Assembly (NCBI GenBank): GCA_030407315.1
Contig: JALQPE010000582.1
Span: forward strand, 1-64,000
DNA from: Asparagopsis taxiformis
Taxonomy: Eukaryota; Rhodophyta; Florideophyceae; Bonnemaisoniales; Bonnemaisoniaceae
Reading direction: 5' to 3'
DNA: 64,000 bases
In this document: piece after piece, positions 1 to 64,000 of the stretch
Layout: each line of letters opens with the position of its first letter
How positions within the stretch are numbered: position 1 is the first letter of the stretch
Translations under genes and position numbers: made by a program
The notes under the pieces: generated by a model
Told to the model about the DNA's origin: nothing
What the model saw: the letters and a program-made list of their open reading frames with translations, nothing else
Database searches by the model: none

Positions 1-7
1 ACACGTA

Positions 8-2953
8 CTACAATGATCTTCGATTTCTAGGTCCTTCGCCTTGAGCTTCTTCCCCGTCGAACCGCTGCCTGTAGTTTCCGACAAACTCGACGTTGGCCAT
101 CCGCCTGGTGTCTTCCGCCGGAGTGTCCTCACCTCGCAAATACCGCGGGTCGTTGATGAACTGCGCCGAACAGAACGGAGCCGGAACAATCCAAATTGGA
201 TGCTCGATGTTTTCGTCGTCCTCCGCTGTTGCATACAGCTTGATAGCATACATCAAGAATGTTTCCTTCGTTATCGCCATGTGACCTCTCCGTACGCGAA
301 CCTCATCGACTCCTTGCTCATATCAGAGTACACAACAGTTCCGTAGTATGCACATACTTCGTCACCAACATTAAATGTCTGTTCAGCGAAGAGCCCTCTT
401 CCTGCATTTGGATGCTTAATCAGCGATGGTCGAACGCTCAATTTTTTCGCAACACAATCGTGTGCCCGCATCACGCGAGGGTTTTCAGTTTGCAACCAGC
501 GGCGCAGGGGAAGGTGGCCATAATGTACCGGTTTCTCCATGTGCTCGCGCGACGCAATCGACTCTGGGCACAGCTGCCAGAGGTACTGCCGAATATATTT
601 CGGGAACCTCTGGTACAGGGGAAGGCCAGGTGGGGGTTCGATGATCCTGCGTTCCCTCTGCGTACGCATCGTGACAGAGGGGGACGCCAAGAACTTCTCA
701 GCACTCTGTTTCGCTTCTGTCGTGACCCTCATGTCAGTGTTGTTTGAAAGAATTACACGTGACATGACTGCACACAGCTTTGGAAGCGATCGTACCACAC
801 ACAATTTGTCCATGTCACTGCCGACGAAAACACGGTGCTCAGGCAAGCTCATAGCTGCTTTTCCCGTTGCGAAAGTGCCAGAGAATGGATCGACAACAAT
901 ATCACCAGGCTGTGAATGCTGGCTGATCAACTCCATCATGAGAAGCGACGCTCTTCTGCTCTGCACGAACTCTGACCGTAGCACCGGTTTGTGCTCCTTG
1001 TTCGCCACACCATCTCATTCGAATCGATGGCGGGCATATTGATGGTGACGTTGCACCACGCCGGGTACGTGCCGTCCATGTATCCGTGGTTCCTATAGGC
1101 CACCATCTCGCTTCCGGTCTTGAACGGAACACCTCGCTTCCAGAAGTGGATAGCGACCTCTGCCATGTTCATGCGTTGGTACCTCTTCCGCCCCGGCATT
1201 TGATAGAGGTGCCCAGGTAGTCGGACAAACAACAGAGGTACCTCGTCAACGAAGAAAACTGAATTCCGAACGACGTCCTCCTCCTCCTCGTCCTCCTCCT
1301 CATCCGCACTTTCTTCGCCACTGTGCTGCGATGCTTCGGAGTCCGAATTCATGGACGTAACCCTCTTCTTCATCCGACCCGTCATCACTGGCAGCAGCAT
1401 CGGTTGGGCCTTCTGACTGCGGTCCTTTGTACGTTTCCAAGTAATGGAACCATTCGTAGAACTGCAAAACGGAGCAGAACACGATGCCGTGGCCACCGGG
1501 GCGCAACAGCTCGTCAAACACTTCGATGCTAGCCTGCATATCTTCTGCAGTTAGCCTGTCGTACGAAGAGTTGGAATCGTTCCTCTTACGACGAACATTG
1601 TAGGGCGGATCTGTCAGAATGAGCTGAACGTTGCCCGTGATGGGCACGTGTTTCTCGGCTCTCGTCGGCACTGACCAAATCTTCGAAAGGGACGTCATAC
1701 ACCGGCAATACTGACTCATTTCGAAAGAAAGTCCTTTGCGAGAGCCTGCCCTTCACTTTCCTGCTCTTCTGTCGCATGGGGTGACGGTGACGGGGGAGAC
1801 GGCCCTTGGGCAGTAAGACTGGTCCCTCCCAGGTCCAAGTTGAAGCCTGGTTGTGTGTCTTGTCGACGGAACCAAACCTCTCCCTCCTGTGTTGCGACGA
1901 GTGGGAGTGTCATCACCGGCTTGGGGACCTTTTCTGCGTCCGCGGCTTGTGTGCCGGGCGGAGGACAGCCATAACGTCTTCGTCGAGGGTGTCAAAGTAC
2001 GCTGGCAGCTTGTCCGGATTTCCGCTTGACAAGTATATTTCCAGCGCCCCCAGCGGTCGGACTCCGGCCAGGTGTACAGGTCCGGGTTGACGATAAGAAA
2101 CTGCAACCGGTCGAAGAACTTCCTCACAAGGTCCCTAAATACACTGTGCTGCGCACTGGTTCTTGTCTCTACTTTTCCACCATATCCATCAGGATGAGAT
2201 AGGGGAGCTTTGTCGTGGTAGAGATCTAGCTTCTGCTCTATCGGTGCGAATAGACCTTCATCGAGCACGTCAAACCAATGCTCACTGCTGTCGAAAATGA
2301 TGTACGGCGCCATCAACTCTTCGAAGCTGGAAAACTTTGCGGCGAAGGCCACATCGGTCCAAGCATGGTATAAAACTTGAACCACGTAACAAGCTCGATT
2401 AGTGCTTTTCCGATGGGCTGGGACGCGTGCGGCTTCGTTCCCCTCCTCGGCCGCGTCGCCTATTCGGCGACGCGGCAGGTTCTTGTTGTGATTTCGGATG
2501 ATAGACAACGCTTGGAAATACATCAATACCTCGAACGTTTCCGTGGAGCAAGAACGAAGGCGCTTGGTTCCCCGCGCTGCGGCGCCTGTAGTGGCGAAGG
2601 AAGCATGTTACATCCAATAAGGAAGGTCTGCGCACGATCCCAGAAAGGATGCAGTGCTCAACCCATTGCCCGATACGCTCATCCTGTCTTGAAAACTCGG
2701 CAATGGGTAATGCCAGACGAACAATCTGCTTGGCTCGCTCAACGTTCATCTCTGCCATGACGATTTCGGCAACATCCGCCTCGACTCCAGCATTCTTCGA
2801 ACGACCGCTGAAGGCCATGCTGAGTCGACCTTGCAGCGCGAGAAATTGTTCTTCCGTGCCCTGCGCAACCCAAGCGCCAAGGTCCGCGTATGTGAAACCT
2901 CCCGGCTTGTCCGTCAAGTCTGCGAAACTTGAGTGGGCGAACAAATCCAGCAA
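8..2953 (-). pseudogene. Decayed DNA methyltransferase-SET gene (relative of the 8.9 kb gene)
   Basis: Reverse-strand coding remnant spread over at least six overlapping frames, so it is broken by several frameshifts (near 2,530, 1,920-1,720, 1,380, 970 and 275). Read in order it matches the middle and C-terminal parts of the intact 1169-aa protein at 8869-12378. It has an alpha-helical middle region, a DPPYN motif (1,597-1,611), an acidic insert, the AdoMet-binding DPFSGT motif near 885-900, then a SET-like part with GRGLFA (near 370-390), YYGT and FINDPR (near 150-170). The DPPY-before-FSGT order is that of beta-class N6-adenine/N4-cytosine methyltransferases. The N-terminal ParB-like domain is not found upstream of 2,953, and the last SET strand (DYG) is missing before the window edge. 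No palindrome cluster accompanies it, so it probably comes from another element family. Frameshift positions are approximate. Confidence 0.75.
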
Positions 2954-3439
2954 GAGGCGGAGGAAGTCTTTGCAGCGAGAGTAGTTTCGCGGGCGGCGCG
3001 ACCTACGTTTCGACGTGTACCCATGTCACTAGAATCCTCCCAAGGGCTAGCGGTTCGCGCAGAATTGGCACGGTTGCGTCGTCAACGATCGGATTGCTGT
3101 TGCGCCTGCGCTTTATTCGTCATAATGGAATGAGTGGAAATTCGGTACAGGATGGCGACCGCTCGGCGAGACAGTCAATTTGACGACGTATCTCGTGACG
3201 TTTCACTCTTTCGTGAGGAACACTGGTTGATATCGAACGGAACAGAGTATACGGGTACACAGCACTGGAAAGGTCTTGAACCCGTAACCGGTGTAGGTAA
3301 TAAGTTGTGACGGATACGTGGTAGAGAAAAATTTTAAAAAGATTGTGATTCCCTGTCTTTGAGGGTTGTACTGCACGGCCGCCATGGCGGCTGTGACTGC
3401 AGTCACATAGGTTGTCACAGGTGCATCACGCTTACCAGG

Positions 3440-3665
3440 TGAGCGACATCCGGACGGCCACTGGACATGGGGATGTCCAGCTCAGATGCATTGCTGGCCA
3501 GACCAGAAATTCTACAATTTCGGGCAGCAAAAATATTGCAAAAAACATCGATTTGGGCGGTCGATTGTGCCGTACGGCACACCCCCATCTCAAAACACAT
3601 TTCACATGTGCATGTTTTTGAGAATAGCCCAAATTTTAATTCAAATCAGGATGCAGATATTCGTC
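3440..3665 (+). repeat. Dispersed hairpin repeat, diverged single copy
   Basis: This is a diverged copy of the repeat clustered at 30.6-31.7 and 49.8-51.2 kb. It shares GCCGTACGGC, CCCCCATCTC and the block ending in AATAGCCCAAATTTTAATTC. The hairpin arm at its centre is imperfect here. It lies about 260 bp outside the left end of the giant transposon. No protein-coding content is visible between 2,954 and 3,920. Confidence 0.75.
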
Positions 3666-3922
3666 TTCTAGCATTGTCAGAACACATTCGTATAACCACA
3701 TTTGGAGAACCTGAGCCCAGAGCTATCGGTTTTGGCGGGAGCTAAGCCATATCTCATATAATCAGTAACTACTTCCCGCCAGCTGAGTGGTGGAACCCCT
3801 GCTATTTCTACCAACGAGACATACGGGTGTCACTCGGCAATCGTATATGATTTGGGTGCTAAATTTATTCAAGAGACGATGGCTTCGAAAAGGAGCCCAA
3901 CAACGTCTTCCTTGTGATCCAT

Positions 3923-3941
3923 CACTACCGAGTTTGAGATT
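3923..3941 (+). repeat. Left terminal inverted repeat
   Basis: CACTACCGAGTTTGAGATT. It pairs with 29,850-29,868 read on the other strand; mismatches fall at scattered positions. Confidence 0.6.
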
Positions 3942-3942
3942 A

Positions 3943-4300
3943 AAAAATGTAGTAAATTTACTGCCTGAGGCAGTAAAAATCACTGCCTGAGCAATGTAGT
4001 GCCTGAGGCAGTAAAATTACTATTTTAATTTTTTCAGTTCTAGTGCCGCAGGCAGTAAAATACAAAATTTCCTGGCAGTACGGTATGTAGCAGAATTCAG
4101 TACTGTACGATAGCAAATTCTAGTAATTTTTGCTGGTACCACAGGGCAGTAGTGCAATGCAGTGATTTTTGATGATTTCTGCAATGGAATGTACTGCCGT
4201 ACAGTACTGCCCTGGCAAATGACCTGGCATTAGAATCAGGCAGTAAAATATACTGGCTCCGGCAGTGAATTGTACTGCCTGCAAGTACTGCCTTGATAGT
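3943..4300. repeat. Left subterminal GGCAGTA/TACTGCC region
   Basis: Many copies of GGCAGTA and TACTGCC in both orientations, often as small palindromes such as TTTACTGCCTGAGGCAGTAA. The region is AT-rich between motifs and has no ORF of note. In CACTA elements such subterminal repeats bind the element's own DNA-binding protein. Here that role is inference. 4,301-4,620 holds nothing recognisable apart from upstream sequence of the next gene. Confidence 0.7.
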
Positions 4301-4620
4301 AATTGGTGATTGGTATTTTCTGAGATTCAATGTTGCAATAGTTGTCCAGGATAGGGTTGTACAATGTGTTCGCATGTGAGTTCAAGTAGAGAAGAGAGGA
4401 AACTATTCTGAAGCTACTAGTAGTGAGAAGTGTAGAGGATGCATGGTCACATGGAAATGACCGTTACAAAAAAGGTAGGAGAAAATCGGTCGTTTTCCGA
4501 GGATATGAGTAGAGTAGTTGGCATTATTTGTTACTATTGCTAGCATTCTAGTTCCAGGAAAAGCGTTTGGAGTGACACTCTGCGATTGGAACGAGAGGCG
4601 AAGGCGAATTTTGACGGAAG

Positions 4621-6144
4621 ATGGAATCTCAGCGTCGTGAGGAAAATCCAAATGACTGCCTAGCAGGGATTATTCGAGAGGGATTCAGGACAGTGACTGG
4701 GGAAGTTCGTCGTATTGGGGAGAGGATGGATGAAATCGACGATGATCGAACGTCCCAACGCCAGCAAATCGAAAAGCTGATGAGTCGCGTCGAGTTTATT
4801 GTAACGGAACTACAGGGTGTGAAAGACATCTGTGATGGTTTATTACAGCAGAGTCAGGGCACTTCGAAGAAGGGGATGACTGACAAGGACAGGGACCGTT
4901 TGCGCATCTCGCAGTCAGCAGAACTATCGTTTTCTTACAATTTTCTGTGTGCAGTATTTGGAACTGTTGTACCTTTGCTGGTCGACAAGATTGATGCTGG
5001 GGCGACAATTTACACCAACCAAGGAATCTACGACCTCCGTGGTTGCAGGTTGCTCTCTGCAATGATGTTTGCGAAGCAGAGCAATGACAAGAGGGATGTG
5101 TTCCAATCAAACACCGGGAAGAACAACATCGAGCTTCGATTCCAAGTGGTGATGTCTCTCCTGCGGAACATTCAGAAGGAAAAGTCGGGTACAGGCCGTA
5201 CAGTGGAAGGCTCGAGCTCTGGACGCGATTCGAATGCGTTCAACGTCTGGAAGGAGAACAAGTACATTCCGGACAAAATAATCGAAGAAGTTGTTTATGG
5301 TGCCACTGGCGATGGCCGAAACCAGCCTGCAGGAAGCATTGACGGAGGGGCTAGGAAGCGGAGGAAAACAGATGGAAATGGTGGACAGTTGAGCAAGCGT
5401 GAAATATCTTTGGCTGTTACGAAAGTTGCGCTGACAAAGGTGCTCGGTTTCCTGAACAAGTCTAGAGAGCAGGTGCGCCATCGATTCCTTGTCGAACTGG
5501 GGTTCGCTCTAGTGTTGGAAACGGACGCCTCTATCACTTTCGAGTTTCCAACTCACGATCTCATTCGAGATATGGATGTTATCCCCGATACCCGTGTGAC
5601 CAACGGAAATCTAAGGCCTGAGGAACGGAAAGTTGTGGATGACAAGAATTCCGAGATCTTGATACAATTCATCGCTGAGCGGAAAGAGATGGTTGTCATC
5701 ATTCAGTACGAAGTCGAGATATCGGGATGTGTGGCCAAAAGGATGATTCGAAGGAGAATCAATATCCTGGAGGTAGCCCTGAACACTGCAATTGCTTTCC
5801 TTCAATGCACGAGTAGAATGGTTTTCCTGCGACGTTCCTGCAATTCACTCAGATTTGTCTATGCAATCGCTTCCGGGATTCTAGGAATTTTCAAGGTACA
5901 ATCAGGTCAGACCTTCGAAGAAAGTGTACAAGACGAGCTCAAACAATTAGGAAAGGCGATGTTGCCGAGTGACCGAATCTGTAAGAGGCATCTCTGTGAA
6001 GATGTACTGACAATTACTAACGAAAAATTCGATGAACAACACTTGGAACAGCGTAGTACCGCGTTTGAGGAGGATAGCGGACATGGAAATGAAGAAGATG
6101 GGAGTGAAAGCTACGTTGAAGTTTTCCTTGATGAGGAAGATTGA
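4621..6144 (+). CDS. Element gene 1: 507-aa coiled-coil nuclear-type protein, function unknown
   Basis: An intact 507-residue ORF that I do not recognise as a known family. The first ~80 residues are heptad-rich and charged (MDEIDDDRTSQRQQIEKLMS), consistent with a coiled coil for oligomerisation. A basic ARKRRKTDG stretch near residue 245 looks like a nuclear localisation signal, and the last ~35 residues are strongly acidic. The middle has no catalytic motif I can name. It is the first gene inside the left end and reads inward. The next gene (462 aa) is convergent, with a palindrome pair between them. A poly(A) signal AATAAA lies 69 bp after the stop. By position it could be the TNPA-like DNA-binding accessory protein of a CACTA element. 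That is inference from context only. The start is the first ATG of the frame. Confidence 0.8.
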   Translation: MESQRREENPNDCLAGIIREGFRTVTGEVRRIGERMDEIDDDRTSQRQQIEKLMSRVEFIVTELQGVKDICDGLLQQSQGTSKKGMTDKDRDRLRISQSAELSFSYNFLCAVFGTVVPLLVDKIDAGATIYTNQGIYDLRGCRLLSAMMFAKQSNDKRDVFQSNTGKNNIELRFQVVMSLLRNIQKEKSGTGRTVEGSSSGRDSNAFNVWKENKYIPDKIIEEVVYGATGDGRNQPAGSIDGGARKRRKTDGNGGQLSKREISLAVTKVALTKVLGFLNKSREQVRHRFLVELGFALVLETDASITFEFPTHDLIRDMDVIPDTRVTNGNLRPEERKVVDDKNSEILIQFIAERKEMVVIIQYEVEISGCVAKRMIRRRINILEVALNTAIAFLQCTSRMVFLRRSCNSLRFVYAIASGILGIFKVQSGQTFEESVQDELKQLGKAMLPSDRICKRHLCEDVLTITNEKFDEQHLEQRSTAFEEDSGHGNEEDGSESYVEVFLDEED

Positions 6145-6212
6145 TAATGGAGGCGTAGAAGTAAAGTTTCATAGCCTTTGAAGGAACCGACTACTACGAG
6201 AGACTTAAGAGA

Positions 6213-6218
6213 AATAAA
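6213..6218 (+). terminator. Poly(A) signal AATAAA of the 507-aa gene
   Basis: Canonical AATAAA 69 bp downstream of the TGA stop, before the palindrome pair. Confidence 0.55.
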
Positions 6219-6460
6219 AACCTTTAGATGTGAAACTGTCTAGGATGTGCGTGGAAAAGGTGCACCGCAGCATGCTACGTACTACATGGTGTACTGGAAA
6301 CAATAGCTATCGTTCTTTTTTTTCAGCTCACTCTGCGACTAGAAAGCGTCATGTCTACTACGGTTAAGAGTTTTACCCTGTCATTGAGCACGCCTCTAGT
6401 ACCTTCGGGGCCTGTGCAGTCCCATCCAATGCCGTAGCTCCACCTGGCAGAGTAGTGCGG

Positions 6461-6574
6461 AAAATAATACCGGGTATTATTTTGAGGAATATTTTGCCAA
6501 GTGGAGGGCAATCATTCGTACCGACTACAGGCGATCCCTGGACGAAACCTAAGAATAATACCCGGTATTATTTT
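6461..6574. repeat. Two copies of the AATAATACC/GGTATTATT palindrome
   Basis: Copies at 6,461-6,483 (CCGGG centre) and 6,554-6,574 (CCCGG centre), about 92 bp apart. They sit between the convergent 3' ends of the 507-aa and 462-aa genes. The flanks carry CCAAT and CACCTGGC, motifs that also flank the palindrome in the other clusters. Confidence 0.9.
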
Positions 6575-6748
6575 CAGGGATATTTTGCCAAGTGGAGAGC
6601 AATCATTGTTACAGAATGCAGACAGTCCCTGGACGAAGGAACAGGCCAGAAAGATACGGAGCATGTATCGATGGATACCATCGACTTAATCGAGGTTGAC
6701 TAACTCTAAACAGTCTTGTAGACCCATCTAGAAAAGATAGAAAACGTT

Positions 6749-8137
6749 TTACTCGGAGGCGACATTGTGTACGGTAGGATGAGGTGCATCGACAGGGGAA
6801 CTATTCTGTCCAACGATAACGTCATGTCCAATTGTGTCTAGCTCGCTGCAGATGGTGTGTCCACTGAAAATGCATGCTGGGAGGTTCAAGTATGCAGTTC
6901 CCAACACAACATTCTTGAGAACGCGCTCGAAAGTTCCATATGGACGAGGGCCTTGAACAGGTTTCCAGGTCAGTGAGAACGAGTTGGCCAGTTTGAAATT
7001 TTTGCTGTCCGGCAGCTCAAAGTTCTCTTGCATTTCTCGACTTGAGAGGAAGCGAGCTTCCAAAGGATACGAATAGCTGCAATTGACATAGTCGTACTCA
7101 TCAGATTCTCGAGTAAGAACGACAGTACTACTCATGTTTTCAGATCTCCTGTATAAAGAGGAACCAACAAGAACAGCCTTTGTAGATGGAATAGAATCTT
7201 CTGAAGCACTGTCTGCTAGAGTTCCCAAAACTCTAATGACAGAAGACCCAGAATCGTGTCGTGTTTTCTTCCACTTGAGGATAGTAGAGTTCGTGCATGT
7301 AGACATGGAAGGAGCTAAAGTATTGCAGAGGTCATAGTATGTTCCAAAGTGGATCGATAGCTCTTTATCTCTCCCAGTTGAAATTCGAACCGCCTCGACG
7401 CTCGGCAGGAAAATTGTGTTTGGGTTGTTCTTCTCTTCGCATAGCCTGGAAAGTTGTAAAAACTGTTCAAGCGAGCAATCTGCTCTTGCCGTCACATAGT
7501 CTTGCACCAAGGAGCTCACTTCCCGGCCTGTTTCAGACTTCGTGATTTTGGAGGACAGGGGTTTGTCCAGTTTTAAGCCAACTCTCTGGAACAGGTAGTC
7601 GCACACAATGTTTCCGAAGATGGGTCCAGTAGCGCTTGATGAACCGCGACAGTTGAAAATCTGCCTTTCGAGGTAGGATACCTTTTGAAACAGCTTGGAT
7701 ATGTCCTCATTGATGTTAGGACCAGGAGGACTCTCATCGCAAACTAAGCGCGGCTCGGACTTAGATCGACTCAACATGTTTTCTTTGCAGTCTTTTTTAT
7801 GGAAACTGTCTTCACCCGCCGACGAGATCGTCTGCTCTAGTGCTAGTTGCTCTCCAAACCTCCAACGTAGCATGTTTCCAGAGTCAATGTCCAGCAGCGA
7901 ATTGTTCTTGAATAATTTTGCTGTAGAGACTGACTGGTCGAAACCGTGTTCAGATTGATATTGCAGCGTAACAAACAAGTTTCCAGTCAAACGATGTTCT
8001 CCGGACGCGTCCGGCTTGGCAGTACTCAAAACTTTGGCGCCCCACCAAACCTTTTTCTGTTTCCTTCCTCTCGTTCGTAAACTCCATTCTACTTCAATGA
8101 CTGATCCTTCGGAGACAAACTCTGTTGGGTCTTGCAT
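6749..8137 (-). CDS. Element gene 2: 462-aa protein, possible Tudor/Agenet-like N-terminus
   Basis: An intact 462-residue ORF, not assignable to a family with confidence. Residues ~10-80 (VIEVEW, KVWWGAKVL, then several beta-like strands ending TAKLFKNN) have the look of a small beta-barrel of the Tudor/Agenet/chromo type that reads modified chromatin. This is a weak resemblance. A Ser/Cys-rich middle and a beta-rich C-terminal half follow, without recognisable catalytic residues. The gene is divergent from the methyltransferase-SET gene across a 731-bp shared upstream region, and convergent with the 507-aa gene. A TATA-like element (reverse strand, 8,255-8,262) lies about 118 bp upstream of the ATG. 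A chromatin-reader role would fit the neighbourhood but is inference. Confidence 0.75.
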   Translation of the reverse strand: MQDPTEFVSEGSVIEVEWSLRTRGRKQKKVWWGAKVLSTAKPDASGEHRLTGNLFVTLQYQSEHGFDQSVSTAKLFKNNSLLDIDSGNMLRWRFGEQLALEQTISSAGEDSFHKKDCKENMLSRSKSEPRLVCDESPPGPNINEDISKLFQKVSYLERQIFNCRGSSSATGPIFGNIVCDYLFQRVGLKLDKPLSSKITKSETGREVSSLVQDYVTARADCSLEQFLQLSRLCEEKNNPNTIFLPSVEAVRISTGRDKELSIHFGTYYDLCNTLAPSMSTCTNSTILKWKKTRHDSGSSVIRVLGTLADSASEDSIPSTKAVLVGSSLYRRSENMSSTVVLTRESDEYDYVNCSYSYPLEARFLSSREMQENFELPDSKNFKLANSFSLTWKPVQGPRPYGTFERVLKNVVLGTAYLNLPACIFSGHTICSELDTIGHDVIVGQNSSPVDAPHPTVHNVASE

Positions 8138-8868
8138 AATGGGTATTCCCAGGAAAAGAATGGAAGAGGTATCGACTGAGGAAACAGGAAAGATGACGAA
8201 ACTGTACAGCTTGTATCCGTGTGGAATGATAGAGAGAAAATTGGTAGGTTACTATTTTTATACTTGCATAACTCGTAACGGTTATAAATTACTAACACCT
8301 GTCCCAAGCGACATGGGAGACCAACATCGTGATGATCATCTCTCTTGAACATTCATCACCATATAATAAAGATCTTATTCCGAGCTGCTCGAAGCCATTA
8401 CCAGTAGATTGGGTGTATTTTTCGCTGTGGCAATATAACGGAACCTAGACGTGTATGTATAAAGAGACGCAGGGATCGAGAATGATGCAGTGAAATCAAT
8501 GTGTATATTTATATACTGGTTGTAAGAACGAGTCTACAAGTTCGAACAGAAGATGAAGTCCTCTCAAGAGATTGGTTTTGAAATCTCCGATGGCAGATTT
8601 CAAACTCAATCTCTCGAGGGGACTTCAAATTCAAAACAAAAATGGAAATGTCCGTTGGCGAAATAATTGTATTGAAAGGCCGCCGAAGAACCTAATTATT
8701 CCTCATTACGTACCCTACCTAGCCAAAGTATACCTGAAAATATTCAGGTTAACTCTTTAACTGTGCATTTAAGGTTTATCAAGATTGTTGCCGAAGGTTT
8801 TTAACGCCAGGTAGGAGAGAAGATTGTTTTCTGCTGGTGGCTGATTGAGGTGAAGAATCTATTTCTCG
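8138..8868. promoter_or_regulatory. Divergent promoter region with long imperfect hairpin
   Basis: Shared upstream region of the 462-aa (reverse) and 1169-aa (forward) genes. A TATA-like TATAAAAA is on the reverse strand at 8,255-8,262, and TATAAAG is on the forward strand at 8,458-8,464. At 8,555-8,626 two ~32-nt arms (GAAGTCCTCTCAAGAGATTG... and ...CAATCTCTCGAGGGGACTTC) form an imperfect stem with an ~8-nt loop. None of the AATAATACC palindromes occurs here, unlike the intergenic regions that contain gene 3' ends. Confidence 0.55.
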
Positions 8869-11800
8869 ATGGCCTCTGAGAAGAGAAATCCAGCGAGCAC
8901 CTCTGGGCGTCCCCTTCATGGTGAGCGGCGCAATGGGCTATTGCACATCGACCCATTCAAGATCAAAAGATATGTCGAGATTCGAGAAATCGACTACAGG
9001 CACGTCGATGTTATTGCCGAGAGCATTCAGGTTTACGGCTACAATGACAACAACCCAATTACCGGTCGGATCATTGACGGTGATGTACAGGTGCTGGATG
9101 GTGCGCATCGTTCGAAAGCTGTAATCAAGCTCATAGAGAACGGTGAGCTTCCGCGTGATTTCACTGTTCCTATGATTGAAGAAGAAGTCGACATATCTCC
9201 GATTACAAGTGCTGCTTTCCTTCTAGATAGTGTGAAAGCATCAAACGCGAACGATATGGCATCCAGGCAGAAGAGGATGACTTTCATTGAGTACCTGAAT
9301 CTTACTTTGGATCTTAGAGATGGGTACTGGGAGCGAAACGCAGGTGAAAAACAAGGGAGCTCAAGCATGGTTACAATTCGCGACGTGAATATGCCATCCA
9401 TTAGGCGATGGCTCGCCGTGGGATCTCAGCGCGAAGATTTGGCAGAAACTGTGCTGAGGCAGCCACAGTACGAGAGTTGCTTGTCAATTCTTCGTGTGCT
9501 TCGCCCCTACAGTCGCATAGAAGAACCCAATCCCAAAATGGTTCGCTGTCTGTGGCAGTTGTTCTGTATTGTATGGGGAAGGCCGGTTGAAGTTCAGAAC
9601 AATTTTGCGATGAAGGAGTTTCCCACATCTCTCGAGAAAAGAGCATCAGTCGGCGAGCAGTTGTTTGGGATGTCTACAAGTGGTGAAATTGCTTCTCCAT
9701 TGTGTCGCGAAGTCCTCACCTGTGAGTATTTTCGTTCTGGAAGAAGTGCACAGGGTAGAACATTAACAGAAGAAGACAAAGTATTTGGAAGGCTGATGTT
9801 TATGATTTCATTTGTGCACATTGCCCTCACTAGACGCAGAAATGCACCCATTCGCCGGGGTAGGAAGCGTCGTAGAACTGGGAGGGATACAGAGACTTCT
9901 ACATTCGCCCCTTTCCAGCGCACAAGAGCAAACGGAGAGTCTGTGGGTGTCGTTTTGGAAAGGGTCATGTCTGCCTGGGATACAACAGCGATGATTCTGG
10001 GCTTCGAAAGCGCCTACATGATGTGTCGCCCATACATGGTTTTCGACTCTGAGAAATTCCAATTCATCTGTCTTGCTAATCGTACTGACGGGTGGGCACA
10101 TCCTGACCACTACTCAGATCTTCTGCTTCCGTCCCCGGTAGTGAAACTCCGCGAGAATGCAGGTTATCCAGGCACTTTGGATATCTCTGTTGATGCAAGG
10201 TTGAGGTCTTTGACAGAAGCCGTACTAGTGTCTGTGTATGACTGTATGATAGGCATTGATGTATTCGGATCAAGTACGAACCAGATGGAAGGGCTGCGCA
10301 CTAAATTTTTCCATCAGCCTGACCGGTTCGGATTGAACGCCTTCATCGAAGCAAGAATAGAACAATCCATCGCATTGGATGGTCACGAAAGACTCAAGGT
10401 ATGGAAGAACTGGAACCGTGAAATGCGTGTGAAGCCAGTTGATGTCTGCGACTTGAAAATTCTCTACGAGACTGAACAGCGCAACGCAGCATCCAGATCT
10501 CTTTCTCGAGAAAGAGATCGTCTTGAGTCGAATGAATCAATGCAGCACAGCACTCGCCGTTTAGGTACAGGTGGAAGGAAACCTACCAATGACTCTGGAT
10601 CCCAGTATACATCCAGCATGGATGGGAGGGCTTCGTCCGCAGTGGACACGGTTATGCAAGATGTTGCGGAGGATACACCGTCAGCGGAGGCAGTGGGTGA
10701 GGAAGAGGGGGTACCGGATCATATTGTGCAATTGAAAAAGGTCATGAAGAGATTTTGCGTGGCTTACAACTGTACAGCCTCGAGGTTAGTGCACCGGGTT
10801 AACACTGATTCCATTGGCATGCTTTCAGGGAATACTATTGATGGACAAGCACAACTTGTGCTCACCGATCCACCCTTCAACACGCGGAGGGAGAAAGGCA
10901 AGACCAATTCAGACTATGATGACATCAATAGCGCACAAATGTTTCGTACTGGAAAGGACATTTCTCGAATGCTGCGCCCTGGAGGACATGCCCTGATATT
11001 TTCCAGTATCAAACAGTTGGTTGGGTGGGGAGAAGCTCTTCAAAATGCAGAAAGCGGGGAACAATCCATGCGTACAGACGATGTTCCTCTCATTCTAAGC
11101 CGTCGTCCCTACGTATTCATCCAAAACCCAATGAACAAATCGTGTTCATTACACAACATTCACGAGTTTGTTGTGCACAGTTTCAAACGTGGGATGGGAG
11201 CTGCCGCGTTTGAAATGGTTGATTATTCTTTGCATAACCGTGACCTTTCACGACATCCAGGGTACGTGAACGCAATCGACAACTGCCCAAAGCTCGGACC
11301 TGGTGAGTCATTGAACTTCGAAGACAAAAGGCTACGTGCGGAGCAGAAGCCTCTGTCCATACTTCGAGAGCTTATTTCAAGGTTTTCAAAGCCAGGAGAC
11401 ATTGTGGTAGATCTATTCTCCGGAACGTATTCTACTGCAATAGCTTGCATGACAATGAGAGATGGTCTGTATCGCAAGTTTATTGGATGTGAAAAAGACG
11501 CCACATGCCATGGATCAGCTCAGCCGTTGTTGCTGGATTGCTTTGTTAGGCAAGGTCGAGATGGAGTTTTTGGGGAGGCAACCAAAAATGACATATCGAG
11601 TATTCTCGCTAACAAAGAATGGAATTACTCGATAAGGAGCAATGTAGGAAGTGAAAGACTTCGACATCGAAGTGATGCGCCTGATGGATTCCCGTCGGTA
11701 TCTTCACTACCACTGCATATGTTGCGATTTGTCTCCTCTGTTGCGCGGGATCAAAGCATGCTCCGAAGACTTGCCGAAGTCCCAATGAATGAATGGGGCG

Positions 11801-12378
11801 TAGAAGATTTAGGCAAGGTTTTCTCCGTTGACCCTGAGATGATGCTTGCAGTAGATGCCTCCTTTCACAACGTTATTGTTGCTGCATCGACAGTTCGAGA
11901 GGGAGGATTGGGGGTTTTTGCCGCAGAAGATTTAGAGAGGGGCTCTGTTGTTGGATGGTATAATGGGACAATTTTATACGGGAAGATTGGGGAGAATGAA
12001 CCGCAACGCAGTCGCTTGTACGGACCGGACGGGTTCGGTTGTACTGGTGAAAGATTCCAAAACTTCAACATGGAGATGGAGACCAGTGTCATCGGAGAAG
12101 AAGCACCGGTCGACAAGATATATCTTGTACCAGCGGAATACAATGTCTGCAGCTACCTCAACGACAGTAGGACCATTGACGGAATGGAGAGAGTTGCAAA
12201 TGTGCAACGCAGAAAAAATGCAGAGTTCCGAGTTCACAAAGACGTCAATCCTACTTGCGACTTCAAGTATGCAGTAGCAAAACCTGATCTCATCCTAGCG
12301 CAGGTTGTAGTAGATGTTCGAGCTGGGGAAGAGATATTCGTTGACTATGGATCGCGCTACTGGACTGCAGAGAAGTAG
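8869..12378 (+). CDS. Element gene 3: ParB-like / N6-N4 DNA methyltransferase / SET fusion
   Basis: An intact 1169-residue ORF with three modules. (i) A ParB/sulfiredoxin-like N-terminus, with the DGAHR motif at residues 77-81. (ii) A beta-class DNA methyltransferase, with DPPFN at 667-671 (catalytic motif IV), MLRPGGHAL after it, and the AdoMet-binding DLFSGT at 848-853. The IV-before-I order is that of the N6_N4_Mtase (PF01555) family. (iii) A C-terminal SET-like domain from ~1000 (GGLGVFAAEDLERG, WYNGTILYG, SYLND, then GEEIFVDYGSRYW at ~1152-1164). ParB-methyltransferase pairs are known from bacteria and phages. Joining one to a eukaryotic-type SET domain is unusual. The predicted role is methylation of adenine or cytosine in DNA, plus possible lysine methylation by the SET part. 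Targets are unknown. The SET Asn motif is CSYLND rather than NHSC, so SET activity is uncertain. AATAAA follows 45 bp after the stop. Confidence 0.88.
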   Translation: MASEKRNPASTSGRPLHGERRNGLLHIDPFKIKRYVEIREIDYRHVDVIAESIQVYGYNDNNPITGRIIDGDVQVLDGAHRSKAVIKLIENGELPRDFTVPMIEEEVDISPITSAAFLLDSVKASNANDMASRQKRMTFIEYLNLTLDLRDGYWERNAGEKQGSSSMVTIRDVNMPSIRRWLAVGSQREDLAETVLRQPQYESCLSILRVLRPYSRIEEPNPKMVRCLWQLFCIVWGRPVEVQNNFAMKEFPTSLEKRASVGEQLFGMSTSGEIASPLCREVLTCEYFRSGRSAQGRTLTEEDKVFGRLMFMISFVHIALTRRRNAPIRRGRKRRRTGRDTETSTFAPFQRTRANGESVGVVLERVMSAWDTTAMILGFESAYMMCRPYMVFDSEKFQFICLANRTDGWAHPDHYSDLLLPSPVVKLRENAGYPGTLDISVDARLRSLTEAVLVSVYDCMIGIDVFGSSTNQMEGLRTKFFHQPDRFGLNAFIEARIEQSIALDGHERLKVWKNWNREMRVKPVDVCDLKILYETEQRNAASRSLSRERDRLESNESMQHSTRRLGTGGRKPTNDSGSQYTSSMDGRASSAVDTVMQDVAEDTPSAEAVGEEEGVPDHIVQLKKVMKRFCVAYNCTASRLVHRVNTDSIGMLSGNTIDGQAQLVLTDPPFNTRREKGKTNSDYDDINSAQMFRTGKDISRMLRPGGHALIFSSIKQLVGWGEALQNAESGEQSMRTDDVPLILSRRPYVFIQNPMNKSCSLHNIHEFVVHSFKRGMGAAAFEMVDYSLHNRDLSRHPGYVNAIDNCPKLGPGESLNFEDKRLRAEQKPLSILRELISRFSKPGDIVVDLFSGTYSTAIACMTMRDGLYRKFIGCEKDATCHGSAQPLLLDCFVRQGRDGVFGEATKNDISSILANKEWNYSIRSNVGSERLRHRSDAPDGFPSVSSLPLHMLRFVSSVARDQSMLRRLAEVPMNEWGVEDLGKVFSVDPEMMLAVDASFHNVIVAASTVREGGLGVFAAEDLERGSVVGWYNGTILYGKIGENEPQRSRLYGPDGFGCTGERFQNFNMEMETSVIGEEAPVDKIYLVPAEYNVCSYLNDSRTIDGMERVANVQRRKNAEFRVHKDVNPTCDFKYAVAKPDLILAQVVVDVRAGEEIFVDYGSRYWTAEK

Positions 12379-12422
12379 GACAGTATACGCGTCCAATTAC
12401 AGATATCAAGAGTACCATCAGC

Positions 12423-12428
12423 AATAAA
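12423..12428 (+). terminator. Poly(A) signal AATAAA of the methyltransferase-SET gene
   Basis: Canonical AATAAA 45 bp after the TAG stop, upstream of the large palindrome array. Confidence 0.55.
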
Positions 12429-12536
12429 AAGTCTTGCATCTGAACTCGTACAACGTTGTAGTACTACAATCTACCTGAGCGATAATAACAGACTTTCATT
12501 TGCTGAGCGGTGCCAGTCAGCCCACGCCCAATGATA

Positions 12537-14256
12537 GTGCTGCACCTGGGCTTTGCCATACCAAAATAATACCGGGTATTATTTCGGGTGTGGCCAGCCC
12601 AAGTGCAGCTCTGTCCGCATTGGCTGTCATGCCAACGCAGCGGCAGCGCAGCCATGGAATTGCTGCACCTGGGCTTTGCCATGCCAAAATAATACCGGGT
12701 ATTATTTCGGGTGTGGCCAGCCCAAGTGCAGCTCTGCCATTGGCTGTCATGAACGCAGCGGCAGCCAATAGAATTGCTGCACCTGGGCTTTGCCATGCCA
12801 AAATAATACCGGGTATTATTTTGGGTGTGGCCAGCCCAAGTGCAGCTCTATTGGCTGTCATGAACGCAGCGGCAGCCAATGAATTGCTGCACCTGGGCTT
12901 TGCCATGCCAAAATAATACCGGGTATTATTTGGGTGTGGCCAGCCCAAGTGCAGCTCTGCTATTGGCTGTCATGAACACAGCGGCAGCTGCACCTGGCTT
13001 TGCCATGCCAGGGTATTATTTTGGGTGCTGCAGCACCATGAACGCAGCGGCAGCCAATGGAATTGCTGCATGGGCTTTGCCATGCCAAATAATACCGGGT
13101 ATTATTTTGGGTGTGGCCAGCCCAAGTGCAGCTCTGCTATTGGCTGTCATGAACACAGCGGCAGCCAATGGAATTGCTGCACCTGGGCTTTGCCATGCCA
13201 AAATAATACCGGGTATTATTTTGGGTGTGGCCAGCCCAAGTGCAGCTCTGCTATTGGCTGTCATGAACGCAGCGGCAGCCAATGGAATTGCTGCACCTGG
13301 GCTTTGCCATGCCAAAATAATACCGGGTATTATTTTGGGTGTGGCAGCCCAAGTGCAGCTCTGCTATTGGCTGTCATGACAGCGGCAGCCAATGAATTGC
13401 TGCACCTGGGCTTTGCCATGCCAAAATAATACCGGGTATTATTTTGGGTGTGGCCAGCCCAAGTGCAGCTCTATTGGCTGTCATGAACGCAGCGGCAGCT
13501 GGAATTGCTGCAATGCCAAAATAATACCGGGTATTATTGGGTGTGGCCAGCCCAAGTGCAGCTCTGCTATTGGCTGTCATGAACCAGCGGCAGCCAATGA
13601 ATTGCTGCACCTGGGCTTTGCCATGCCAAAATAATACCGGGTATTATTTTGGGTGTGGCCAGCCCAAGTGCAGCTCTGCTATTGGCTGTCATGAACGCAG
13701 CGGCAGCCAATGGAATTGCTGCACCTGGGCTTTGCCATGCCAAAATAATACCGGGTATTATTTTGGGTGTGGCCAGCCCAAGTGCAGCTCTGCTATTGGC
13801 TGTCATGAACGCAGCGGCAGCCAATGGAATTGCTGCACCTGGGCTTTGCCATGCCAAAATAATACCGGGTATTATTTTGGGTGTGGCCAGCCCAAGTGCA
13901 GCTCTGCTATTGGCTGTCATGAACGCAGCGGCAGCCAATGGAATTGCTGCACCTGGGCTTTGCCATGCCAAAATAATACCGGGTATTATTTTGGGTGTGG
14001 CCAGCCCAAGTGCAGCTCTGCTATTGGCTGTCATGAACGCAGCGGCAGCCAATGGAATTGCTGCACCTGGGCTTTGCCATGCCAAAATAATACCGGGTAT
14101 TATTTTGGGTGTGGCCAGCCCAAGTGCAGCTCTGCTATTGGCTGTCATGAACGCAGCGGCAGCCAATGGAATTGCTGCACCTGGGCTTTGCCATGCCAAA
14201 ATAATACCGGGTATTATTTTGGGTGTGGCCAGCCCAAGTGCAGCTCTGCCATTGGC
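12537..14256. repeat. Large tandem array of palindrome-centred ~114-bp units
   Basis: Fifteen full palindromes AATAATACCGGGTATTATT plus one that has lost its left arm (near 13,011). They start at about 12,563, 12,686, 12,800, 12,910, 13,087, 13,200, 13,314, 13,423, 13,518, 13,628, 13,742, 13,856, 13,970, 14,084 and 14,198. The last six are exactly 114 bp apart. The unit is itself an inverted repeat: GCCCAAGTGCAGC...ATTGGCTG faces CAGCCAAT...GCTGCACCTGGGC. Both strands therefore give near-identical open frames (up to 277 codons), which I treat as repeat artefacts and not genes. The array separates the 3' ends of the convergent methyltransferase-SET and ParB-dioxygenase genes. Confidence 0.95.
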
Positions 14257-14589
14257 TGCCAGGTTTGCATCTCAACTACAGTTAGTATACTAAGAAGAAC
14301 AATTCAAGACCTTGGTTACTCGAGTGATGTGGAATTGTGGCAGTCTTGCAAAACTGTGCCATGCATGTAGGAAAGGAAAAGAGATCAGTCTGTACGATGT
14401 AGGGTGTAGAAGCTATGCGGGGTGAGAGGTAGAGGAACTCTAATAGTGCAGTAGACTGACCGTGCTAATATTTTCAAAGTCGTGAATAGGAGTAGATTTA
14501 GTTGTGGTAAAGGAAGTATACTACCGAAGCTAGCTTAGGATTGGCAGATGCTGCCTGTAGAGGGAGAGGCAAAGCAGTATTCTTGCAGA

Positions 14590-17568
14590 TTATCGCGCAC
14601 TAGGTGCATCCCAGTAGTTGACTGTTTCGATAGCATCCGCCAATTCTTCTTCGTCACTTAAAAGGTAGAGATGAGAACGAACCGGAAGACCATATGTTAG
14701 GCGATTTTCCGCTGAACTACTGAATCCCTTGCCTCCATGGTAGAAGTCACCACGACCGATGAAGAGAGAATACGGTGGCACGTAGATGTCCATAACAGGC
14801 GTCTTGTACTTCTCAGCGTCTGCACGCGTCAAACAGACGTGGCTGAAATACGCTCCACGAAGCCAGAACCCATCAGCCGCGCTTGCCATCAGAAAGTACG
14901 ATCTTCCAGGTGGGAAATCGGAATCATTGATGACCACCGGTAGGTCTGTGTGCAAGTCTTGATCTGGAGCACCATCAGAGGTCAGCAAAAGACGTAAACC
15001 GGTTTTAGGAAAGGCCACAGGCTCATGGATTCCTAGGCCCAAGTACATTAGCTCGGCACAGATTGCTTTGCCGACCTCGAGAATCATCTTGTTCTTGAAT
15101 TGATGTTCATCCATCTGCTCGAGATCGTCGCAAATCTTCTTCCTTGAGATAGAGAACCTTCCCAAACGAGAGGCCTGTTGCTCTGCTGTTACCTCACCCT
15201 TGTTTCGAATCTGATGCCAGGGATCATTGGAACTGTCTTCAGCAGAAGAATGAACAGGTTTGAACTTCTGGGCGTAGAACGTGAACAGTTCATGTGCTGC
15301 GTTGCCCACAGTCGAAGAACGGAAGATACCACTGAGTACATGGGCACCCAAGAGATTGAGAGTTGACCTAGCTGTTGCAAAGAACTTCTCTGCACAGCAA
15401 GCTGGACCACTGCACGCTATACAATTCATATCGGCAGCAGCTGCACTCAAAATCTCCTGTCGGATTGTTTCGTACAGCTTGCTGTCGATATAGTACTTGA
15501 CCCTAGAGTCTGACGGTATGGTGTTCGGGAGAATATCCATAATCCGTTCATCGACTACCCTGTCGGGGAGGGGATTTTCCTGCTCATCGCTGAACAATGG
15601 AATCTCCTCGGTTGAACGTTTCACCGTACGGTTAGCTTCCAGTCTTCCGCGCTTCGGAAGGGGCTCTTCGGACTCTTCTTCTACCTCCGACTCTGCCTGA
15701 CTGTCGCCGCCAACCCGTAGACTCTCCGTTCTCTGCCGTTTCGACCTGCGAAGTGTCTCGACTGGCTCATTCACCGCAAGCGGTGGTGCATTGAGAGGGA
15801 GACGGAGGAGAACAGATCCCAATTGCTTCTCAGAACCTGCCACAGTGGCATCAGGGGTTCCTTGAGCCTGCTCAACTGCAGGAACGGAAGTGGCAGGAGC
15901 AGGAGGGGTAGCAGGAGGGGTGGAAGGGGCGGGAACGGAAGCGGCAGGAGGAGGGGTAGCAGGAGGGGTGGAAGGGGCGGGAACGGAAGTGGCAGGAGGA
16001 GGAGGGGTAGTAGGAGCAGGAGTAGAAGGGGTAGAAGGGGTAGAAGGGGTAGAAGGGGTAGAAGGGGTAGAAGGAGTAGAAGGGGTAGAATGAGCACGAG
16101 GAGCAGGAGGGGTAGAAGGAGCAGGAGGGGTAGAAGGGGCAGGAGGAGTAGGACCAGAACGGGTAGAAGGGGTAGAAGGCTCATCTGATTGGGGCGTAGA
16201 TGGCTTCGGCGCATCTTCAGATGGCTGTTCATTGTGAACAATGACCCTTTGGTCTTCTTCCATGTCCACAACGCCCGTGGAAAAGCGAAGCTGCTCATAC
16301 ATTTCGTCGGAGACGAGAGCATGCTTCGTACCGCTGTTATCGTCGGTATTGAAGTGCAGGAGGGTCTCCGCGATACTGTTCGCAATAACAGTCTCCTTTC
16401 CTGACCCAGTGTTCTTGAGCTCGGAGTAGAAATGGTCGAGCGGAGGCTCCATCATTTTGTGAGCAGCAACCGGCTCGGACATCTTGAACACTTCAATCAA
16501 AACACGAACGAAAGGATTACCAAATCCTCTTGTCGTCCTACTCAACTGACGCAGATCTCGCATGCGTGTCCAGAGAGCTGTTATGAGCAAGATGAACCTT
16601 TGCTGATACTCCGAGCCGCGACGGAAGTCTGCCATGAAAACGAGATCCATGTTGCAGCCATACATGTCTACGGACTGCTTGAAGACATCGTCGTTGATGT
16701 CACGGCCTTCTTTAACGGCCCTTTCCTGTTCCGCAGCGAGAATTTCCTTGGTGAACATGCTCGGTACGGAACTCCAGAACTCAAGCGCTTTGTTGTTCAC
16801 AGTCCGGAAGCCTTTCGCAGCAGTCACGTGCTTGTTGATGGCTTGGTAGCCCAGTTTCGATATCGACAACTGGCTGTCCATGATGACCTGAATGCACTTC
16901 CGATTCGGTTCACCCAACATGTCCTTGGTCGTGAGCAGTTGGACCACAGAACACACTCGGTCTGCCAAAGAAACAAGGGCAACATCATGCGTGAGTGTGT
17001 TTGCTTGAATGGACAGCCCGAGTACTTCAAAAGGTGTGAAGTACTCATCGGAAACTTCTTCTGTCCCTGGGCGCCTGATCAAAGCCACATCGATGTTCCT
17101 GAATGACGCAGCATACGGATGTTGCCCTTCCGGGTCTTCACGAATGCACTTCTGGAGAGCCGCAACGCGATGGCCACCATCGATGTAGAACGTTTGAAGG
17201 GTGGGGGTTGTGCTGCCTTCACTGGGAAGGAGCATTTTGCAGGCAAGGATTCGGGAGATTGAGGAGGTGAATCCTTCCCTCAGGAACTTCTCCTTCAGCT
17301 CAAGCACTCTCCCTTCCCTAATATGACGAGAGAATAGGGGGGGTCTGTGCAAATCCAAGGGAGACAGCCTGTGGTCAGCTTTGGGACAGTCTGACAACTG
17401 AACCTCGGCGGTGACAGAGTTATCGTGACCAGGGCTGCGAGAAGGGGCGCGAGAGCGAGAAGGGGCGCGAGAGCGAGAAGGGGCGCGAGAGCGAGCGGAG
17501 GCCCGACCGCGAGTCGAAGCGCGAGCAGGGGCGGGGGCAGAGGGTTTGGAGCGAGTGCGAGGAGCCAT
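14590..17568 (-). CDS. Element gene 4: ParB-like / 2-oxoglutarate-Fe(II) dioxygenase fusion (992 aa)
   Basis: An intact 992-residue ORF. Residues 1-50 are a basic Arg/Ser/Pro-rich tail made by 18-bp DNA repeats (17,433-17,495). A ParB-like domain follows, with DGGHR at ~130-134. A helical middle precedes a Pro/Thr/Ser linker (~470-590) built of STP repeats from a 9-bp tandem repeat near 16,020-16,095. The C-terminal ~300 residues carry the double-stranded beta-helix signature HTD (873-875), a second His in FYHGG (944) and Arg in VRSHLYL (964). These are the iron and 2-oxoglutarate ligands of the phytanoyl-CoA/TET-JBP type superfamily. The likely chemistry is oxidation of a methyl group on DNA, protein or RNA. 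The substrate is not deducible. It is convergent with the methyltransferase gene, and its 3' end faces the large array. Confidence 0.87.
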   Translation of the reverse strand: MAPRTRSKPSAPAPARASTRGRASARSRAPSRSRAPSRSRAPSRSPGHDNSVTAEVQLSDCPKADHRLSPLDLHRPPLFSRHIREGRVLELKEKFLREGFTSSISRILACKMLLPSEGSTTPTLQTFYIDGGHRVAALQKCIREDPEGQHPYAASFRNIDVALIRRPGTEEVSDEYFTPFEVLGLSIQANTLTHDVALVSLADRVCSVVQLLTTKDMLGEPNRKCIQVIMDSQLSISKLGYQAINKHVTAAKGFRTVNNKALEFWSSVPSMFTKEILAAEQERAVKEGRDINDDVFKQSVDMYGCNMDLVFMADFRRGSEYQQRFILLITALWTRMRDLRQLSRTTRGFGNPFVRVLIEVFKMSEPVAAHKMMEPPLDHFYSELKNTGSGKETVIANSIAETLLHFNTDDNSGTKHALVSDEMYEQLRFSTGVVDMEEDQRVIVHNEQPSEDAPKPSTPQSDEPSTPSTRSGPTPPAPSTPPAPSTPPAPRAHSTPSTPSTPSTPSTPSTPSTPSTPAPTTPPPPATSVPAPSTPPATPPPAASVPAPSTPPATPPAPATSVPAVEQAQGTPDATVAGSEKQLGSVLLRLPLNAPPLAVNEPVETLRRSKRQRTESLRVGGDSQAESEVEEESEEPLPKRGRLEANRTVKRSTEEIPLFSDEQENPLPDRVVDERIMDILPNTIPSDSRVKYYIDSKLYETIRQEILSAAAADMNCIACSGPACCAEKFFATARSTLNLLGAHVLSGIFRSSTVGNAAHELFTFYAQKFKPVHSSAEDSSNDPWHQIRNKGEVTAEQQASRLGRFSISRKKICDDLEQMDEHQFKNKMILEVGKAICAELMYLGLGIHEPVAFPKTGLRLLLTSDGAPDQDLHTDLPVVINDSDFPPGRSYFLMASAADGFWLRGAYFSHVCLTRADAEKYKTPVMDIYVPPYSLFIGRGDFYHGGKGFSSSAENRLTYGLPVRSHLYLLSDEEELADAIETVNYWDAPSAR

Positions 17569-18035
17569 TGAAGGATGATGGAAAGCAGGAATGGAGAGAA
17601 GCTTGATTGAGTGTACGACCCCGATAACGACGATACAGAGACGATTAAGATAGATTTATTTCGCTACTGCAGTCTGATAAAGGATCAAACGTGAACAATC
17701 CGTTTCAACTCTGATTTCAATTTTTTGTTTATTTCTAGACCACTTGACTCAGATCAAGAGTAATACTCGAAATTCAGTTAATTTCTGCGGCCAAATACAA
17801 TCGCTATACGACGAGTTCACACTCAAAGTGGCTAAACAGGTACGAGTTGGTCATGGTGATTACCCCAAAACCACTCAAGTAATAACTACATAATGCTGAA
17901 GTCACATACTTCCCAGCATTTTGCACCAACTCGTGGAGCTGATGCGTACATACCAAATGCATCTGTATTCAACATGAACCACGAATAAGTGGGCTTCGGC
18001 CAATGAGTGCACTGCACCTGGCTTGAGAAACTAGG

Positions 18036-18290
18036 AATAATACCCGGTATTATTTTGGCCTCCCAAACGCCAGGTGCACCAACGCCATTGGCCGGTGGTA
18101 GTTTGGACAACCTCGGCCAATGGGGTTGGTGCACTTGGTCTATACCGACCCAAAATAATACCGGGTATTATTTTGGCCTCCCAAAAGCCAGGTGCACCAA
18201 CGCCATTGGCTGAGGTTATCCGGAGTACCCCCAGGCAATGGGGTTGGTGCACTTGGTCTACACCCACCCAACTTTATACCCGGCCAGACT
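18036..18290. repeat. Palindrome cluster (two full copies plus a degenerate one)
   Basis: AATAATACCCGGTATTATT at 18,036-18,054, a CCGGG-centred copy at 18,152-18,174, and a partial TTATACCCGG near 18,273. GCACCTGG/CCAGGTGCA and CCAAT/ATTGG blocks flank each copy. The cluster lies between the 5' end of the 992-aa gene and the 3' end of the 1174-aa gene. The rest of 17,569-18,594 is AT-rich and shows no gene. Confidence 0.9.
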
Positions 18291-18531
18291 CCTGTTCTCA
18301 GGAACTGAAAATTTTACCGGGGATAGTAAACGATGTATTATAATACCAGGTTTTACTATCTGCTATCGTTTCTCGCATCTAATGAAGAGGTTTAGAATTT
18401 GCAGCTCTTGTAGCTAGAGCTTTCTGTGGAGAATAGCTTTCTGCATGTGGTGTTTGTTACATTTGTGAAGTTGATCTGACTATATAAAGAATCCATGCAG
18501 TATCTCTTTTATCATGTTCTATTGGAATTGT

Positions 18532-18537
18532 GTTTAT
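18532..18537 (-). terminator. Poly(A) signal AATAAA of the 1174-aa gene
   Basis: Reverse-strand AATAAA 58 bp beyond the stop at 18,595. Confidence 0.55.
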
Positions 18538-18594
18538 TACTCTACGGATTCATACCCAACTAAGGCTTCAACACGGCTGGACAGATGCCCTTCA

Positions 18595-21500
18595 TCACTT
18601 CAATTTCGAATTGCCCTCCCAATGTCCAACGACATATTCTCCTTCTTCACTTTGATGCTGCTCAGTTTTGAGGAATATGTGAGATCGGATCGGGAACTTG
18701 TATTGAAGACCCTTATTGCTCTCAAATCCTTCCTCGTGGTGATAAACATCCCCTCGGCAGACAAGAACAGAATATGGTGGTACTTCACACCTCTTCATTG
18801 GAACTCTGTATAACTCTCTGTTGGGATGGGATAAACAGACATGACTGTAGGGTGCAAGCACGAGGCCGAATCCATCTGCGCCGCTTGACATCATGAAGTA
18901 GGATGGCGGAGAAGGGGGACTGTTAACTTCATCGATTCCCACTTCATAGTCTGTATGTCCAGCACGAGGTTTAGTCCGCTCTCCAGTCAGCACTAAAGTA
19001 GTTCCAGTGCTGGGGAAGGCCATCGGGTCCTTCCCACTAGTCCTCAATTCCAAACATTCCGCACAAATACCTAGACCGAGCTCAACAATCATCTTCTTCC
19101 GATAGAGATTATTATTGTTATCCTCGAGGTCATCACATAAGCTCTTCCGCTTTGTTATAAAGATTCCTCTGCCCTTCTCACCTTCTTCATCAGAGTTTTT
19201 CCCATCCATCATAGCCATGCACCACGGTGTCCAGTCCGGATCTCTGCGGGTGTCACCGGATTCAGAGTTCTTCTTGGCATCCTCGAGACGTTCCTCAAAC
19301 AACGCAGAAAAATGAAGGAGCAGTTCGTGGATCGCATCTGCAGTAGTAGAAGACTTGAATATTCCGTCCAGAATTGTAAACCCAACCAAGTCTATTTCAT
19401 TTCGTTTCTCTCGGAAATAAGCCCTCGAGAGAAACTCAGCGGAAACATTTTGTGCCGAATAGGCACTCGCTGCTGCTTCAGCGACCTCGGCTCGAAGCGT
19501 ATCGACCAGTTTCCCATTCACATAGTATTTCACTCGACTGTCGGGATGAATGATAACAGGCAGTTTCGCTTCTATACCTTCCTCCACATCTTTGTCAGGG
19601 ACATCATTTTGTTGCCTGTCCGAATACTGACCTCCTTGAACCGCGTGGACTGCAGCGTCTTTGCCGGATTGCAAATTTGCGTCTTCACGCATCTTTTGCT
19701 TCTTCTTCTGCCGCGGCCTGCTGGTATCCTCTCCCACCAGGTCAATAACCTCTTGAGGGGTGACATCCACCAATTTCCGTTTGGATCGTAGAATCATTGG
19801 CGGCGTCTCCGTATTCCTCGGCTTTGCCTTTAAGGGCACGAAACCACTGCTGTGCTTGGCTGTCATCAACTTCCTAGGCGTAGAACTGGTAACAGGTGTT
19901 TCCGTGTCCTCCAGCTCAGGTAAAACAGGTAGGCCGACATCCGCTGTAGATAACATAGCGTCTCCAGTGCCATCACCCTGATTTCGTACACCTTTCATCG
20001 GGTCCTCCGTTGTCCTTCCAGAAGAATGTTCGGGACATTCTTCGCGGACATCTTTCGTTCCAGACCCATCGCTCTTCCTAGATTCAGGACCTCCTTCACC
20101 ATCTCGACCAGTTCTTGGATGACCAACTGACATATTCGCCGGCGACTTTCCACCCTGCTCTGGTCTGAGCGTGGCACTTCCGGCTGCCACTGGGCTAGGT
20201 GATTGTTGCAGGTCATTTTCATCACCGTGGTCATTTCTTCCTCGATTTGCACCAGCTGGTTCAAGCTCTGGAGTTCCTACGTTCTTCTGCAACACATCCC
20301 CAACTTCACAATCTCCAGGTTTCGAAGAATTGTTCTCGGTAGGCGCAGTAGGCACTGCGCGGTCCGTTGTAACCTGCTTTGCGCTTTCGGAATCTGCCGC
20401 TTTCCCTGTCGCCTCTTCACCAACCTGTGTTGCAGCACCGACCTCAGCGTTAACACGATCCGATATTTCCAGACTGCCCTGTGTCTGCTGTTGGGTAAGT
20501 ACATTTGGACTCTGTACCACGTCCGAGCGATCAATGGCAGCATTTGAAGTATCACCATACGATGCGGATTGTTGTCGTGGTTGAGGTGCAGTATTCCCTT
20601 CCAAGGATTTTCGCCTAGTCCGCCTTTCCTGCACACCTATTTCAGGCGCGACGGAATGGTCGAGAGAGTCATCCGATAGAATTGGGCCGTTGAAAACCAC
20701 ATAACGGATTTCTTTCATCATAGACCGCGTCAATGCTGCACGTATACCTCTCCCAGTTGGTGCGTCGGAAGGATAGAAATCTTTGAGGACAGTCAAAATG
20801 CGATATCGTATGGTTTTTCGTGTTCGTCCACCTGGCTCCGGTACTTCATGTAACTTCCTGAAACATGGATGAGGTGAGGAATGCCAGGAGTTTTCTTTCC
20901 GTACAGCTTTCTCAAGTATGTCATATATTTCACACATGCTGTAGCACCACTTTTGCGCGCATGTCTTTAGACTTATACCACCATCTCCTTTCCTACGTTT
21001 CCACATCGTCCACATTGCAGTGAGCTCTAGAATGACAAGTTTGGTGTCCACCGAAGCTTTTCGAAACGCAGAAGCGAATAGGACGTCCACAGTGCATCCC
21101 TGCATATTCTTCGAGTCTGGCGGACTAGTTTCAGTTGCAAATCGACTTGGGATAGCTGACCAATGTTCGAACGCCGGGTTATTTACGTCTCCGAAGCCCT
21201 GCGCAATCGAAACGTACTTCATCATGATTCCTTCCTGACAACCTGGAATGACCTTGTTCTCGACTACAACTTTTGTGCACACATTTACCTTCGCCTTCAT
21301 CAAGCCCTTCATCATCATGAACTTCATGACCGTACAGACGTGGTCAGCAATAGAAACTTCTATCACGTCATGAGTCTTTTCGTTCAGCTTCTGCGATATT
21401 CGCATCACTTCAAGAGGATGAAACATTTCACGGGTTCCAGGTGGTCGGATGAAGTCAACGCTAATGCTCCTCAGTCTCCATCGATCAGCAACTGTCGGTT

Positions 21501-22119
21501 TGTTTTCCACAATCGACTGCAAAGCGCTGATACGATGACCTCCATCAATGCACTGCAGTTTCTTCCGTCCGTCTGACCCCATTGTTTCACAGATGGTCAT
21601 TCGGGTGCCAGTTTCCAGAAACCCCTCGGTAGATATTTTGCTGACCAGATCGCGCACTCTGGCCTCCTGCACAAGACGAGAAGTTGATTCCGGTTTGGCA
21701 ACATCTAGCGGATTGATCATTTTAGGTTCAGTCCTGCATTCGACAATGTTGATGTCAATCCCCATCACAGACTCTTCTGATGCTTCCATGCCAGCAGGAC
21801 TCCCCTCGCCTTCACGGACGTTAGACCTCTCCCTGTTTTTCGATTTCACCGTCCCAGGAGTAGATGGAAAGCGTAGAGTGTTTTTCCCAGATGGTGATAT
21901 ATCACCAAGGGTTTTTGCTGCCTCTATCATGGCAGCGTCTGCTCCCTGAATGGGTGTCTGGCTATCTGCCGTCTCCCTTCCCGCTGCAGACGGAGTCCCT
22001 CCATCACCAGAACCTCCGGAGGGTGTTTTATCACCGCCTACCGTCGTTGCAAGTCTCTCTGCAACGCTTTCGACGGTATCCTTTGGTTCCGCAGCGCGCT
22101 CAGTGTCGCTTCCGGCCAT
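18595..22119 (-). CDS. Element gene 5: ParB-like / 2-oxoglutarate-Fe(II) dioxygenase fusion (1174 aa)
   Basis: An intact 1174-residue paralogue of the 992-aa protein with the same order of parts. There is a low-complexity N-terminus, then a ParB-like domain with DGGHR at 192-196 followed by a conserved FIRPPGTRE segment, and a helical region. A long disordered Glu/Asp/Ser/Thr linker follows (~500-830) with basic patches (RPRQKKKQKMRED). The dioxygenase domain has HTD at 1055-1057, a second His at ~1127 (VYHHEEGF) and Arg 1145 (IRSHIFL). Spacing of the iron ligands (72 residues) and of the final Arg (18) matches the other two dioxygenase genes in the window. A predicted oxidative eraser acting where the ParB-like part binds is inference. 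The palindrome array (22.4-23.3 kb) lies upstream and a second cluster lies downstream. A frameshifted second copy is at 59,528-63,048. Confidence 0.87.
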   Translation of the reverse strand: MAGSDTERAAEPKDTVESVAERLATTVGGDKTPSGGSGDGGTPSAAGRETADSQTPIQGADAAMIEAAKTLGDISPSGKNTLRFPSTPGTVKSKNRERSNVREGEGSPAGMEASEESVMGIDINIVECRTEPKMINPLDVAKPESTSRLVQEARVRDLVSKISTEGFLETGTRMTICETMGSDGRKKLQCIDGGHRISALQSIVENKPTVADRWRLRSISVDFIRPPGTREMFHPLEVMRISQKLNEKTHDVIEVSIADHVCTVMKFMMMKGLMKAKVNVCTKVVVENKVIPGCQEGIMMKYVSIAQGFGDVNNPAFEHWSAIPSRFATETSPPDSKNMQGCTVDVLFASAFRKASVDTKLVILELTAMWTMWKRRKGDGGISLKTCAQKWCYSMCEIYDILEKAVRKENSWHSSPHPCFRKLHEVPEPGGRTRKTIRYRILTVLKDFYPSDAPTGRGIRAALTRSMMKEIRYVVFNGPILSDDSLDHSVAPEIGVQERRTRRKSLEGNTAPQPRQQSASYGDTSNAAIDRSDVVQSPNVLTQQQTQGSLEISDRVNAEVGAATQVGEEATGKAADSESAKQVTTDRAVPTAPTENNSSKPGDCEVGDVLQKNVGTPELEPAGANRGRNDHGDENDLQQSPSPVAAGSATLRPEQGGKSPANMSVGHPRTGRDGEGGPESRKSDGSGTKDVREECPEHSSGRTTEDPMKGVRNQGDGTGDAMLSTADVGLPVLPELEDTETPVTSSTPRKLMTAKHSSGFVPLKAKPRNTETPPMILRSKRKLVDVTPQEVIDLVGEDTSRPRQKKKQKMREDANLQSGKDAAVHAVQGGQYSDRQQNDVPDKDVEEGIEAKLPVIIHPDSRVKYYVNGKLVDTLRAEVAEAAASAYSAQNVSAEFLSRAYFREKRNEIDLVGFTILDGIFKSSTTADAIHELLLHFSALFEERLEDAKKNSESGDTRRDPDWTPWCMAMMDGKNSDEEGEKGRGIFITKRKSLCDDLEDNNNNLYRKKMIVELGLGICAECLELRTSGKDPMAFPSTGTTLVLTGERTKPRAGHTDYEVGIDEVNSPPSPPSYFMMSSGADGFGLVLAPYSHVCLSHPNRELYRVPMKRCEVPPYSVLVCRGDVYHHEEGFESNKGLQYKFPIRSHIFLKTEQHQSEEGEYVVGHWEGNSKLK

Positions 22120-22379
22120 TGCAAAGATTTGGACGCGTAGAGAAGCCGTTCAGGATGACAAAGACACCTTTTCTCTCCGACTACACGATCAAGAGATATT
22201 CCTCTTTCAAGGTGGTATTTGGCGGGAAACGATCTCCCTACACGTTTAAACGTGAAATATCAGTTATTGATTCACCTTCCACGCGCTCCAATTGTATTCG
22301 GCCATCTGTCATTCCTCGACGAAGGACTTCCCACACACAATTCCTTCGTTCCCAAAACCATCCCATTGCCATGAATCAT

Positions 22380-23290
22380 AGTACTCCACTTGTCACTGGA
22401 GCCAGAAAACTATACCGGGTATTATTTTCCACTGCATTGGCCAGGTGCCGGCTCCCCATTGGCAGCAGACAGCAATCAGTCACAATACTCCACTTGTCAC
22501 TGGAGCCAGAAAACTATACCGGGTATTATTTTCCACTGCATTGGCCAGGTGCCGGCTCCCCATTGGCAGCAGACAGCAATCAGTCACAATACTCCACTTG
22601 TCACTGGAGCCAGAAAACTATACCGGGTATTATTTTCCACTGCATTGGCCAGGTGCCGGCTCCCCATTGGCCAGCAGACAGCCATCAGTCACAATACTCC
22701 ACTTGTCACTGGAGCCAGAAAACTATACCGGGTATTATTTTCCACTGCATTGGCCAGGTGCCGGCTCCCCATTGGCCAGCAGACAGCCATCAGTCACAAT
22801 ACTCCACTTGTCACTGGAGCCAGAAAACTATACCGGGTATTATTTTCCACTGCATTGGCCAGGTGCCGGCTCCCCATTGGCAGCAGACAGCCATCAGTCA
22901 CAATACTCCACTTGTCACTGGAGCCAGAAAACTATACCGGGTATTATTTTCCACTGCATTGGCCAGGTGCCGGCTCCCCATTGGCAGCAGACAGCAATCA
23001 GTCACAATACTCCACTTGTCACTGGAGCCAGAAAACTATACCGGGTATTATTTTCCACTGCATTGGCCAGGTGCCGGCTCCCCATTGGCCAGCAGACAGC
23101 CATCAGTCACAATACTCCACTTGTCACTGGAGCCAGAAAATTATACCGGGTATTATTTTCCACTGCATTGGCCAGGTGCCGGCTCCCCATTGGCCAGCAG
23201 ACAGCCATCAGTCACAATACTCCACTTGTCACTGGAGCCAGAAAATTATACCGGGTATTATTTTCCACTTCATTGGCCAGGTGCCAGCTC
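22380..23290. repeat. Tandem array of nine palindrome units, ~105-bp period
   Basis: Nine units with core TATACCGGGTATTATT starting near 22,411, 22,515, 22,619, 22,724, 22,829, 22,933, 23,037, 23,142 and 23,247. The left arm has lost symmetry (ACTATACC or ATTATACC instead of AATAATACC). Each unit carries ATTGGCCAGGTGCCGGC and CCCCATTGGC. Overlapping long open frames here are products of the repeat, not genes. The array lies between the 5' end of the 1174-aa gene and the 3' end of the transposase. The inverted second copy keeps only one unit (59,221). Confidence 0.95.
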
Positions 23291-23408
23291 TCCATTGGAT
23301 TATGCGAACTCAACTTTGTGGAACTAGGAGTCCTGCAACTCGCGGCTCCATCTCTAGTACCAATGGCATCATACGTACGTAAGTGCGTACGCTCTTCGCA
23401 AAACACAC

Positions 23409-23414
23409 TTTATT
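23409..23414 (-). terminator. Poly(A) signal AATAAA of the transposase gene
   Basis: Reverse-strand AATAAA (CAAATAAAGTG) about 145 bp beyond the stop, before the nine-unit array. It is conserved in the inverted copy. Confidence 0.55.
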
Positions 23415-23557
23415 TGTGCGCATGGAACAAAATCCCACACTATTCTTCAAACGACATGTACAAATTTTGTATAGCATTTGTTGGAAGACTTGATCAGGAC
23501 TGCTGCTAAATGAATTACGAAAGTTTACTGATGTAATAAACACTGTGCTGGAACACT

Positions 23558-26500
23558 CTATGCTGAACGTGGTGGGTATCCATCTTCTCTAGTTAAGACG
23601 CTCACTTCACCACCAGAAAGAATATCACTATTGTGCTCTACAATGCCACTTTGTCTATCGTATGAACAAACTCCTGACTCGCAGTTATGTACGTGCAAAA
23701 CTTCTCGGACCCCGTCGTTCATTTCAACGTGAACTATAGTATCATTCCCACCTTTCCGGTACATACCGTCTCCAGTGCATGTCAAGGGAATGCAGACAGC
23801 ATATGGAGTTTTCTGCTTCCATTTCTTTGCCTTCTTCTCCTCTCCTTGCCCTACCACAATAAAAAAGGACAATGTGACGAAAAGGACACGTCTGGAACAT
23901 GTGAATTCCTCCATGCTCGTCCTGCTATGGGCGGGTACTACTATACCAGCATCATACCATCCATCTTTGCACACTGCTTGAATGATGCTTCCAGGTTCAG
24001 CACGCCCTAACCTCGATTCGCTCTCAGATCCCTCATGACTAGTGCGCACTCTTTGTGCAGCAGTGAGCCACCATAGTCGTTCACCATGTTGAGACCCGTT
24101 TACCTGTCTGGTTCTGAGAAAAGTTTCAGAAGCTTTACGTATCCTTGCCATCATGACGGTTTCTTCTGCCGGAACATTTTTCGCGTCTTCAACAGATTCC
24201 CCTCGCCACCGCGTGATTGGACAGTGGGTGCTCACCATAGTACTGCTCCTCTCTGATATGAGATGGAATACAGGACTTAAGAAGCATCTTTTTGCTGCCT
24301 CTTCTGTCGCATGTGGACTCTCCGAAATTCCTTTTCCTAGTGCAAAATACACGCGTCTGCAATCGGCAGACGTCCATTGTTTTGTATTGTGACCTACCGC
24401 ACCCAGCGTGATGGCTATTCGTGCGAGCCAGTCATCGGCCATGATGAGCTCCATTGATGACAGATGTTCATTCTTATGGTTCGAGTTTCGAACCCCTCTT
24501 TTAAGAGGCTGGTGCATTCTCTCGAATAAAAGCTCTTCCACATGTTTCGCAGCTCCAAAAGCTGGTAATGTATGTACGCAAAATTCTATCAACCGATGCA
24601 TGTTCGGTTTGTCCAGATGTTTCATTGCAATAGGATCCTTCTTGCATACCTCATGCAGTTCTTTCATATAGTCTGAAACAAGAGCTAGAATGTGGTCATG
24701 ACGTCCGCCATTCTCGGCCTCGAACCTCCTGGTTGACTCAAGTCCATCTATCCACCATGTTGGGATGAATCGAATGCTGGCAACAACCATTTGAAACTTT
24801 TTCAGCAAACGAAGAATACGTTCAAGTTTTTCATACCCGTCCCAAGAGTTCCCGATGACGATACGAAATGCCGAATAAAATGCTTGGGGAGCTACAACGA
24901 GAACAGCGAATATATCGCTCATGTTCATCGATAATAGGTAGTTCTGCCCGAATACCTGACTCTGACTACTCAAACAGAACATTCGGAGGGTATTCAGTAG
25001 AACTGTTTCCGCAACATTTCGAAGTACAGGTGTTGCTGCGGTGATTGTGGCATTCATCACATCTTGAGCCAGTCCGGAGAGCAGATGGTCTGGGGCAACT
25101 ACAGCAGAGCGATATGGATCGAATTGACAAGGAACAACTGGAACTCCTTCTTCGTTTGTAGGAACTCCTCTCCGCACACGATTAAGGGATTCACTCAAAT
25201 TATGGAGTGCCTTATTCTCAATCGGATCTAGGCTTAGTCCAAGAACTTTGAGCTGATCTTGCGATGCGACTTCCCTCACAAGCTTGTTTCGGTGCATTCC
25301 TCGGGCATGCGTACTCATCTGACTGTTTAGCAATGCTGTGTATGCATTTCGTGAACCTCCACTGCTGCTCATATCTTGCTTTTCGAAAATGCAGCTATGG
25401 CATGGTGTATTACTGGTGTGACCACGGACATCCAGAGTATGCGAAACAGCTGGGTAATCTCCGATAAATCCAACAGGATCCAGGAATATGACCACATCTT
25501 CTCCATTTGCATCTTTCGCTGGAAAACCGTCTGTACTTCCCTTCACAATGTCGGGTACAACTCTCTCAATTACAACATTTGTTGAAACTCCCGGGGGAAC
25601 GAATCCAAGAACGCGGACTGCGTGGAAGCTTTCTCTCTTGCTTGGCTGTATGCCTAATGGAAGCATATAGCAGCCACCAAAACTTCCTTTCCGGCTTGTG
25701 AACGGCTGGAAGTCATCAGCATATAGCAGAAATCGGTATACGATATATTTCCTGCCATCTGAAAGATTCCCCTCACTGCAGGCATCCATACGTTTAGAGC
25801 CGGGGTGCCATCTAGACCTCTTGTCTGGAGCTCCTATGAGCTGGACGTCTTTCACCCGAATTTGTTCGCGATGTAGCTGCCCAGTTGCTCCCCTTGTGGA
25901 GCAAATGAGAAAAGTCGCATGTTCAGAGCGTCCCTTTTTCAGATGTCTGTTCACGAGTAGTAACTCTTCAAATGTGCTCCCATCAGACTTACTTTTTGGC
26001 CGAAACAGAGTGATAGCGTCACCTGCCCGAATATCATTGTTGCAATGTTCTCCGTCGAGCGTTGTGGTGGAGACGACACGCCTCGCATTTCTTTTCTCAG
26101 TTTCTTCCATTGCATCGATTTGCGGGTCTATCACATCTTCCATATTTGATTCTTGTTGTTCTTCTCCGGTTGCAAGATAACTTGCAATGATGATAGCTTC
26201 AATTCTCCAGTCACTCCTTGCTGTAAAACTTCTTCTGCTCCTAGAATTCTTTCCAGTTTCGATGTTCTTTCCCTGTTTCGTTCTGGCTCCTCCCAGCTTA
26301 GCCACCAGGGCCTCTTGATTTGTCGTCGGCATACATATGATCCTCAACTCGTCTCCATGTCGGGCGTATACCTTTCTGTGCATCTTGTGACCGTCATGAT
26401 CTGATGCACTTACCGAAATGCGATGGAATGGGTCATTCAGAACAGCTGAACGGCATTTGACAATGAAAGAGTTTTCAATACTTTCTGAAGCAATTTGATA

Positions 26501-27259
26501 TGCTTCATCTTCTCTTTCATCACTACTATCCCTTTTACTAGACTTTATGCAGTCCAGAATGGGTCCGGTCTGTATATCCCTTTCCGCCCATGTGCTCGGT
26601 AGCACGACTCGTACCGATGTAGTACAATGAGCTCTACGGCTACTAGACAGTCCTGGAGACATCTTTCCAAGCCTAGAGCCGCTTTTTGTTACATCTATTT
26701 CACACGTTGTATCCATGCTTTGTGGGAAACATGTTTTCAGAATGAACGGTAAAATGACTTTCCTCATGTACGAGTCGCTAGGTGCTTGATCCGAAATGTC
26801 CCGCTTGAAATTAGACATCTCACGCATACCTTCATAGTCCTTGCGTTTCATCCGTAGCGTTCCACTAAGCAATATTATTGCAGAGAATACTGGCCAGGTC
26901 AGCAGTTTATCCACAAGTCTGCGGTCATCTTCCGCTGCCTCTTCTCCGTCGTGGTCATCACAGCTCTCGGCCGAGCTTTCCTCAGAGCCTATAGTTTCTT
27001 CTTCTCTCGTAACTTTTCCAGCCTCAAAAAATGCAATGTGCTCTTCTCCATTGCCACTAGAAATATTCTCGTCTTCAGCAGATGCTTTTCCGACGTTTTC
27101 GTCCGGTATATCGGCGTGAACCTCGAATGTTTCGTTCGAAACTAGCGGGGTTTCCCCATTTTCGTGCCTTGTCCCACTTTCGTATGGGATTGGCAATGAT
27201 TCAAACCTTCTCCGGGTTCTTCGAGGTGTACCTTTCTTCCGAACAGCTGTTCGTTTCAT
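23558..27259 (-). CDS. Element gene 6: Tnp2-like (CACTA/Plavaka-type) DDE transposase
   Basis: An intact 1233-residue ORF. Candidate catalytic residues: Asp 515/516 in LLYADDFQPF, Asp 601 in GFIGDYPAVSHTL followed by the Cys pair CHSC, and Glu 913 in LLFERMHQPLKRG. The D-D spacing (86) and D-E spacing (312) parallel those of the second transposase in the window (90 and 294). Both share the Tnp2 hallmark GD-x-PAV followed by a Cys-x2-Cys knuckle. The N-terminal ~150 residues are acidic, with basic stretches at the start. It is the last gene before the right end and is transcribed inward. It presumably moves the 26-kb element by cut-and-paste. Family membership is by motif, so it is a distant member. 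A broken second copy is at 54,434-58,925. Confidence 0.85.
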   Translation of the reverse strand: MKRTAVRKKGTPRRTRRRFESLPIPYESGTRHENGETPLVSNETFEVHADIPDENVGKASAEDENISSGNGEEHIAFFEAGKVTREEETIGSEESSAESCDDHDGEEAAEDDRRLVDKLLTWPVFSAIILLSGTLRMKRKDYEGMREMSNFKRDISDQAPSDSYMRKVILPFILKTCFPQSMDTTCEIDVTKSGSRLGKMSPGLSSSRRAHCTTSVRVVLPSTWAERDIQTGPILDCIKSSKRDSSDEREDEAYQIASESIENSFIVKCRSAVLNDPFHRISVSASDHDGHKMHRKVYARHGDELRIICMPTTNQEALVAKLGGARTKQGKNIETGKNSRSRRSFTARSDWRIEAIIIASYLATGEEQQESNMEDVIDPQIDAMEETEKRNARRVVSTTTLDGEHCNNDIRAGDAITLFRPKSKSDGSTFEELLLVNRHLKKGRSEHATFLICSTRGATGQLHREQIRVKDVQLIGAPDKRSRWHPGSKRMDACSEGNLSDGRKYIVYRFLLYADDFQPFTSRKGSFGGCYMLPLGIQPSKRESFHAVRVLGFVPPGVSTNVVIERVVPDIVKGSTDGFPAKDANGEDVVIFLDPVGFIGDYPAVSHTLDVRGHTSNTPCHSCIFEKQDMSSSGGSRNAYTALLNSQMSTHARGMHRNKLVREVASQDQLKVLGLSLDPIENKALHNLSESLNRVRRGVPTNEEGVPVVPCQFDPYRSAVVAPDHLLSGLAQDVMNATITAATPVLRNVAETVLLNTLRMFCLSSQSQVFGQNYLLSMNMSDIFAVLVVAPQAFYSAFRIVIGNSWDGYEKLERILRLLKKFQMVVASIRFIPTWWIDGLESTRRFEAENGGRHDHILALVSDYMKELHEVCKKDPIAMKHLDKPNMHRLIEFCVHTLPAFGAAKHVEELLFERMHQPLKRGVRNSNHKNEHLSSMELIMADDWLARIAITLGAVGHNTKQWTSADCRRVYFALGKGISESPHATEEAAKRCFLSPVFHLISERSSTMVSTHCPITRWRGESVEDAKNVPAEETVMMARIRKASETFLRTRQVNGSQHGERLWWLTAAQRVRTSHEGSESESRLGRAEPGSIIQAVCKDGWYDAGIVVPAHSRTSMEEFTCSRRVLFVTLSFFIVVGQGEEKKAKKWKQKTPYAVCIPLTCTGDGMYRKGGNDTIVHVEMNDGVREVLHVHNCESGVCSYDRQSGIVEHNSDILSGGEVSVLTREDGYPPRSA

Positions 27260-28640
27260 CTCTTCTCTTTGGATTCGAGAGAACTTTGCACAAATTGTAG
27301 ATTAATGTCAACTAGTAGGCAACTAATGAGATGGTATCCGTCTCTTTTTAACCAGGCCACTGTAATAGTTTATAGTACCTATATTTTCTTACCGTTACAT
27401 CTTATCGAAAACTTCACACTGAATAGTGTCCTACCTAACTCAAGGAACAGGTGACTTGATTTCCCATGTTGGGTTCTTCAGCGATCTTTAATGCCTCCAA
27501 CGATTCCTGCTTCCTTTTCTGAATGAAATACACGAATCATTTACAATTTAGCTTCAGTACATGGTATAATAGGCCTCAATAGTAATCTTGTTATGGTAAT
27601 AAACTATATATAGATGAGAACACGGTTGCAATTCTCTTTCGGATTGTCTACTACTCTAATTTACAGCATTTATTCGATGTTTCTCCTTCAGTATGCAGCT
27701 AAACATCAATACCAAGACTTTTAGGTTGGTTTGACATTGCGTAGGGGCATGATTTCTATTTCTGCTAATTTATCACGTCCAGAAAATTTGACAGATCATC
27801 CGCTGCCAAATCATCTGCCACATCATCGTCTGCCAAATCATCTGCCTTCCAGTTACGACGAGGTCATTATGAGTGGATGAGCTGTCTATTTAAGGCTGTT
27901 GATGCGCGACGTATAGGACCATTTCATCATCCGGTTATCATGAAGATGACAGGTAAGGCTGGTACGTTGTCGAGTAGGTATCTTTCCCCTCTCTCATTTC
28001 TTTCCACATGCTTTCCATGAAAGATAGTGCACTAACCATAAATATCGTTCTTCGCTGATCCTATTCTAGTCTATTGATTGCAAATGATTCTGGCATAGGT
28101 ATTGGTTATAGGTTGGAATGACGAAAGCTTGCAAGCTTTCGTCATTCCAACCTACAACCAATACCTTTGCACGCAAAAATAGTTCAATGATGGTAAGTTT
28201 GTTCATTCCATTCATACTCATGTTCTTCTCATCCTTTACAATACTTTTCTATATCCGATTGCTAACCTGTTGCAAATCATCTGTAATGGTGTTTATTTCC
28301 CTCCTGTCTGAACATCACATGTAGTTTTGAAACAGCGAGGAACTCGATTTGCTTGCACAATAGTCCTGGTTGTAGAGATAGTAAGATTTTAGATACGATA
28401 GTTCGATTTAATGAGTAGTCTAGTCTAATGATAGAACTGAAACATTCCTTCAGGCATCGTTGTCCTTGCTACATAAAAATTCTGACATCCTTTTAGATCA
28501 CACTTGGTTATCCCTACACACTTCTATGAAGACCACCGAGAGAGATACTCCATTCTGCCCGACATTTCGTAGCCAGATGCCTGAACATGCGGCTGGAATG
28601 GCATTTCCACCTCATTCTATCGTCCTGAACATCAATTGTA
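27260..28640. other. Non-coding transposase upstream region
   Basis: AT-rich, with no credible ORF. It holds short direct repeats of TGCCAAATCATC (27,797-27,850) and a 70-bp near-perfect palindrome (listed separately). It is conserved in the inverted copy (53,041-54,433). Confidence 0.6.
28097..28166. repeat. 70-bp near-perfect palindrome, copy A
   Basis: Two 35-nt arms with one mismatch and no loop, centred at AAGCTTG|CAAGCTT (28,131/28,132). The outer ends read AGGTATTGG and CCAATACCT. It is retained in copy B at 53,527-53,596. Confidence 0.95.
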
Positions 28641-29850
28641 GGCACTAGAAAGTATTACCCTAGGCATCATATTCTACTACTTTCCCGTTCTGTCCGAGTC
28701 AGTACCGCCAGGCACTACAATTTACTGGTTCAGTATAGACTTCCCGGCAGTAAATTGTACTGTCTCAAGCACTAGTTCCAGGTAGTGAAATGTACTGCCA
28801 CAGGTAGCACTTCCAGGTAGTACACTGCACTGCCACAGGCAGTAACTGGTACTGTCCTATGCCCCTGTCGAGTACAACACTATCAGACAGTACTTTACGC
28901 TGATCTGGACAGCTCTATAATACATCAAAATCTACTACTTTTTGTAGTGCTGTGGGGCAGCAATTCACATATCCTGGAGCAGTACAGCGTGGCAGTGATT
29001 TACACATACGCAAGTAGTAGAGCACGGCAGCACTTTCCACCACGGCAAGTAGCACGGTACGGTAGCACTTTTCGTATCATAAAGCAGTACTATCAGGCAG
29101 CTTTTCCCAGAGACTATCAGCACCTCATTTCATTGCTTTCACACATTTCGTCAGACATCATAATTTACTGTCCCCACTCGCTTCCACAGGCAGTAGAATA
29201 CACAGCCTCGAAGCATGTCTGCTGTCATCATATTCCACTGCATTACTCTACTGCCAGAACATAGACTTGTCACTACCTGTAAGTACAAAAAAAAGCAGCA
29301 CCACACAGCAGCAGAAATTACTGCTTTGTCCAATAATAGAATACAGTACATTTCTCTGCCTCTGCCATGACCTGCAGGCAGTATCATACAGTACATCGGG
29401 GCACTACCTAAATATAGCAAAATGTGCTGCCGTCATTCGGGCCCGCAGCCAGCACAGAACGCTGCCGGAAACACTAGCTTCTACTGCCACACGGTGCATC
29501 CCACGCCACCAAATAGTACTGCCGTGGGCCATATTCCTGGACAGCATATTTTACTCCCTCCCCGTGCTGCCCAAGTCAGCACAATATACTACTTTATTTT
29601 ACAGGCCAATGTAGCACAAATCACTGCCAGAAAGACAATCTAAATCCAGCAACTATCACTGCCTCCCACCACTGCCTCACCTCATACATCCAGGCAGTAC
29701 TTTCTACTGCCGTCGGCAGCACATGGCCACTGCCTCCGGGCAGTGCACTGTACTGCCGGCAAGTAGGGCATTAATTTATATTTTTACAGTACTAAATTTT
29801 ACTGCCTCAGGCAGTAAATTTTACTGCCGTACAGTACTGCCCCAGGCCCG
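28640..29850. repeat. Right subterminal GGCAGTA/TACTGCC region
   Basis: Dozens of short GGCAGTA/TACTGCC-like motifs, degenerate and in both orientations. They become densest and most exact next to the right end (29,790-29,850). The left side of this block is shared with copy B up to 28,846; the outer ~1 kb is absent from copy B. No gene is seen. Confidence 0.75.
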
Positions 29851-29868
29851 ATTTCAGACACAGTAGTG
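29850..29868 (-). repeat. Right terminal inverted repeat
   Basis: On the reverse strand it reads CACTACTGTGTCTGAAATC, matching the left end at 14 of 19 positions. The adjacent GAT/ATC context extends the match outward by four bases (CCAT). Confidence 0.6.
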
Positions 29869-29892
29869 ATGGGTATAGGACTACTCTATTCT

Positions 29893-30138
29893 TCTCCAGG
29901 CTTCCACCATAGCCTCCTCCACCACCTCCGTTAATGGATCGAATATCCGAACCGCACCTCAACATGCTTTTCTTCTCATCCATGGGTACTGACATCTGCG
30001 AGATGTGAGTCACATGTTCTCCAGGCTTGCACCATAGCCTCCTCCACCACCTCCGTTAATGGCAACATGTGAGATGTCAGTACCGGACAAGTTCTCCAGG
30101 CTTCCTCCGTAGCCACCTCCTCCACCTCCGTCTGTGGG
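29893..30138 (-). repeat. Three ~45-bp repeats encoding GGGGGGYG(G/A)SLE
   Basis: Units near 29,893-29,940, 30,018-30,064 and 30,092-30,138. Each reads on the reverse strand as a Gly-rich block followed by Tyr-Gly-(Gly/Ala)-Ser-Leu-Glu. The peptide is conserved with some synonymous changes, but the frames between units contain stops. It is probably a fragment of a Gly-rich repeat protein gene. It lies just outside the transposon's right end. Confidence 0.6.
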
Positions 30139-30344
30139 AATCAACACAACATCACCACTGCGTCTTACCTCACATCCACATCTCTCCGGGATGAAAACGG
30201 ACGGACGACATAGGGTTTGTAGACGTTTAGAATCTTGTTAGAAAAAAGTAAACGAAAGAGAAGTTCTCTTTCATGGAATGATATCTCGTCCCTGTCGCAA
30301 TATGTTCCATTTTCATTTTCTCGGGTTGCACACCCATCATGGGT

Positions 30345-30440
30345 GATCAAGGCCTGGATCGAACCCTCCGAGGGTCTTCGATGGATAGGACAGGTAGTGG
30401 AAGGCTTTTAAGCCTGTGACCAAGCGGCTATTGATTGGTT
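30345..30440 (-). repeat. Possible tRNA-derived SINE fragment
   Basis: The reverse strand has an A-box-like TAGCCGCTTGGT followed by a B-box-like GGGTTCGATCC at pol III spacing. The acceptor and T stems do not pair well, so this is not called a tRNA gene. Confidence 0.3.
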
Positions 30441-30624
30441 GGAGGAAGGAAATTACAGAGGAAATATAGCTGAGTACGGTGCTCGCGATAGCAGTTAGGT
30501 TAAAGTCAAATATGTTTTTCGATTATTTTTCGTACGGAAATGGCTTCGAAAAGACGATGGAGAGCATCGTCATGAAGGAGAGGATTCTTTCTGCTTGTTA
30601 GAATCGGTTTAGAGGAGATAGCTA

Positions 30625-31690
30625 ATGCATTACTGGCCAGCCCAGAACTTGTAGAATTTCGGGCAGGAAAAAATTGCAAAATTTTATCGATTTAGGCGGT
30701 CGAAAGTGCCGTACGGCACACCCCCATCTCAAAAACATGTTCACATGTGCATGTTTTTGAGAATAGCCCAAATTTTAATTCAAATCAAGGTGTCTAATTT
30801 GGCCAGAACGGCCCCAGGCACCGGCCGCCGCCCCGAGTGGGGTTGTCACTGGCTTCTGTAGGCACTAACTGTAAGGCTAAATGGCGTCTGACGAAGGGTC
30901 AATTTCAGGCTCAATACGCCAGGGACAGGTCTTGGTCCTTGTTCCATCATGGTCCCGCCTCACTCTCTCACGACCAACCTGAAATGGACGTCCGGTGGAT
31001 GTCCAGCTCGATTGCACTGCTGGCCAGCCCAGAAATTCTAAAATTTCGGGCAGAAAAAAATTGTAAAAAATCATCGATTTGGGCGGGTCGATTGTGCCGT
31101 ACGGCACACCCCCATCTCAAAAACATGTTCACATGTGCATGTTTTTGAGAATAGCCCAAATTTTAATTCAAATCAGGGTGTCTAATTTGGCCACAACGGC
31201 CCCAGGAACCGGAGCCGCCGCCCCGAGCGGGGTCATCACTGGCTTCTGTAAGCACTAACTGTAAGGCTAAATGGCGCCGAAAGATGGGTCGATTCCAGGC
31301 TTCAAGCCTAAGTTATGCTAGGTACGCATCTTCTTCCGTGTTTCATAATGGTCCCGCCTTACTCCCTCAACACAAACACTACTCACCCATCACGTTACTC
31401 ATATTCCGTGCACTTTATATTAGTAGTGATCCCGCCTGCTTAGTTACTGCAATGCGTGGATGTAGGCAGCACACGATCAACCTGAAATGGACGTCCGGTG
31501 GATGTCCAGCTCGATTGCACTGCTGGCCAGCCCAGAAATTCTAAAATTTCGGGCACAAAAAATCTTGCAAAAATCAACGATTTGGGCGGGTCGATTGTGC
31601 CGTACGGCACACCCCCATCTCAAAAACATGTTCACATGTGCATGTTTTTGAGAATAGCCCAAATTTTAACTCAAATCAGGGTGTTCCCCG
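30625..31690 (+). repeat. Cluster of three dispersed hairpin repeats
   Basis: Copies near 30,625-30,830, 30,985-31,250 and 31,480-31,690, in one orientation. Each contains ATGGACGTCCGGTGGATGT (absent in the first), CTGGCCAGCCCAGAA, the 16-bp palindrome TGTGCCGTACGGCACA, and a 12+12-nt stem CTCAAAAACATG / CATGTTTTTGAG with a 10-nt loop (for example 30,728-30,761). Linker sequence (CTTCTGTAAGCACTAACTGTAAGG) repeats as well. Open frames here are repeat artefacts. 31,691-32,027 shows no gene other than upstream sequence of the next ORF. Confidence 0.9.
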
Positions 31691-32027
31691 GATAAAGGGG
31701 TGCTCGCAGCCGCCCCAAAAGCCGCCTAGCTTGACAGCTGTAATTTTAACACATTACACATCAAGGACACTGCCTGCTTCACGCCACCTCGTCAGGTTTC
31801 GAGAGCCCGACTCGGGCCCGTTCCGAACGGACACTCACATCTCGATTGCCTGTCTTGCATTCCAGCGGTCACGATAGGTGTGTACCTAACAAAATTTCGG
31901 TTGTATTGTGTTATTATTTCCAGCGATTGGCGTTCACGACCATTCTTCAAGCAACGTGAAACCTACCATCCACATCACTCGAATACGTCAACGTCAACCA
32001 TCTCTTTTACTTTCCAACTCAACAATC

Positions 32028-32852
32028 ATGGCGGATACGCATTTCAGCAGTTTGTTTTCAACGGTTTGCGGCGATCAAGTGAGCGCGTCAGCGGAGTCGC
32101 GCGGACTCAAGCGCGGCGTCGATGTCGACTTGTTTGCGGACGTGGACGGTGCGGCTGTGCATATTGGGACGGCTTCGGTGAGCACTGCTGGTGGCGATGT
32201 TGGCCTTCCGCGCACGCTGCACAACCACAAGCTGCCGGAAACCGACGAGGCCGACTATATCGTCGTGCGCAACATTGCGACTAAGGACAAGTTCAAGGAC
32301 CTCCCGTTCCCGTACATGTTTGATGGCGCCGAGGGACCGCCGGAGACGATGGGTGGAGCATACGCCGCGGCGTTTTACCCTTGGGATACTCGGATGATGC
32401 GCCCCGCTGCGGAGGATGGCTCTAGCGACATTCGTACCCCTGCTGCAGCGTCAAACTTCAACGCAGCGACGAACCAGGCCAGCTCGGGACGGATGCCCAG
32501 TACCGGTCCAGCAGGCGAAATCACTGGTTCGGGGGGTACGAAGCATCCAGCACGCTCCGTCCCGGTTTCGGGAGGCACGAAGCGCCCTGCTCGCTCTGCA
32601 AGACCCTCCAGTGGAGGTACGAAGCACCCTGCTCGCTCCAACGTCACCGAAGCTACTACGCAGGACGTAACCGAGGTGGACGACGAACCAGAGGTGGCGG
32701 AAAGCATTCGTGAGCAGCAGGGGACGCAAATTACGGTGCCCAAGTTTGTGACGTCGGATTACGTCGGAGAAGGAGCGACTGTGCTGGTGAGGCAGCTAGT
32801 GGAACCGGCCGTGACCCTTCGGGATGTGAAAGAAGACCACGTGGAGCCCTAG
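32028..32852 (+). CDS. GC-rich ORF of ~274 residues with SGGTK(H/R)PARS repeats, unknown
   Basis: The frame is open from 31,908. The ATG at 32,028 (context CAATCATGG, protein start MADTHFSSLF) is the more likely start. Base composition is clearly more GC-rich than the surroundings. The protein has no motif I recognise. It contains three copies of SGGTK-x-PARS around its middle, Ala/Ser/Thr-rich stretches, and a C-terminus rich in Val and acidic residues. There is no membrane segment. It stands alone between repeat clusters and no partner gene is apparent. It could be a host gene or cargo of an unrecognised element. The composition suggests a different origin from its neighbours. Confidence 0.55.
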   Translation: MADTHFSSLFSTVCGDQVSASAESRGLKRGVDVDLFADVDGAAVHIGTASVSTAGGDVGLPRTLHNHKLPETDEADYIVVRNIATKDKFKDLPFPYMFDGAEGPPETMGGAYAAAFYPWDTRMMRPAAEDGSSDIRTPAAASNFNAATNQASSGRMPSTGPAGEITGSGGTKHPARSVPVSGGTKRPARSARPSSGGTKHPARSNVTEATTQDVTEVDDEPEVAESIREQQGTQITVPKFVTSDYVGEGATVLVRQLVEPAVTLRDVKEDHVEP

Positions 32853-33532
32853 TGGACATTTGCGAGTGGAGATGGAGGATTGATAGATGATCATAGGAGT
32901 CTAATAAATCTTGATGTAGGAGTATTTTAAGAGGATAGCGAAACTTTCTAGTGACCTCAGAGAGAGATCCACGTGTCCTCCACTTGTACCCGACTATCCT
33001 CTAGCTGTCATACGCTTGTGCTCCAGTGAACACACTTTTGACCCCCTTTCATGTCGCTGTATTGAAACAAAAAAAATTTGGAAAAAACAGAGGATCTGGA
33101 TTTCTCATTTGATTTCATTGGCTCAATTGCGTGAGGAATGTGCCGTTGGCACGTCGTATTCGAAAGAAATTTATCATAACAGTGACATTTTTTATCATCC
33201 GCGACGTGACAGTTAAACATAGTATCGTGACAGTCACAGAGGTGTGACGATCGGGACGCAATCAGAAATGACGAGACATCATCTCGTTGTTTTGTAACCC
33301 GCAGCTTCCAGTAGTTCAGAGTTGTAAATATTTCGTGGAACTCATGAATGGGAACACATTCCAGTCATGACCTTATTTCGGGTCGAGAGCCGCATGATGC
33401 GTGGGGAAGATGGTACTAACTCAGGGGGGTTTTCAATCTGCTTCACGTAAATAATCACCAAACCAGCCCATCAGAAAAAGTAGACTGAACTAGATATGTG
33501 AATCGCCATCCTTTCATTCGTGAAGGGATTAT
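32853..33532. other. Intergenic, nothing recognised
   Basis: No supported ORF, repeat or RNA gene. It holds short GTGACAGT-type repeats near 33,180-33,240. It separates the 314-codon ORF from the 3' end of the second transposase. Confidence 0.4.
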
Positions 33533-36500
33533 TCATTTCATTCCTTGTAACGTTCGGTTGATTCCATCCGGGGAGCACTTCTCCGCGTCCAAAAGCTGAT
33601 GAATTCTTCTAAAGGGATCCATTATGTAATACCTCTCCTCAAACTTTTCTGCGATCACGTGTTGGACAATTCCTTGTCGTGTTCTTGCAATTTTTGGCAC
33701 AGAATGAATCAAAACCCCAACAATATTGAGCAGAACTGATGGGTCCTCAACAGTTGGTGAAGAGAACATATTCGATCCCGCGTTCACTCGATACACTTGA
33801 TCCCACCTTGTCCTCTTCAGCCCTGACACCCAGTCAGCGAGAATCAAATCATGTGTAGAGATTCCAGAGGAAAGATGAAACGTATATCTCAAGATGCGAA
33901 GGATTCTCCCATAGTACACTGAAATAGAATTATTGTCACCATCAACTTTGAACTGCGCAGAAATGAAGTAGTCAGGCCGGATATCACCAGAGCAATGCCG
34001 CTTGGACTCCTTCGCGCCGTACTTCTCCCACCCATTTCCGGAATGGTTCTCTAAAGAACCAAAGGATAATATCCTGTCTTGTTTTGTTGCTTCATGTGCC
34101 TCTGTTGATGTCAGATTAGCCGTTTTCATAATGTATTCACACAAAAGGCGTCTTAGGTTTAGGTGTGGATGAGAAAGCTCTGAAAGAAAGTGTTCCCCAT
34201 CTGGGAATAGTAGCTTCCGGTCCTCATCACTTTTCTGTTCCTCAGGGGCAGTGAAAGGCTCTGAAAAGAAGAGCTTGTAGCTCTCCAGTAGTTTCTCCCC
34301 TTCAAATATAGATTCTGCAGCTAGATTGGTTGCATTAAGCCTTTTCTTGATAAACCCAATGTAGCGCTCTACCCAGAACTGACTGTAGATCACCGGTGGT
34401 CCGCATGCTTCAACACAGTCCCTTAGATGCAATATCTGATGAAGTGTTGATTTGCACAACCCAACTCTCCTTGGATCGTATCCAAAATAATTTTTTTCGA
34501 AGTTCTTCAGGAAGGAAATTGCAGATTCATGGAGGCGCCCAACGTCCTCCTTCGAAAGACTTGCCCGAGAACACAGCTCGACAACGTTGCTGAAGCACCA
34601 CAATCCATCCATAAGACGGCTCGGTAGGTGTCCTTCCATCAATATTGGTGCGTAAATCACTGCAAAATCTTTGCACTGTGTTGCTTTCCACGATGAGTAC
34701 CACGAGGAATCTAATGGTACAGACCCGAAAGCCCTTTCACAAGTTCCTGATCCAATGTTCGCGAATTCCTTGTCTATCATTTCCCATTGATGAGCAGAAA
34801 GGACAAATTCCGCTGTACTGAAACCCGATCTCTGGATGTGGACACTGTCCCCCTTCCATATTGACATTAGATCCTTGATGAGGTTTAGAAATAGGTGCAT
34901 AGTATCAATAGGGAAAGAAGAAAACGGAAAAACAGTGTCAAGTTCCATAACACTTGTCTTCCTCTTAATGCCAGTTTCCACATTGATCTTGCGTTTCTGC
35001 GCAGATGTCATGCACGGATTTTCTAACGATTCCCATGTACCATTCACGGACTCTTCTGATCTGCAGTCCAAATTTTCGGGATCATAAAGCCGTTCGTATT
35101 TCGATCTCTTACCATTGGATACTCTTATCTTCGAAGGGAAGTAGTAGTGATTTGAACCGCTTAGGCGAAAGCCGACAATCTCGCAGAAGCGACACGGACA
35201 CTTTCCGTTAGATCCTGTAAGTCCGGCAAGTTTAGCTACTGCTGGAGAGTCTCCAGTAACCCATAAAACATGCACACGGACCTTTCGTACTGATCCATCC
35301 CAGAATTTGATCGGCGTTCCTCCGTTGCGATTGATTTTGGATACCTCTTCCAAAAGTGGTTGAAGGAAAGTGTGCAGTAGAACAGGCTCCTTCGGGCCCT
35401 TTATGACTCCCAAAGGTATAACATTCCACATGAGGAATCTCATCTGCGGTGGGAGGTTATGGACAAGAGCGACAATTGGCCAACAGTCATATTTCCTGTT
35501 TCCATAAGGTTGGAATCCATCACATGATAGGGAAATGAAAATATCGTTTTCTATCATGTCATCACCACCTAGAGATGATACAATTTTCTTGAACAACCAT
35601 CCACTGAAAAAGTCATCAATGTATTCCTCACCATCCGCTGACTTGGACTTCTTTCTCCTCTCCATGTAATCATATAGTACCTTACATGTGTTTTCATTTT
35701 GGACCCAAGCTCGAATTCGAGGTAGAAGAGGGAGATAATCAAACGAAGTTATCTCGGAAAATTCATCCCTTTCAAGGCAAACAATGCATCCGCTGAAACT
35801 TCCCGGTGACTCCGAAATCATAACTCCACCATCGTTTAATTCGATGTCAGCTTTGTTGAGAAGCATGTGTCCTCTACAAGTTAGATAGGAAATCGGGAGG
35901 AGATTAGAATACTTTGCCATGTTTCGACGTATCGTTTTCCATGACTTGTACGATGAAGAGATATTTTCGAGTACAGTGTCCATCACGGTTGCTGGAAGAG
36001 AGAACTTGACACCAAAGTACACCCATTTCTTATTCGAGTCACACCACGATTTGAATCTCACACGGTTAAAGGCTCTTGTAGAGAAATTGTTAGTTTCGTT
36101 CTGATGATTTTCTGTCTGTTCCATTTCGAGAACTTCATCTTCTTGGGATATAGGGATTGTAGTTAACGGATCTTGAACATCTTGCAGTGCACAGCTCGGG
36201 TCTGCGAGAAGAGAACTCATCTTTTCAAGCGCTTCTTCGGTGGAAGACTCAAACATAAAGGAGGAATCAGAATCCCCTTCGAAACTACTAGAACCAGGTC
36301 TGCCAAAATCATGACGTTCTGACTCGACATCCGCTTCGTCTCCACTGCAACCTACGTCCTCGTATTGTTCCATATGATTTCCGCCGTTGTTTTCGTCATA
36401 TACATCCGTTTCTATACTGCGTAGCCTCTTTGCCTTCATATTTTCGAGCAATCTTTCCTCTTGTAAACGATAGAAGCGATTAGAAACACTCTGAGAAGCA

Positions 36501-36661
36501 GAAAAGGTATGCCTTGGCCCTCGTGGTAGCTTGGGGAGGCCGAGAGATGTCCTCTTTCTGTTTGATATCGCACGGTGGCGCTTCATTGTGCTTTTGTCTA
36601 CGGGTTTTCCCGGGGGCCGACAACGACATCCATATTCTGCCAAACACACGAATCTGTCCAT
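33533..36661 (-). CDS. Second Tnp2-type (CACTA) DDE transposase
   Basis: An intact 1042-residue ORF with clear Tnp2 features: Asp 381 in SLSCDGFQPYGNRKYDCWP, LVHNLPP, Asp 471 in VTGDSPAVAKLAGL followed by CPCRFC, FPIDTMHLFLNL, and Glu 765 in QFWVERYIGFIKKRL. The N-terminus is basic, followed by an acidic region (~80-150). It is closer to canonical plant/fungal Tnp2 (PF02992) than the 1233-aa transposase. It is divergent from a basic-protein gene (36,959-38,017) across ~297 bp, the usual two-gene plan of a CACTA element. I could not find its terminal inverted repeats, so the boundaries of this second element are undefined. The intact frame suggests recent activity. Confidence 0.88.
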   Translation of the reverse strand: MDRFVCLAEYGCRCRPPGKPVDKSTMKRHRAISNRKRTSLGLPKLPRGPRHTFSASQSVSNRFYRLQEERLLENMKAKRLRSIETDVYDENNGGNHMEQYEDVGCSGDEADVESERHDFGRPGSSSFEGDSDSSFMFESSTEEALEKMSSLLADPSCALQDVQDPLTTIPISQEDEVLEMEQTENHQNETNNFSTRAFNRVRFKSWCDSNKKWVYFGVKFSLPATVMDTVLENISSSYKSWKTIRRNMAKYSNLLPISYLTCRGHMLLNKADIELNDGGVMISESPGSFSGCIVCLERDEFSEITSFDYLPLLPRIRAWVQNENTCKVLYDYMERRKKSKSADGEEYIDDFFSGWLFKKIVSSLGGDDMIENDIFISLSCDGFQPYGNRKYDCWPIVALVHNLPPQMRFLMWNVIPLGVIKGPKEPVLLHTFLQPLLEEVSKINRNGGTPIKFWDGSVRKVRVHVLWVTGDSPAVAKLAGLTGSNGKCPCRFCEIVGFRLSGSNHYYFPSKIRVSNGKRSKYERLYDPENLDCRSEESVNGTWESLENPCMTSAQKRKINVETGIKRKTSVMELDTVFPFSSFPIDTMHLFLNLIKDLMSIWKGDSVHIQRSGFSTAEFVLSAHQWEMIDKEFANIGSGTCERAFGSVPLDSSWYSSWKATQCKDFAVIYAPILMEGHLPSRLMDGLWCFSNVVELCSRASLSKEDVGRLHESAISFLKNFEKNYFGYDPRRVGLCKSTLHQILHLRDCVEACGPPVIYSQFWVERYIGFIKKRLNATNLAAESIFEGEKLLESYKLFFSEPFTAPEEQKSDEDRKLLFPDGEHFLSELSHPHLNLRRLLCEYIMKTANLTSTEAHEATKQDRILSFGSLENHSGNGWEKYGAKESKRHCSGDIRPDYFISAQFKVDGDNNSISVYYGRILRILRYTFHLSSGISTHDLILADWVSGLKRTRWDQVYRVNAGSNMFSSPTVEDPSVLLNIVGVLIHSVPKIARTRQGIVQHVIAEKFEERYYIMDPFRRIHQLLDAEKCSPDGINRTLQGMK

Positions 36662-36924
36662 TTCCGCTTTCCTGTCACAGCGGTGAGTTTCGATGGATGC
36701 AAAGAGTTGCAGAATAGTTAGTGCAGACGCAAATCCACTCCGAGCTATCTACTTTTGAACAGAGATTATGCTTACAGTTTTCCTATGGATATATTCTGTG
36801 ATCCATCGAAGACAGAAGAGTGAGCAATTGTGATACGAAAAAAGGGAAAACGGTAAACTGCACCAATGAATCTCCAAGCGAAACAGTTAGATGGAAAAAG
36901 TTCAATGCTGCGTTGAGCTTGGTC

Positions 36925-36932
36925 TATAAAAG
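36925..36932 (+). promoter_or_regulatory. TATA box of the basic-protein gene
   Basis: TATAAAAG 27 bp upstream of the ATG at 36,959, which would give a very short leader. Confidence 0.5.
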
Positions 36933-36958
36933 CTAGTATCGTCGCTAGTTGAGGCTTG

Positions 36959-38017
36959 ATGGAGTTCAGGGAATGTAACAAGCTTTCCTCATCCGGCATA
37001 GGATACTACTTCACAGCAAACCCTGTATCAGCAAAAGACAGTGAAAATCAAACAACCATAATGCCTGAAAGAAGAGGAAACCTCTTTCCTATTCCACCAC
37101 CGACTAGGTGCCAAACTGACAGCTTACCTGTTAATGAAAACGGAAAAGGGAAAGATATCTTTCGATTTGTCAATGTTTCTAAGTATCTGTACGAGTTTAT
37201 CACGAAGCATAACGCAAAACATGAAGGAGATGAACTTATGACCTACCAGACGTTCACTGACGATTGCACACATCGCCAGCGCAATACCAGAGCAAAGAAC
37301 ATCATTGCGTCACTATTGAACAAGAACCTCGTCGATGATTTTGGAACCAAGACCTACTGTCAGAGTCTTGCAGAACATCCGCGCGAAATGGAAAACTTAA
37401 TCGAACTTGCCTCTCAAAACACTTCCTTGCATGTATTTTCACAGACTGAAAACCACTGGGCAATTAGAAAGCTCATTGAAGAGAGGATGGCAACAAGGAA
37501 AAGGTCAGCAGAGGGTGCAAGGAAGAGTGGAAGTAGAGAAAGGTCCTGTAACATTCAAGGAAGTATAGGAAATGAGTTGAAAAGGGTCTCAAACTGGGAA
37601 GGTGGTATCAGATCAGGACGTGTTGCCAAAAAGGATGGTAGAAGTGCAGAAGTTGGCCGCTTACGTACGTTCGCTTCTAGATCGAGGAATCGGAAGAACT
37701 CAAGTTCATTGAAGAAGCCGGAGGAGAGAGTGATCAAAAAATGTATCAGAAAGAAACATTATCAGAATTACAAGGATAGTGATTCCTCTGAGTCTGCGAA
37801 TACTTCAAGAACCGGCAGCTCATCTTCTGGAAGCGGATATGGAAGTGAAAAGAGTGAGGAAATATCCGCGAAACCTCTCAAGAGACCTAGAAGTCCTGAG
37901 AAGCGTTCTCAAAAGCATGCAAAAGGAATCAAGAGGAAAACTTACAGGACCAAAGTGAGAAGGGAGAACCACAGGAAAGAAGCGAGCGAGGGTGATCTAG
38001 CCGATCAATCGGATTGA
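36959..38017 (+). CDS. Basic, Arg/Ser-rich accessory protein of the second CACTA element
   Basis: An intact ORF of 352 residues from the ATG at 36,959. The N-terminal half (~70-170) is a compact, possibly DNA-binding domain (FRFVNVSKYLYEFITKHNAK..., then KNIIASLLNKNLVDDF) reminiscent of a helix-turn-helix. From ~175 on it is strongly basic and rich in Arg, Lys and Ser, with several nuclear-localisation-like stretches and a Ser/Gly patch. No enzyme motif is visible. It lies head-to-head with the 1042-aa transposase, so it is probably the TNPA-like partner that binds element ends. That is inference from position and charge. Confidence 0.65.
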   Translation: MEFRECNKLSSSGIGYYFTANPVSAKDSENQTTIMPERRGNLFPIPPPTRCQTDSLPVNENGKGKDIFRFVNVSKYLYEFITKHNAKHEGDELMTYQTFTDDCTHRQRNTRAKNIIASLLNKNLVDDFGTKTYCQSLAEHPREMENLIELASQNTSLHVFSQTENHWAIRKLIEERMATRKRSAEGARKSGSRERSCNIQGSIGNELKRVSNWEGGIRSGRVAKKDGRSAEVGRLRTFASRSRNRKNSSSLKKPEERVIKKCIRKKHYQNYKDSDSSESANTSRTGSSSSGSGYGSEKSEEISAKPLKRPRSPEKRSQKHAKGIKRKTYRTKVRRENHRKEASEGDLADQSD

Positions 38018-39010
38018 AAAGTAAGATAGTTAGCTTACCTGAGTAGATCCAATTGTTCTTCAATTGAATGTGATGCATTAAAGGATATGCGAGCGGACTC
38101 GACAAGTGTGACTTCTCCATCTATCTCTCCCTCAAGCACAGGCTGAAAATGCAAACCTTCCACTCTAGATTATTCCGACTGCTTTTCCCGGAGAGTGCAA
38201 AGAGAGAATGCATAGCTTTAGCCGTTCCACACAATCACCATATGTGAATCTTGTACCGTTGCTGTGGTCTTCTGGTTATACGCAGAATGGACAGCTGTTG
38301 GGAAGTACACCAAATTGCGATGGCGGGAATATTTTTGACGATTTAATTAAAATAGATTATAACATTTAGTTCCAGCTAAAATTGTAAAATTTTCCAAAAT
38401 GCGCTTTTCTACATGAAAAACTACCGGCATTAAGCCGGTAGTGAAGCTAGAGCTACTTTCGCATTCGATTTCGCCCTGGACAATGAACCCCATCTTTGTG
38501 ACGACCATTCCACTCCTCTGCAAGTAGTCCACGCCCAGATTCGAACCCGCTGCCCCACGGTCATCCCAGAGATTTTTACCGGCTTGGCTATTCAACCACA
38601 CGGAGGGTCGTGGGCACATGGGGCCTAGAACGTAATATCAATTGGGAACAATCAATCTAGCCAAATGGGCTTCATTTTGATAGAACTATCTATCTCTTAG
38701 TTCTTTATAATCGAATAGTTCGCAAAGACAGATGCTTTATCATTACGTGTCCGAAACGTGACTTCGTTTCAATTTCCACCGAGCGCCGAGTCGGAGACAT
38801 GAACGCTCAACCTTTCCTGCTCACACTCACTTTATCCCAGTCCCTAGGAGCTAAAGAGCCCCCTCTTACTCCGCTCCGTCGATTAAATGATGCTTCCAGT
38901 GGCACCTCTGACCATTAATGGCTTTGACCAGATGTGTCCTCCAGCATTAGATTTACTAGCAAGTCTAAATTTGCAGATGACTTCAACAAGCCCTCGTTTT
39001 CCCTTGGTAG
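38018..39010. other. Intergenic with possible SINE-like fragment
   Basis: No supported gene. On the reverse strand near 38,530-38,615, an A-box-like TAGCCAAGCCGGT and a B-box-like GGGTTCGAATCT are about 45 bp apart. The T-arm stem is poor, so this may be a tRNA-derived SINE fragment, not a tRNA gene. The remainder is AT-rich. Confidence 0.35.
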
Positions 39011-39785
39011 TTGCTTTCCAGGCGAAGCGTATACTGCTGGCACACTTTCGGAAGATGTTGCCGAGTGTCAAGCTTTTTCAAAAATCTCAGCGGTTCCGAT
39101 TATCCCTTGTTGTACCCTACGATGCAGAGACAAATTCTGGGTACCTTGCTCGACGACGCAAAAGACTTTCGTCGAAACTTTTTCAGTATCGACAGTACCA
39201 CAGATAATTGGGACAAGTTCCATCTGCAACGTTTGCGAAACTTTTTCGTGGACGAAGCCTTTTCAGATTACAGTACAGATGGTCGATTGCTCAATAGCAG
39301 AGTTCCAAACTTGCTTGCTATTTCGAAAAGTGTTCCATTCAAGAGCATCATAGGATCCACATGGATGATCGTCTCGCATGGTTTTGTACAATATTCCGTT
39401 GATTCCGATCTTTCACGTCAATTTATTGTCACCTTGGGGCTCCTACGAGCCTGTGATGACCATTATTTCATTACACTCGCCTACAAAAGTCCGCGCTTCA
39501 AGCCCACAATGATTGGAGGCTATTTGAGAAAAGACTTCTGGCATCATGAAGGCTGCGATCTAGCTCGCATCTGTTGGTCTTGGAAGAAAAGCGGCCTGAT
39601 GGCAATAACCGTTTTCGGAAATGCTCGACTACAGTTTCAGTTTTCATGCAAGAAAATTTGCGCAAACCGATTAGCAACTAATGGATATTATTGACGAGCT
39701 TGCAAGCGACCCCGAGAGACAGAAGCGTGTTCAAACTCAAATCAATGCCATGCTGAAAGAGTCTGGACCGGATTCGAGATAAGGA
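39011..39785 (+). pseudogene. Unrecognised coding remnant
   Basis: A 227-codon frame (possible Met at 39,118) with balanced composition and motifs such as LLDDAKDFRRNFFSIDSTTD and WHHEGCDLARICWSWKK. It is followed, in a shifted frame from 39,680, by MDIIDELASDPERQKRVQTQ to a TAA at ~39,781. Upstream, other frames also look protein-like (38,887-39,207). This pattern suggests a broken gene, but I cannot name the family. 39,786-40,172 contains nothing recognised. Confidence 0.35.
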
Positions 39786-40172
39786 AGGTTATTTGTCCCA
39801 TTTTGAAAAGCTTATTTAACTGTGACTGCTGTTGTAGAAAATTAATGGATGCCGGGCAATGCTCACGACTGGAATGAATATATATGGACGAAGACAGGGG
39901 TGAGCCAATATAATTTGTTGCAAATGTCTACCATCTTGTGTTGCAAGTCCCAAACTGATGGTTCCTGTGATAGTTGTATGAATTTGTAGAAACAGAATGG
40001 ACTAGGAAAGTTCCTGACCCATTTCATGTTCGCATCCCTTGTAAATGTTTTGTTCGCTGCTGTAGTAAAATCGATCGCATTCATTGCACACTGCTAGCTA
40101 ACTTCAGCCAAGTCGGTAGACCATGGAGCATCATAGACATTGAACTATTTCAAGCAGAATAATGTGCTTTCG

Positions 40173-40884
40173 TCACGCAATTTGATCGCTCGCTGTGAGG
40201 CAACGATACAATGCCATCAATTTTTCAGTACCGAGTGATTTCAACGTTCGCTGATTTCTTTCCAAGATCCCGTCCGTTCGCCCTTCCTCGACATACATAT
40301 CTGCCATAGGTGCTCTCAACGAATTAATGATAGCGTACGGAGGGCGTTTGACGAAATTGATTGCATCATGATAGTTCTCTGCATTTCCCCATTGATGGAA
40401 GGGATGAAAGCACACGAGCATGAATTCATCGACAAGATTGTCGTCCTGTTCAACATAGCTCTCGAGATCAAACGACAGGGCATGGAACCTATAAAAGTCA
40501 CCGACGGCAAATTTGGGCAGCACAATAAGTGTTGTCTATACGCTCTCTGCAGAGGATTTAAGCAGGAAATTAATCTCGGATAATACTGTTCTAAACACAC
40601 CGGAATCATAGTCTGCTTGCGGAATGGACACTTGGAACGTGTTTTCGTTTAGAACAGCCTCTGCAAACGGACGGGCAGAGATTCAACCCGCACACTAAGA
40701 CGCGAGCCCATGCAATTGTGCGGGCTTCAACCGATATTGAGCTTTCGATCGCGTCGATGCAGCATCGTGCTGGATGATTTGTGGATGTGAGCGGTGCACA
40801 GGGTCGCAGGGGACATCTGTTGTGGTAGAAAGACATTGGGGATTTGTTAGAAGAAAACCGACGTGGTGAGTGGTTCGGGTGCAT
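40173..40884 (-). pseudogene. DUF1415-family protein, broken
   Basis: Read on the reverse strand it gives a DUF1415 protein: a possible start at 40,884, VCGLNLCP (~40,680), then after a frameshift near 40,670 FAEAVLNENTFQVSIPQ and FRTVLSEINFLLKSSAES. An in-frame TAG follows (40,536-40,538), then TTLIVLPKFAVGDFYRF, FMLVCFHPFHQ, NFVKRPPYAIINSLRAP and ILERNQRTLKSLG. These blocks (GLNLCPFA, TTL-V-P, FHP, RSPYP-like, ERN-RTL) are the family's conserved segments in the right order. The biochemical role of DUF1415 is unknown. One frameshift and one stop over ~700 bp mark recent inactivation. Confidence 0.75.
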
Positions 40885-41243
40885 GTACGCTGAATTATCT
40901 TCATAGCTAAAGAGTTGGCGTAACTCTCTAATATCATCAAACAGTCGATGGTGCCTTGTAATCTTTCAGCATGATGAACTTCGAAATCTAAGATGGCAGG
41001 AGAACATTTATGCCATTCAAACCTACATATTCTGAATTAATCACATTTCCACCTTTATGTCACGTCACGTTTATCATATCCCGTAAGTGCCTTCAACTTT
41101 TTGAATTTGAAATGTCGCGCTCAATACAAATCGAATTTTCGTTTCAATATCTCCCGACCAAGTTTGCAGAGAACTCAACTCACTACTCCTTCACGAGACC
41201 GTCAAGTCGCTTCCTACCCCAAGCTCGAGTACGACGGCACAAC

Positions 41244-44200
41244 ATGGAAGCATCCTGCGACTGGCTTCTGAAAACGCCCGAACAGGCCGACTTGTCTTTA
41301 TTGCGAACTGTGCTCGCGAAACACCGCGCTCAGGATGACACGTTTGATTTACTAGAGCTATCCTCTTTCATGCCGGAGAGAAAAATTTCGCAGTTCTCCC
41401 AGTTCCTTCGCAAAACACTCACACAGGCTAGTGAGAACATCAGCGACGTTCTCGAGGAGGAACATGCGCAGCATATATATGCGATATCGCAATTATACAC
41501 GCAGTCTCAGATATCTTTTGGCTCATCGTGCAGAATAGCGTTACAATCATCTCCCCATCGGTACGAGACGTTGTGGTCGATCTAAACGCTATCCTCCTCG
41601 CGTTGCCAGAGGGTCAGGCGCAGAATCAGGTCGCCAAAATATGCGAGTGGCTCTTCCATTCCGGCGACGATGCACAGCGTGAACTTGTCGTCCCTCAGAC
41701 TATGCTCTACTTGCTTCTGATCAGCTTCGGAGACGAGAGCATGTTTGTGCGCAAGGACGATACCAAGCCTGTCAGACCCGGCGGCACTACGGCAGATGTG
41801 AAGAGAGTTTACAAAATGCGTGATGCTTTGAATATGTTTGAGCTGTCTCAAGATGTGCCCGATACAGATACTATTTGAACCTTGCTTTTGTGTCGTGCCA
41901 CTTCCGCAATTTATCTCTGTCTTGAAGATGGTCAAAAATTTCTCGCTCACTTTCTCACTTTGGAAGATATTCAAGAAGCCTTCTTCAATGCACTCCTCAA
42001 CCAACTCGCTTTCATTCGAAAATCTCGCGCTGATTTCTTTGGCAGAGTCTTCCTGCTCGAGTGGAAACTGGAAAATTCGCAGTCCATTTCCCGAATGTTT
42101 AGGACTATTACTGAGAAAGCACTTTTTCTGGCACAGAACCGTTTGCATCAAACTTGAGAATAGTCTTGTCAGCTTGTCATGTCAACAAGCGTACCAAGGG
42201 GGTGGATGAGCTTTTGGATCAAAACATATGTACCAATCTTATTCAAAAAATTCTGATGGTCACCAACCCGTTTGTGCGCCGCAATGCCGTCATCATCTTG
42301 GCCGAGGCTTTTCTAATTCACACCCCGAGCGCGTTGATGGAAGAAATCGAGAAAGCTATAGCATTCCAATGCGTCAAATTCCTTGATTTGCTTCATGACC
42401 CCTCTCCAATCGTCCGCCGTGCAACAGTCCAGGGCGTTTGTGGTGTAATCGGTCTTTTATGGGAGCTCGTACCTCTTGCTACTGCTAAAAAGATGGTCCA
42501 GCTCATTACGACAAAGTCGGCATTCGATTCCTCTTCAGCTCAAGTGCGTATTTCTGTCTTTGAGGGCATCAAATCCCTACTGGACAACCATTTCACAGAC
42601 AGCCATTTAGCAGTGGCCTTGTCCGGATTGGGCAGTCTCATTGATGACAATATTGAGAGAGTTCGAATTGTTGTTCTTGACCTTCCGGTGGTATTGAAAG
42701 CACAGAGAATAGTATCAATGCGGTGTTTTGATGCGGTCCCTGTGAAAGATCTTCTCCGGCGCCTTCCGAATGAATCTCCACCAGTCGCCTCGAGAATAAT
42801 GAATCTCATCCTGTACTCATATTTTCCGCAGGATAGAACAGGTAAGACCACTGAATATATTTCTGCAAACCAAGTACGGTCATGCTATTCCATGCTGGAG
42901 AATAGTAACGAGGCCTGCCGATATTTCTACAGGAGTTTGAATCTCTATGAGTCTCTAGGACCGATTTGAGAATTTGCACTGAGATTGTCTGCCATAGCAA
43001 TTGAGGCACCACTCATCACTTCTTCCACTGGGAAACGATCGAAACAGCGAAAGCGAGAACGTCGTAAAGCATCTGGCCGAGGACAGGGAAAAAGACCAAG
43101 GAATAGGTTGAATGACGAAAATGAAGAGCCTCCGGATGTCAACATTCCTCGAAACAGAGATGACCTAGATTCGCAGGACAAAAATCACTTGACACCCCAG
43201 ATGATATCGATGTCGCCAAGCGTGCAAAAATCAGCAAATGCAGAACTCAACACCTATGTTGAGGAGATTTTTGCTGGTGAAGCTTTGAAACCACTGTTGA
43301 TTCCTCAGGGAAACAACCCTCAATCCCGTGCAGCATGTTGGAGAATCGCCAGCTGCGTATCTCCAGGCAAGGTGAAGCCAATCAACACATTCTGGCGCGA
43401 ACAGCTTGATTCAGCTCTTGATTGGCATGAACGCGAAGGGAAAGCAATAAAATATCAAGCAAGCGTGGTGACGTCACTTATTTTCTGTGGTGTGCGGTGG
43501 AATAAGATATCCGAACTTGGGGCGGCATTCTCAAGATGAGCTGATGGTGCAGTTTCAGGCCACCTCGCTCCACGACTGAGCGCAAAGTCAAGAAAAACAA
43601 CAAGGAAGTATGGTCGCAGAAAGAATACCGCGACATCAGATTCACAGAAAATTGACTCGAGAGCCTGCGGGTTTGAAGCTAGGGCTACTCTGTTAAGGGC
43701 ATTTCGTTCAGCGGCGTTAGAGCTCACCGAAAATTTGGAGTTGAGGGAAGAGTTTTCCGATTCTTGGCAATGTCTTCTCAGAAGTCTGGCTAAGCTATGA
43801 AGGATTTCCCCAGCGGTGCAGTGCAACTCGTGAGTGAAATTTGAAGAGGGTGTCTAGGTGCCATTGACTATGTGCTGGATGATTTTGATACCAGTGGTGG
43901 TACAAGAGATCTCCCTGGCTCTGCATTACTGCTGTAGTGCTCAACGGCGGTATGGCGACTAGTTTTGTGTGCGACAAGCGATACATCTCCTAACGCAGAG
44001 TTGTTGGGAGAACTTCAAGAAATGTTGAAATGGTGTAGTGGTGTATCACTACTTGAACGAGCATCAAAGGTTGATGAATCATTACTGTATGCATTATCCA
44101 GGGTATAAGTTGCCCACTACGCAGATGGTATCCGACCTGGATACATCACCAGACCCGATCTGCTTTGTGTCGAATCGTTGGTGAAAAGGGTTTCAGATTA

Positions 44201-44994
44201 TTCACGTAGTTCAGATGCGCACAAAATGACGCGTCCTATAGCGGAATTTCTGCGATTGGCATTTCAACTGCAAGAACAATACGTATTCAAGACATCGGCA
44301 AACGATGAGGAACAGGATAGCTCCGACCGTCTTGCCCATGAGAAAACCGTGACTTGGTGCTGAGCACATCGTGTAGAATGATGAGTTCCTGTAAGGTTGC
44401 ACAGAACAAACTAACAGGTCAGCCTGCAAATCTTGATATACTTGGAGAGTTTTTGAGTGATGTGCTCATTTCATTCTGTGTTCTGGGCAGTAACGAAACC
44501 TTTCGGAATACGATAAGGGGAACCATGCCGAGCTACCCTACGTCAGTAGACGCGTCAGAAAATAATTTCTTTGCCTCAGTGATTTGCAACATTTTAAGGA
44601 ATCCGGTTATAATGGGCCTACGCGGCGGAAAAACATGTCGCTTGCCTCTGAAGTTTTCGAGGAAGTTGTGACTTGGATGAAAAACGATGCGGCCAAAACA
44701 GACTTCCAACAATCCCTGGCTAACCTGTCATGTTTCTTTACCAACTGTATTTTCACATGCTACGAAGACAATGGGGCTCCACAGCCATCCGCCGTTGAAT
44801 TTTTTGTGACCATGGAAACAATATTCTCTGTTGAATTTGACAATACAGAGAAAGCGTTCACGGTCACCGAAAGGAACAGAAAGATTCTGCAGCGGATTTA
44901 GGCTTCGATCCAGCTCAAGAAGAGGGGGAAGAAGAGACAAACGAACAGTCGCAACCTGCAACCTACATCAGAAGAGAACTAGCATTGGCAGTAT
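41244..44994 (+). pseudogene. NCAPG2: Condensin-2 complex subunit G2 (NCAPG2), broken
   Basis: HEAT-repeat protein of the condensin II complex, which compacts mitotic chromosomes. It starts at the ATG at 41,244 (MEASCDWLLKTPEQ). Recognisable blocks are IAKIC-like VAKICEWLF, TTADVKRVYKMRDALNMF, LEDGQKFLAHFL, LMVTNPFVRRNAVIILAEAF, LDLLHDPSPIVRRATVQGV, GLGSLIDDNIERVRIVVLDL and RLPNESPPVASRIMNLIL, followed by a basic linker and an acidic C-terminus near 44,994. The frame is broken by shifts near 41,505, 42,150, 43,850, 44,350, 44,620 and 44,880. In-frame stops are at 41,876, 42,967, 43,537, 43,798, 43,831, 43,935 and 44,106. Some shifts could be short introns, but the stops sit inside conserved coding sequence. 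Total length fits the family. Confidence 0.85.
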
Positions 44995-45109
44995 GAAGCT
45001 CTGCATCTCTAAACGTTGTAAAAATTGAAGTTGGCTATTCCTCGCCAAAATTCCTCCAGATGATACTATACAGCCACGATTATGTCCAACATCAGCTCAC
45101 AACCAGAAC

Positions 45110-46170
45110 CTACATCAGTATTCGTCGACCAGACAGCGAGTCCATGTCACCCGGTGAAATCGGTGCAACATCCATGCTTTCGTCCGCACCTGGCGCAGCA
45201 TAGCCCTGGTACCTTCGTAGCACTTTGAACGCCATGAGCGCCACAGCCAGAAAAACAGCGATGGAAATGCCTTGAAAAAGAACAGTTTGGAAAGGAATAT
45301 CTGTTTTCGTCTGAGATTAGACCTACATTGCCAGTGTCAAGATTCTTCTTTCTCACTAGAAACGTCCTTGTTACGGAGGCGAACCTACGCATACCGGTCA
45401 TGCATTCCCGTCGAGTGGCAAGCGGGCCCGGGACAGTGCGGTTGTCTGTCAATGCTTAATATTGTGAAATTGGACAGTAGTAGTCATCAAATCCCGGAAG
45501 TATTACTGCAGCTCCGAAATATTCTACAAGCACTGTGAGCTTACCGTCACTGGCTTCGTGCAATTCCCTCATCACGGTGGACTTTTACGGGGGATATAAG
45601 CCTTTAAAGACGCCCATCGCGGACAGAGCGACTTAAAGCATTGTGTCATGCGCAGAATACAGCACAACTTGAAACTTTTCGGGGTTCTTGTGGGAGCACG
45701 CCCTTGTCATGTATATTAGTAAGAGCCATGAGCTCTTTGATGTCATTGAGGAGGCCCGAGCGTAAACGATTAACCTCTTTACCGTCGTTCCCATACTTCC
45801 GAAGCCAATTGGACAAGTTTCTGGCGTGGGACAATAATTCGGGAGTGGCACACTTTTGCAAGGGAACTCCGTGCGCAGAATGTACATTCCAGGTACCAGA
45901 TAGATCGGATAGGTCGAATAGAGTAAACACGTCCTTACTACCCGTAACCCTTTTGACCGCATTTAAAACGGCTGCATTTTGGGGATTCACTTCGCGGAAT
46001 CGTGCAGAGGCTCTTTTCTCGGTCACGAGAGCGTCATGACTTGGACAGTGTATGTCTGTAATAAGCATGTCTTCCATCTCTGTTGATGTCTTATGAACGG
46101 GAATGATCTGAATACGATGCGGTAAGCCAAACTCCATTTCGGTGGGGGCATCATGACCAATATGCTCGCC
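45110..46170 (-). pseudogene. Membrane-anchored histidine acid phosphatase, truncated and broken
   Basis: A reverse-strand remnant of a lysosomal-type histidine acid phosphatase. It reads LPHRIQIIPVHKTSTEMEDM, DIHCPSHDAL, VFTLFDLSDLSGTWNVHSAHG, NRLRSGLLNDI, then after a frameshift the catalytic-acid block VVLYSAHDTML (45,636-45,662), VALSAMGVFKGLYPP, ELHEASDGKLTV, CPISQY and ATRRECMT. Last comes a C-terminal transmembrane segment (QGISIAVFLAVALMAF) with a short tail ending GRRILM at 45,110. In-frame TAA stops are at 45,633, 45,585 and 45,456. The N-terminal part with the catalytic RHG motif is missing beyond ~46,170. The layout matches animal ACP2 (luminal catalytic domain, single anchor, short cytosolic tail). 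Confidence 0.8.
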
Positions 46171-46385
46171 AACGTCGGGGAAACTTGCTATGCTCTTTAA
46201 ATCTTACAAATATCCTCGATTTACTATTCTGAAAAAAAAGTTCTATGTAATCTCTCTGTATCATCTATGAGACCTCCTCATATCATCCCAAAAAATCATC
46301 AGTGCTCCTTGAATCCTCGTTTTGAACCCATTCGACTCCATATATACTCCTTATATCATCTAGTTCGCTTGCTGTTGTCCACTAG

Positions 46386-49300
46386 GGGAGGACCTGCGCA
46401 ACAATATGTTGGCTGTGGGGTATGTGAGCTCTTCGCGTATCACTGTGACGGTGCTGAGGTCGCAGAACACGCATCTGCCCGCCGACACGCGTCTGTTCCA
46501 GAATGGCAAATTCCATGCCAATGCGAACGTGACCGTGATCGACGGACTGCATCGTCTCAATGCTATGCATAGCATTGCCGATGACTTCACGCGCCTCACC
46601 CGTATGCACAGAACCAAGCTGCCACAGGACGCAAACCGCTTGCGCTGGGTTACTCAGCCTCTGGATGTGTACTACCTTCGCCGCAAGGACGACAGTGATC
46701 TTCAGCCTCATGAGATCATCCACAAGAGTGCAGAGTCGAACCATACGACTGGGACGCAACTGACGGAGCGCTCCCTGGTTCGAATCTTGTCGTCCATCCA
46801 GCAGTTCATCCGTACGATTGCTGTTGCAAATAACGTGGAAAACGCTGGCGACTTGCGTGAGTCTGATGTCATCCGAACATTGTTCGAGGCGCAGTTCATG
46901 GGGATGATGAATTCAACGAACACGGCCCGGCGGTGGACGCGTTTGGCTATAGCAACGCTGAAGCATCCTGTTCTCGACGAAGTGTTGCGTGAGCTGAACA
47001 ATTCCGAGCGCCGCAACGAGATTGGGATAACGCACCTGGACCACAAGATAGTGCGCGAGTTGCTGGAAGAAAACTTTGTCTTCGTCTTGCGTGGTCTTTC
47101 GGAGTACTTGAACCCTGCTCATGGTGGACGTCCGGATGGACGCTTTGACGTGAACGACTTCTATACATACGTCCGTCGCGTGACTGCAATAGCAAATTCT
47201 CTGTACGCTGCGTATGGGCGCCCAAAGAGTATTATGCGCAAGTCATTTCTGAGCACAGAGATGGCAATTGGGTCGGTTAAGCAGCCGAAGGAGTTGCAAT
47301 GGCATCTCACCAATGCCATTGCAATGTATAGAGGGGACGACCGGAGCAGTGAGGTTCGAATGCGACGGAGAACCACGCGTTTACAGGATTTGGAAACCAA
47401 CTTGAAAGAGTTTTTCAATCCGACATTGAAGAAGAAGACTAAGGCTCGACGCAAACGCCGCCCTTCTGCTGCCAATGTGAGACTCACTCACAAGAAGCAG
47501 CGGAATGTCGAACATGAGCCTGCTTCGCATGGCATCCGCCGCCGTTCACAGCGACTTCGCTCGACGGGGAGCACACGCCTCGAGGAAGAAGAGCCGGTTG
47601 TGGTACAACAATCCGCCGGGGAAGAAGAGCAGGCCGTTGTTGATAAACCCACCGATCAACAACAAGCCACTGCTTCCGGTGATGAGGTTGACGAAGACTC
47701 CGCCCGTTCCCCCGATTCTGCCGTTGAGATTGTCCCCCAAGATAACCAACGTGCTGGTGCGACTCCCTCCAACCAAGAATCTGTCCATACCGCTTCGGAC
47801 GAGGAAGACAAACAGGGTGCAGACGTGGGCCAAGTCGAAAGCAAGGGGGTCCGCGAAGTGACAATTACATTCACTGTTCCGGAAGGAGTGGAAGTCGATG
47901 AAGACGGTTACATCGTTCGTGACTCTCCTTCTGAACACGACCTCCTGTTCGACGACCGGATGCCATCTCTTCCCGACGATTTCGAAGTCAAAGACCGAGC
48001 TGAAGGGCATCATCTGGCGCAGCGTCCCGCGGACGTCATCGCATCGGTGAGGGTTGGCTGTCTGCCCCCGATTGAGCTCAGGTTGTTATTGGAGAGTGTG
48101 GAAATCGATGAGGAGGGCAGAGAGGTGAGGTATTTGAAACAAGTGGCGATGGACCCTGTGTTTGAGGGGCTGCATATTCCGGAACAACATCGGGCTCGTC
48201 ATCTTGTTTTCGAGATCGACACCATCTATCCGATGTTTTTCGCAGCGTGGAAGATGGCTGCCAAGGCGATGTGTGAGCCTACATCGACTTTTCTACCCTC
48301 GAGGCTGGACTTCGCCCAGGTTGCGCGAATGTCTACAAGCTGGAAGGATTCGTATGAGGCCGGCACTGGTATGGCGTACTTCCACAATTGCCGAACGGAA
48401 ATCAACGAGCGAGGGTATACGGTGATGCACAATTTCGCGGATGTAAGCTACCTCGATGCGTCGGACAAGTTCCCATTTGACTTGGGTCTCATGGAAGAAA
48501 TTCCTAACCAGGAATTGTTTCGGTACTTTTTGGGAACGTGGGAGGGGGAGGAGGTGCACAAGGACCCTGGGAACCGGCAGCTGTGGAGTCCCATTGTCAA
48601 TACTGGGGACGATGAAACAGATGAGAAGAACCGGAATGAGGGGAGGGCTCGCTTCACGTCTACGCGCCACTGCCTGGTTGACTATGCCGAGAACGATGAG
48701 ACGCATATCGACCGGTTCAAGTTTGTGACGCGGCGAGCCCTGCTGGATGTGTGGTTGGGAATCCTTGTCCGGCTGATAGGGCTGGAGGAGTGCGGTTTAC
48801 CGGGAGAAAAACTTGTCATGCCGGCATCTGGGGGACGGTTTTTGATAACGGGAAAGGGGTGTCCTCGGCAGGTCCCACACAATGATTTCCCTGTTCCTCC
48901 TCGCGACCGCAAAGATCAACTTCCGGGTTACTTTGTTATTGCCAACGGAGATGACCCATTCCCTATCTGGGTGTGTCCAGGGTCCCACAAGTACGTCTTT
49001 TCCAAAGCGCTGGAATTAGATATGTACGCCAAGACGATGAAGCTGAAGAAGGTAATCGTTCCGCCACGTTCAGTCTTCATCGGTCACGGCCATGTACAAC
49101 ATGCCGGGGCAGGGCATGTCGACAGAGTTGTGTCACACACGACAACGAGGTATCACACGTATTTCAGGAATGCGTCGTATCCGATTCCCGACAATGTTTC
49201 GTTTGGTTTCATCAGGCGGTTGGGATTCGAAGAAGAAGTAATCGCCAATGCTCCGCGCCGGTCTGCCAGGCAAAGTCAACCGGCACCTGTCAATGTTCGC

Positions 49301-49528
49301 CACAAGACAGTTGTTCCCATCCCGGTCAAGAAAGATCGTAGGCCGAAGACAGGGCAACTCGGAATCATGCGGATGAAGACGACAGAAGCTCCCAAGAAGA
49401 GAACCCTCACACCGGGTCAAAAATTCATCTTGAGCTATTCAACTCCACAGTTGCCGATAACGCCTATTCTGCCGGGAGATCCTGAATATAGTGAGGACGA
49501 AGAGGAAGAACAATTTTCCGACGGCTAG
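46386..49528 (+). CDS. Diverged ParB-like / 2-oxoglutarate-Fe(II) dioxygenase fusion (1040 aa), intact
   Basis: 1040 codons are open from the ATG at 46,406. The ParB-like domain has DGLHR at residues 46-50. A helical middle follows, then a disordered Glu/Asp/Thr linker (~340-490). The C-terminal dioxygenase fold has HND at 825-827, a second His at 899 (GHVQHAGAG) and Arg at 915 (RYHTYF). Ligand spacing agrees with the 992- and 1174-aa proteins. Codons just upstream of the ATG (GEDLRNN) continue the ParB-like alignment, but an in-frame TAG lies at 46,361. A CTGTTGTCCACTAG tract ends at 46,385 and looks like a 3' splice site. An upstream exon is therefore possible, or the N-terminus has been lost. 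It is more GC-rich than its surroundings and has no palindromes or transposase nearby, so it may be a domesticated copy or belong to another element. Confidence 0.82.
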
Positions 49529-51235
49529 ATAGCTTAACAACTACTACTTTGGTAAACAATTATCGAGAATATAATCATCTCCTTTATCACTTCCAATCTA
49601 TGAACCTAGTATAATGTACTTCCGTTCCATGCTTTCAAACTAGATTGTCCATTCCCTCGTGGGTTGGAGCATGATTTCCAGGACGATTCCCTCACATCTC
49701 TAGACTCGATGGTCTATGGTAGAAATAGCAGAACAATTGGGTTTGTACGTGCTTCATCGCCTACTTGCTTCCGGTAATGGGTGGACGTGCACGATACACG
49801 ATCAACCTCAAATGGACGTCCGGTGGATGTCCAGCTCAGATGCATTGCTGGCCAGCCCAGAAACTCTACAATTCAGGGCAGAAAAAAATATTGCAAAAAA
49901 CATCGATTTGGGCGGTCGATTGTGCCGTACGGCACACCCCCATCTCAAAAACATGTTCACATGTGCATGTTTTTGAGAATAGCCCAAATTTTAATTCAAA
50001 TCAGGGTGTCTAATTTGGCCATAACGGCCCCAGGAACCGGCCGCCGCCCCGAGCGGGGCCATCACTGGCTTCTGTAAGCACTAACTGTAAGCCAAAATCG
50101 CGTCTTACGAAGGTTCGATTCCAGGCTTGAAGCCTAAGTTATGCTTGGGTGACATCTTTTTCCCTGTTTCATCATGGTCCCGCCTTACTCCCTCAACACA
50201 AACACTACTCACCTATCACGTTACTCATATTCCGTGTACTTTGTATTAGTAGTGAACCCGCTGGCTTAGTTTCTGCAATGCGTGGATGTAGGCAGCACAC
50301 GACCAACCTGAAATGGACGTCCGGTGGATGTCCAGCTCAGATGCATTGCTGGCCAGCCCAGAAACTCTACAATTTCGGGCACAAAAAAATATTGCAAAAA
50401 ACATCGATTTCAGCGGGTGGATTGTGCCGTACGGCACACCCCCATCTCAAAAACATGTTCACATGTGCATGTTTTTGAGAATAGCCCAAATTTTAATTCA
50501 AATCAGGGTGTCTAATTTGGCCACAACGGCCCCAGGAACCGGCCGCCGCCCCGAGTGGGGCCATCACTGGCTTCTGTAAGCACTAACTGTAAGCCAAAAT
50601 CGCGTCTCACGAAGGGTCAATTTCAGGCTCAATACGCCAGGGACAGGTCTTGGTCCTTGTTCCATCATGGTCCCGCCTCACTCTCTCACGACCAACCTGA
50701 AATGGACGTCCGGTGGATGTCCAGCTCGATTGCACTGCTGGCCAGCCCAGAAATTCTAAAATTTCGGGCACAAAAAATCTTGCAAAAATCAACGATTTGG
50801 GCGGGTCGATTGTGCCGTACGGCACACCCCCATCTCAAAAACATGTTCACATGTGCATGTTTTTGAGAATAGCCCAAATTTTAATTCAAATCAGGGTGTC
50901 TAATTTGGCCACAACGGCCCCAGGAACCGACCGCCGGCCCCGATCGGGGGCTATCACTGGCGTCTGTAAGCACCAACTGTAAGCCGGAGCCGGCTGCCGC
51001 CCCGATCGGGGCTATCACTGGCTTCTATTAGCACCAACTGTAAGCCAAAATCGCGTCTCACGAAGGGTCGATTTCAGGCTCAACACGTCAGGGAAAGGTC
51101 TTGGTCCTTGTTTCATCATGGTCCCGCCCCACCCTCTCGCGACCAACCTGAAATGGACGTCCGGTGGATGTCCAGCTCGATTGCATTGCTGGCCAGCCCA
51201 GAAATTCTAAAATTTCCGAAAAATCAATTTGGTGG
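49529..51235 (+). repeat. Second cluster of dispersed hairpin repeats
   Basis: Full copies near 49,800-50,090, 50,300-50,600 and 50,700-51,000 plus a 3'-truncated copy at 51,140-51,225. All are in the same orientation as the 30.6-31.7 kb cluster and share its stem (CTCAAAAACATG/CATGTTTTTGAG), GCCGTACGGC palindrome and CTTCTGTAAGCAC linker. The full period is about 390-490 bp. 49,529-49,790 is unremarkable sequence after the dioxygenase gene. Confidence 0.9.
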
Positions 51236-52544
51236 CCCAGCATCTCCTGTGCCGAAAATTCCCGCACTCAGTTCTGATATACGTCTAGACGTGTTTCCCA
51301 CTTGTACGCATCAGGGAAGGCGTCACGGAAGGTTGACACTACGCTACTTGTGTACCGCGTCGTCTGAAATAGCGAGTAGTGTTTGTTGTATAGTTGTGGA
51401 GTATGCGTCTAGTGGTTTGTAAAGCTTGCAGAACGGGATAGGGATGTGGGTGGCCCTATTTTATGAATACATGAGTACCAATATTCAGGGTTGACAAAGC
51501 GGAAAGGCATAGGCTCATACATGTTTGAGATTGCATAGTAGAGAAAATATTTTCATCGAAATTTACATGGAGCTGATGGAGGTTTTAAGGATGAGGTATG
51601 AGAGGAAGAAAATTCTTCTGTGGTATGAGGATGTGTTCTGTGGGGGGATGGAATCTTGGGATGGTACAGGGGGAGGTGGAAATGTACGGAGTGCGGGTTT
51701 AGAATGGATTGTGATTCGGAGAGGAGTGCCGACAAGCATATTATGGGGATTGGGGAGACGCTGCGGGGTGTTGGGGTAGTGAGGGCGGAGGAGGTGTTTA
51801 GGTGGGACCGTAGGAGGGTGCGGTTGAAGGCGCCGAGAGGAGGGGTTTTTAGGAAAGTGAGGAGAAAGAAGGGGAGGGGGTGGCGTCTGTTCTGGCTGTG
51901 GTGAGTGGGGATGTGATGGAGAAGAAGGGGGTTATTGTATTTGGGGAGGGAGGGGAGTGGGAGGAAGGGTGCGAAGTGGGGGGTTGATATGTGTTTCAGA
52001 GCGGGGAGGTTTCTGGGGATACGGCGGGGGAGCCACCCCGCAGTGCGGGAGCGTGGGCCGGTGGTGGTGGTGTATACGGTATCGAAGATGCGGATGGCGT
52101 GGGGGCATGGAGCAGCTGAGGGAGGGAGGGGTGGAGCAGGTCGGGTACGGGATGGGGAGTGAGAGGTTTTGGAAGAGTAAGCTGCAGGGGAAGTTTGTGT
52201 AGAGGGCGAAGGAGAGGGGTTGAGGGTACTGAAGAACAATACGTTTCAAAGGTGATGGGGGAGAGCATGGTCGAGGAGATAGGGGGTGTTTTGCCCTATT
52301 CTGAGGTAGTATGAGGACTGGTTATACGAAATCTGTACGGTAGAGCAGAAAAGTAGGTATGGAATGGAGGTGTGCACCGTGGAAGCGGGGATAGGTATCT
52401 GAAAATGCGTGCTAGAGTGGTATTGGGGGTGTTTGAGGTACAGTACGGGGGAGGTGAGCACCACAGGAAGGGGGTGTGAGCGAGAGGATGAAAAAATTAA
52501 AGACGAAATTGGAGTCGACCGACAAGGAAAAATAGAGTGGTCGC
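51236..52544. other. Strand-skewed (G-rich) segment, no confident gene
   Basis: From ~51,580 to 52,260 the forward strand is strongly G/A-biased and T/C-poor, producing long Pro/Ser/Thr-rich reverse-strand open frames that look like composition artefacts. One forward frame (51,656-51,904) contains WKCTECGFRMDC-like Cys residues followed by a basic tail. This could be a remnant of a zinc-finger protein, but support is weak. Confidence 0.35.
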
Positions 52545-52847
52545 CGTGATGGATGCGGACATCCATGTCGAGCACGGCGGCAGAAATTTCTGGGGTCGAA
52601 ATTTTTGAATTTCTGAACCGGCGCCCGTCCTAGGTGGACATAGACATGGTGGAAGTCCATCCCGAGGGGGACATCCGTGGTACTAGAAACAATGAATGTC
52701 GCCCTAGTAATACTAGACGTACTAGACCGCATGGACGTCCGGTTCTAGGCGGACATCCAAAAATACTGGAGAACATGGACGTCCGCCTAGTAATACTAGG
52801 TGTACTAGAGGTTGTGGACGTCCGCGTCCATTTCCGAGAACACAGAC
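52545..52847. repeat. GGACGTCC / CTAGTAATACTAG satellite-like block
   Basis: Several GGACGTCC or GGACATCC palindromes and two copies of CTAGTAATACTAG followed by GTACTAGA. The ATGGACGTCCG motif also occurs in the dispersed hairpin repeat. The block ends exactly where homology to the giant element begins (52,848). Confidence 0.7.
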
Positions 52848-53040
52848 GTTACTGCCTGTGGCAGTGCAGTGTACTACCTGGAAGTGCTACCTGTGGCAGT
52901 ACATTTCACTACCTGGAACTAGTGCTTGAGACAGTACAATTTACTGCCGGGAAGTCTATACTGAACCAGTAAATTGTAGTGCCTGGCGGTACTGACTCGG
53001 ACAGAACGGGAAAGTAGTAGAATATGATGCCTAGGGTAAT
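52848..53040. repeat. Subterminal GGCAGTA/TACTGCC remnant of copy B
   Basis: Reverse complement of 28,650-28,846. It is the inner part only of the subterminal region; the end of the element is missing. Confidence 0.75.
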
Positions 53041-53526
53041 ACTTTCTAGTGCCTACAATTGATGTTCAGGACGATAGAATGAGGTGGAATGCCATTCCAG
53101 CCGCATGTTCAGGCATCTGGCTACGAAATGTCGGGCAGAATGGAGTATCTCTCTCGGTGGTCTTCATAGAAGTGTATAGGGATAACCAAGTGTGATCTAA
53201 AAGGATGTCAGAATTTTTATGTAGCAAGGAAAACGATGCCTGAAGGATTGTTTCAGTTTTATCATTAGACTAGACTACACATCATATCGAACTATCGTAT
53301 CTAAAATCTTACTATCTCTACAGCGAGGACTATTGTGCAAGCAAATCGAGTTCCTTACTCTTTCAAAATTACATGTGATGTTCAGACAGGAGGGCAATAA
53401 ACACCATTACAGATGATTTGCAACAGGTTAGCATTCGGATATAGAAAAGCATTGTAAAGGATGAGAAGAAAATGAGTATGTACGGAATGAACAAACTTAC
53501 CATCATTGAACTATTTTTGCGTGCAA

Positions 53527-53596
53527 AGGTATTGGTTGTAGGTTGGAATGACGAAAGCTTGCAAGCTTTCGTCATTCCAACCTATAACCAATACCT
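53527..53596. repeat. 70-bp near-perfect palindrome, copy B
   Basis: Same structure as 28,097-28,166: 35-nt arms, one mismatch, centred at AAGCTTG|CAAGCTT. Confidence 0.95.
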
Positions 53597-54547
53597 ATGC
53601 CAGAATCATTTGCAATCAATAGACTAGAATAAGATCAGCGAAGAACGATATTTATGGTTAGTGCACTATCTTTCATGGAAAGCATGTGGAAAGAAATGAG
53701 AGAGGGGAAAGATACCTACTCGACAACGTACCAGCCTTACCTGTCATCTTCATGATAACCGGATGATGAAATGGTCCTATACGTCGCGCATCAACAGCCT
53801 TAAATAGACAGCTCATCCACTCAAAATGACCTCGTCGTAACTGGAAGGCAGATGATTTGGCAGACGATGATGTGGCAGATGATTTGGCAGCGGATGATCT
53901 GTCAAATTTTCTGGACGTGATAAATTAGCAGAAATAGAAATCATGCCCCTACGCAATGTCAAACCAACCTAAATGTCTTGGTATTGATGTTTAGCTGCAT
54001 ACTGAAGGAGAAACATCGAATAAATGCTGTAAATTAGAGTAGTAGACTATCCGAAAGAGAATTGCAACCGTGTTCTCATCTATATATAGTTTATTACCAT
54101 AACAAGATTACTATTGAGGCCTATTATACCATGTACTGAAGCTAAATTGTAAATGATTCGTGTATTTCATTCAGAAAAGGAAGCAGGAATCGTTGGAGGC
54201 ATGAAAGCTCGCTGAAGAACCCAACATGGGAAATCAAGTCACCTGTTCCTTGAGTTAGGTAGGACACTAGTCAGTGTGAAGTTTTTGATAAGATGTAACG
54301 GTAAGAAAATATAGGTACCATAAACTATTGCAGTGGCCTGGTTAAAAAGAGACGGATACCATCTTATTAGTTGCCTACTAGTTGACATTAATCCACAATT
54401 TGTGCAAGGTTCTCTCGAATCCAAAGAGAAGAGATGAAACGAACAGCTGTTCGGAAGAAAGGTACACCTCGAAGAACCCGGAGAAGGTTTGAATCATTGC
54501 CAATCCCATACGAAAGTGGGACAAGGCACGGAAATGGGGAAACCCCG

Positions 54548-55323
54548 TGTCAGCGATCAGTCCTCTAGACCTCATGGTAAACACTAGATTCCTGTTCTTA
54601 TAACACCATACCCCGACCAACCAATAAGATAGTAACATTCCACAGAGACCAAAGCTCCCAACTACAAGGGAAGCTTACAGCAACCACTCCTACGAGGCTA
54701 CTTACAGCTTTCCACATACCTTACACCACCTAGGAGACACTTGAGCAGGCTACTTACATGTTGTGATACACCTACAACACCTGTCATGTGACTGACACGG
54801 TTACTTACAAGATTACATGGCTTTTTCAGCCACTTTCGCCCCACTTACAGGGTTACTTACACACATACGCCCGTGTGACAGGTAACTTACAACTGTAACT
54901 GACGGAAACCTCGTTTTTTCAATGAAATTTCAACTGTAAGCTTACATGTAAGAAATGTAAGCCTACACTGTAAGCCGCCCTGCGGGGCCCGGTCGCGCCC
55001 GGCTCCAGGTTTCCACGTGTCAGGGGTTCCTGCCGGCCTCTTACACGTGTGACATTGCTGGACTCGAACACGTGGCCCTCCCTGTCACACTCTCCTTATG
55101 ACCGTTTCCAGATCCGCCACCACCAACAATATCTCCCATTCTCCTCTCCTATTGGTTGATCTCCCGATGCCTACTCCTCGTAGCTCCTCGTAGTTACCCT
55201 TCATTTTACCCCTCCTAGAGCTACCTCCTAGTCTATATAAACTACCCTCCGCTCCCCACCTCAGGGATTCGGAGGTACCTTCGACCGGAACACCTTCTCC
55301 CAAGTTGTGCCTTAACCCCCACA
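54548..55323 (+). mobile_element. Solo LTR with 5-bp target duplication
   Basis: A 776-bp insertion beginning TGTCAG and ending CCACA (TG...CA). It is flanked by CCCCG at 54,543-54,547 and 55,324-55,328. The intact copy A has a single CCCCG at the matching place, which fixes the insertion exactly. It contains TATATAAA at 55,234-55,241 and many CTTACA/TGTAAG motifs, as expected of an LTR promoter. There is no internal coding region, so it is a recombined solo LTR. Confidence 0.88.
55234..55241 (+). promoter_or_regulatory. TATA box of the solo LTR
   Basis: TATATAAA about 85 bp before the LTR end, in the expected U3/R position. Confidence 0.5.
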
Positions 55324-58300
55324 CCCCGCTAGTTTCGAACGAAACATTCGAGGTTCACGCCGATATACCGGACGAAAACGTCGGAAAAGCATCTGCTGAA
55401 GACGAGAATATTTCTAGTGGCAATGGAGAAGAGCACATTGGATTTTTTTGAGGCTGGAAAAGTTACCAGAGAAGAAGAAACGATAGGCTCTGAGGAAAGC
55501 TCGGCCGAGAGCTGTGATGACCACGACGGAGAAGAGGCAGCGGAAGATGACCGCGGACTTGTGGATAAACTGCTGACCTGGCCAATATTCTCTGCAATAA
55601 TATTGCTTAGTGGAACGTTACGGATGAAACGCAAGGACTATGAAGGTATGCGTGAGATGTCTAATTTCAAGCGGGACATTTCGGATCAAGCACCTAACGA
55701 CTCGTACATGAGGAAAGTCATTTTACCGTTCATTCTGAAAACATGTTTCCCACAAAGCATGGATACAACGTGTGAAATAGATGTAACAAAAAGCGGCTCT
55801 AGGCTTGGAAAGATGTCTCCAGGACTGTCTAGTAGCCGTAGAGCTCATTGTACTACATCGGTACGAGTCGTGCTACCGAGCACATGGGCGGAAAGGGATA
55901 TACAGACCGGACCCATTCTGGACTGCATAAAGTCTACTAAAAGGGATAATAGTGATGAAAGAGAAGATGAAGCATATCAAATTGCTTCAGAAAGTATTGA
56001 AAACTCTTTCATTGTCAAATGCCGTTCAGCTGTTCTGAATGACCCATTCCATCGCATTTCGTCGCATTTCGGTAAGTGCATCAGATCATGACGGTCACAA
56101 GATGCACAGAAAGGTATACGCCCGACATGGAGACGAGTTGAGGATCATATGTATGCCGACGACAAATCAAGAGGCCCTGGTGGCTAACCTGGGAGGAGCC
56201 AGAACGAAACAGGGAAAGAACATCGAAACTGGAAAGAATTCTAGGAGCAGAAGAAGTTTTGCAGCAAGGAGTGACTGGAGAATTGAAGCTATCATCATTG
56301 CAAGTTATCTTGCAACCGGAGAAGAACAACAAGAATCAAATATGGAAGATGTGATAGGCCCGCAAATCGATGCAATGGAAGAAACTGAGAAAAGAAATGC
56401 GAGGCGTCTCGTCTCCACCACAACGCTCGACGGAGAACATTGCAACAATGATATTCGGGCAGGTGACGCTATCACTCTGTTTCGGCCAAAAGTAAGTCTG
56501 ATGGGAGCACATTTGAAGAGTTACTACTCGTGAACAGACATCTGAAAAAGGGACGCTCTGAACATGCGACTTTTCTCATTTGCTCCACAAGGGGAGCAAC
56601 TGGGCAGCTACATCGCGAACAAATTCGGGTGAAAGACGTCCAGCTCATAGGAGCTCCAGACAAGAGGTCTAGATGGCACCCCGGCTCTAAACGTATGGAT
56701 GCCTGCAGTGAGGGGAATCTTTCAGATGGCAGGAAATATATCGTATACCGATTTCTGCTATATGCTGATGACTTCCAGCCGTTCACAAGCCGGAAAGGAA
56801 GTTTTGGTGGCTGCTATATGCTTCCATTAGGCATACAGCCAAGCAAGAGAGCAAGCTTCCACGCAGTCCGCGTTCTTGGATTCGTTCCCCGGGAGTTTCA
56901 ACAAATGTTGTAATTGAGAGAGTTGTACCCGACATTGTGAAGGGAAGTACAGACGGTTTTCCAGCGAAAGATGCAAATGGAGAAGATGTGGTCATATTCC
57001 TGGATCCTGTTGGATTTATCGGAGATTACCCAGCTGTTTCGCATACTCTGGATGTCCGTGGACACACCAGTAATACACCATGCCATAGCTGCATTTTCGA
57101 AAAGCAAGATATGAGCAGCAGTGGAGGTTCACGAAATGCATACACAGCATTGCTAAACAGTCAGATGAGTACGCATGCCCGAGGAATGCACCGAAACAAG
57201 CTTGTGAGGGAAGTCGCATCGCGAGATCAGCTCAAAGTTCTTGGACTAAGCCTAGATCCGATTGAGAATAAGGCACTCCATAATTTGAGTGAATCCCTTA
57301 ATCGTGTGCGGAGAGGAGTTCCTACAAACGAAGAAGGAGTTCCAGTTGTTCCTTGTCAATTCGATCCATATCGCTCTGCTGTAGTTGCCCCAGACCATCT
57401 GCTCTCCGGACTGGCTCAAGATGTGATGAATGCGACAATCACTGCAGCAACACCTGTACTTCGAAATGTTGGGGAAACAGTTCTACTGAATACCCTCCGA
57501 ATGTTCTGTTTGAGTAGTCAGAGTCAGGTATTCGGGCAGAACTACCTATTATCGATGAACATGAGCGATATATTCGCTGTTCTCGTTGTAGCTCCCCAAG
57601 CATTTTATTCGGCATTTCGTATCGTCATCGGGAACTCTTGGGACGGGTATGAAAAACTTGAACGTATTCTTCGTTTGCTGAAAAAGTTTCAAATGGTTGT
57701 TGCCAGCATTCGATTCATCCCAACATGGTGGATAGATGGACTTGAGTCAACCAGGAGGTTCGAGGCCGAGAATGGCGGACGTCATGACCACATTCTAGCT
57801 CTTGTTTCAGACTATATGAAAGAACTGCATGAGGTATGCAAGAAGGATCCTATTGCAATGAAACATCTGGACAAACCGAACTTGCATCGGTTGATAGAAT
57901 TTTGCGTACATACATTACCAGCTTTTGGAGCTGCGAAACATGTGGAAGAGCTTTTATTCGAGAGAATGCACCAGCCTGTTAAAAGAGGGGTTCGAAACTC
58001 GAACCATAAGAATGAACATCTGTCATCAATGGAGCTCATCATGGCCGATGACAGGCTCGCACGAATAGCCATCACGCTGGGTGCGGTAGGTCACAATACA
58101 AAACAATGGACGTCGGATGATTGCAGACGCGTGTATTTTGCACTAGGAAAAGGAATTTCGGAGAGTCCACATGCGACAGAAGAGGCAGCAAAAAGATGCT
58201 TCTTAAGTCCTGTATTCCGTCTCATATCAGAGAGGAGCAGTACTATGGTGAGCACCCACTGTCCAATCACGCGGTGGCGAGGGGAATCTGTTGAAGACGC

Positions 58301-59220
58301 GAAAAATGTTCCGGCAGAAGAAACCGTCATGATGGCAAGGATACGTAAAGCTTCTGAAACTTTTCTCAGAACCAGACAGGTAAACGGGTCTCAACATGGT
58401 GAACGACTATGGTGGCTCACTGCTGCACAAAGAGTGCGCACTAGTCATGAGGGATCTGAGAGCGAATCGAGGTTAGGGCGTGCTGAACCTGGAAGCATCA
58501 TTCAAGCAGTGTGCACAGATGGATGGTATGATGCTGGTATAGTAGTACCCGCCCATAGCAGGACGAGCATGGAGGAATTCACATGTTCCAGACGTGTCCT
58601 TTTCGTCACATTGTCCTTTTTTATTGTGGTAGGGCAAGGAGAGGAGAAGAAGGCAAAGAAATGGAAGCAGAAAACTCCATATGCTGTCTGCATTCCCTTG
58701 ACATGCACTGGAGACGGTATGTACCGGAAAGGTGGGAATGATACTATAGTTCACGTTGAAATGAACGACGGGGTCCGAGAAGTTTTGCACGTACATAACT
58801 GCGAGTCAGGAGTTTGTTCATACGATAGACAAAGTGGCATTGTAGAGCACAATAGTGATATTCTTTCTGGTGGTGAAGTGAGCGTCTTAACTAGAGAAGA
58901 TGGATACCCACCACGTTCAGCATAGAGTGTTCCAGCACAGTGTTTAATACATCAGTAAACTTTCGTAATTCATTTAGCAGCAGTCCTGATCAAGTCTTCC
59001 AACAAATGCTATACAAAATTTGTACATGTCGTTTGAAGAATAGAGTGGGATTTTGTTCCATGCGCACAAATAAAGTGTGTTTTGCGAAGAGCGTCCGCAC
59101 TTACGTACGTATGACGCCATTGGTACTAGAGATGGAGCCGCGAGTTGCAGGACTCCTAGTTCCACAAAGTTGAGTTCGCATAATCCAATGGAGAGCCGGC
59201 ACCTGGCCAATGAAGTAGAA

Positions 59221-59241
59221 AATAATACCCGGTATAGTTTT
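59221..59241. repeat. Single palindrome unit in copy B
   Basis: AATAATACCCGGTATAGTTTT, one unit where copy A has nine (22.4-23.3 kb). Confidence 0.9.
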
Positions 59242-59527
59242 CTGGCTCCAGTGACAAGTGGAGTACTATGATTCACGGCAATGGGATGGTTTTGGGAACG
59301 AAGGAATTGTGTGTGGGAAGTCCTTCGTCGAGGAATGACAGATGGCCGAATACAATTGGAGCGCGTGGAAGGTGCATCAATAACTGATATTTCACGTTTA
59401 GACGTGTAGGGAGATCGTTTCCCGCTAAATACCACCTTGAAAGAGGAATATCTCTTGATCGTGTAGTCGGAGAGAAAAGGTGTCTTTGTCATCCTGAACG
59501 GCTTCTCTACGCATCCAAATCTTTGCA

Positions 59528-62500
59528 ATGGCCGGAAGCGACACTGAACGCGCTGCGGAACCAAAGGATACCGTCGAAAGCGTTGCAGAGAGACTTGCAA
59601 CGACGGTAGGCGGTGATAAAACACCCTCCGGAGGTTCTGCTGATGGAGGGGCTCCGTCTGCAGCGGGAAAAGAGACGGCAGATAGCCAGACACCCATTCA
59701 GGGAGCAGACGCTGCCATGATAGAGGCAGCAAAAACCCTTGGTGATATATCACCATCTGGGAAAAACACTCTACGCTTTCCATCTACTCCTGGGACGGTG
59801 AAATCGAAAAAACAGGGAGAGGTCTAACGTCCGTGAAGGCGAGGGGAGTCCTTCTGGCATGGAAGCATCAGAAGAGTCTGTTATGGGGATTGACATCAAC
59901 ATTGTCGAATGCAGGACTGAACCTAAAATGATCAATCCGCTAGATGTTGCCAAACCGGAATCAACTTCTCGTCTTGTGCAGGAGGCCAGAGTGCGCGATC
60001 TGGTCAGCAAAATATCTACCGAGGGGTTTCTGGAAACTGGCACCCGAATGACCATCTGTGAAACAATGGGGTCAGACGGACGGAATAAACTGCAGTGCAT
60101 TGATGGAGGTCATCGTATCAGCGCTTTGCAGTCGATTGTGGAAAACAAACCGACAGTTGCTGATCGATGGAGACTGAGGAGCATTAGCGTTGACTTCATC
60201 CGACCACCTGGAACCCGTGAAATCTTTCATCCTCTTGAAGTTATGCGAATATCGCAGAAGCTGAACGAAAAGACTCATGACGTTATAGAAGTTTCTATTG
60301 CTGACCACGTCTGTACGGTCATGAAGTTCATGATGATGAAGGGCTTGATGAAGGCGAAGGTAAATGTGTGCACAAAAGTTGTAGTCGAGAACAAGGTCAT
60401 TCCAGGTTGTCAGGAAGGAATTATGATGAAGTACGTTTCGATTGCGCAGGGCTTCGGAGACGTAAATAACCCGGCGTTCGAACATTGGTCAGCTATCCCA
60501 AGTCGATTTGCAACTGAAACTAGTCCGCCAGACTCGAAGAATATGCAGGGATGCACTGTGGACGTCCTATTCGCTTCTGCGTTTCGAAAAGCTTCGGTGG
60601 ACACCAAACTTGTCATTCTAGAGCTCACTGCAATGTGGACGATGTGGAAACGTAGGAAAGGAGATGGTGGTATAAGTCTAAAGACATGCGCGCAAAAGTG
60701 GTGCTACAGCATGTGTGAAATTTATGACATACTTGAGAAAGCTGTACGGAAAGAAAACTCCTGGCATTCCTCACCTCATCCATGTTTCAGGAAGTTACAT
60801 GAAGTACCGGAGCCAGGTGGACGAACACGAAAAACCATACGATATCGCATTTTGACTGTCCTCAAAGATTTCTATCCTTCGACGCACCAACTGGGAGAGG
60901 TATACGTGCAGCATTGACGCGGTCTATGATGAAAGAAATCCGTTATGTGGTTTTCAACGGCTCAATTCTATCGGATGACTCTCTCGACCATTCCGTCGCG
61001 CCTGAAATAGGTGTGCAGGAAAGGCGGACTAGGCGAAAATCCTTGGAAGGGAATACTGCACCTCAACCACGACAACAATCCGCATCGTATGGTGATACTT
61101 CAAATGCTGCCATTGATCGCTCGGACGTGGTACAGAGTCCAAATGTACTTACCCAACAGCAGACACAGGGCAGTCTGGAAATATCGGATCGTGTTAACGC
61201 TGAGGTCGGTGCTGCAACACAGGTTGGTGAAGAGGCGACAGGGAAAGCGGCAGATTCCGAAAGCGCAAAGCAGGTTACAACGGACCGCGCAGTGACTACT
61301 GCGCCTACCGAGAACAATTCTTCGAAACCTGGAGATTGTGAAGTTGGGGATGTGTTGCAGAAGAACGTAGGAACTCAAGAGCTTGAACCAACTGGTGCAA
61401 ATCGAGGAAGAAATGACCACGGTGATGAAAATGACCTGCAACAATCACCTAGCCCAGTGGCAGCCGGAAGTGCCACGCTCAGACCAGAGCAGGGTGGAAA
61501 GTCGCCGGCGAATATGTCAGTTGGTCATCCAAGAACTGGTCGAGATGGTGAAGGAGGTCCTGAATCTAGGAAGAGCGATGGGTCTGGAACGAAAGATGTC
61601 CGCGAAGAAAAATGTCCCGAACATTCTTCTGGAAGGACAACGGAGGACCAGATGAAAGGTGTACGAAATCAGGGTGATGGCACTGGAGACGCTATGTTAT
61701 CTACAGCGGATGTCGGCCTACCTGTTTTACCTGAGCTGGAGGACACGGAAACACATGTTACCAGTTCTACGCCTAGGAAGTTGATGAAAGCCAAGCACAG
61801 CAGTGGTTTCGTGCCCTTAAAGGCAAAGCCGAGGAATACGGAGACGCCGCCAATGATTCTACGATCCAAACGGAAATTGGTGTATGTCACCCCTCAAGAG
61901 GTTATTGACCTGGTGGGAGAGGATACCAGCAGGCCGCGGCAGAAGAAGAAGCAAAAGATGCGTGAAGACGCAAATTTGCAATCCGGCAAAGACGCTGCAG
62001 TCCACGCGGTTCAAGGAGGTCAGTATTCGGACAGGCAACAAAATGATGTCCCTGACAAAGATGTGGAGGAAGGTATAGAAGCGAAACTGCCTGTTATCAT
62101 TCATCCCGACAGTCGAATGAAATACTATGTGAATGGGAAACTGGTCGATACGCTTCGAGCCGAGGTCGCTGAAGCAGCAGCGAGTGCCTATTCGGCACAA
62201 AATGTTTCCGCTGAGTTTCTCTCGAGGGCTTATTTCCGAGAGAAACGAAATGAAATAGACTTGGTTGGGTTTACAATTCTGGACGGAATATTCAAGTCTT
62301 CTACTACTGCAGATGCGATCCACGAACTGCTCCTTCATTTTTCTGCGTTGTTTGAGGAACGTCTCGAGGATGCCAAGAAGAACTCTGAATCCGGTGACAC
62401 CCGCAGAGATCCGGACTGGACACCGTGGTGCATGGCTATGATGGATGGGAAAAACTCTGATGAAGAAGGTGAGAAGGGCAGAGGAATCTTTATAACAAAG

Positions 62501-63048
62501 CGGAAGAGCTTATGTGATGACCTCGAGGATAACAATAATAATCTCTATCGGAAGAAGATGATTGTTGAGCTCGGTCTAGGTATTTGTGCGGAAGGTTTGG
62601 AATTGAGGACTAGTGGGAAGGACCCGATGGCCTTCCCCAGCACTGGAACTACTTTAGTGCTGACTGGAGAGCGGACTAAACCTCGTGCTGGACATACAGA
62701 CTATGAAGTGGGAATCGATGAAGTTAACAGTCCCCCTTCTCCGCCATCCTACTTCATGATGTCAAGCGGCGCAGATGGATTCGGCCTCGTGCTTGCACCC
62801 TACAGTCATGTCTGTTTATCCCATCCCAACAGAGAGTTTACAGAGTTCCAATGAAGAGGTGTGAAGTACCACCATATTCTGTTCTTGTCTGCCGAGGGGA
62901 TGTTTATCACCACGAGGAAGGATTTGAGAGCATAAGGGTCTTCAATACAAGTTCCCGATCCGATCTCACATATTCCTCAAAACTGAGCAGCATCAAAGTG
63001 AAGAAGGAGAATATGTCGTTGGACATTGGGAGGGCAATTCGAAATTGA
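59528..63048 (+). pseudogene. ParB-like/dioxygenase fusion, copy B, inactivated
   Basis: Second copy of the 1174-aa gene. Differences that break it: one extra A in an A-run near 59,813, loss of one C near 60,889 (TTCCGAC to TTCGAC), loss of one base near 62,838 (GTTATACAG to GTTTACAG) and another near 62,932 (GAGCAATAAGG to GAGCATAAGG). The ParB-like DGGHR and the HTD motif are still encoded, but in separate frames. The 2-oxoglutarate Arg region is shifted out of frame. An extra codon (EEKCPEH) occurs near 61,612. It cannot make an active enzyme. Confidence 0.92.
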
Positions 63049-63473
63049 AGTGATGAAGGGCATCTGTCCAGCCGTGTTGAAGCCTTAGTTGGGTATGAAT
63101 CCGTAGAGTAATAAACACAATTCCAATAGAACATGATAAAAGAGATACTGCATGGATTCTTTATATAGTCAGATCAACTTCACAAATGTAACAAACACCA
63201 CATGCAGAAAGCTATTCTCCACAGAAAGCTCTACCTACAGGAGCTGCAAATTCTAAACCTCTTCAGTAGATGCAAGAAACGATAGCAGATAGTAAAACCT
63301 GGTATTATATTACATCGTTCACTATCCCCGGTAAAATTTTCAGTTCCTGAGAACAGGAGTCTGGCCGGGTATAAAGTTGGGTGGGTGTAGACCAAGTGCA
63401 CCAACCCCATTGCCTGGGGGTACTCCGGATAACCTCAGCCAATGGCGTTGGTGCACCTGGCTTTTGGGAGGCC

Positions 63474-63725
63474 AAAATAATACCGGGTATTATTTTGGTC
63501 GGTATAGACCAAGTGCACAACCCCATTGGCCGAGGTTGTCCAAACTACCAACCGGCCAATGGCGTTGGTGCACCTGGCTTTGGGAGGCCAAAATAATACC
63601 GGGTATTATTTTGGGGTCGTATAACCAAGTGCACCAACCCATTGGCCGAGGTGGTCCAAACTACCACCGGCCATGGCGTTGGTGCACCTGGCTTTTGGGA
63701 GGCCAAAATAATACCGGGTATTATT
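63474..63725. repeat. Palindrome cluster of copy B (three full copies)
   Basis: Copies at 63,474-63,496, 63,590-63,612 and 63,705-63,725, each flanked by GCACCTGG and CCAATGG. A degenerate one (CCGGGTATAAAG) is near 63,367. There is one full copy more than at the matching place in copy A. 63,726-64,000 is non-coding and matches 17,751-18,030. Confidence 0.9.
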
Positions 63726-64000
63726 CCTAGTGCTCAAGAGTGCAGTGCACTCATTGGCCGAAGCCCCACTTATTCGTGGTTCATGTTGTACAGACGCATT
63801 TGGTATGTACGCTCAGCTCCACGAGTTGGTGCAAATGCTGGAAGTATGTGACTTCAGCATTATGTAGTTATTACTTGAGTGGTTTTGGGTAATCACCATG
63901 ACCAACTCGTACCTGTTTAGCCACTTTGAGTATGAACTCGTCGTATAGCGATTGTATTTGGCCGCAGAAATTACTGAATTTCGAGTATTACTCTTGATCT

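Follow-up and report, generated by a model that had tools for sequence, protein, structure and literature searches.

The locus considered here raises the question of what a transposon of the red alga Asparagopsis taxiformis does with three proteins that each begin with a ParB-like domain, and with the arrays of palindromes that lie between its genes. The stretch of DNA that was analyzed, referred to below as the window, comprises 64,000 nucleotides of contig JALQPE010000582.1, and the features of the element are collected in Table 1. The answer favored here is tentative, somewhat short of an even chance, and has two joint parts. The element may be a cut-and-paste transposon of the CACTA/EnSpm (CMC) group with recent activity, and it may carry a sequence-addressed epigenetic toolkit, in which the arrays would serve as parS-like addresses for the ParB-fused enzymes.

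Table 1. Features of the element, in window coordinates, with the basis of each assignment
Feature	Position	Strand	Basis
Target-site duplication AT	left 3921..3922, right 29869-29870	.	empty site on contig C2874 with a single AT
Left terminus, starts CACTACCGAG...	3923..3952	+	copy break-offs and empty site
Left subterminal region, 11 GGCAGTA/TACTGCC motifs	3923..4300	.	motif count
Gene 1, 507 aa, no assigned function	4621..6144	+	ORF; identical protein in C2588
Array 1, period 91, 2 sites	6463..6637	.	repeat and site search
Gene 2, 462 aa, no assigned function	6749..8137	-	ORF; identical protein in C2588
Gene 3, 1169 aa, predicted ParB-like N-terminal core, N6_N4 DNA methyltransferase and SET	8869..12378	+	Pfam, PHROG
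Array 2, period 114, 15 sites	12528..14258	.	repeat and site search
Gene 4, 992 aa, predicted ParB-like core (DGGHR) and 2OG-Fe(II) oxygenase joined by a proline/threonine-rich linker	14590..17568	-	residue pattern, hhalign
Array 3, period 118, 2 sites	18036..18283	.	repeat and site search
Gene 5, 1174 aa, with the layout of gene 4, its paralogue at 32% identity	18595..22119	-	sequence comparison
Array 4, period 105, 9 sites of variant TATACCGGGTATT	22368..23298	.	repeat and site search
Gene 6, 1233 aa, Tnp2-like (EnSpm/CMC) transposase	23558..27259	-	blastp
Right subterminal region, 15 GGCAGTA/TACTGCC motifs	28740..29868	.	motif count
Right terminus, reverse complement starts CACTACTGTG...	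29839..29868	-	copy break-offs and empty site

The element is 26 kilobases long and is present in many near-identical copies in the genome, which define its ends. In the search with the left end, 37 of the best 40 of 323 candidates break off at window positions 3920-3923, and the remaining three comprise the window itself plus two copies whose flank is the same. With the right end, 39 of the best 40 of 1,223 candidates break off between 29868 and 14 bases beyond it, the fortieth being the window itself. The empty site on contig C2874 reads GTGATCC-AT-GGGTATAGG, which places the inserted unit at exactly 3923-29868, flanked by an AT duplication of the target. Such a 2-bp duplication was seen at two empty sites. 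When the flanks of 13 copies are compared directly, a 2-bp match is present in five, a 3-bp match in one and none in seven; two right flanks have the same sequence and point to assembly chimeras or duplications. The terminal inverted repeat is restricted to CACTAC, the CACTAC...GTAGTG ends being common to other copies. An earlier note on this DNA had described a single mobile unit with matching CACTAC-type ends 25.9 kb apart, and this description holds, as no end that contradicts these positions was found among the copies listed. The note had also described mirrored GGCAGTA subterminal regions. The concentration is real, as 26 of the 34 GGCAGTA/TACTGCC motifs of the window lie in the two regions and one in the interior of the element; the word mirrored is too strong, because both orientations occur at each end.

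The 5'-CA..TG-3' CACTA-like termini and a target-site duplication in the range of 2 to 5 bp are those of the CACTA/EnSpm (CMC/CMCT) group. Gene 6 has no Pfam match, and its assignment as a Tnp2-like transposase, already proposed in the note, is supported by a weak, in-register blastp alignment (E 2e-4, including a D...GD.PA...CxxC block) to a true Tnp2 ORF elsewhere in the window, the Transposase_21 ORF at 33533-36661. This ORF was rejected as the transposase of the element itself, because it belongs to another element. Among the best 40 of 775 candidates for gene 6, the maximal score is reached in 24, the window included. Two other classes were considered: PlavakaB was rejected, as its termini are 5'-CATCA..TGATG-3' (PMC12730594) rather than CACTAC..GTAGTG, and for VANC/VANDAL (MuDR) the Pfam search of the six ORFs gave neither a MuDR transposase nor a VANC family.

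The six genes were checked jointly in one other copy, the second complete one (C2588), in which all six ORFs are open. Genes 1, 2, 3 and 6 encode identical proteins in the two copies, gene 5 has one difference and gene 4 a 9-bp in-frame length difference. Thirteen copies, including the window, have both ends listed on one contig in the same orientation; genes 3-6 are all listed in six of them, and in the other seven one of genes 3, 4, 5 or 6 is absent among the best 40 matches listed. The order of genes 3-6 between the ends is constant among the copies listed, and in these copies the co-occurrence of the gene set, which the note had named as a test, is not contradicted. For gene 1, the Pfam matches all stay below threshold (UBR4, E 0.0032), and gene 2 matches neither Pfam nor PHROG families. 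Pfam likewise gave no match for genes 4 and 5, and the PHROGs gave nothing interpretable for genes 1, 2, 4, 5 and 6, the best match being phrog_7379, of unknown function, to gene 5 (E 0.0037). No ParA family was found by Pfam among the ORFs, and no RNA by Rfam at the gathering threshold or by the tRNA search. The viral contigs yielded no relatives, and the phages one partial methyltransferase match.

Gene 3 is well supported as a ParB-methyltransferase-SET protein, as the note had read it. The predicted domains comprise a ParB-like region at about residues 38-131, an N6_N4 methyltransferase at 662-879 (DPPF) and a SET domain at 1013-1161. The last two are matched by Pfam at 1.2e-13 and 2.2e-5, and the first, which corresponds to a ParB/CTPase N-terminal core, by a PHROG at 1.5e-6 as a cut-out and 1.3e-5 within the whole protein. 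When genes 3, 4 and 5 and the putative oxygenase of a second family with related genes (family B, below) were compared with NCBIfam, the gene 3 methyltransferase alone was matched below 0.01, by a match that stays under the curated cut-offs. The search of 5.8 billion protein sequences returned one near-identical protein and no others. In the genome, the maximal score over 3,510 bp is reached in 16 of the best 40 of 312 candidates for gene 3, the window included.

Four of the five intergenic gaps contain tandem arrays, in which each unit is centered on AATAATACCSGGTATTATT or a close variant. These arrays had been missed by the earlier note. The candidate operator is a triple dyad: at its center stands AATAATACC-S-GGTATTATT or a near variant, accompanied by mirrored outer half-sites, TGCACCTGG and CCAAT, at ~29 and ~44 bp from the center. 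Palindromes with at most one mismatch number 32 in the window against 0.05 expected, all of them within the element or its second copy. The genome contains 2,333 copies of the 19-mer and none of its reversed control, and the operator together with an outer half-site is found 780 and 798 times on the two strands against 0. The number of sites differs between the window and C2588 (2 and 2 in array 1, 15 and 9 in array 2, 2 and 6 in array 3, 9 and 10 in array 4). The units fall into 14 flank clusters, whose spacers share little sequence. Outer half-sites with at most one mismatch are present on both sides, at near-constant distance, in seven of the 14 clusters against 0.005 in shuffles, where the 14 clusters represent about seven array types after the merging of indel variants and are related by descent and partly redundant. 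The architecture of the unit thus shows constraint relative to the spacers, not independent origins.

The position of the arrays speaks against their use by the ParB-fused enzymes. They lie mostly beside the 3' ends of genes, and none is present in the divergent gap between genes 2 and 3. CACTA elements are known to use repeated sites to which a second protein binds, and no function is assigned to genes 1 and 2; the arrays could belong to the transposition machinery and be occupied by the transposase or the gene 1 or gene 2 proteins, with the ParB-fused enzymes acting elsewhere or without arrays. Two observations make such an explanation unlikely: the arrays are confined to the interior of the element, the subterminal regions having none and concentrating another motif, GGCAGTA, and a different palindrome adjoins the putative ParB-oxygenase gene of family B.

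Family B has related putative ParB-oxygenase and methyltransferase-SET genes, and both are flanked by this different palindrome, which is 16 bp long and occurs in 6,301 copies against 0. Its methyltransferase-SET gene has no ParB core in the stretch read. Both ends were seen for one family-B element (C2475), in which the oxygenase gene is present and no methyltransferase match was found. That these two genes were not found on one element, and that the 14 clusters are partly redundant, weighs against the toolkit explanation. Across six family-B copies, C>T changes at CpG number 14 events (4.7 per 1000 sites) and changes at other C/G positions 11 events (1.5 per 1000), a spectrum that gives weak support to CpG methylation in the host.

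The note had read genes 4 and 5 as two ParB-dioxygenase fusions. The ParB-like core is recognized through comparison with gene 3: it has no significant family match of its own in genes 4 and 5, and the hhalign comparison of this core, taken from gene 4, gene 5 and the family-B protein, with the ParB region of gene 3 gives E 2.4e-4 at a probability of 44%, while another part of gene 3 scored E 0.43. For the oxygenase half, the sole basis of the predicted label is the conserved HxD...H...R pattern. In gene 4 the predicted catalytic residues are H873, D875, H944 and R964, and they are invariant across the three proteins, of which the other two share 38% and 26% identity with gene 4 over this stretch. 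Pfam gave no match for the family-B oxygenase, and the oxygenase domains have no TET/JBP or 2OG match at any threshold tried in Pfam, the PHROGs or the PDB sequence profiles. AlphaFold models of the whole gene 4 protein and of the C-terminal domain by itself, each based on a three-sequence alignment, have a mean pLDDT of 31 and 34 and no confident fold. The PDB fold search with the C-terminal domain model returned no match at E <= 0.001; AlkB, JMJD5 and KDM5, which were among the 50 matches listed, were rejected as fold matches (E 0.8 or worse, TM near 0.1). Neither gene 4 nor the three-member oxygenase alignment found relatives among the 5.8 billion protein sequences.

These results leave room for a reading in which the C-terminal domains are not DNA demethylases, and are instead oxygenases with histones, RNA or protein as substrates, or have a different fold. 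The SET domain of gene 3 would agree with it, as a histone-type activity is thereby already predicted on the element. This reading also appears unlikely, and slightly more so than the binding of the arrays by the transposition machinery, in view of the invariance of the four residues at these identities and of the TET/JBP genes that EnSpm, Plavaka and other fungal elements often carry, according to the available text of PMC12730594.

In a gapless register across the 14 clusters, the spacers are 34% complementary (25% by chance), core positions 1-9 92%, positions 24-33 55% and positions 43-48 46%. The units would thus not fold as continuous hairpins, and continuous RNA hairpins were rejected as an account of the arrays. 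It is improbable that the arrays represent palindromic satellites of a selfish or structural kind, sources of hairpins or small RNAs with no protein partner on the element, as the half-sites recur and the spacers do not, even though the units are tandem, variable in number and partly self-complementary.

The sequence-addressed toolkit, as the preferred explanation, would combine several activities. Gene 6 would move the element through its CACTAC ends and GGCAGTA subterminal repeats. The three proteins with a ParB-like start, encoded by genes 3, 4 and 5, would recognize the triple-dyad operator in the arrays, and their ParB parts would load there, perhaps with ParB-style clamping and spreading. 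Such loading would bring the writer, a DNA methyltransferase with a SET enzyme, and the erasers, the two putative oxygenases, to the element's own copies. One DNA-targeting domain would then deliver both methylation and oxidative removal, with the arrays as a plausible target, and the element might set or lift its own silencing with host genes untouched. The binding of the arrays by the ParB domains, the spreading, the activity and substrate of the oxygenases and the biological effect are what we infer here. A broader version, possible but to be held with clear reserve, is that a eukaryotic transposon lineage took over bacterial-type ParB-parS addressing. ParB fusions would clamp family-specific triple-dyad arrays, spread and deliver a writer of base and histone methylation together with oxidative erasers; silencing would become switchable, and the co-evolution of protein and operator would prevent cross-talk between sister families.

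Transposons with single silencing or anti-silencing enzymes are known. VANC proteins are not known to be ParB or oxygenase fusions. A natural parallel is the anti-silencing of Arabidopsis, where the VANC proteins of VANDAL elements work by way of motifs that lie in non-coding tandem repeats, and VANDAL21 resembles the element in sequence-specific self-targeting through short repeat motifs, with arrays that expand and contract between copies; it differs in its MuDR class and in its non-palindromic motif YAGTATTAY (PMC5735166, in the available text). One of the closest systems is described in PMC12477816, in which ParB-methyltransferases are already published in algal transposons: a giant eukaryotic DNA transposon encodes a ParB-methyltransferase that has been suggested to attach to the element itself and modify it. 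With a ParB-like domain and an N6_N4 methyltransferase within a giant transposon, the present element falls under the definition given there, although the transposase class is another one and SET, a ParB-oxygenase and an operator array are not mentioned in the available text. EnSpm and Plavaka elements with TET/JBP, and transposons with SET, have likewise been described (PMC12730594, available text). The fungal EnSpm and PlavakaB elements share with ours a CMC-clade transposon with a candidate eraser of DNA modification; their TET/JBP is recognizable, whereas the putative oxygenase here is fused to a ParB-like domain, lacks a Pfam match and is paired with a writer, and the main text of that paper contains neither 'tandem repeat' nor 'DNA-binding domain'.

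Bacterial ParB-parS systems and fusions of the ParB-CTPase fold, as surveyed in the available text of PMC12704722, resemble the element in the ParB fold and in palindromic sites, for which the arrays are candidates, and the fusions to N6_N4 methyltransferases are commoner in phages. The main text of the survey contains neither 'dioxygenase' nor 'transpos', whereas the present element is a eukaryotic transposon with no ParA family match. The retrotransposons of dinoflagellates and charophytes that bear DNMT also encode a DNA methyltransferase; these are C5 enzymes, and the abstract names no eraser or array (PMC5890265). The claim of the note that no described system has this make-up thus survives in part: the ParB-methyltransferases and the TET/JBP- and SET-bearing transposons are published, and no report of ParB-oxygenases or of such operator arrays was found in the literature searched; the red-algal genome paper of Petroll et al. 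2025 (doi 10.1016/j.cub.2025.04.044) could contain this element type.

If the proposed explanation is true, a writer, erasers, a shared DNA-addressing domain and candidate address arrays would together form a natural programmable epigenome editor. How a transposon finds its own copies while leaving host genes alone would then become a directly testable question.

Element A is a mobile unit, probably of the CACTA/EnSpm type, and its ends were set by comparison with other copies in the same genome (141.5 Mb in 3,156 contigs were searched). At the left end, 37 of the 40 scored copies, the best of 323 first-look candidates, diverge at 3920-3923; the remaining three are the window itself and two copies with the same flank. 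At the right end, all scored copies except the window (39 of 40, the best of 1,223 candidates) diverge between 29868 and the 14 bases that follow. In contig C2874 this target is empty, and AT, which the window has on both sides, occurs once. A second empty-site comparison, between the flanks of the C718 copy and the repeat at window 30601-30747 (99.3% identity over 148 columns, one gap), yields a duplication of AC. The flanks were also compared directly in 13 copies, window included, whose two ends are both among the matches listed for a single contig and share an orientation. A 2-bp duplication is present in five of them, a 3-bp match in one and no match in seven. By chance, about 0.8 two-base matches are expected in 13 copies. 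The identity of two right flanks in this set points to assembly chimeras or duplications.

The element contains six long single-frame ORFs, all open in the complete copy of contig C2588. The proteins of genes 1, 2, 3 and 6 show no amino-acid differences between this copy and the window, gene 5 shows one, and in gene 4 there is an in-frame indel of 9 bp. Among the best 40 candidates, window included, the maximal score is reached by 16 copies of gene 3 (312 candidates), 24 of gene 6 (775), five of gene 4 (254) and seven of gene 5 (247). In at least six of the 13 two-ended copies (window, C2441, C2588, C1754, C107 and C1778 minus), genes 3, 4, 5 and 6 all lie between the two ends, and their order and orientation do not change. 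In the other seven (C718, C75, C337, C2257, C2275, C1778 plus and C1984), one of these genes is absent among the matches listed, the best 40 per gene. For genes 1 and 2, the copy check covered only C2588, plus the element's first part as contained in the left-end query. This is a recent family that includes complete copies.

Gene 3 combines a ParB-like core (PHROG match, 1.5e-6), an N6_N4 methyltransferase (Pfam, 1.2e-13, motif DPPF) and a SET domain (2.2e-5). Genes 4 and 5, paralogues with 32% identity, have an intact homologue of 1,318 aa in a second family, B (L065:3630-7586). Profile comparison of the N-terminal core of these three proteins with the ParB region of gene 3 gave E 2.4e-4 (probability 44%), against E 0.43 for another part of gene 3 used as a control. 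In the C-terminal ~300 residues of all three, H, D, H and R are conserved in the 2-oxoglutarate oxygenase order, a pattern typical of 2OG enzymes. It is from this pattern only that they are predicted to be oxygenases; the domain went unsupported by searches of Pfam, PHROGs and PDB sequence profiles and by two AlphaFold runs. The likeness of gene 6 to Tnp2 is weak, but located in the correct motif block.

Features of the window
Feature	Position	Strand	Remark
Family-B methyltransferase-SET gene	271-2953
Family-B repeats	3460-3653, 30600-31690, 49764-51017		with TGTGCCGTACGGCACA
Element A	3923-29868		25,946 bp
Gene 1	4621-6144	+
Array 1	6463-6637		tandem, common palindrome
Gene 2	6749-8137	-
Gene 3	8869-12378	+	ParB-methyltransferase-SET
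Array 2	12528-14258		tandem, common palindrome
Gene 4	14590-17568	-	predicted ParB-oxygenase
Array 3	18036-18283		tandem, common palindrome
Gene 5	18595-22119	-	predicted ParB-oxygenase
Array 4	22368-23298		tandem, palindrome variant
Gene 6	23558-27259	-	Tnp2-like transposase
Inverted repeat	28093-28170, 53523-53600
Element C	32847-46387
Transposase_21 ORF	33533-36661		in element C
Second element A copy	52849-64000		reversed

The palindrome arrays are tied to the element A family. Allowing up to one mismatch, the window contains 32 sites of AATACCSGGTATT, where 0.05 are expected, and every site lies within element A or its second copy. The 19-bp palindrome form is found 2,333 times genome-wide (reversed control 0); combined with an outer half-site, the palindrome is found 780 times on one strand and 798 on the other, with a control count of 0. 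The architecture was described from 146 sites, or 52 distinct 121-mers, taken from the window and further loci, many of which overlap. Gapless sorting by flank produced 14 clusters, several of which are indel variants of one array, and which therefore stand for only about seven array types. Conservation extends past the selected core, to ±11. The inner outer-dyad consists of a TGCACCTGG-like sequence at -33 to -31 and its mirror at +24/+25, each in 11 of 14 clusters; the far one is CCAAT-like at -46 to -43 (11/14) and ATTGG-like at +40 to +42 (9/14, one at +37). The TGCACCTGG pair, with up to one mismatch, is present on both sides in seven clusters, compared with 0.005 in shuffles. Since complementarity across the clusters is 34% at spacer positions and 92% at core positions 1-9, the array unit has the look of a protein operator with multiple half-sites rather than of an RNA hairpin. 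The clusters share descent, so this architecture indicates constraint relative to the spacers and does not prove independent origins.

Long arrays of this operator also occur at C19:27340-30179, C103:17282-17702 and C106:25851-26861, the latter two with other spacer types, which suggests further families with the same operator or expanded arrays. A ~78-bp inverted repeat, 95% self-complementary, lies in non-coding DNA in the right part of element A and recurs in the second copy. This second copy is partly broken, about 98-99% identical outside the arrays, and apparently cut by a family-B element at its right end.

Family-B genes flank element A. The methyltransferase-SET gene has a broken reading frame in the window and in five other copies examined, and the ParB-oxygenase gene is split by element C in the window and intact in contig C2475. 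Both are bordered by repeats with a perfect palindrome unlike that of element A, namely TGTGCCGTACGGCACA (6,301 copies genome-wide, control 0), and the terminal sequence CGTCTGTGTTCTCGG lies near both. A different palindrome next to a different ParB fusion is as predicted if ParB parts recognise such arrays. No ParB core was seen in the stretch read of the methyltransferase-SET gene, and a methyltransferase without it goes against the same prediction. One family-B element was seen with its two ends (C2475:84298-102401); it has the oxygenase and no methyltransferase match. The repeats also include a 36-nt near-palindrome, TCTCAAAAACATGTTCACATGTGCATGTTTTTGAGA. In six family-B copies, 25 C/G to T/A changes were counted in all, and their CpG bias hints weakly at host cytosine methylation.

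Element C is an insertion of ~13.5 kb; its 12-bp ends, CCCTAGTGGACA, match perfectly, and GAG is duplicated. Its Transposase_21 ORF is genuine, and another piece, which may have been captured from a host gene, resembles a condensin II non-SMC subunit (Condensin2nSMC, E 8.5e-7).

A giant brown-algal transposon with a ParB-N4C/N6A methyltransferase is already published, and similar ParB-methyltransferases are stated there for green and red algae (PMC12477816). EnSpm and Plavaka elements are described with TET/JBP and other transposons with SET (PMC12730594), and phages with ParB-N6_N4 methyltransferase fusions (PMC12704722). The matches listed in searches of openly licensed PubMed Central papers included no report of a ParB-oxygenase fusion, of a single element whose writer and eraser have a common ParB-like part, or of such elements with operator arrays. 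Petroll et al. 2025, on a red alga, is cited for ParB-methyltransferases and may overlap with the findings on element A.

The arrays lie in non-coding DNA and differ in length between copies; in both respects they resemble the VANC targets of VANDAL elements, as these are presented in PMC5735166. The mobile unit, its genes, the domains of gene 3, and the operator architecture with its link to the family are established. Most likely, the ParB parts would recognise the operators and thereby bring the writer (gene 3) and the putative erasers (genes 4 and 5) to the element. Such a mechanism would have these proteins bind and spread, with genes 4 and 5 coding for active enzymes, and may affect silencing of the element.
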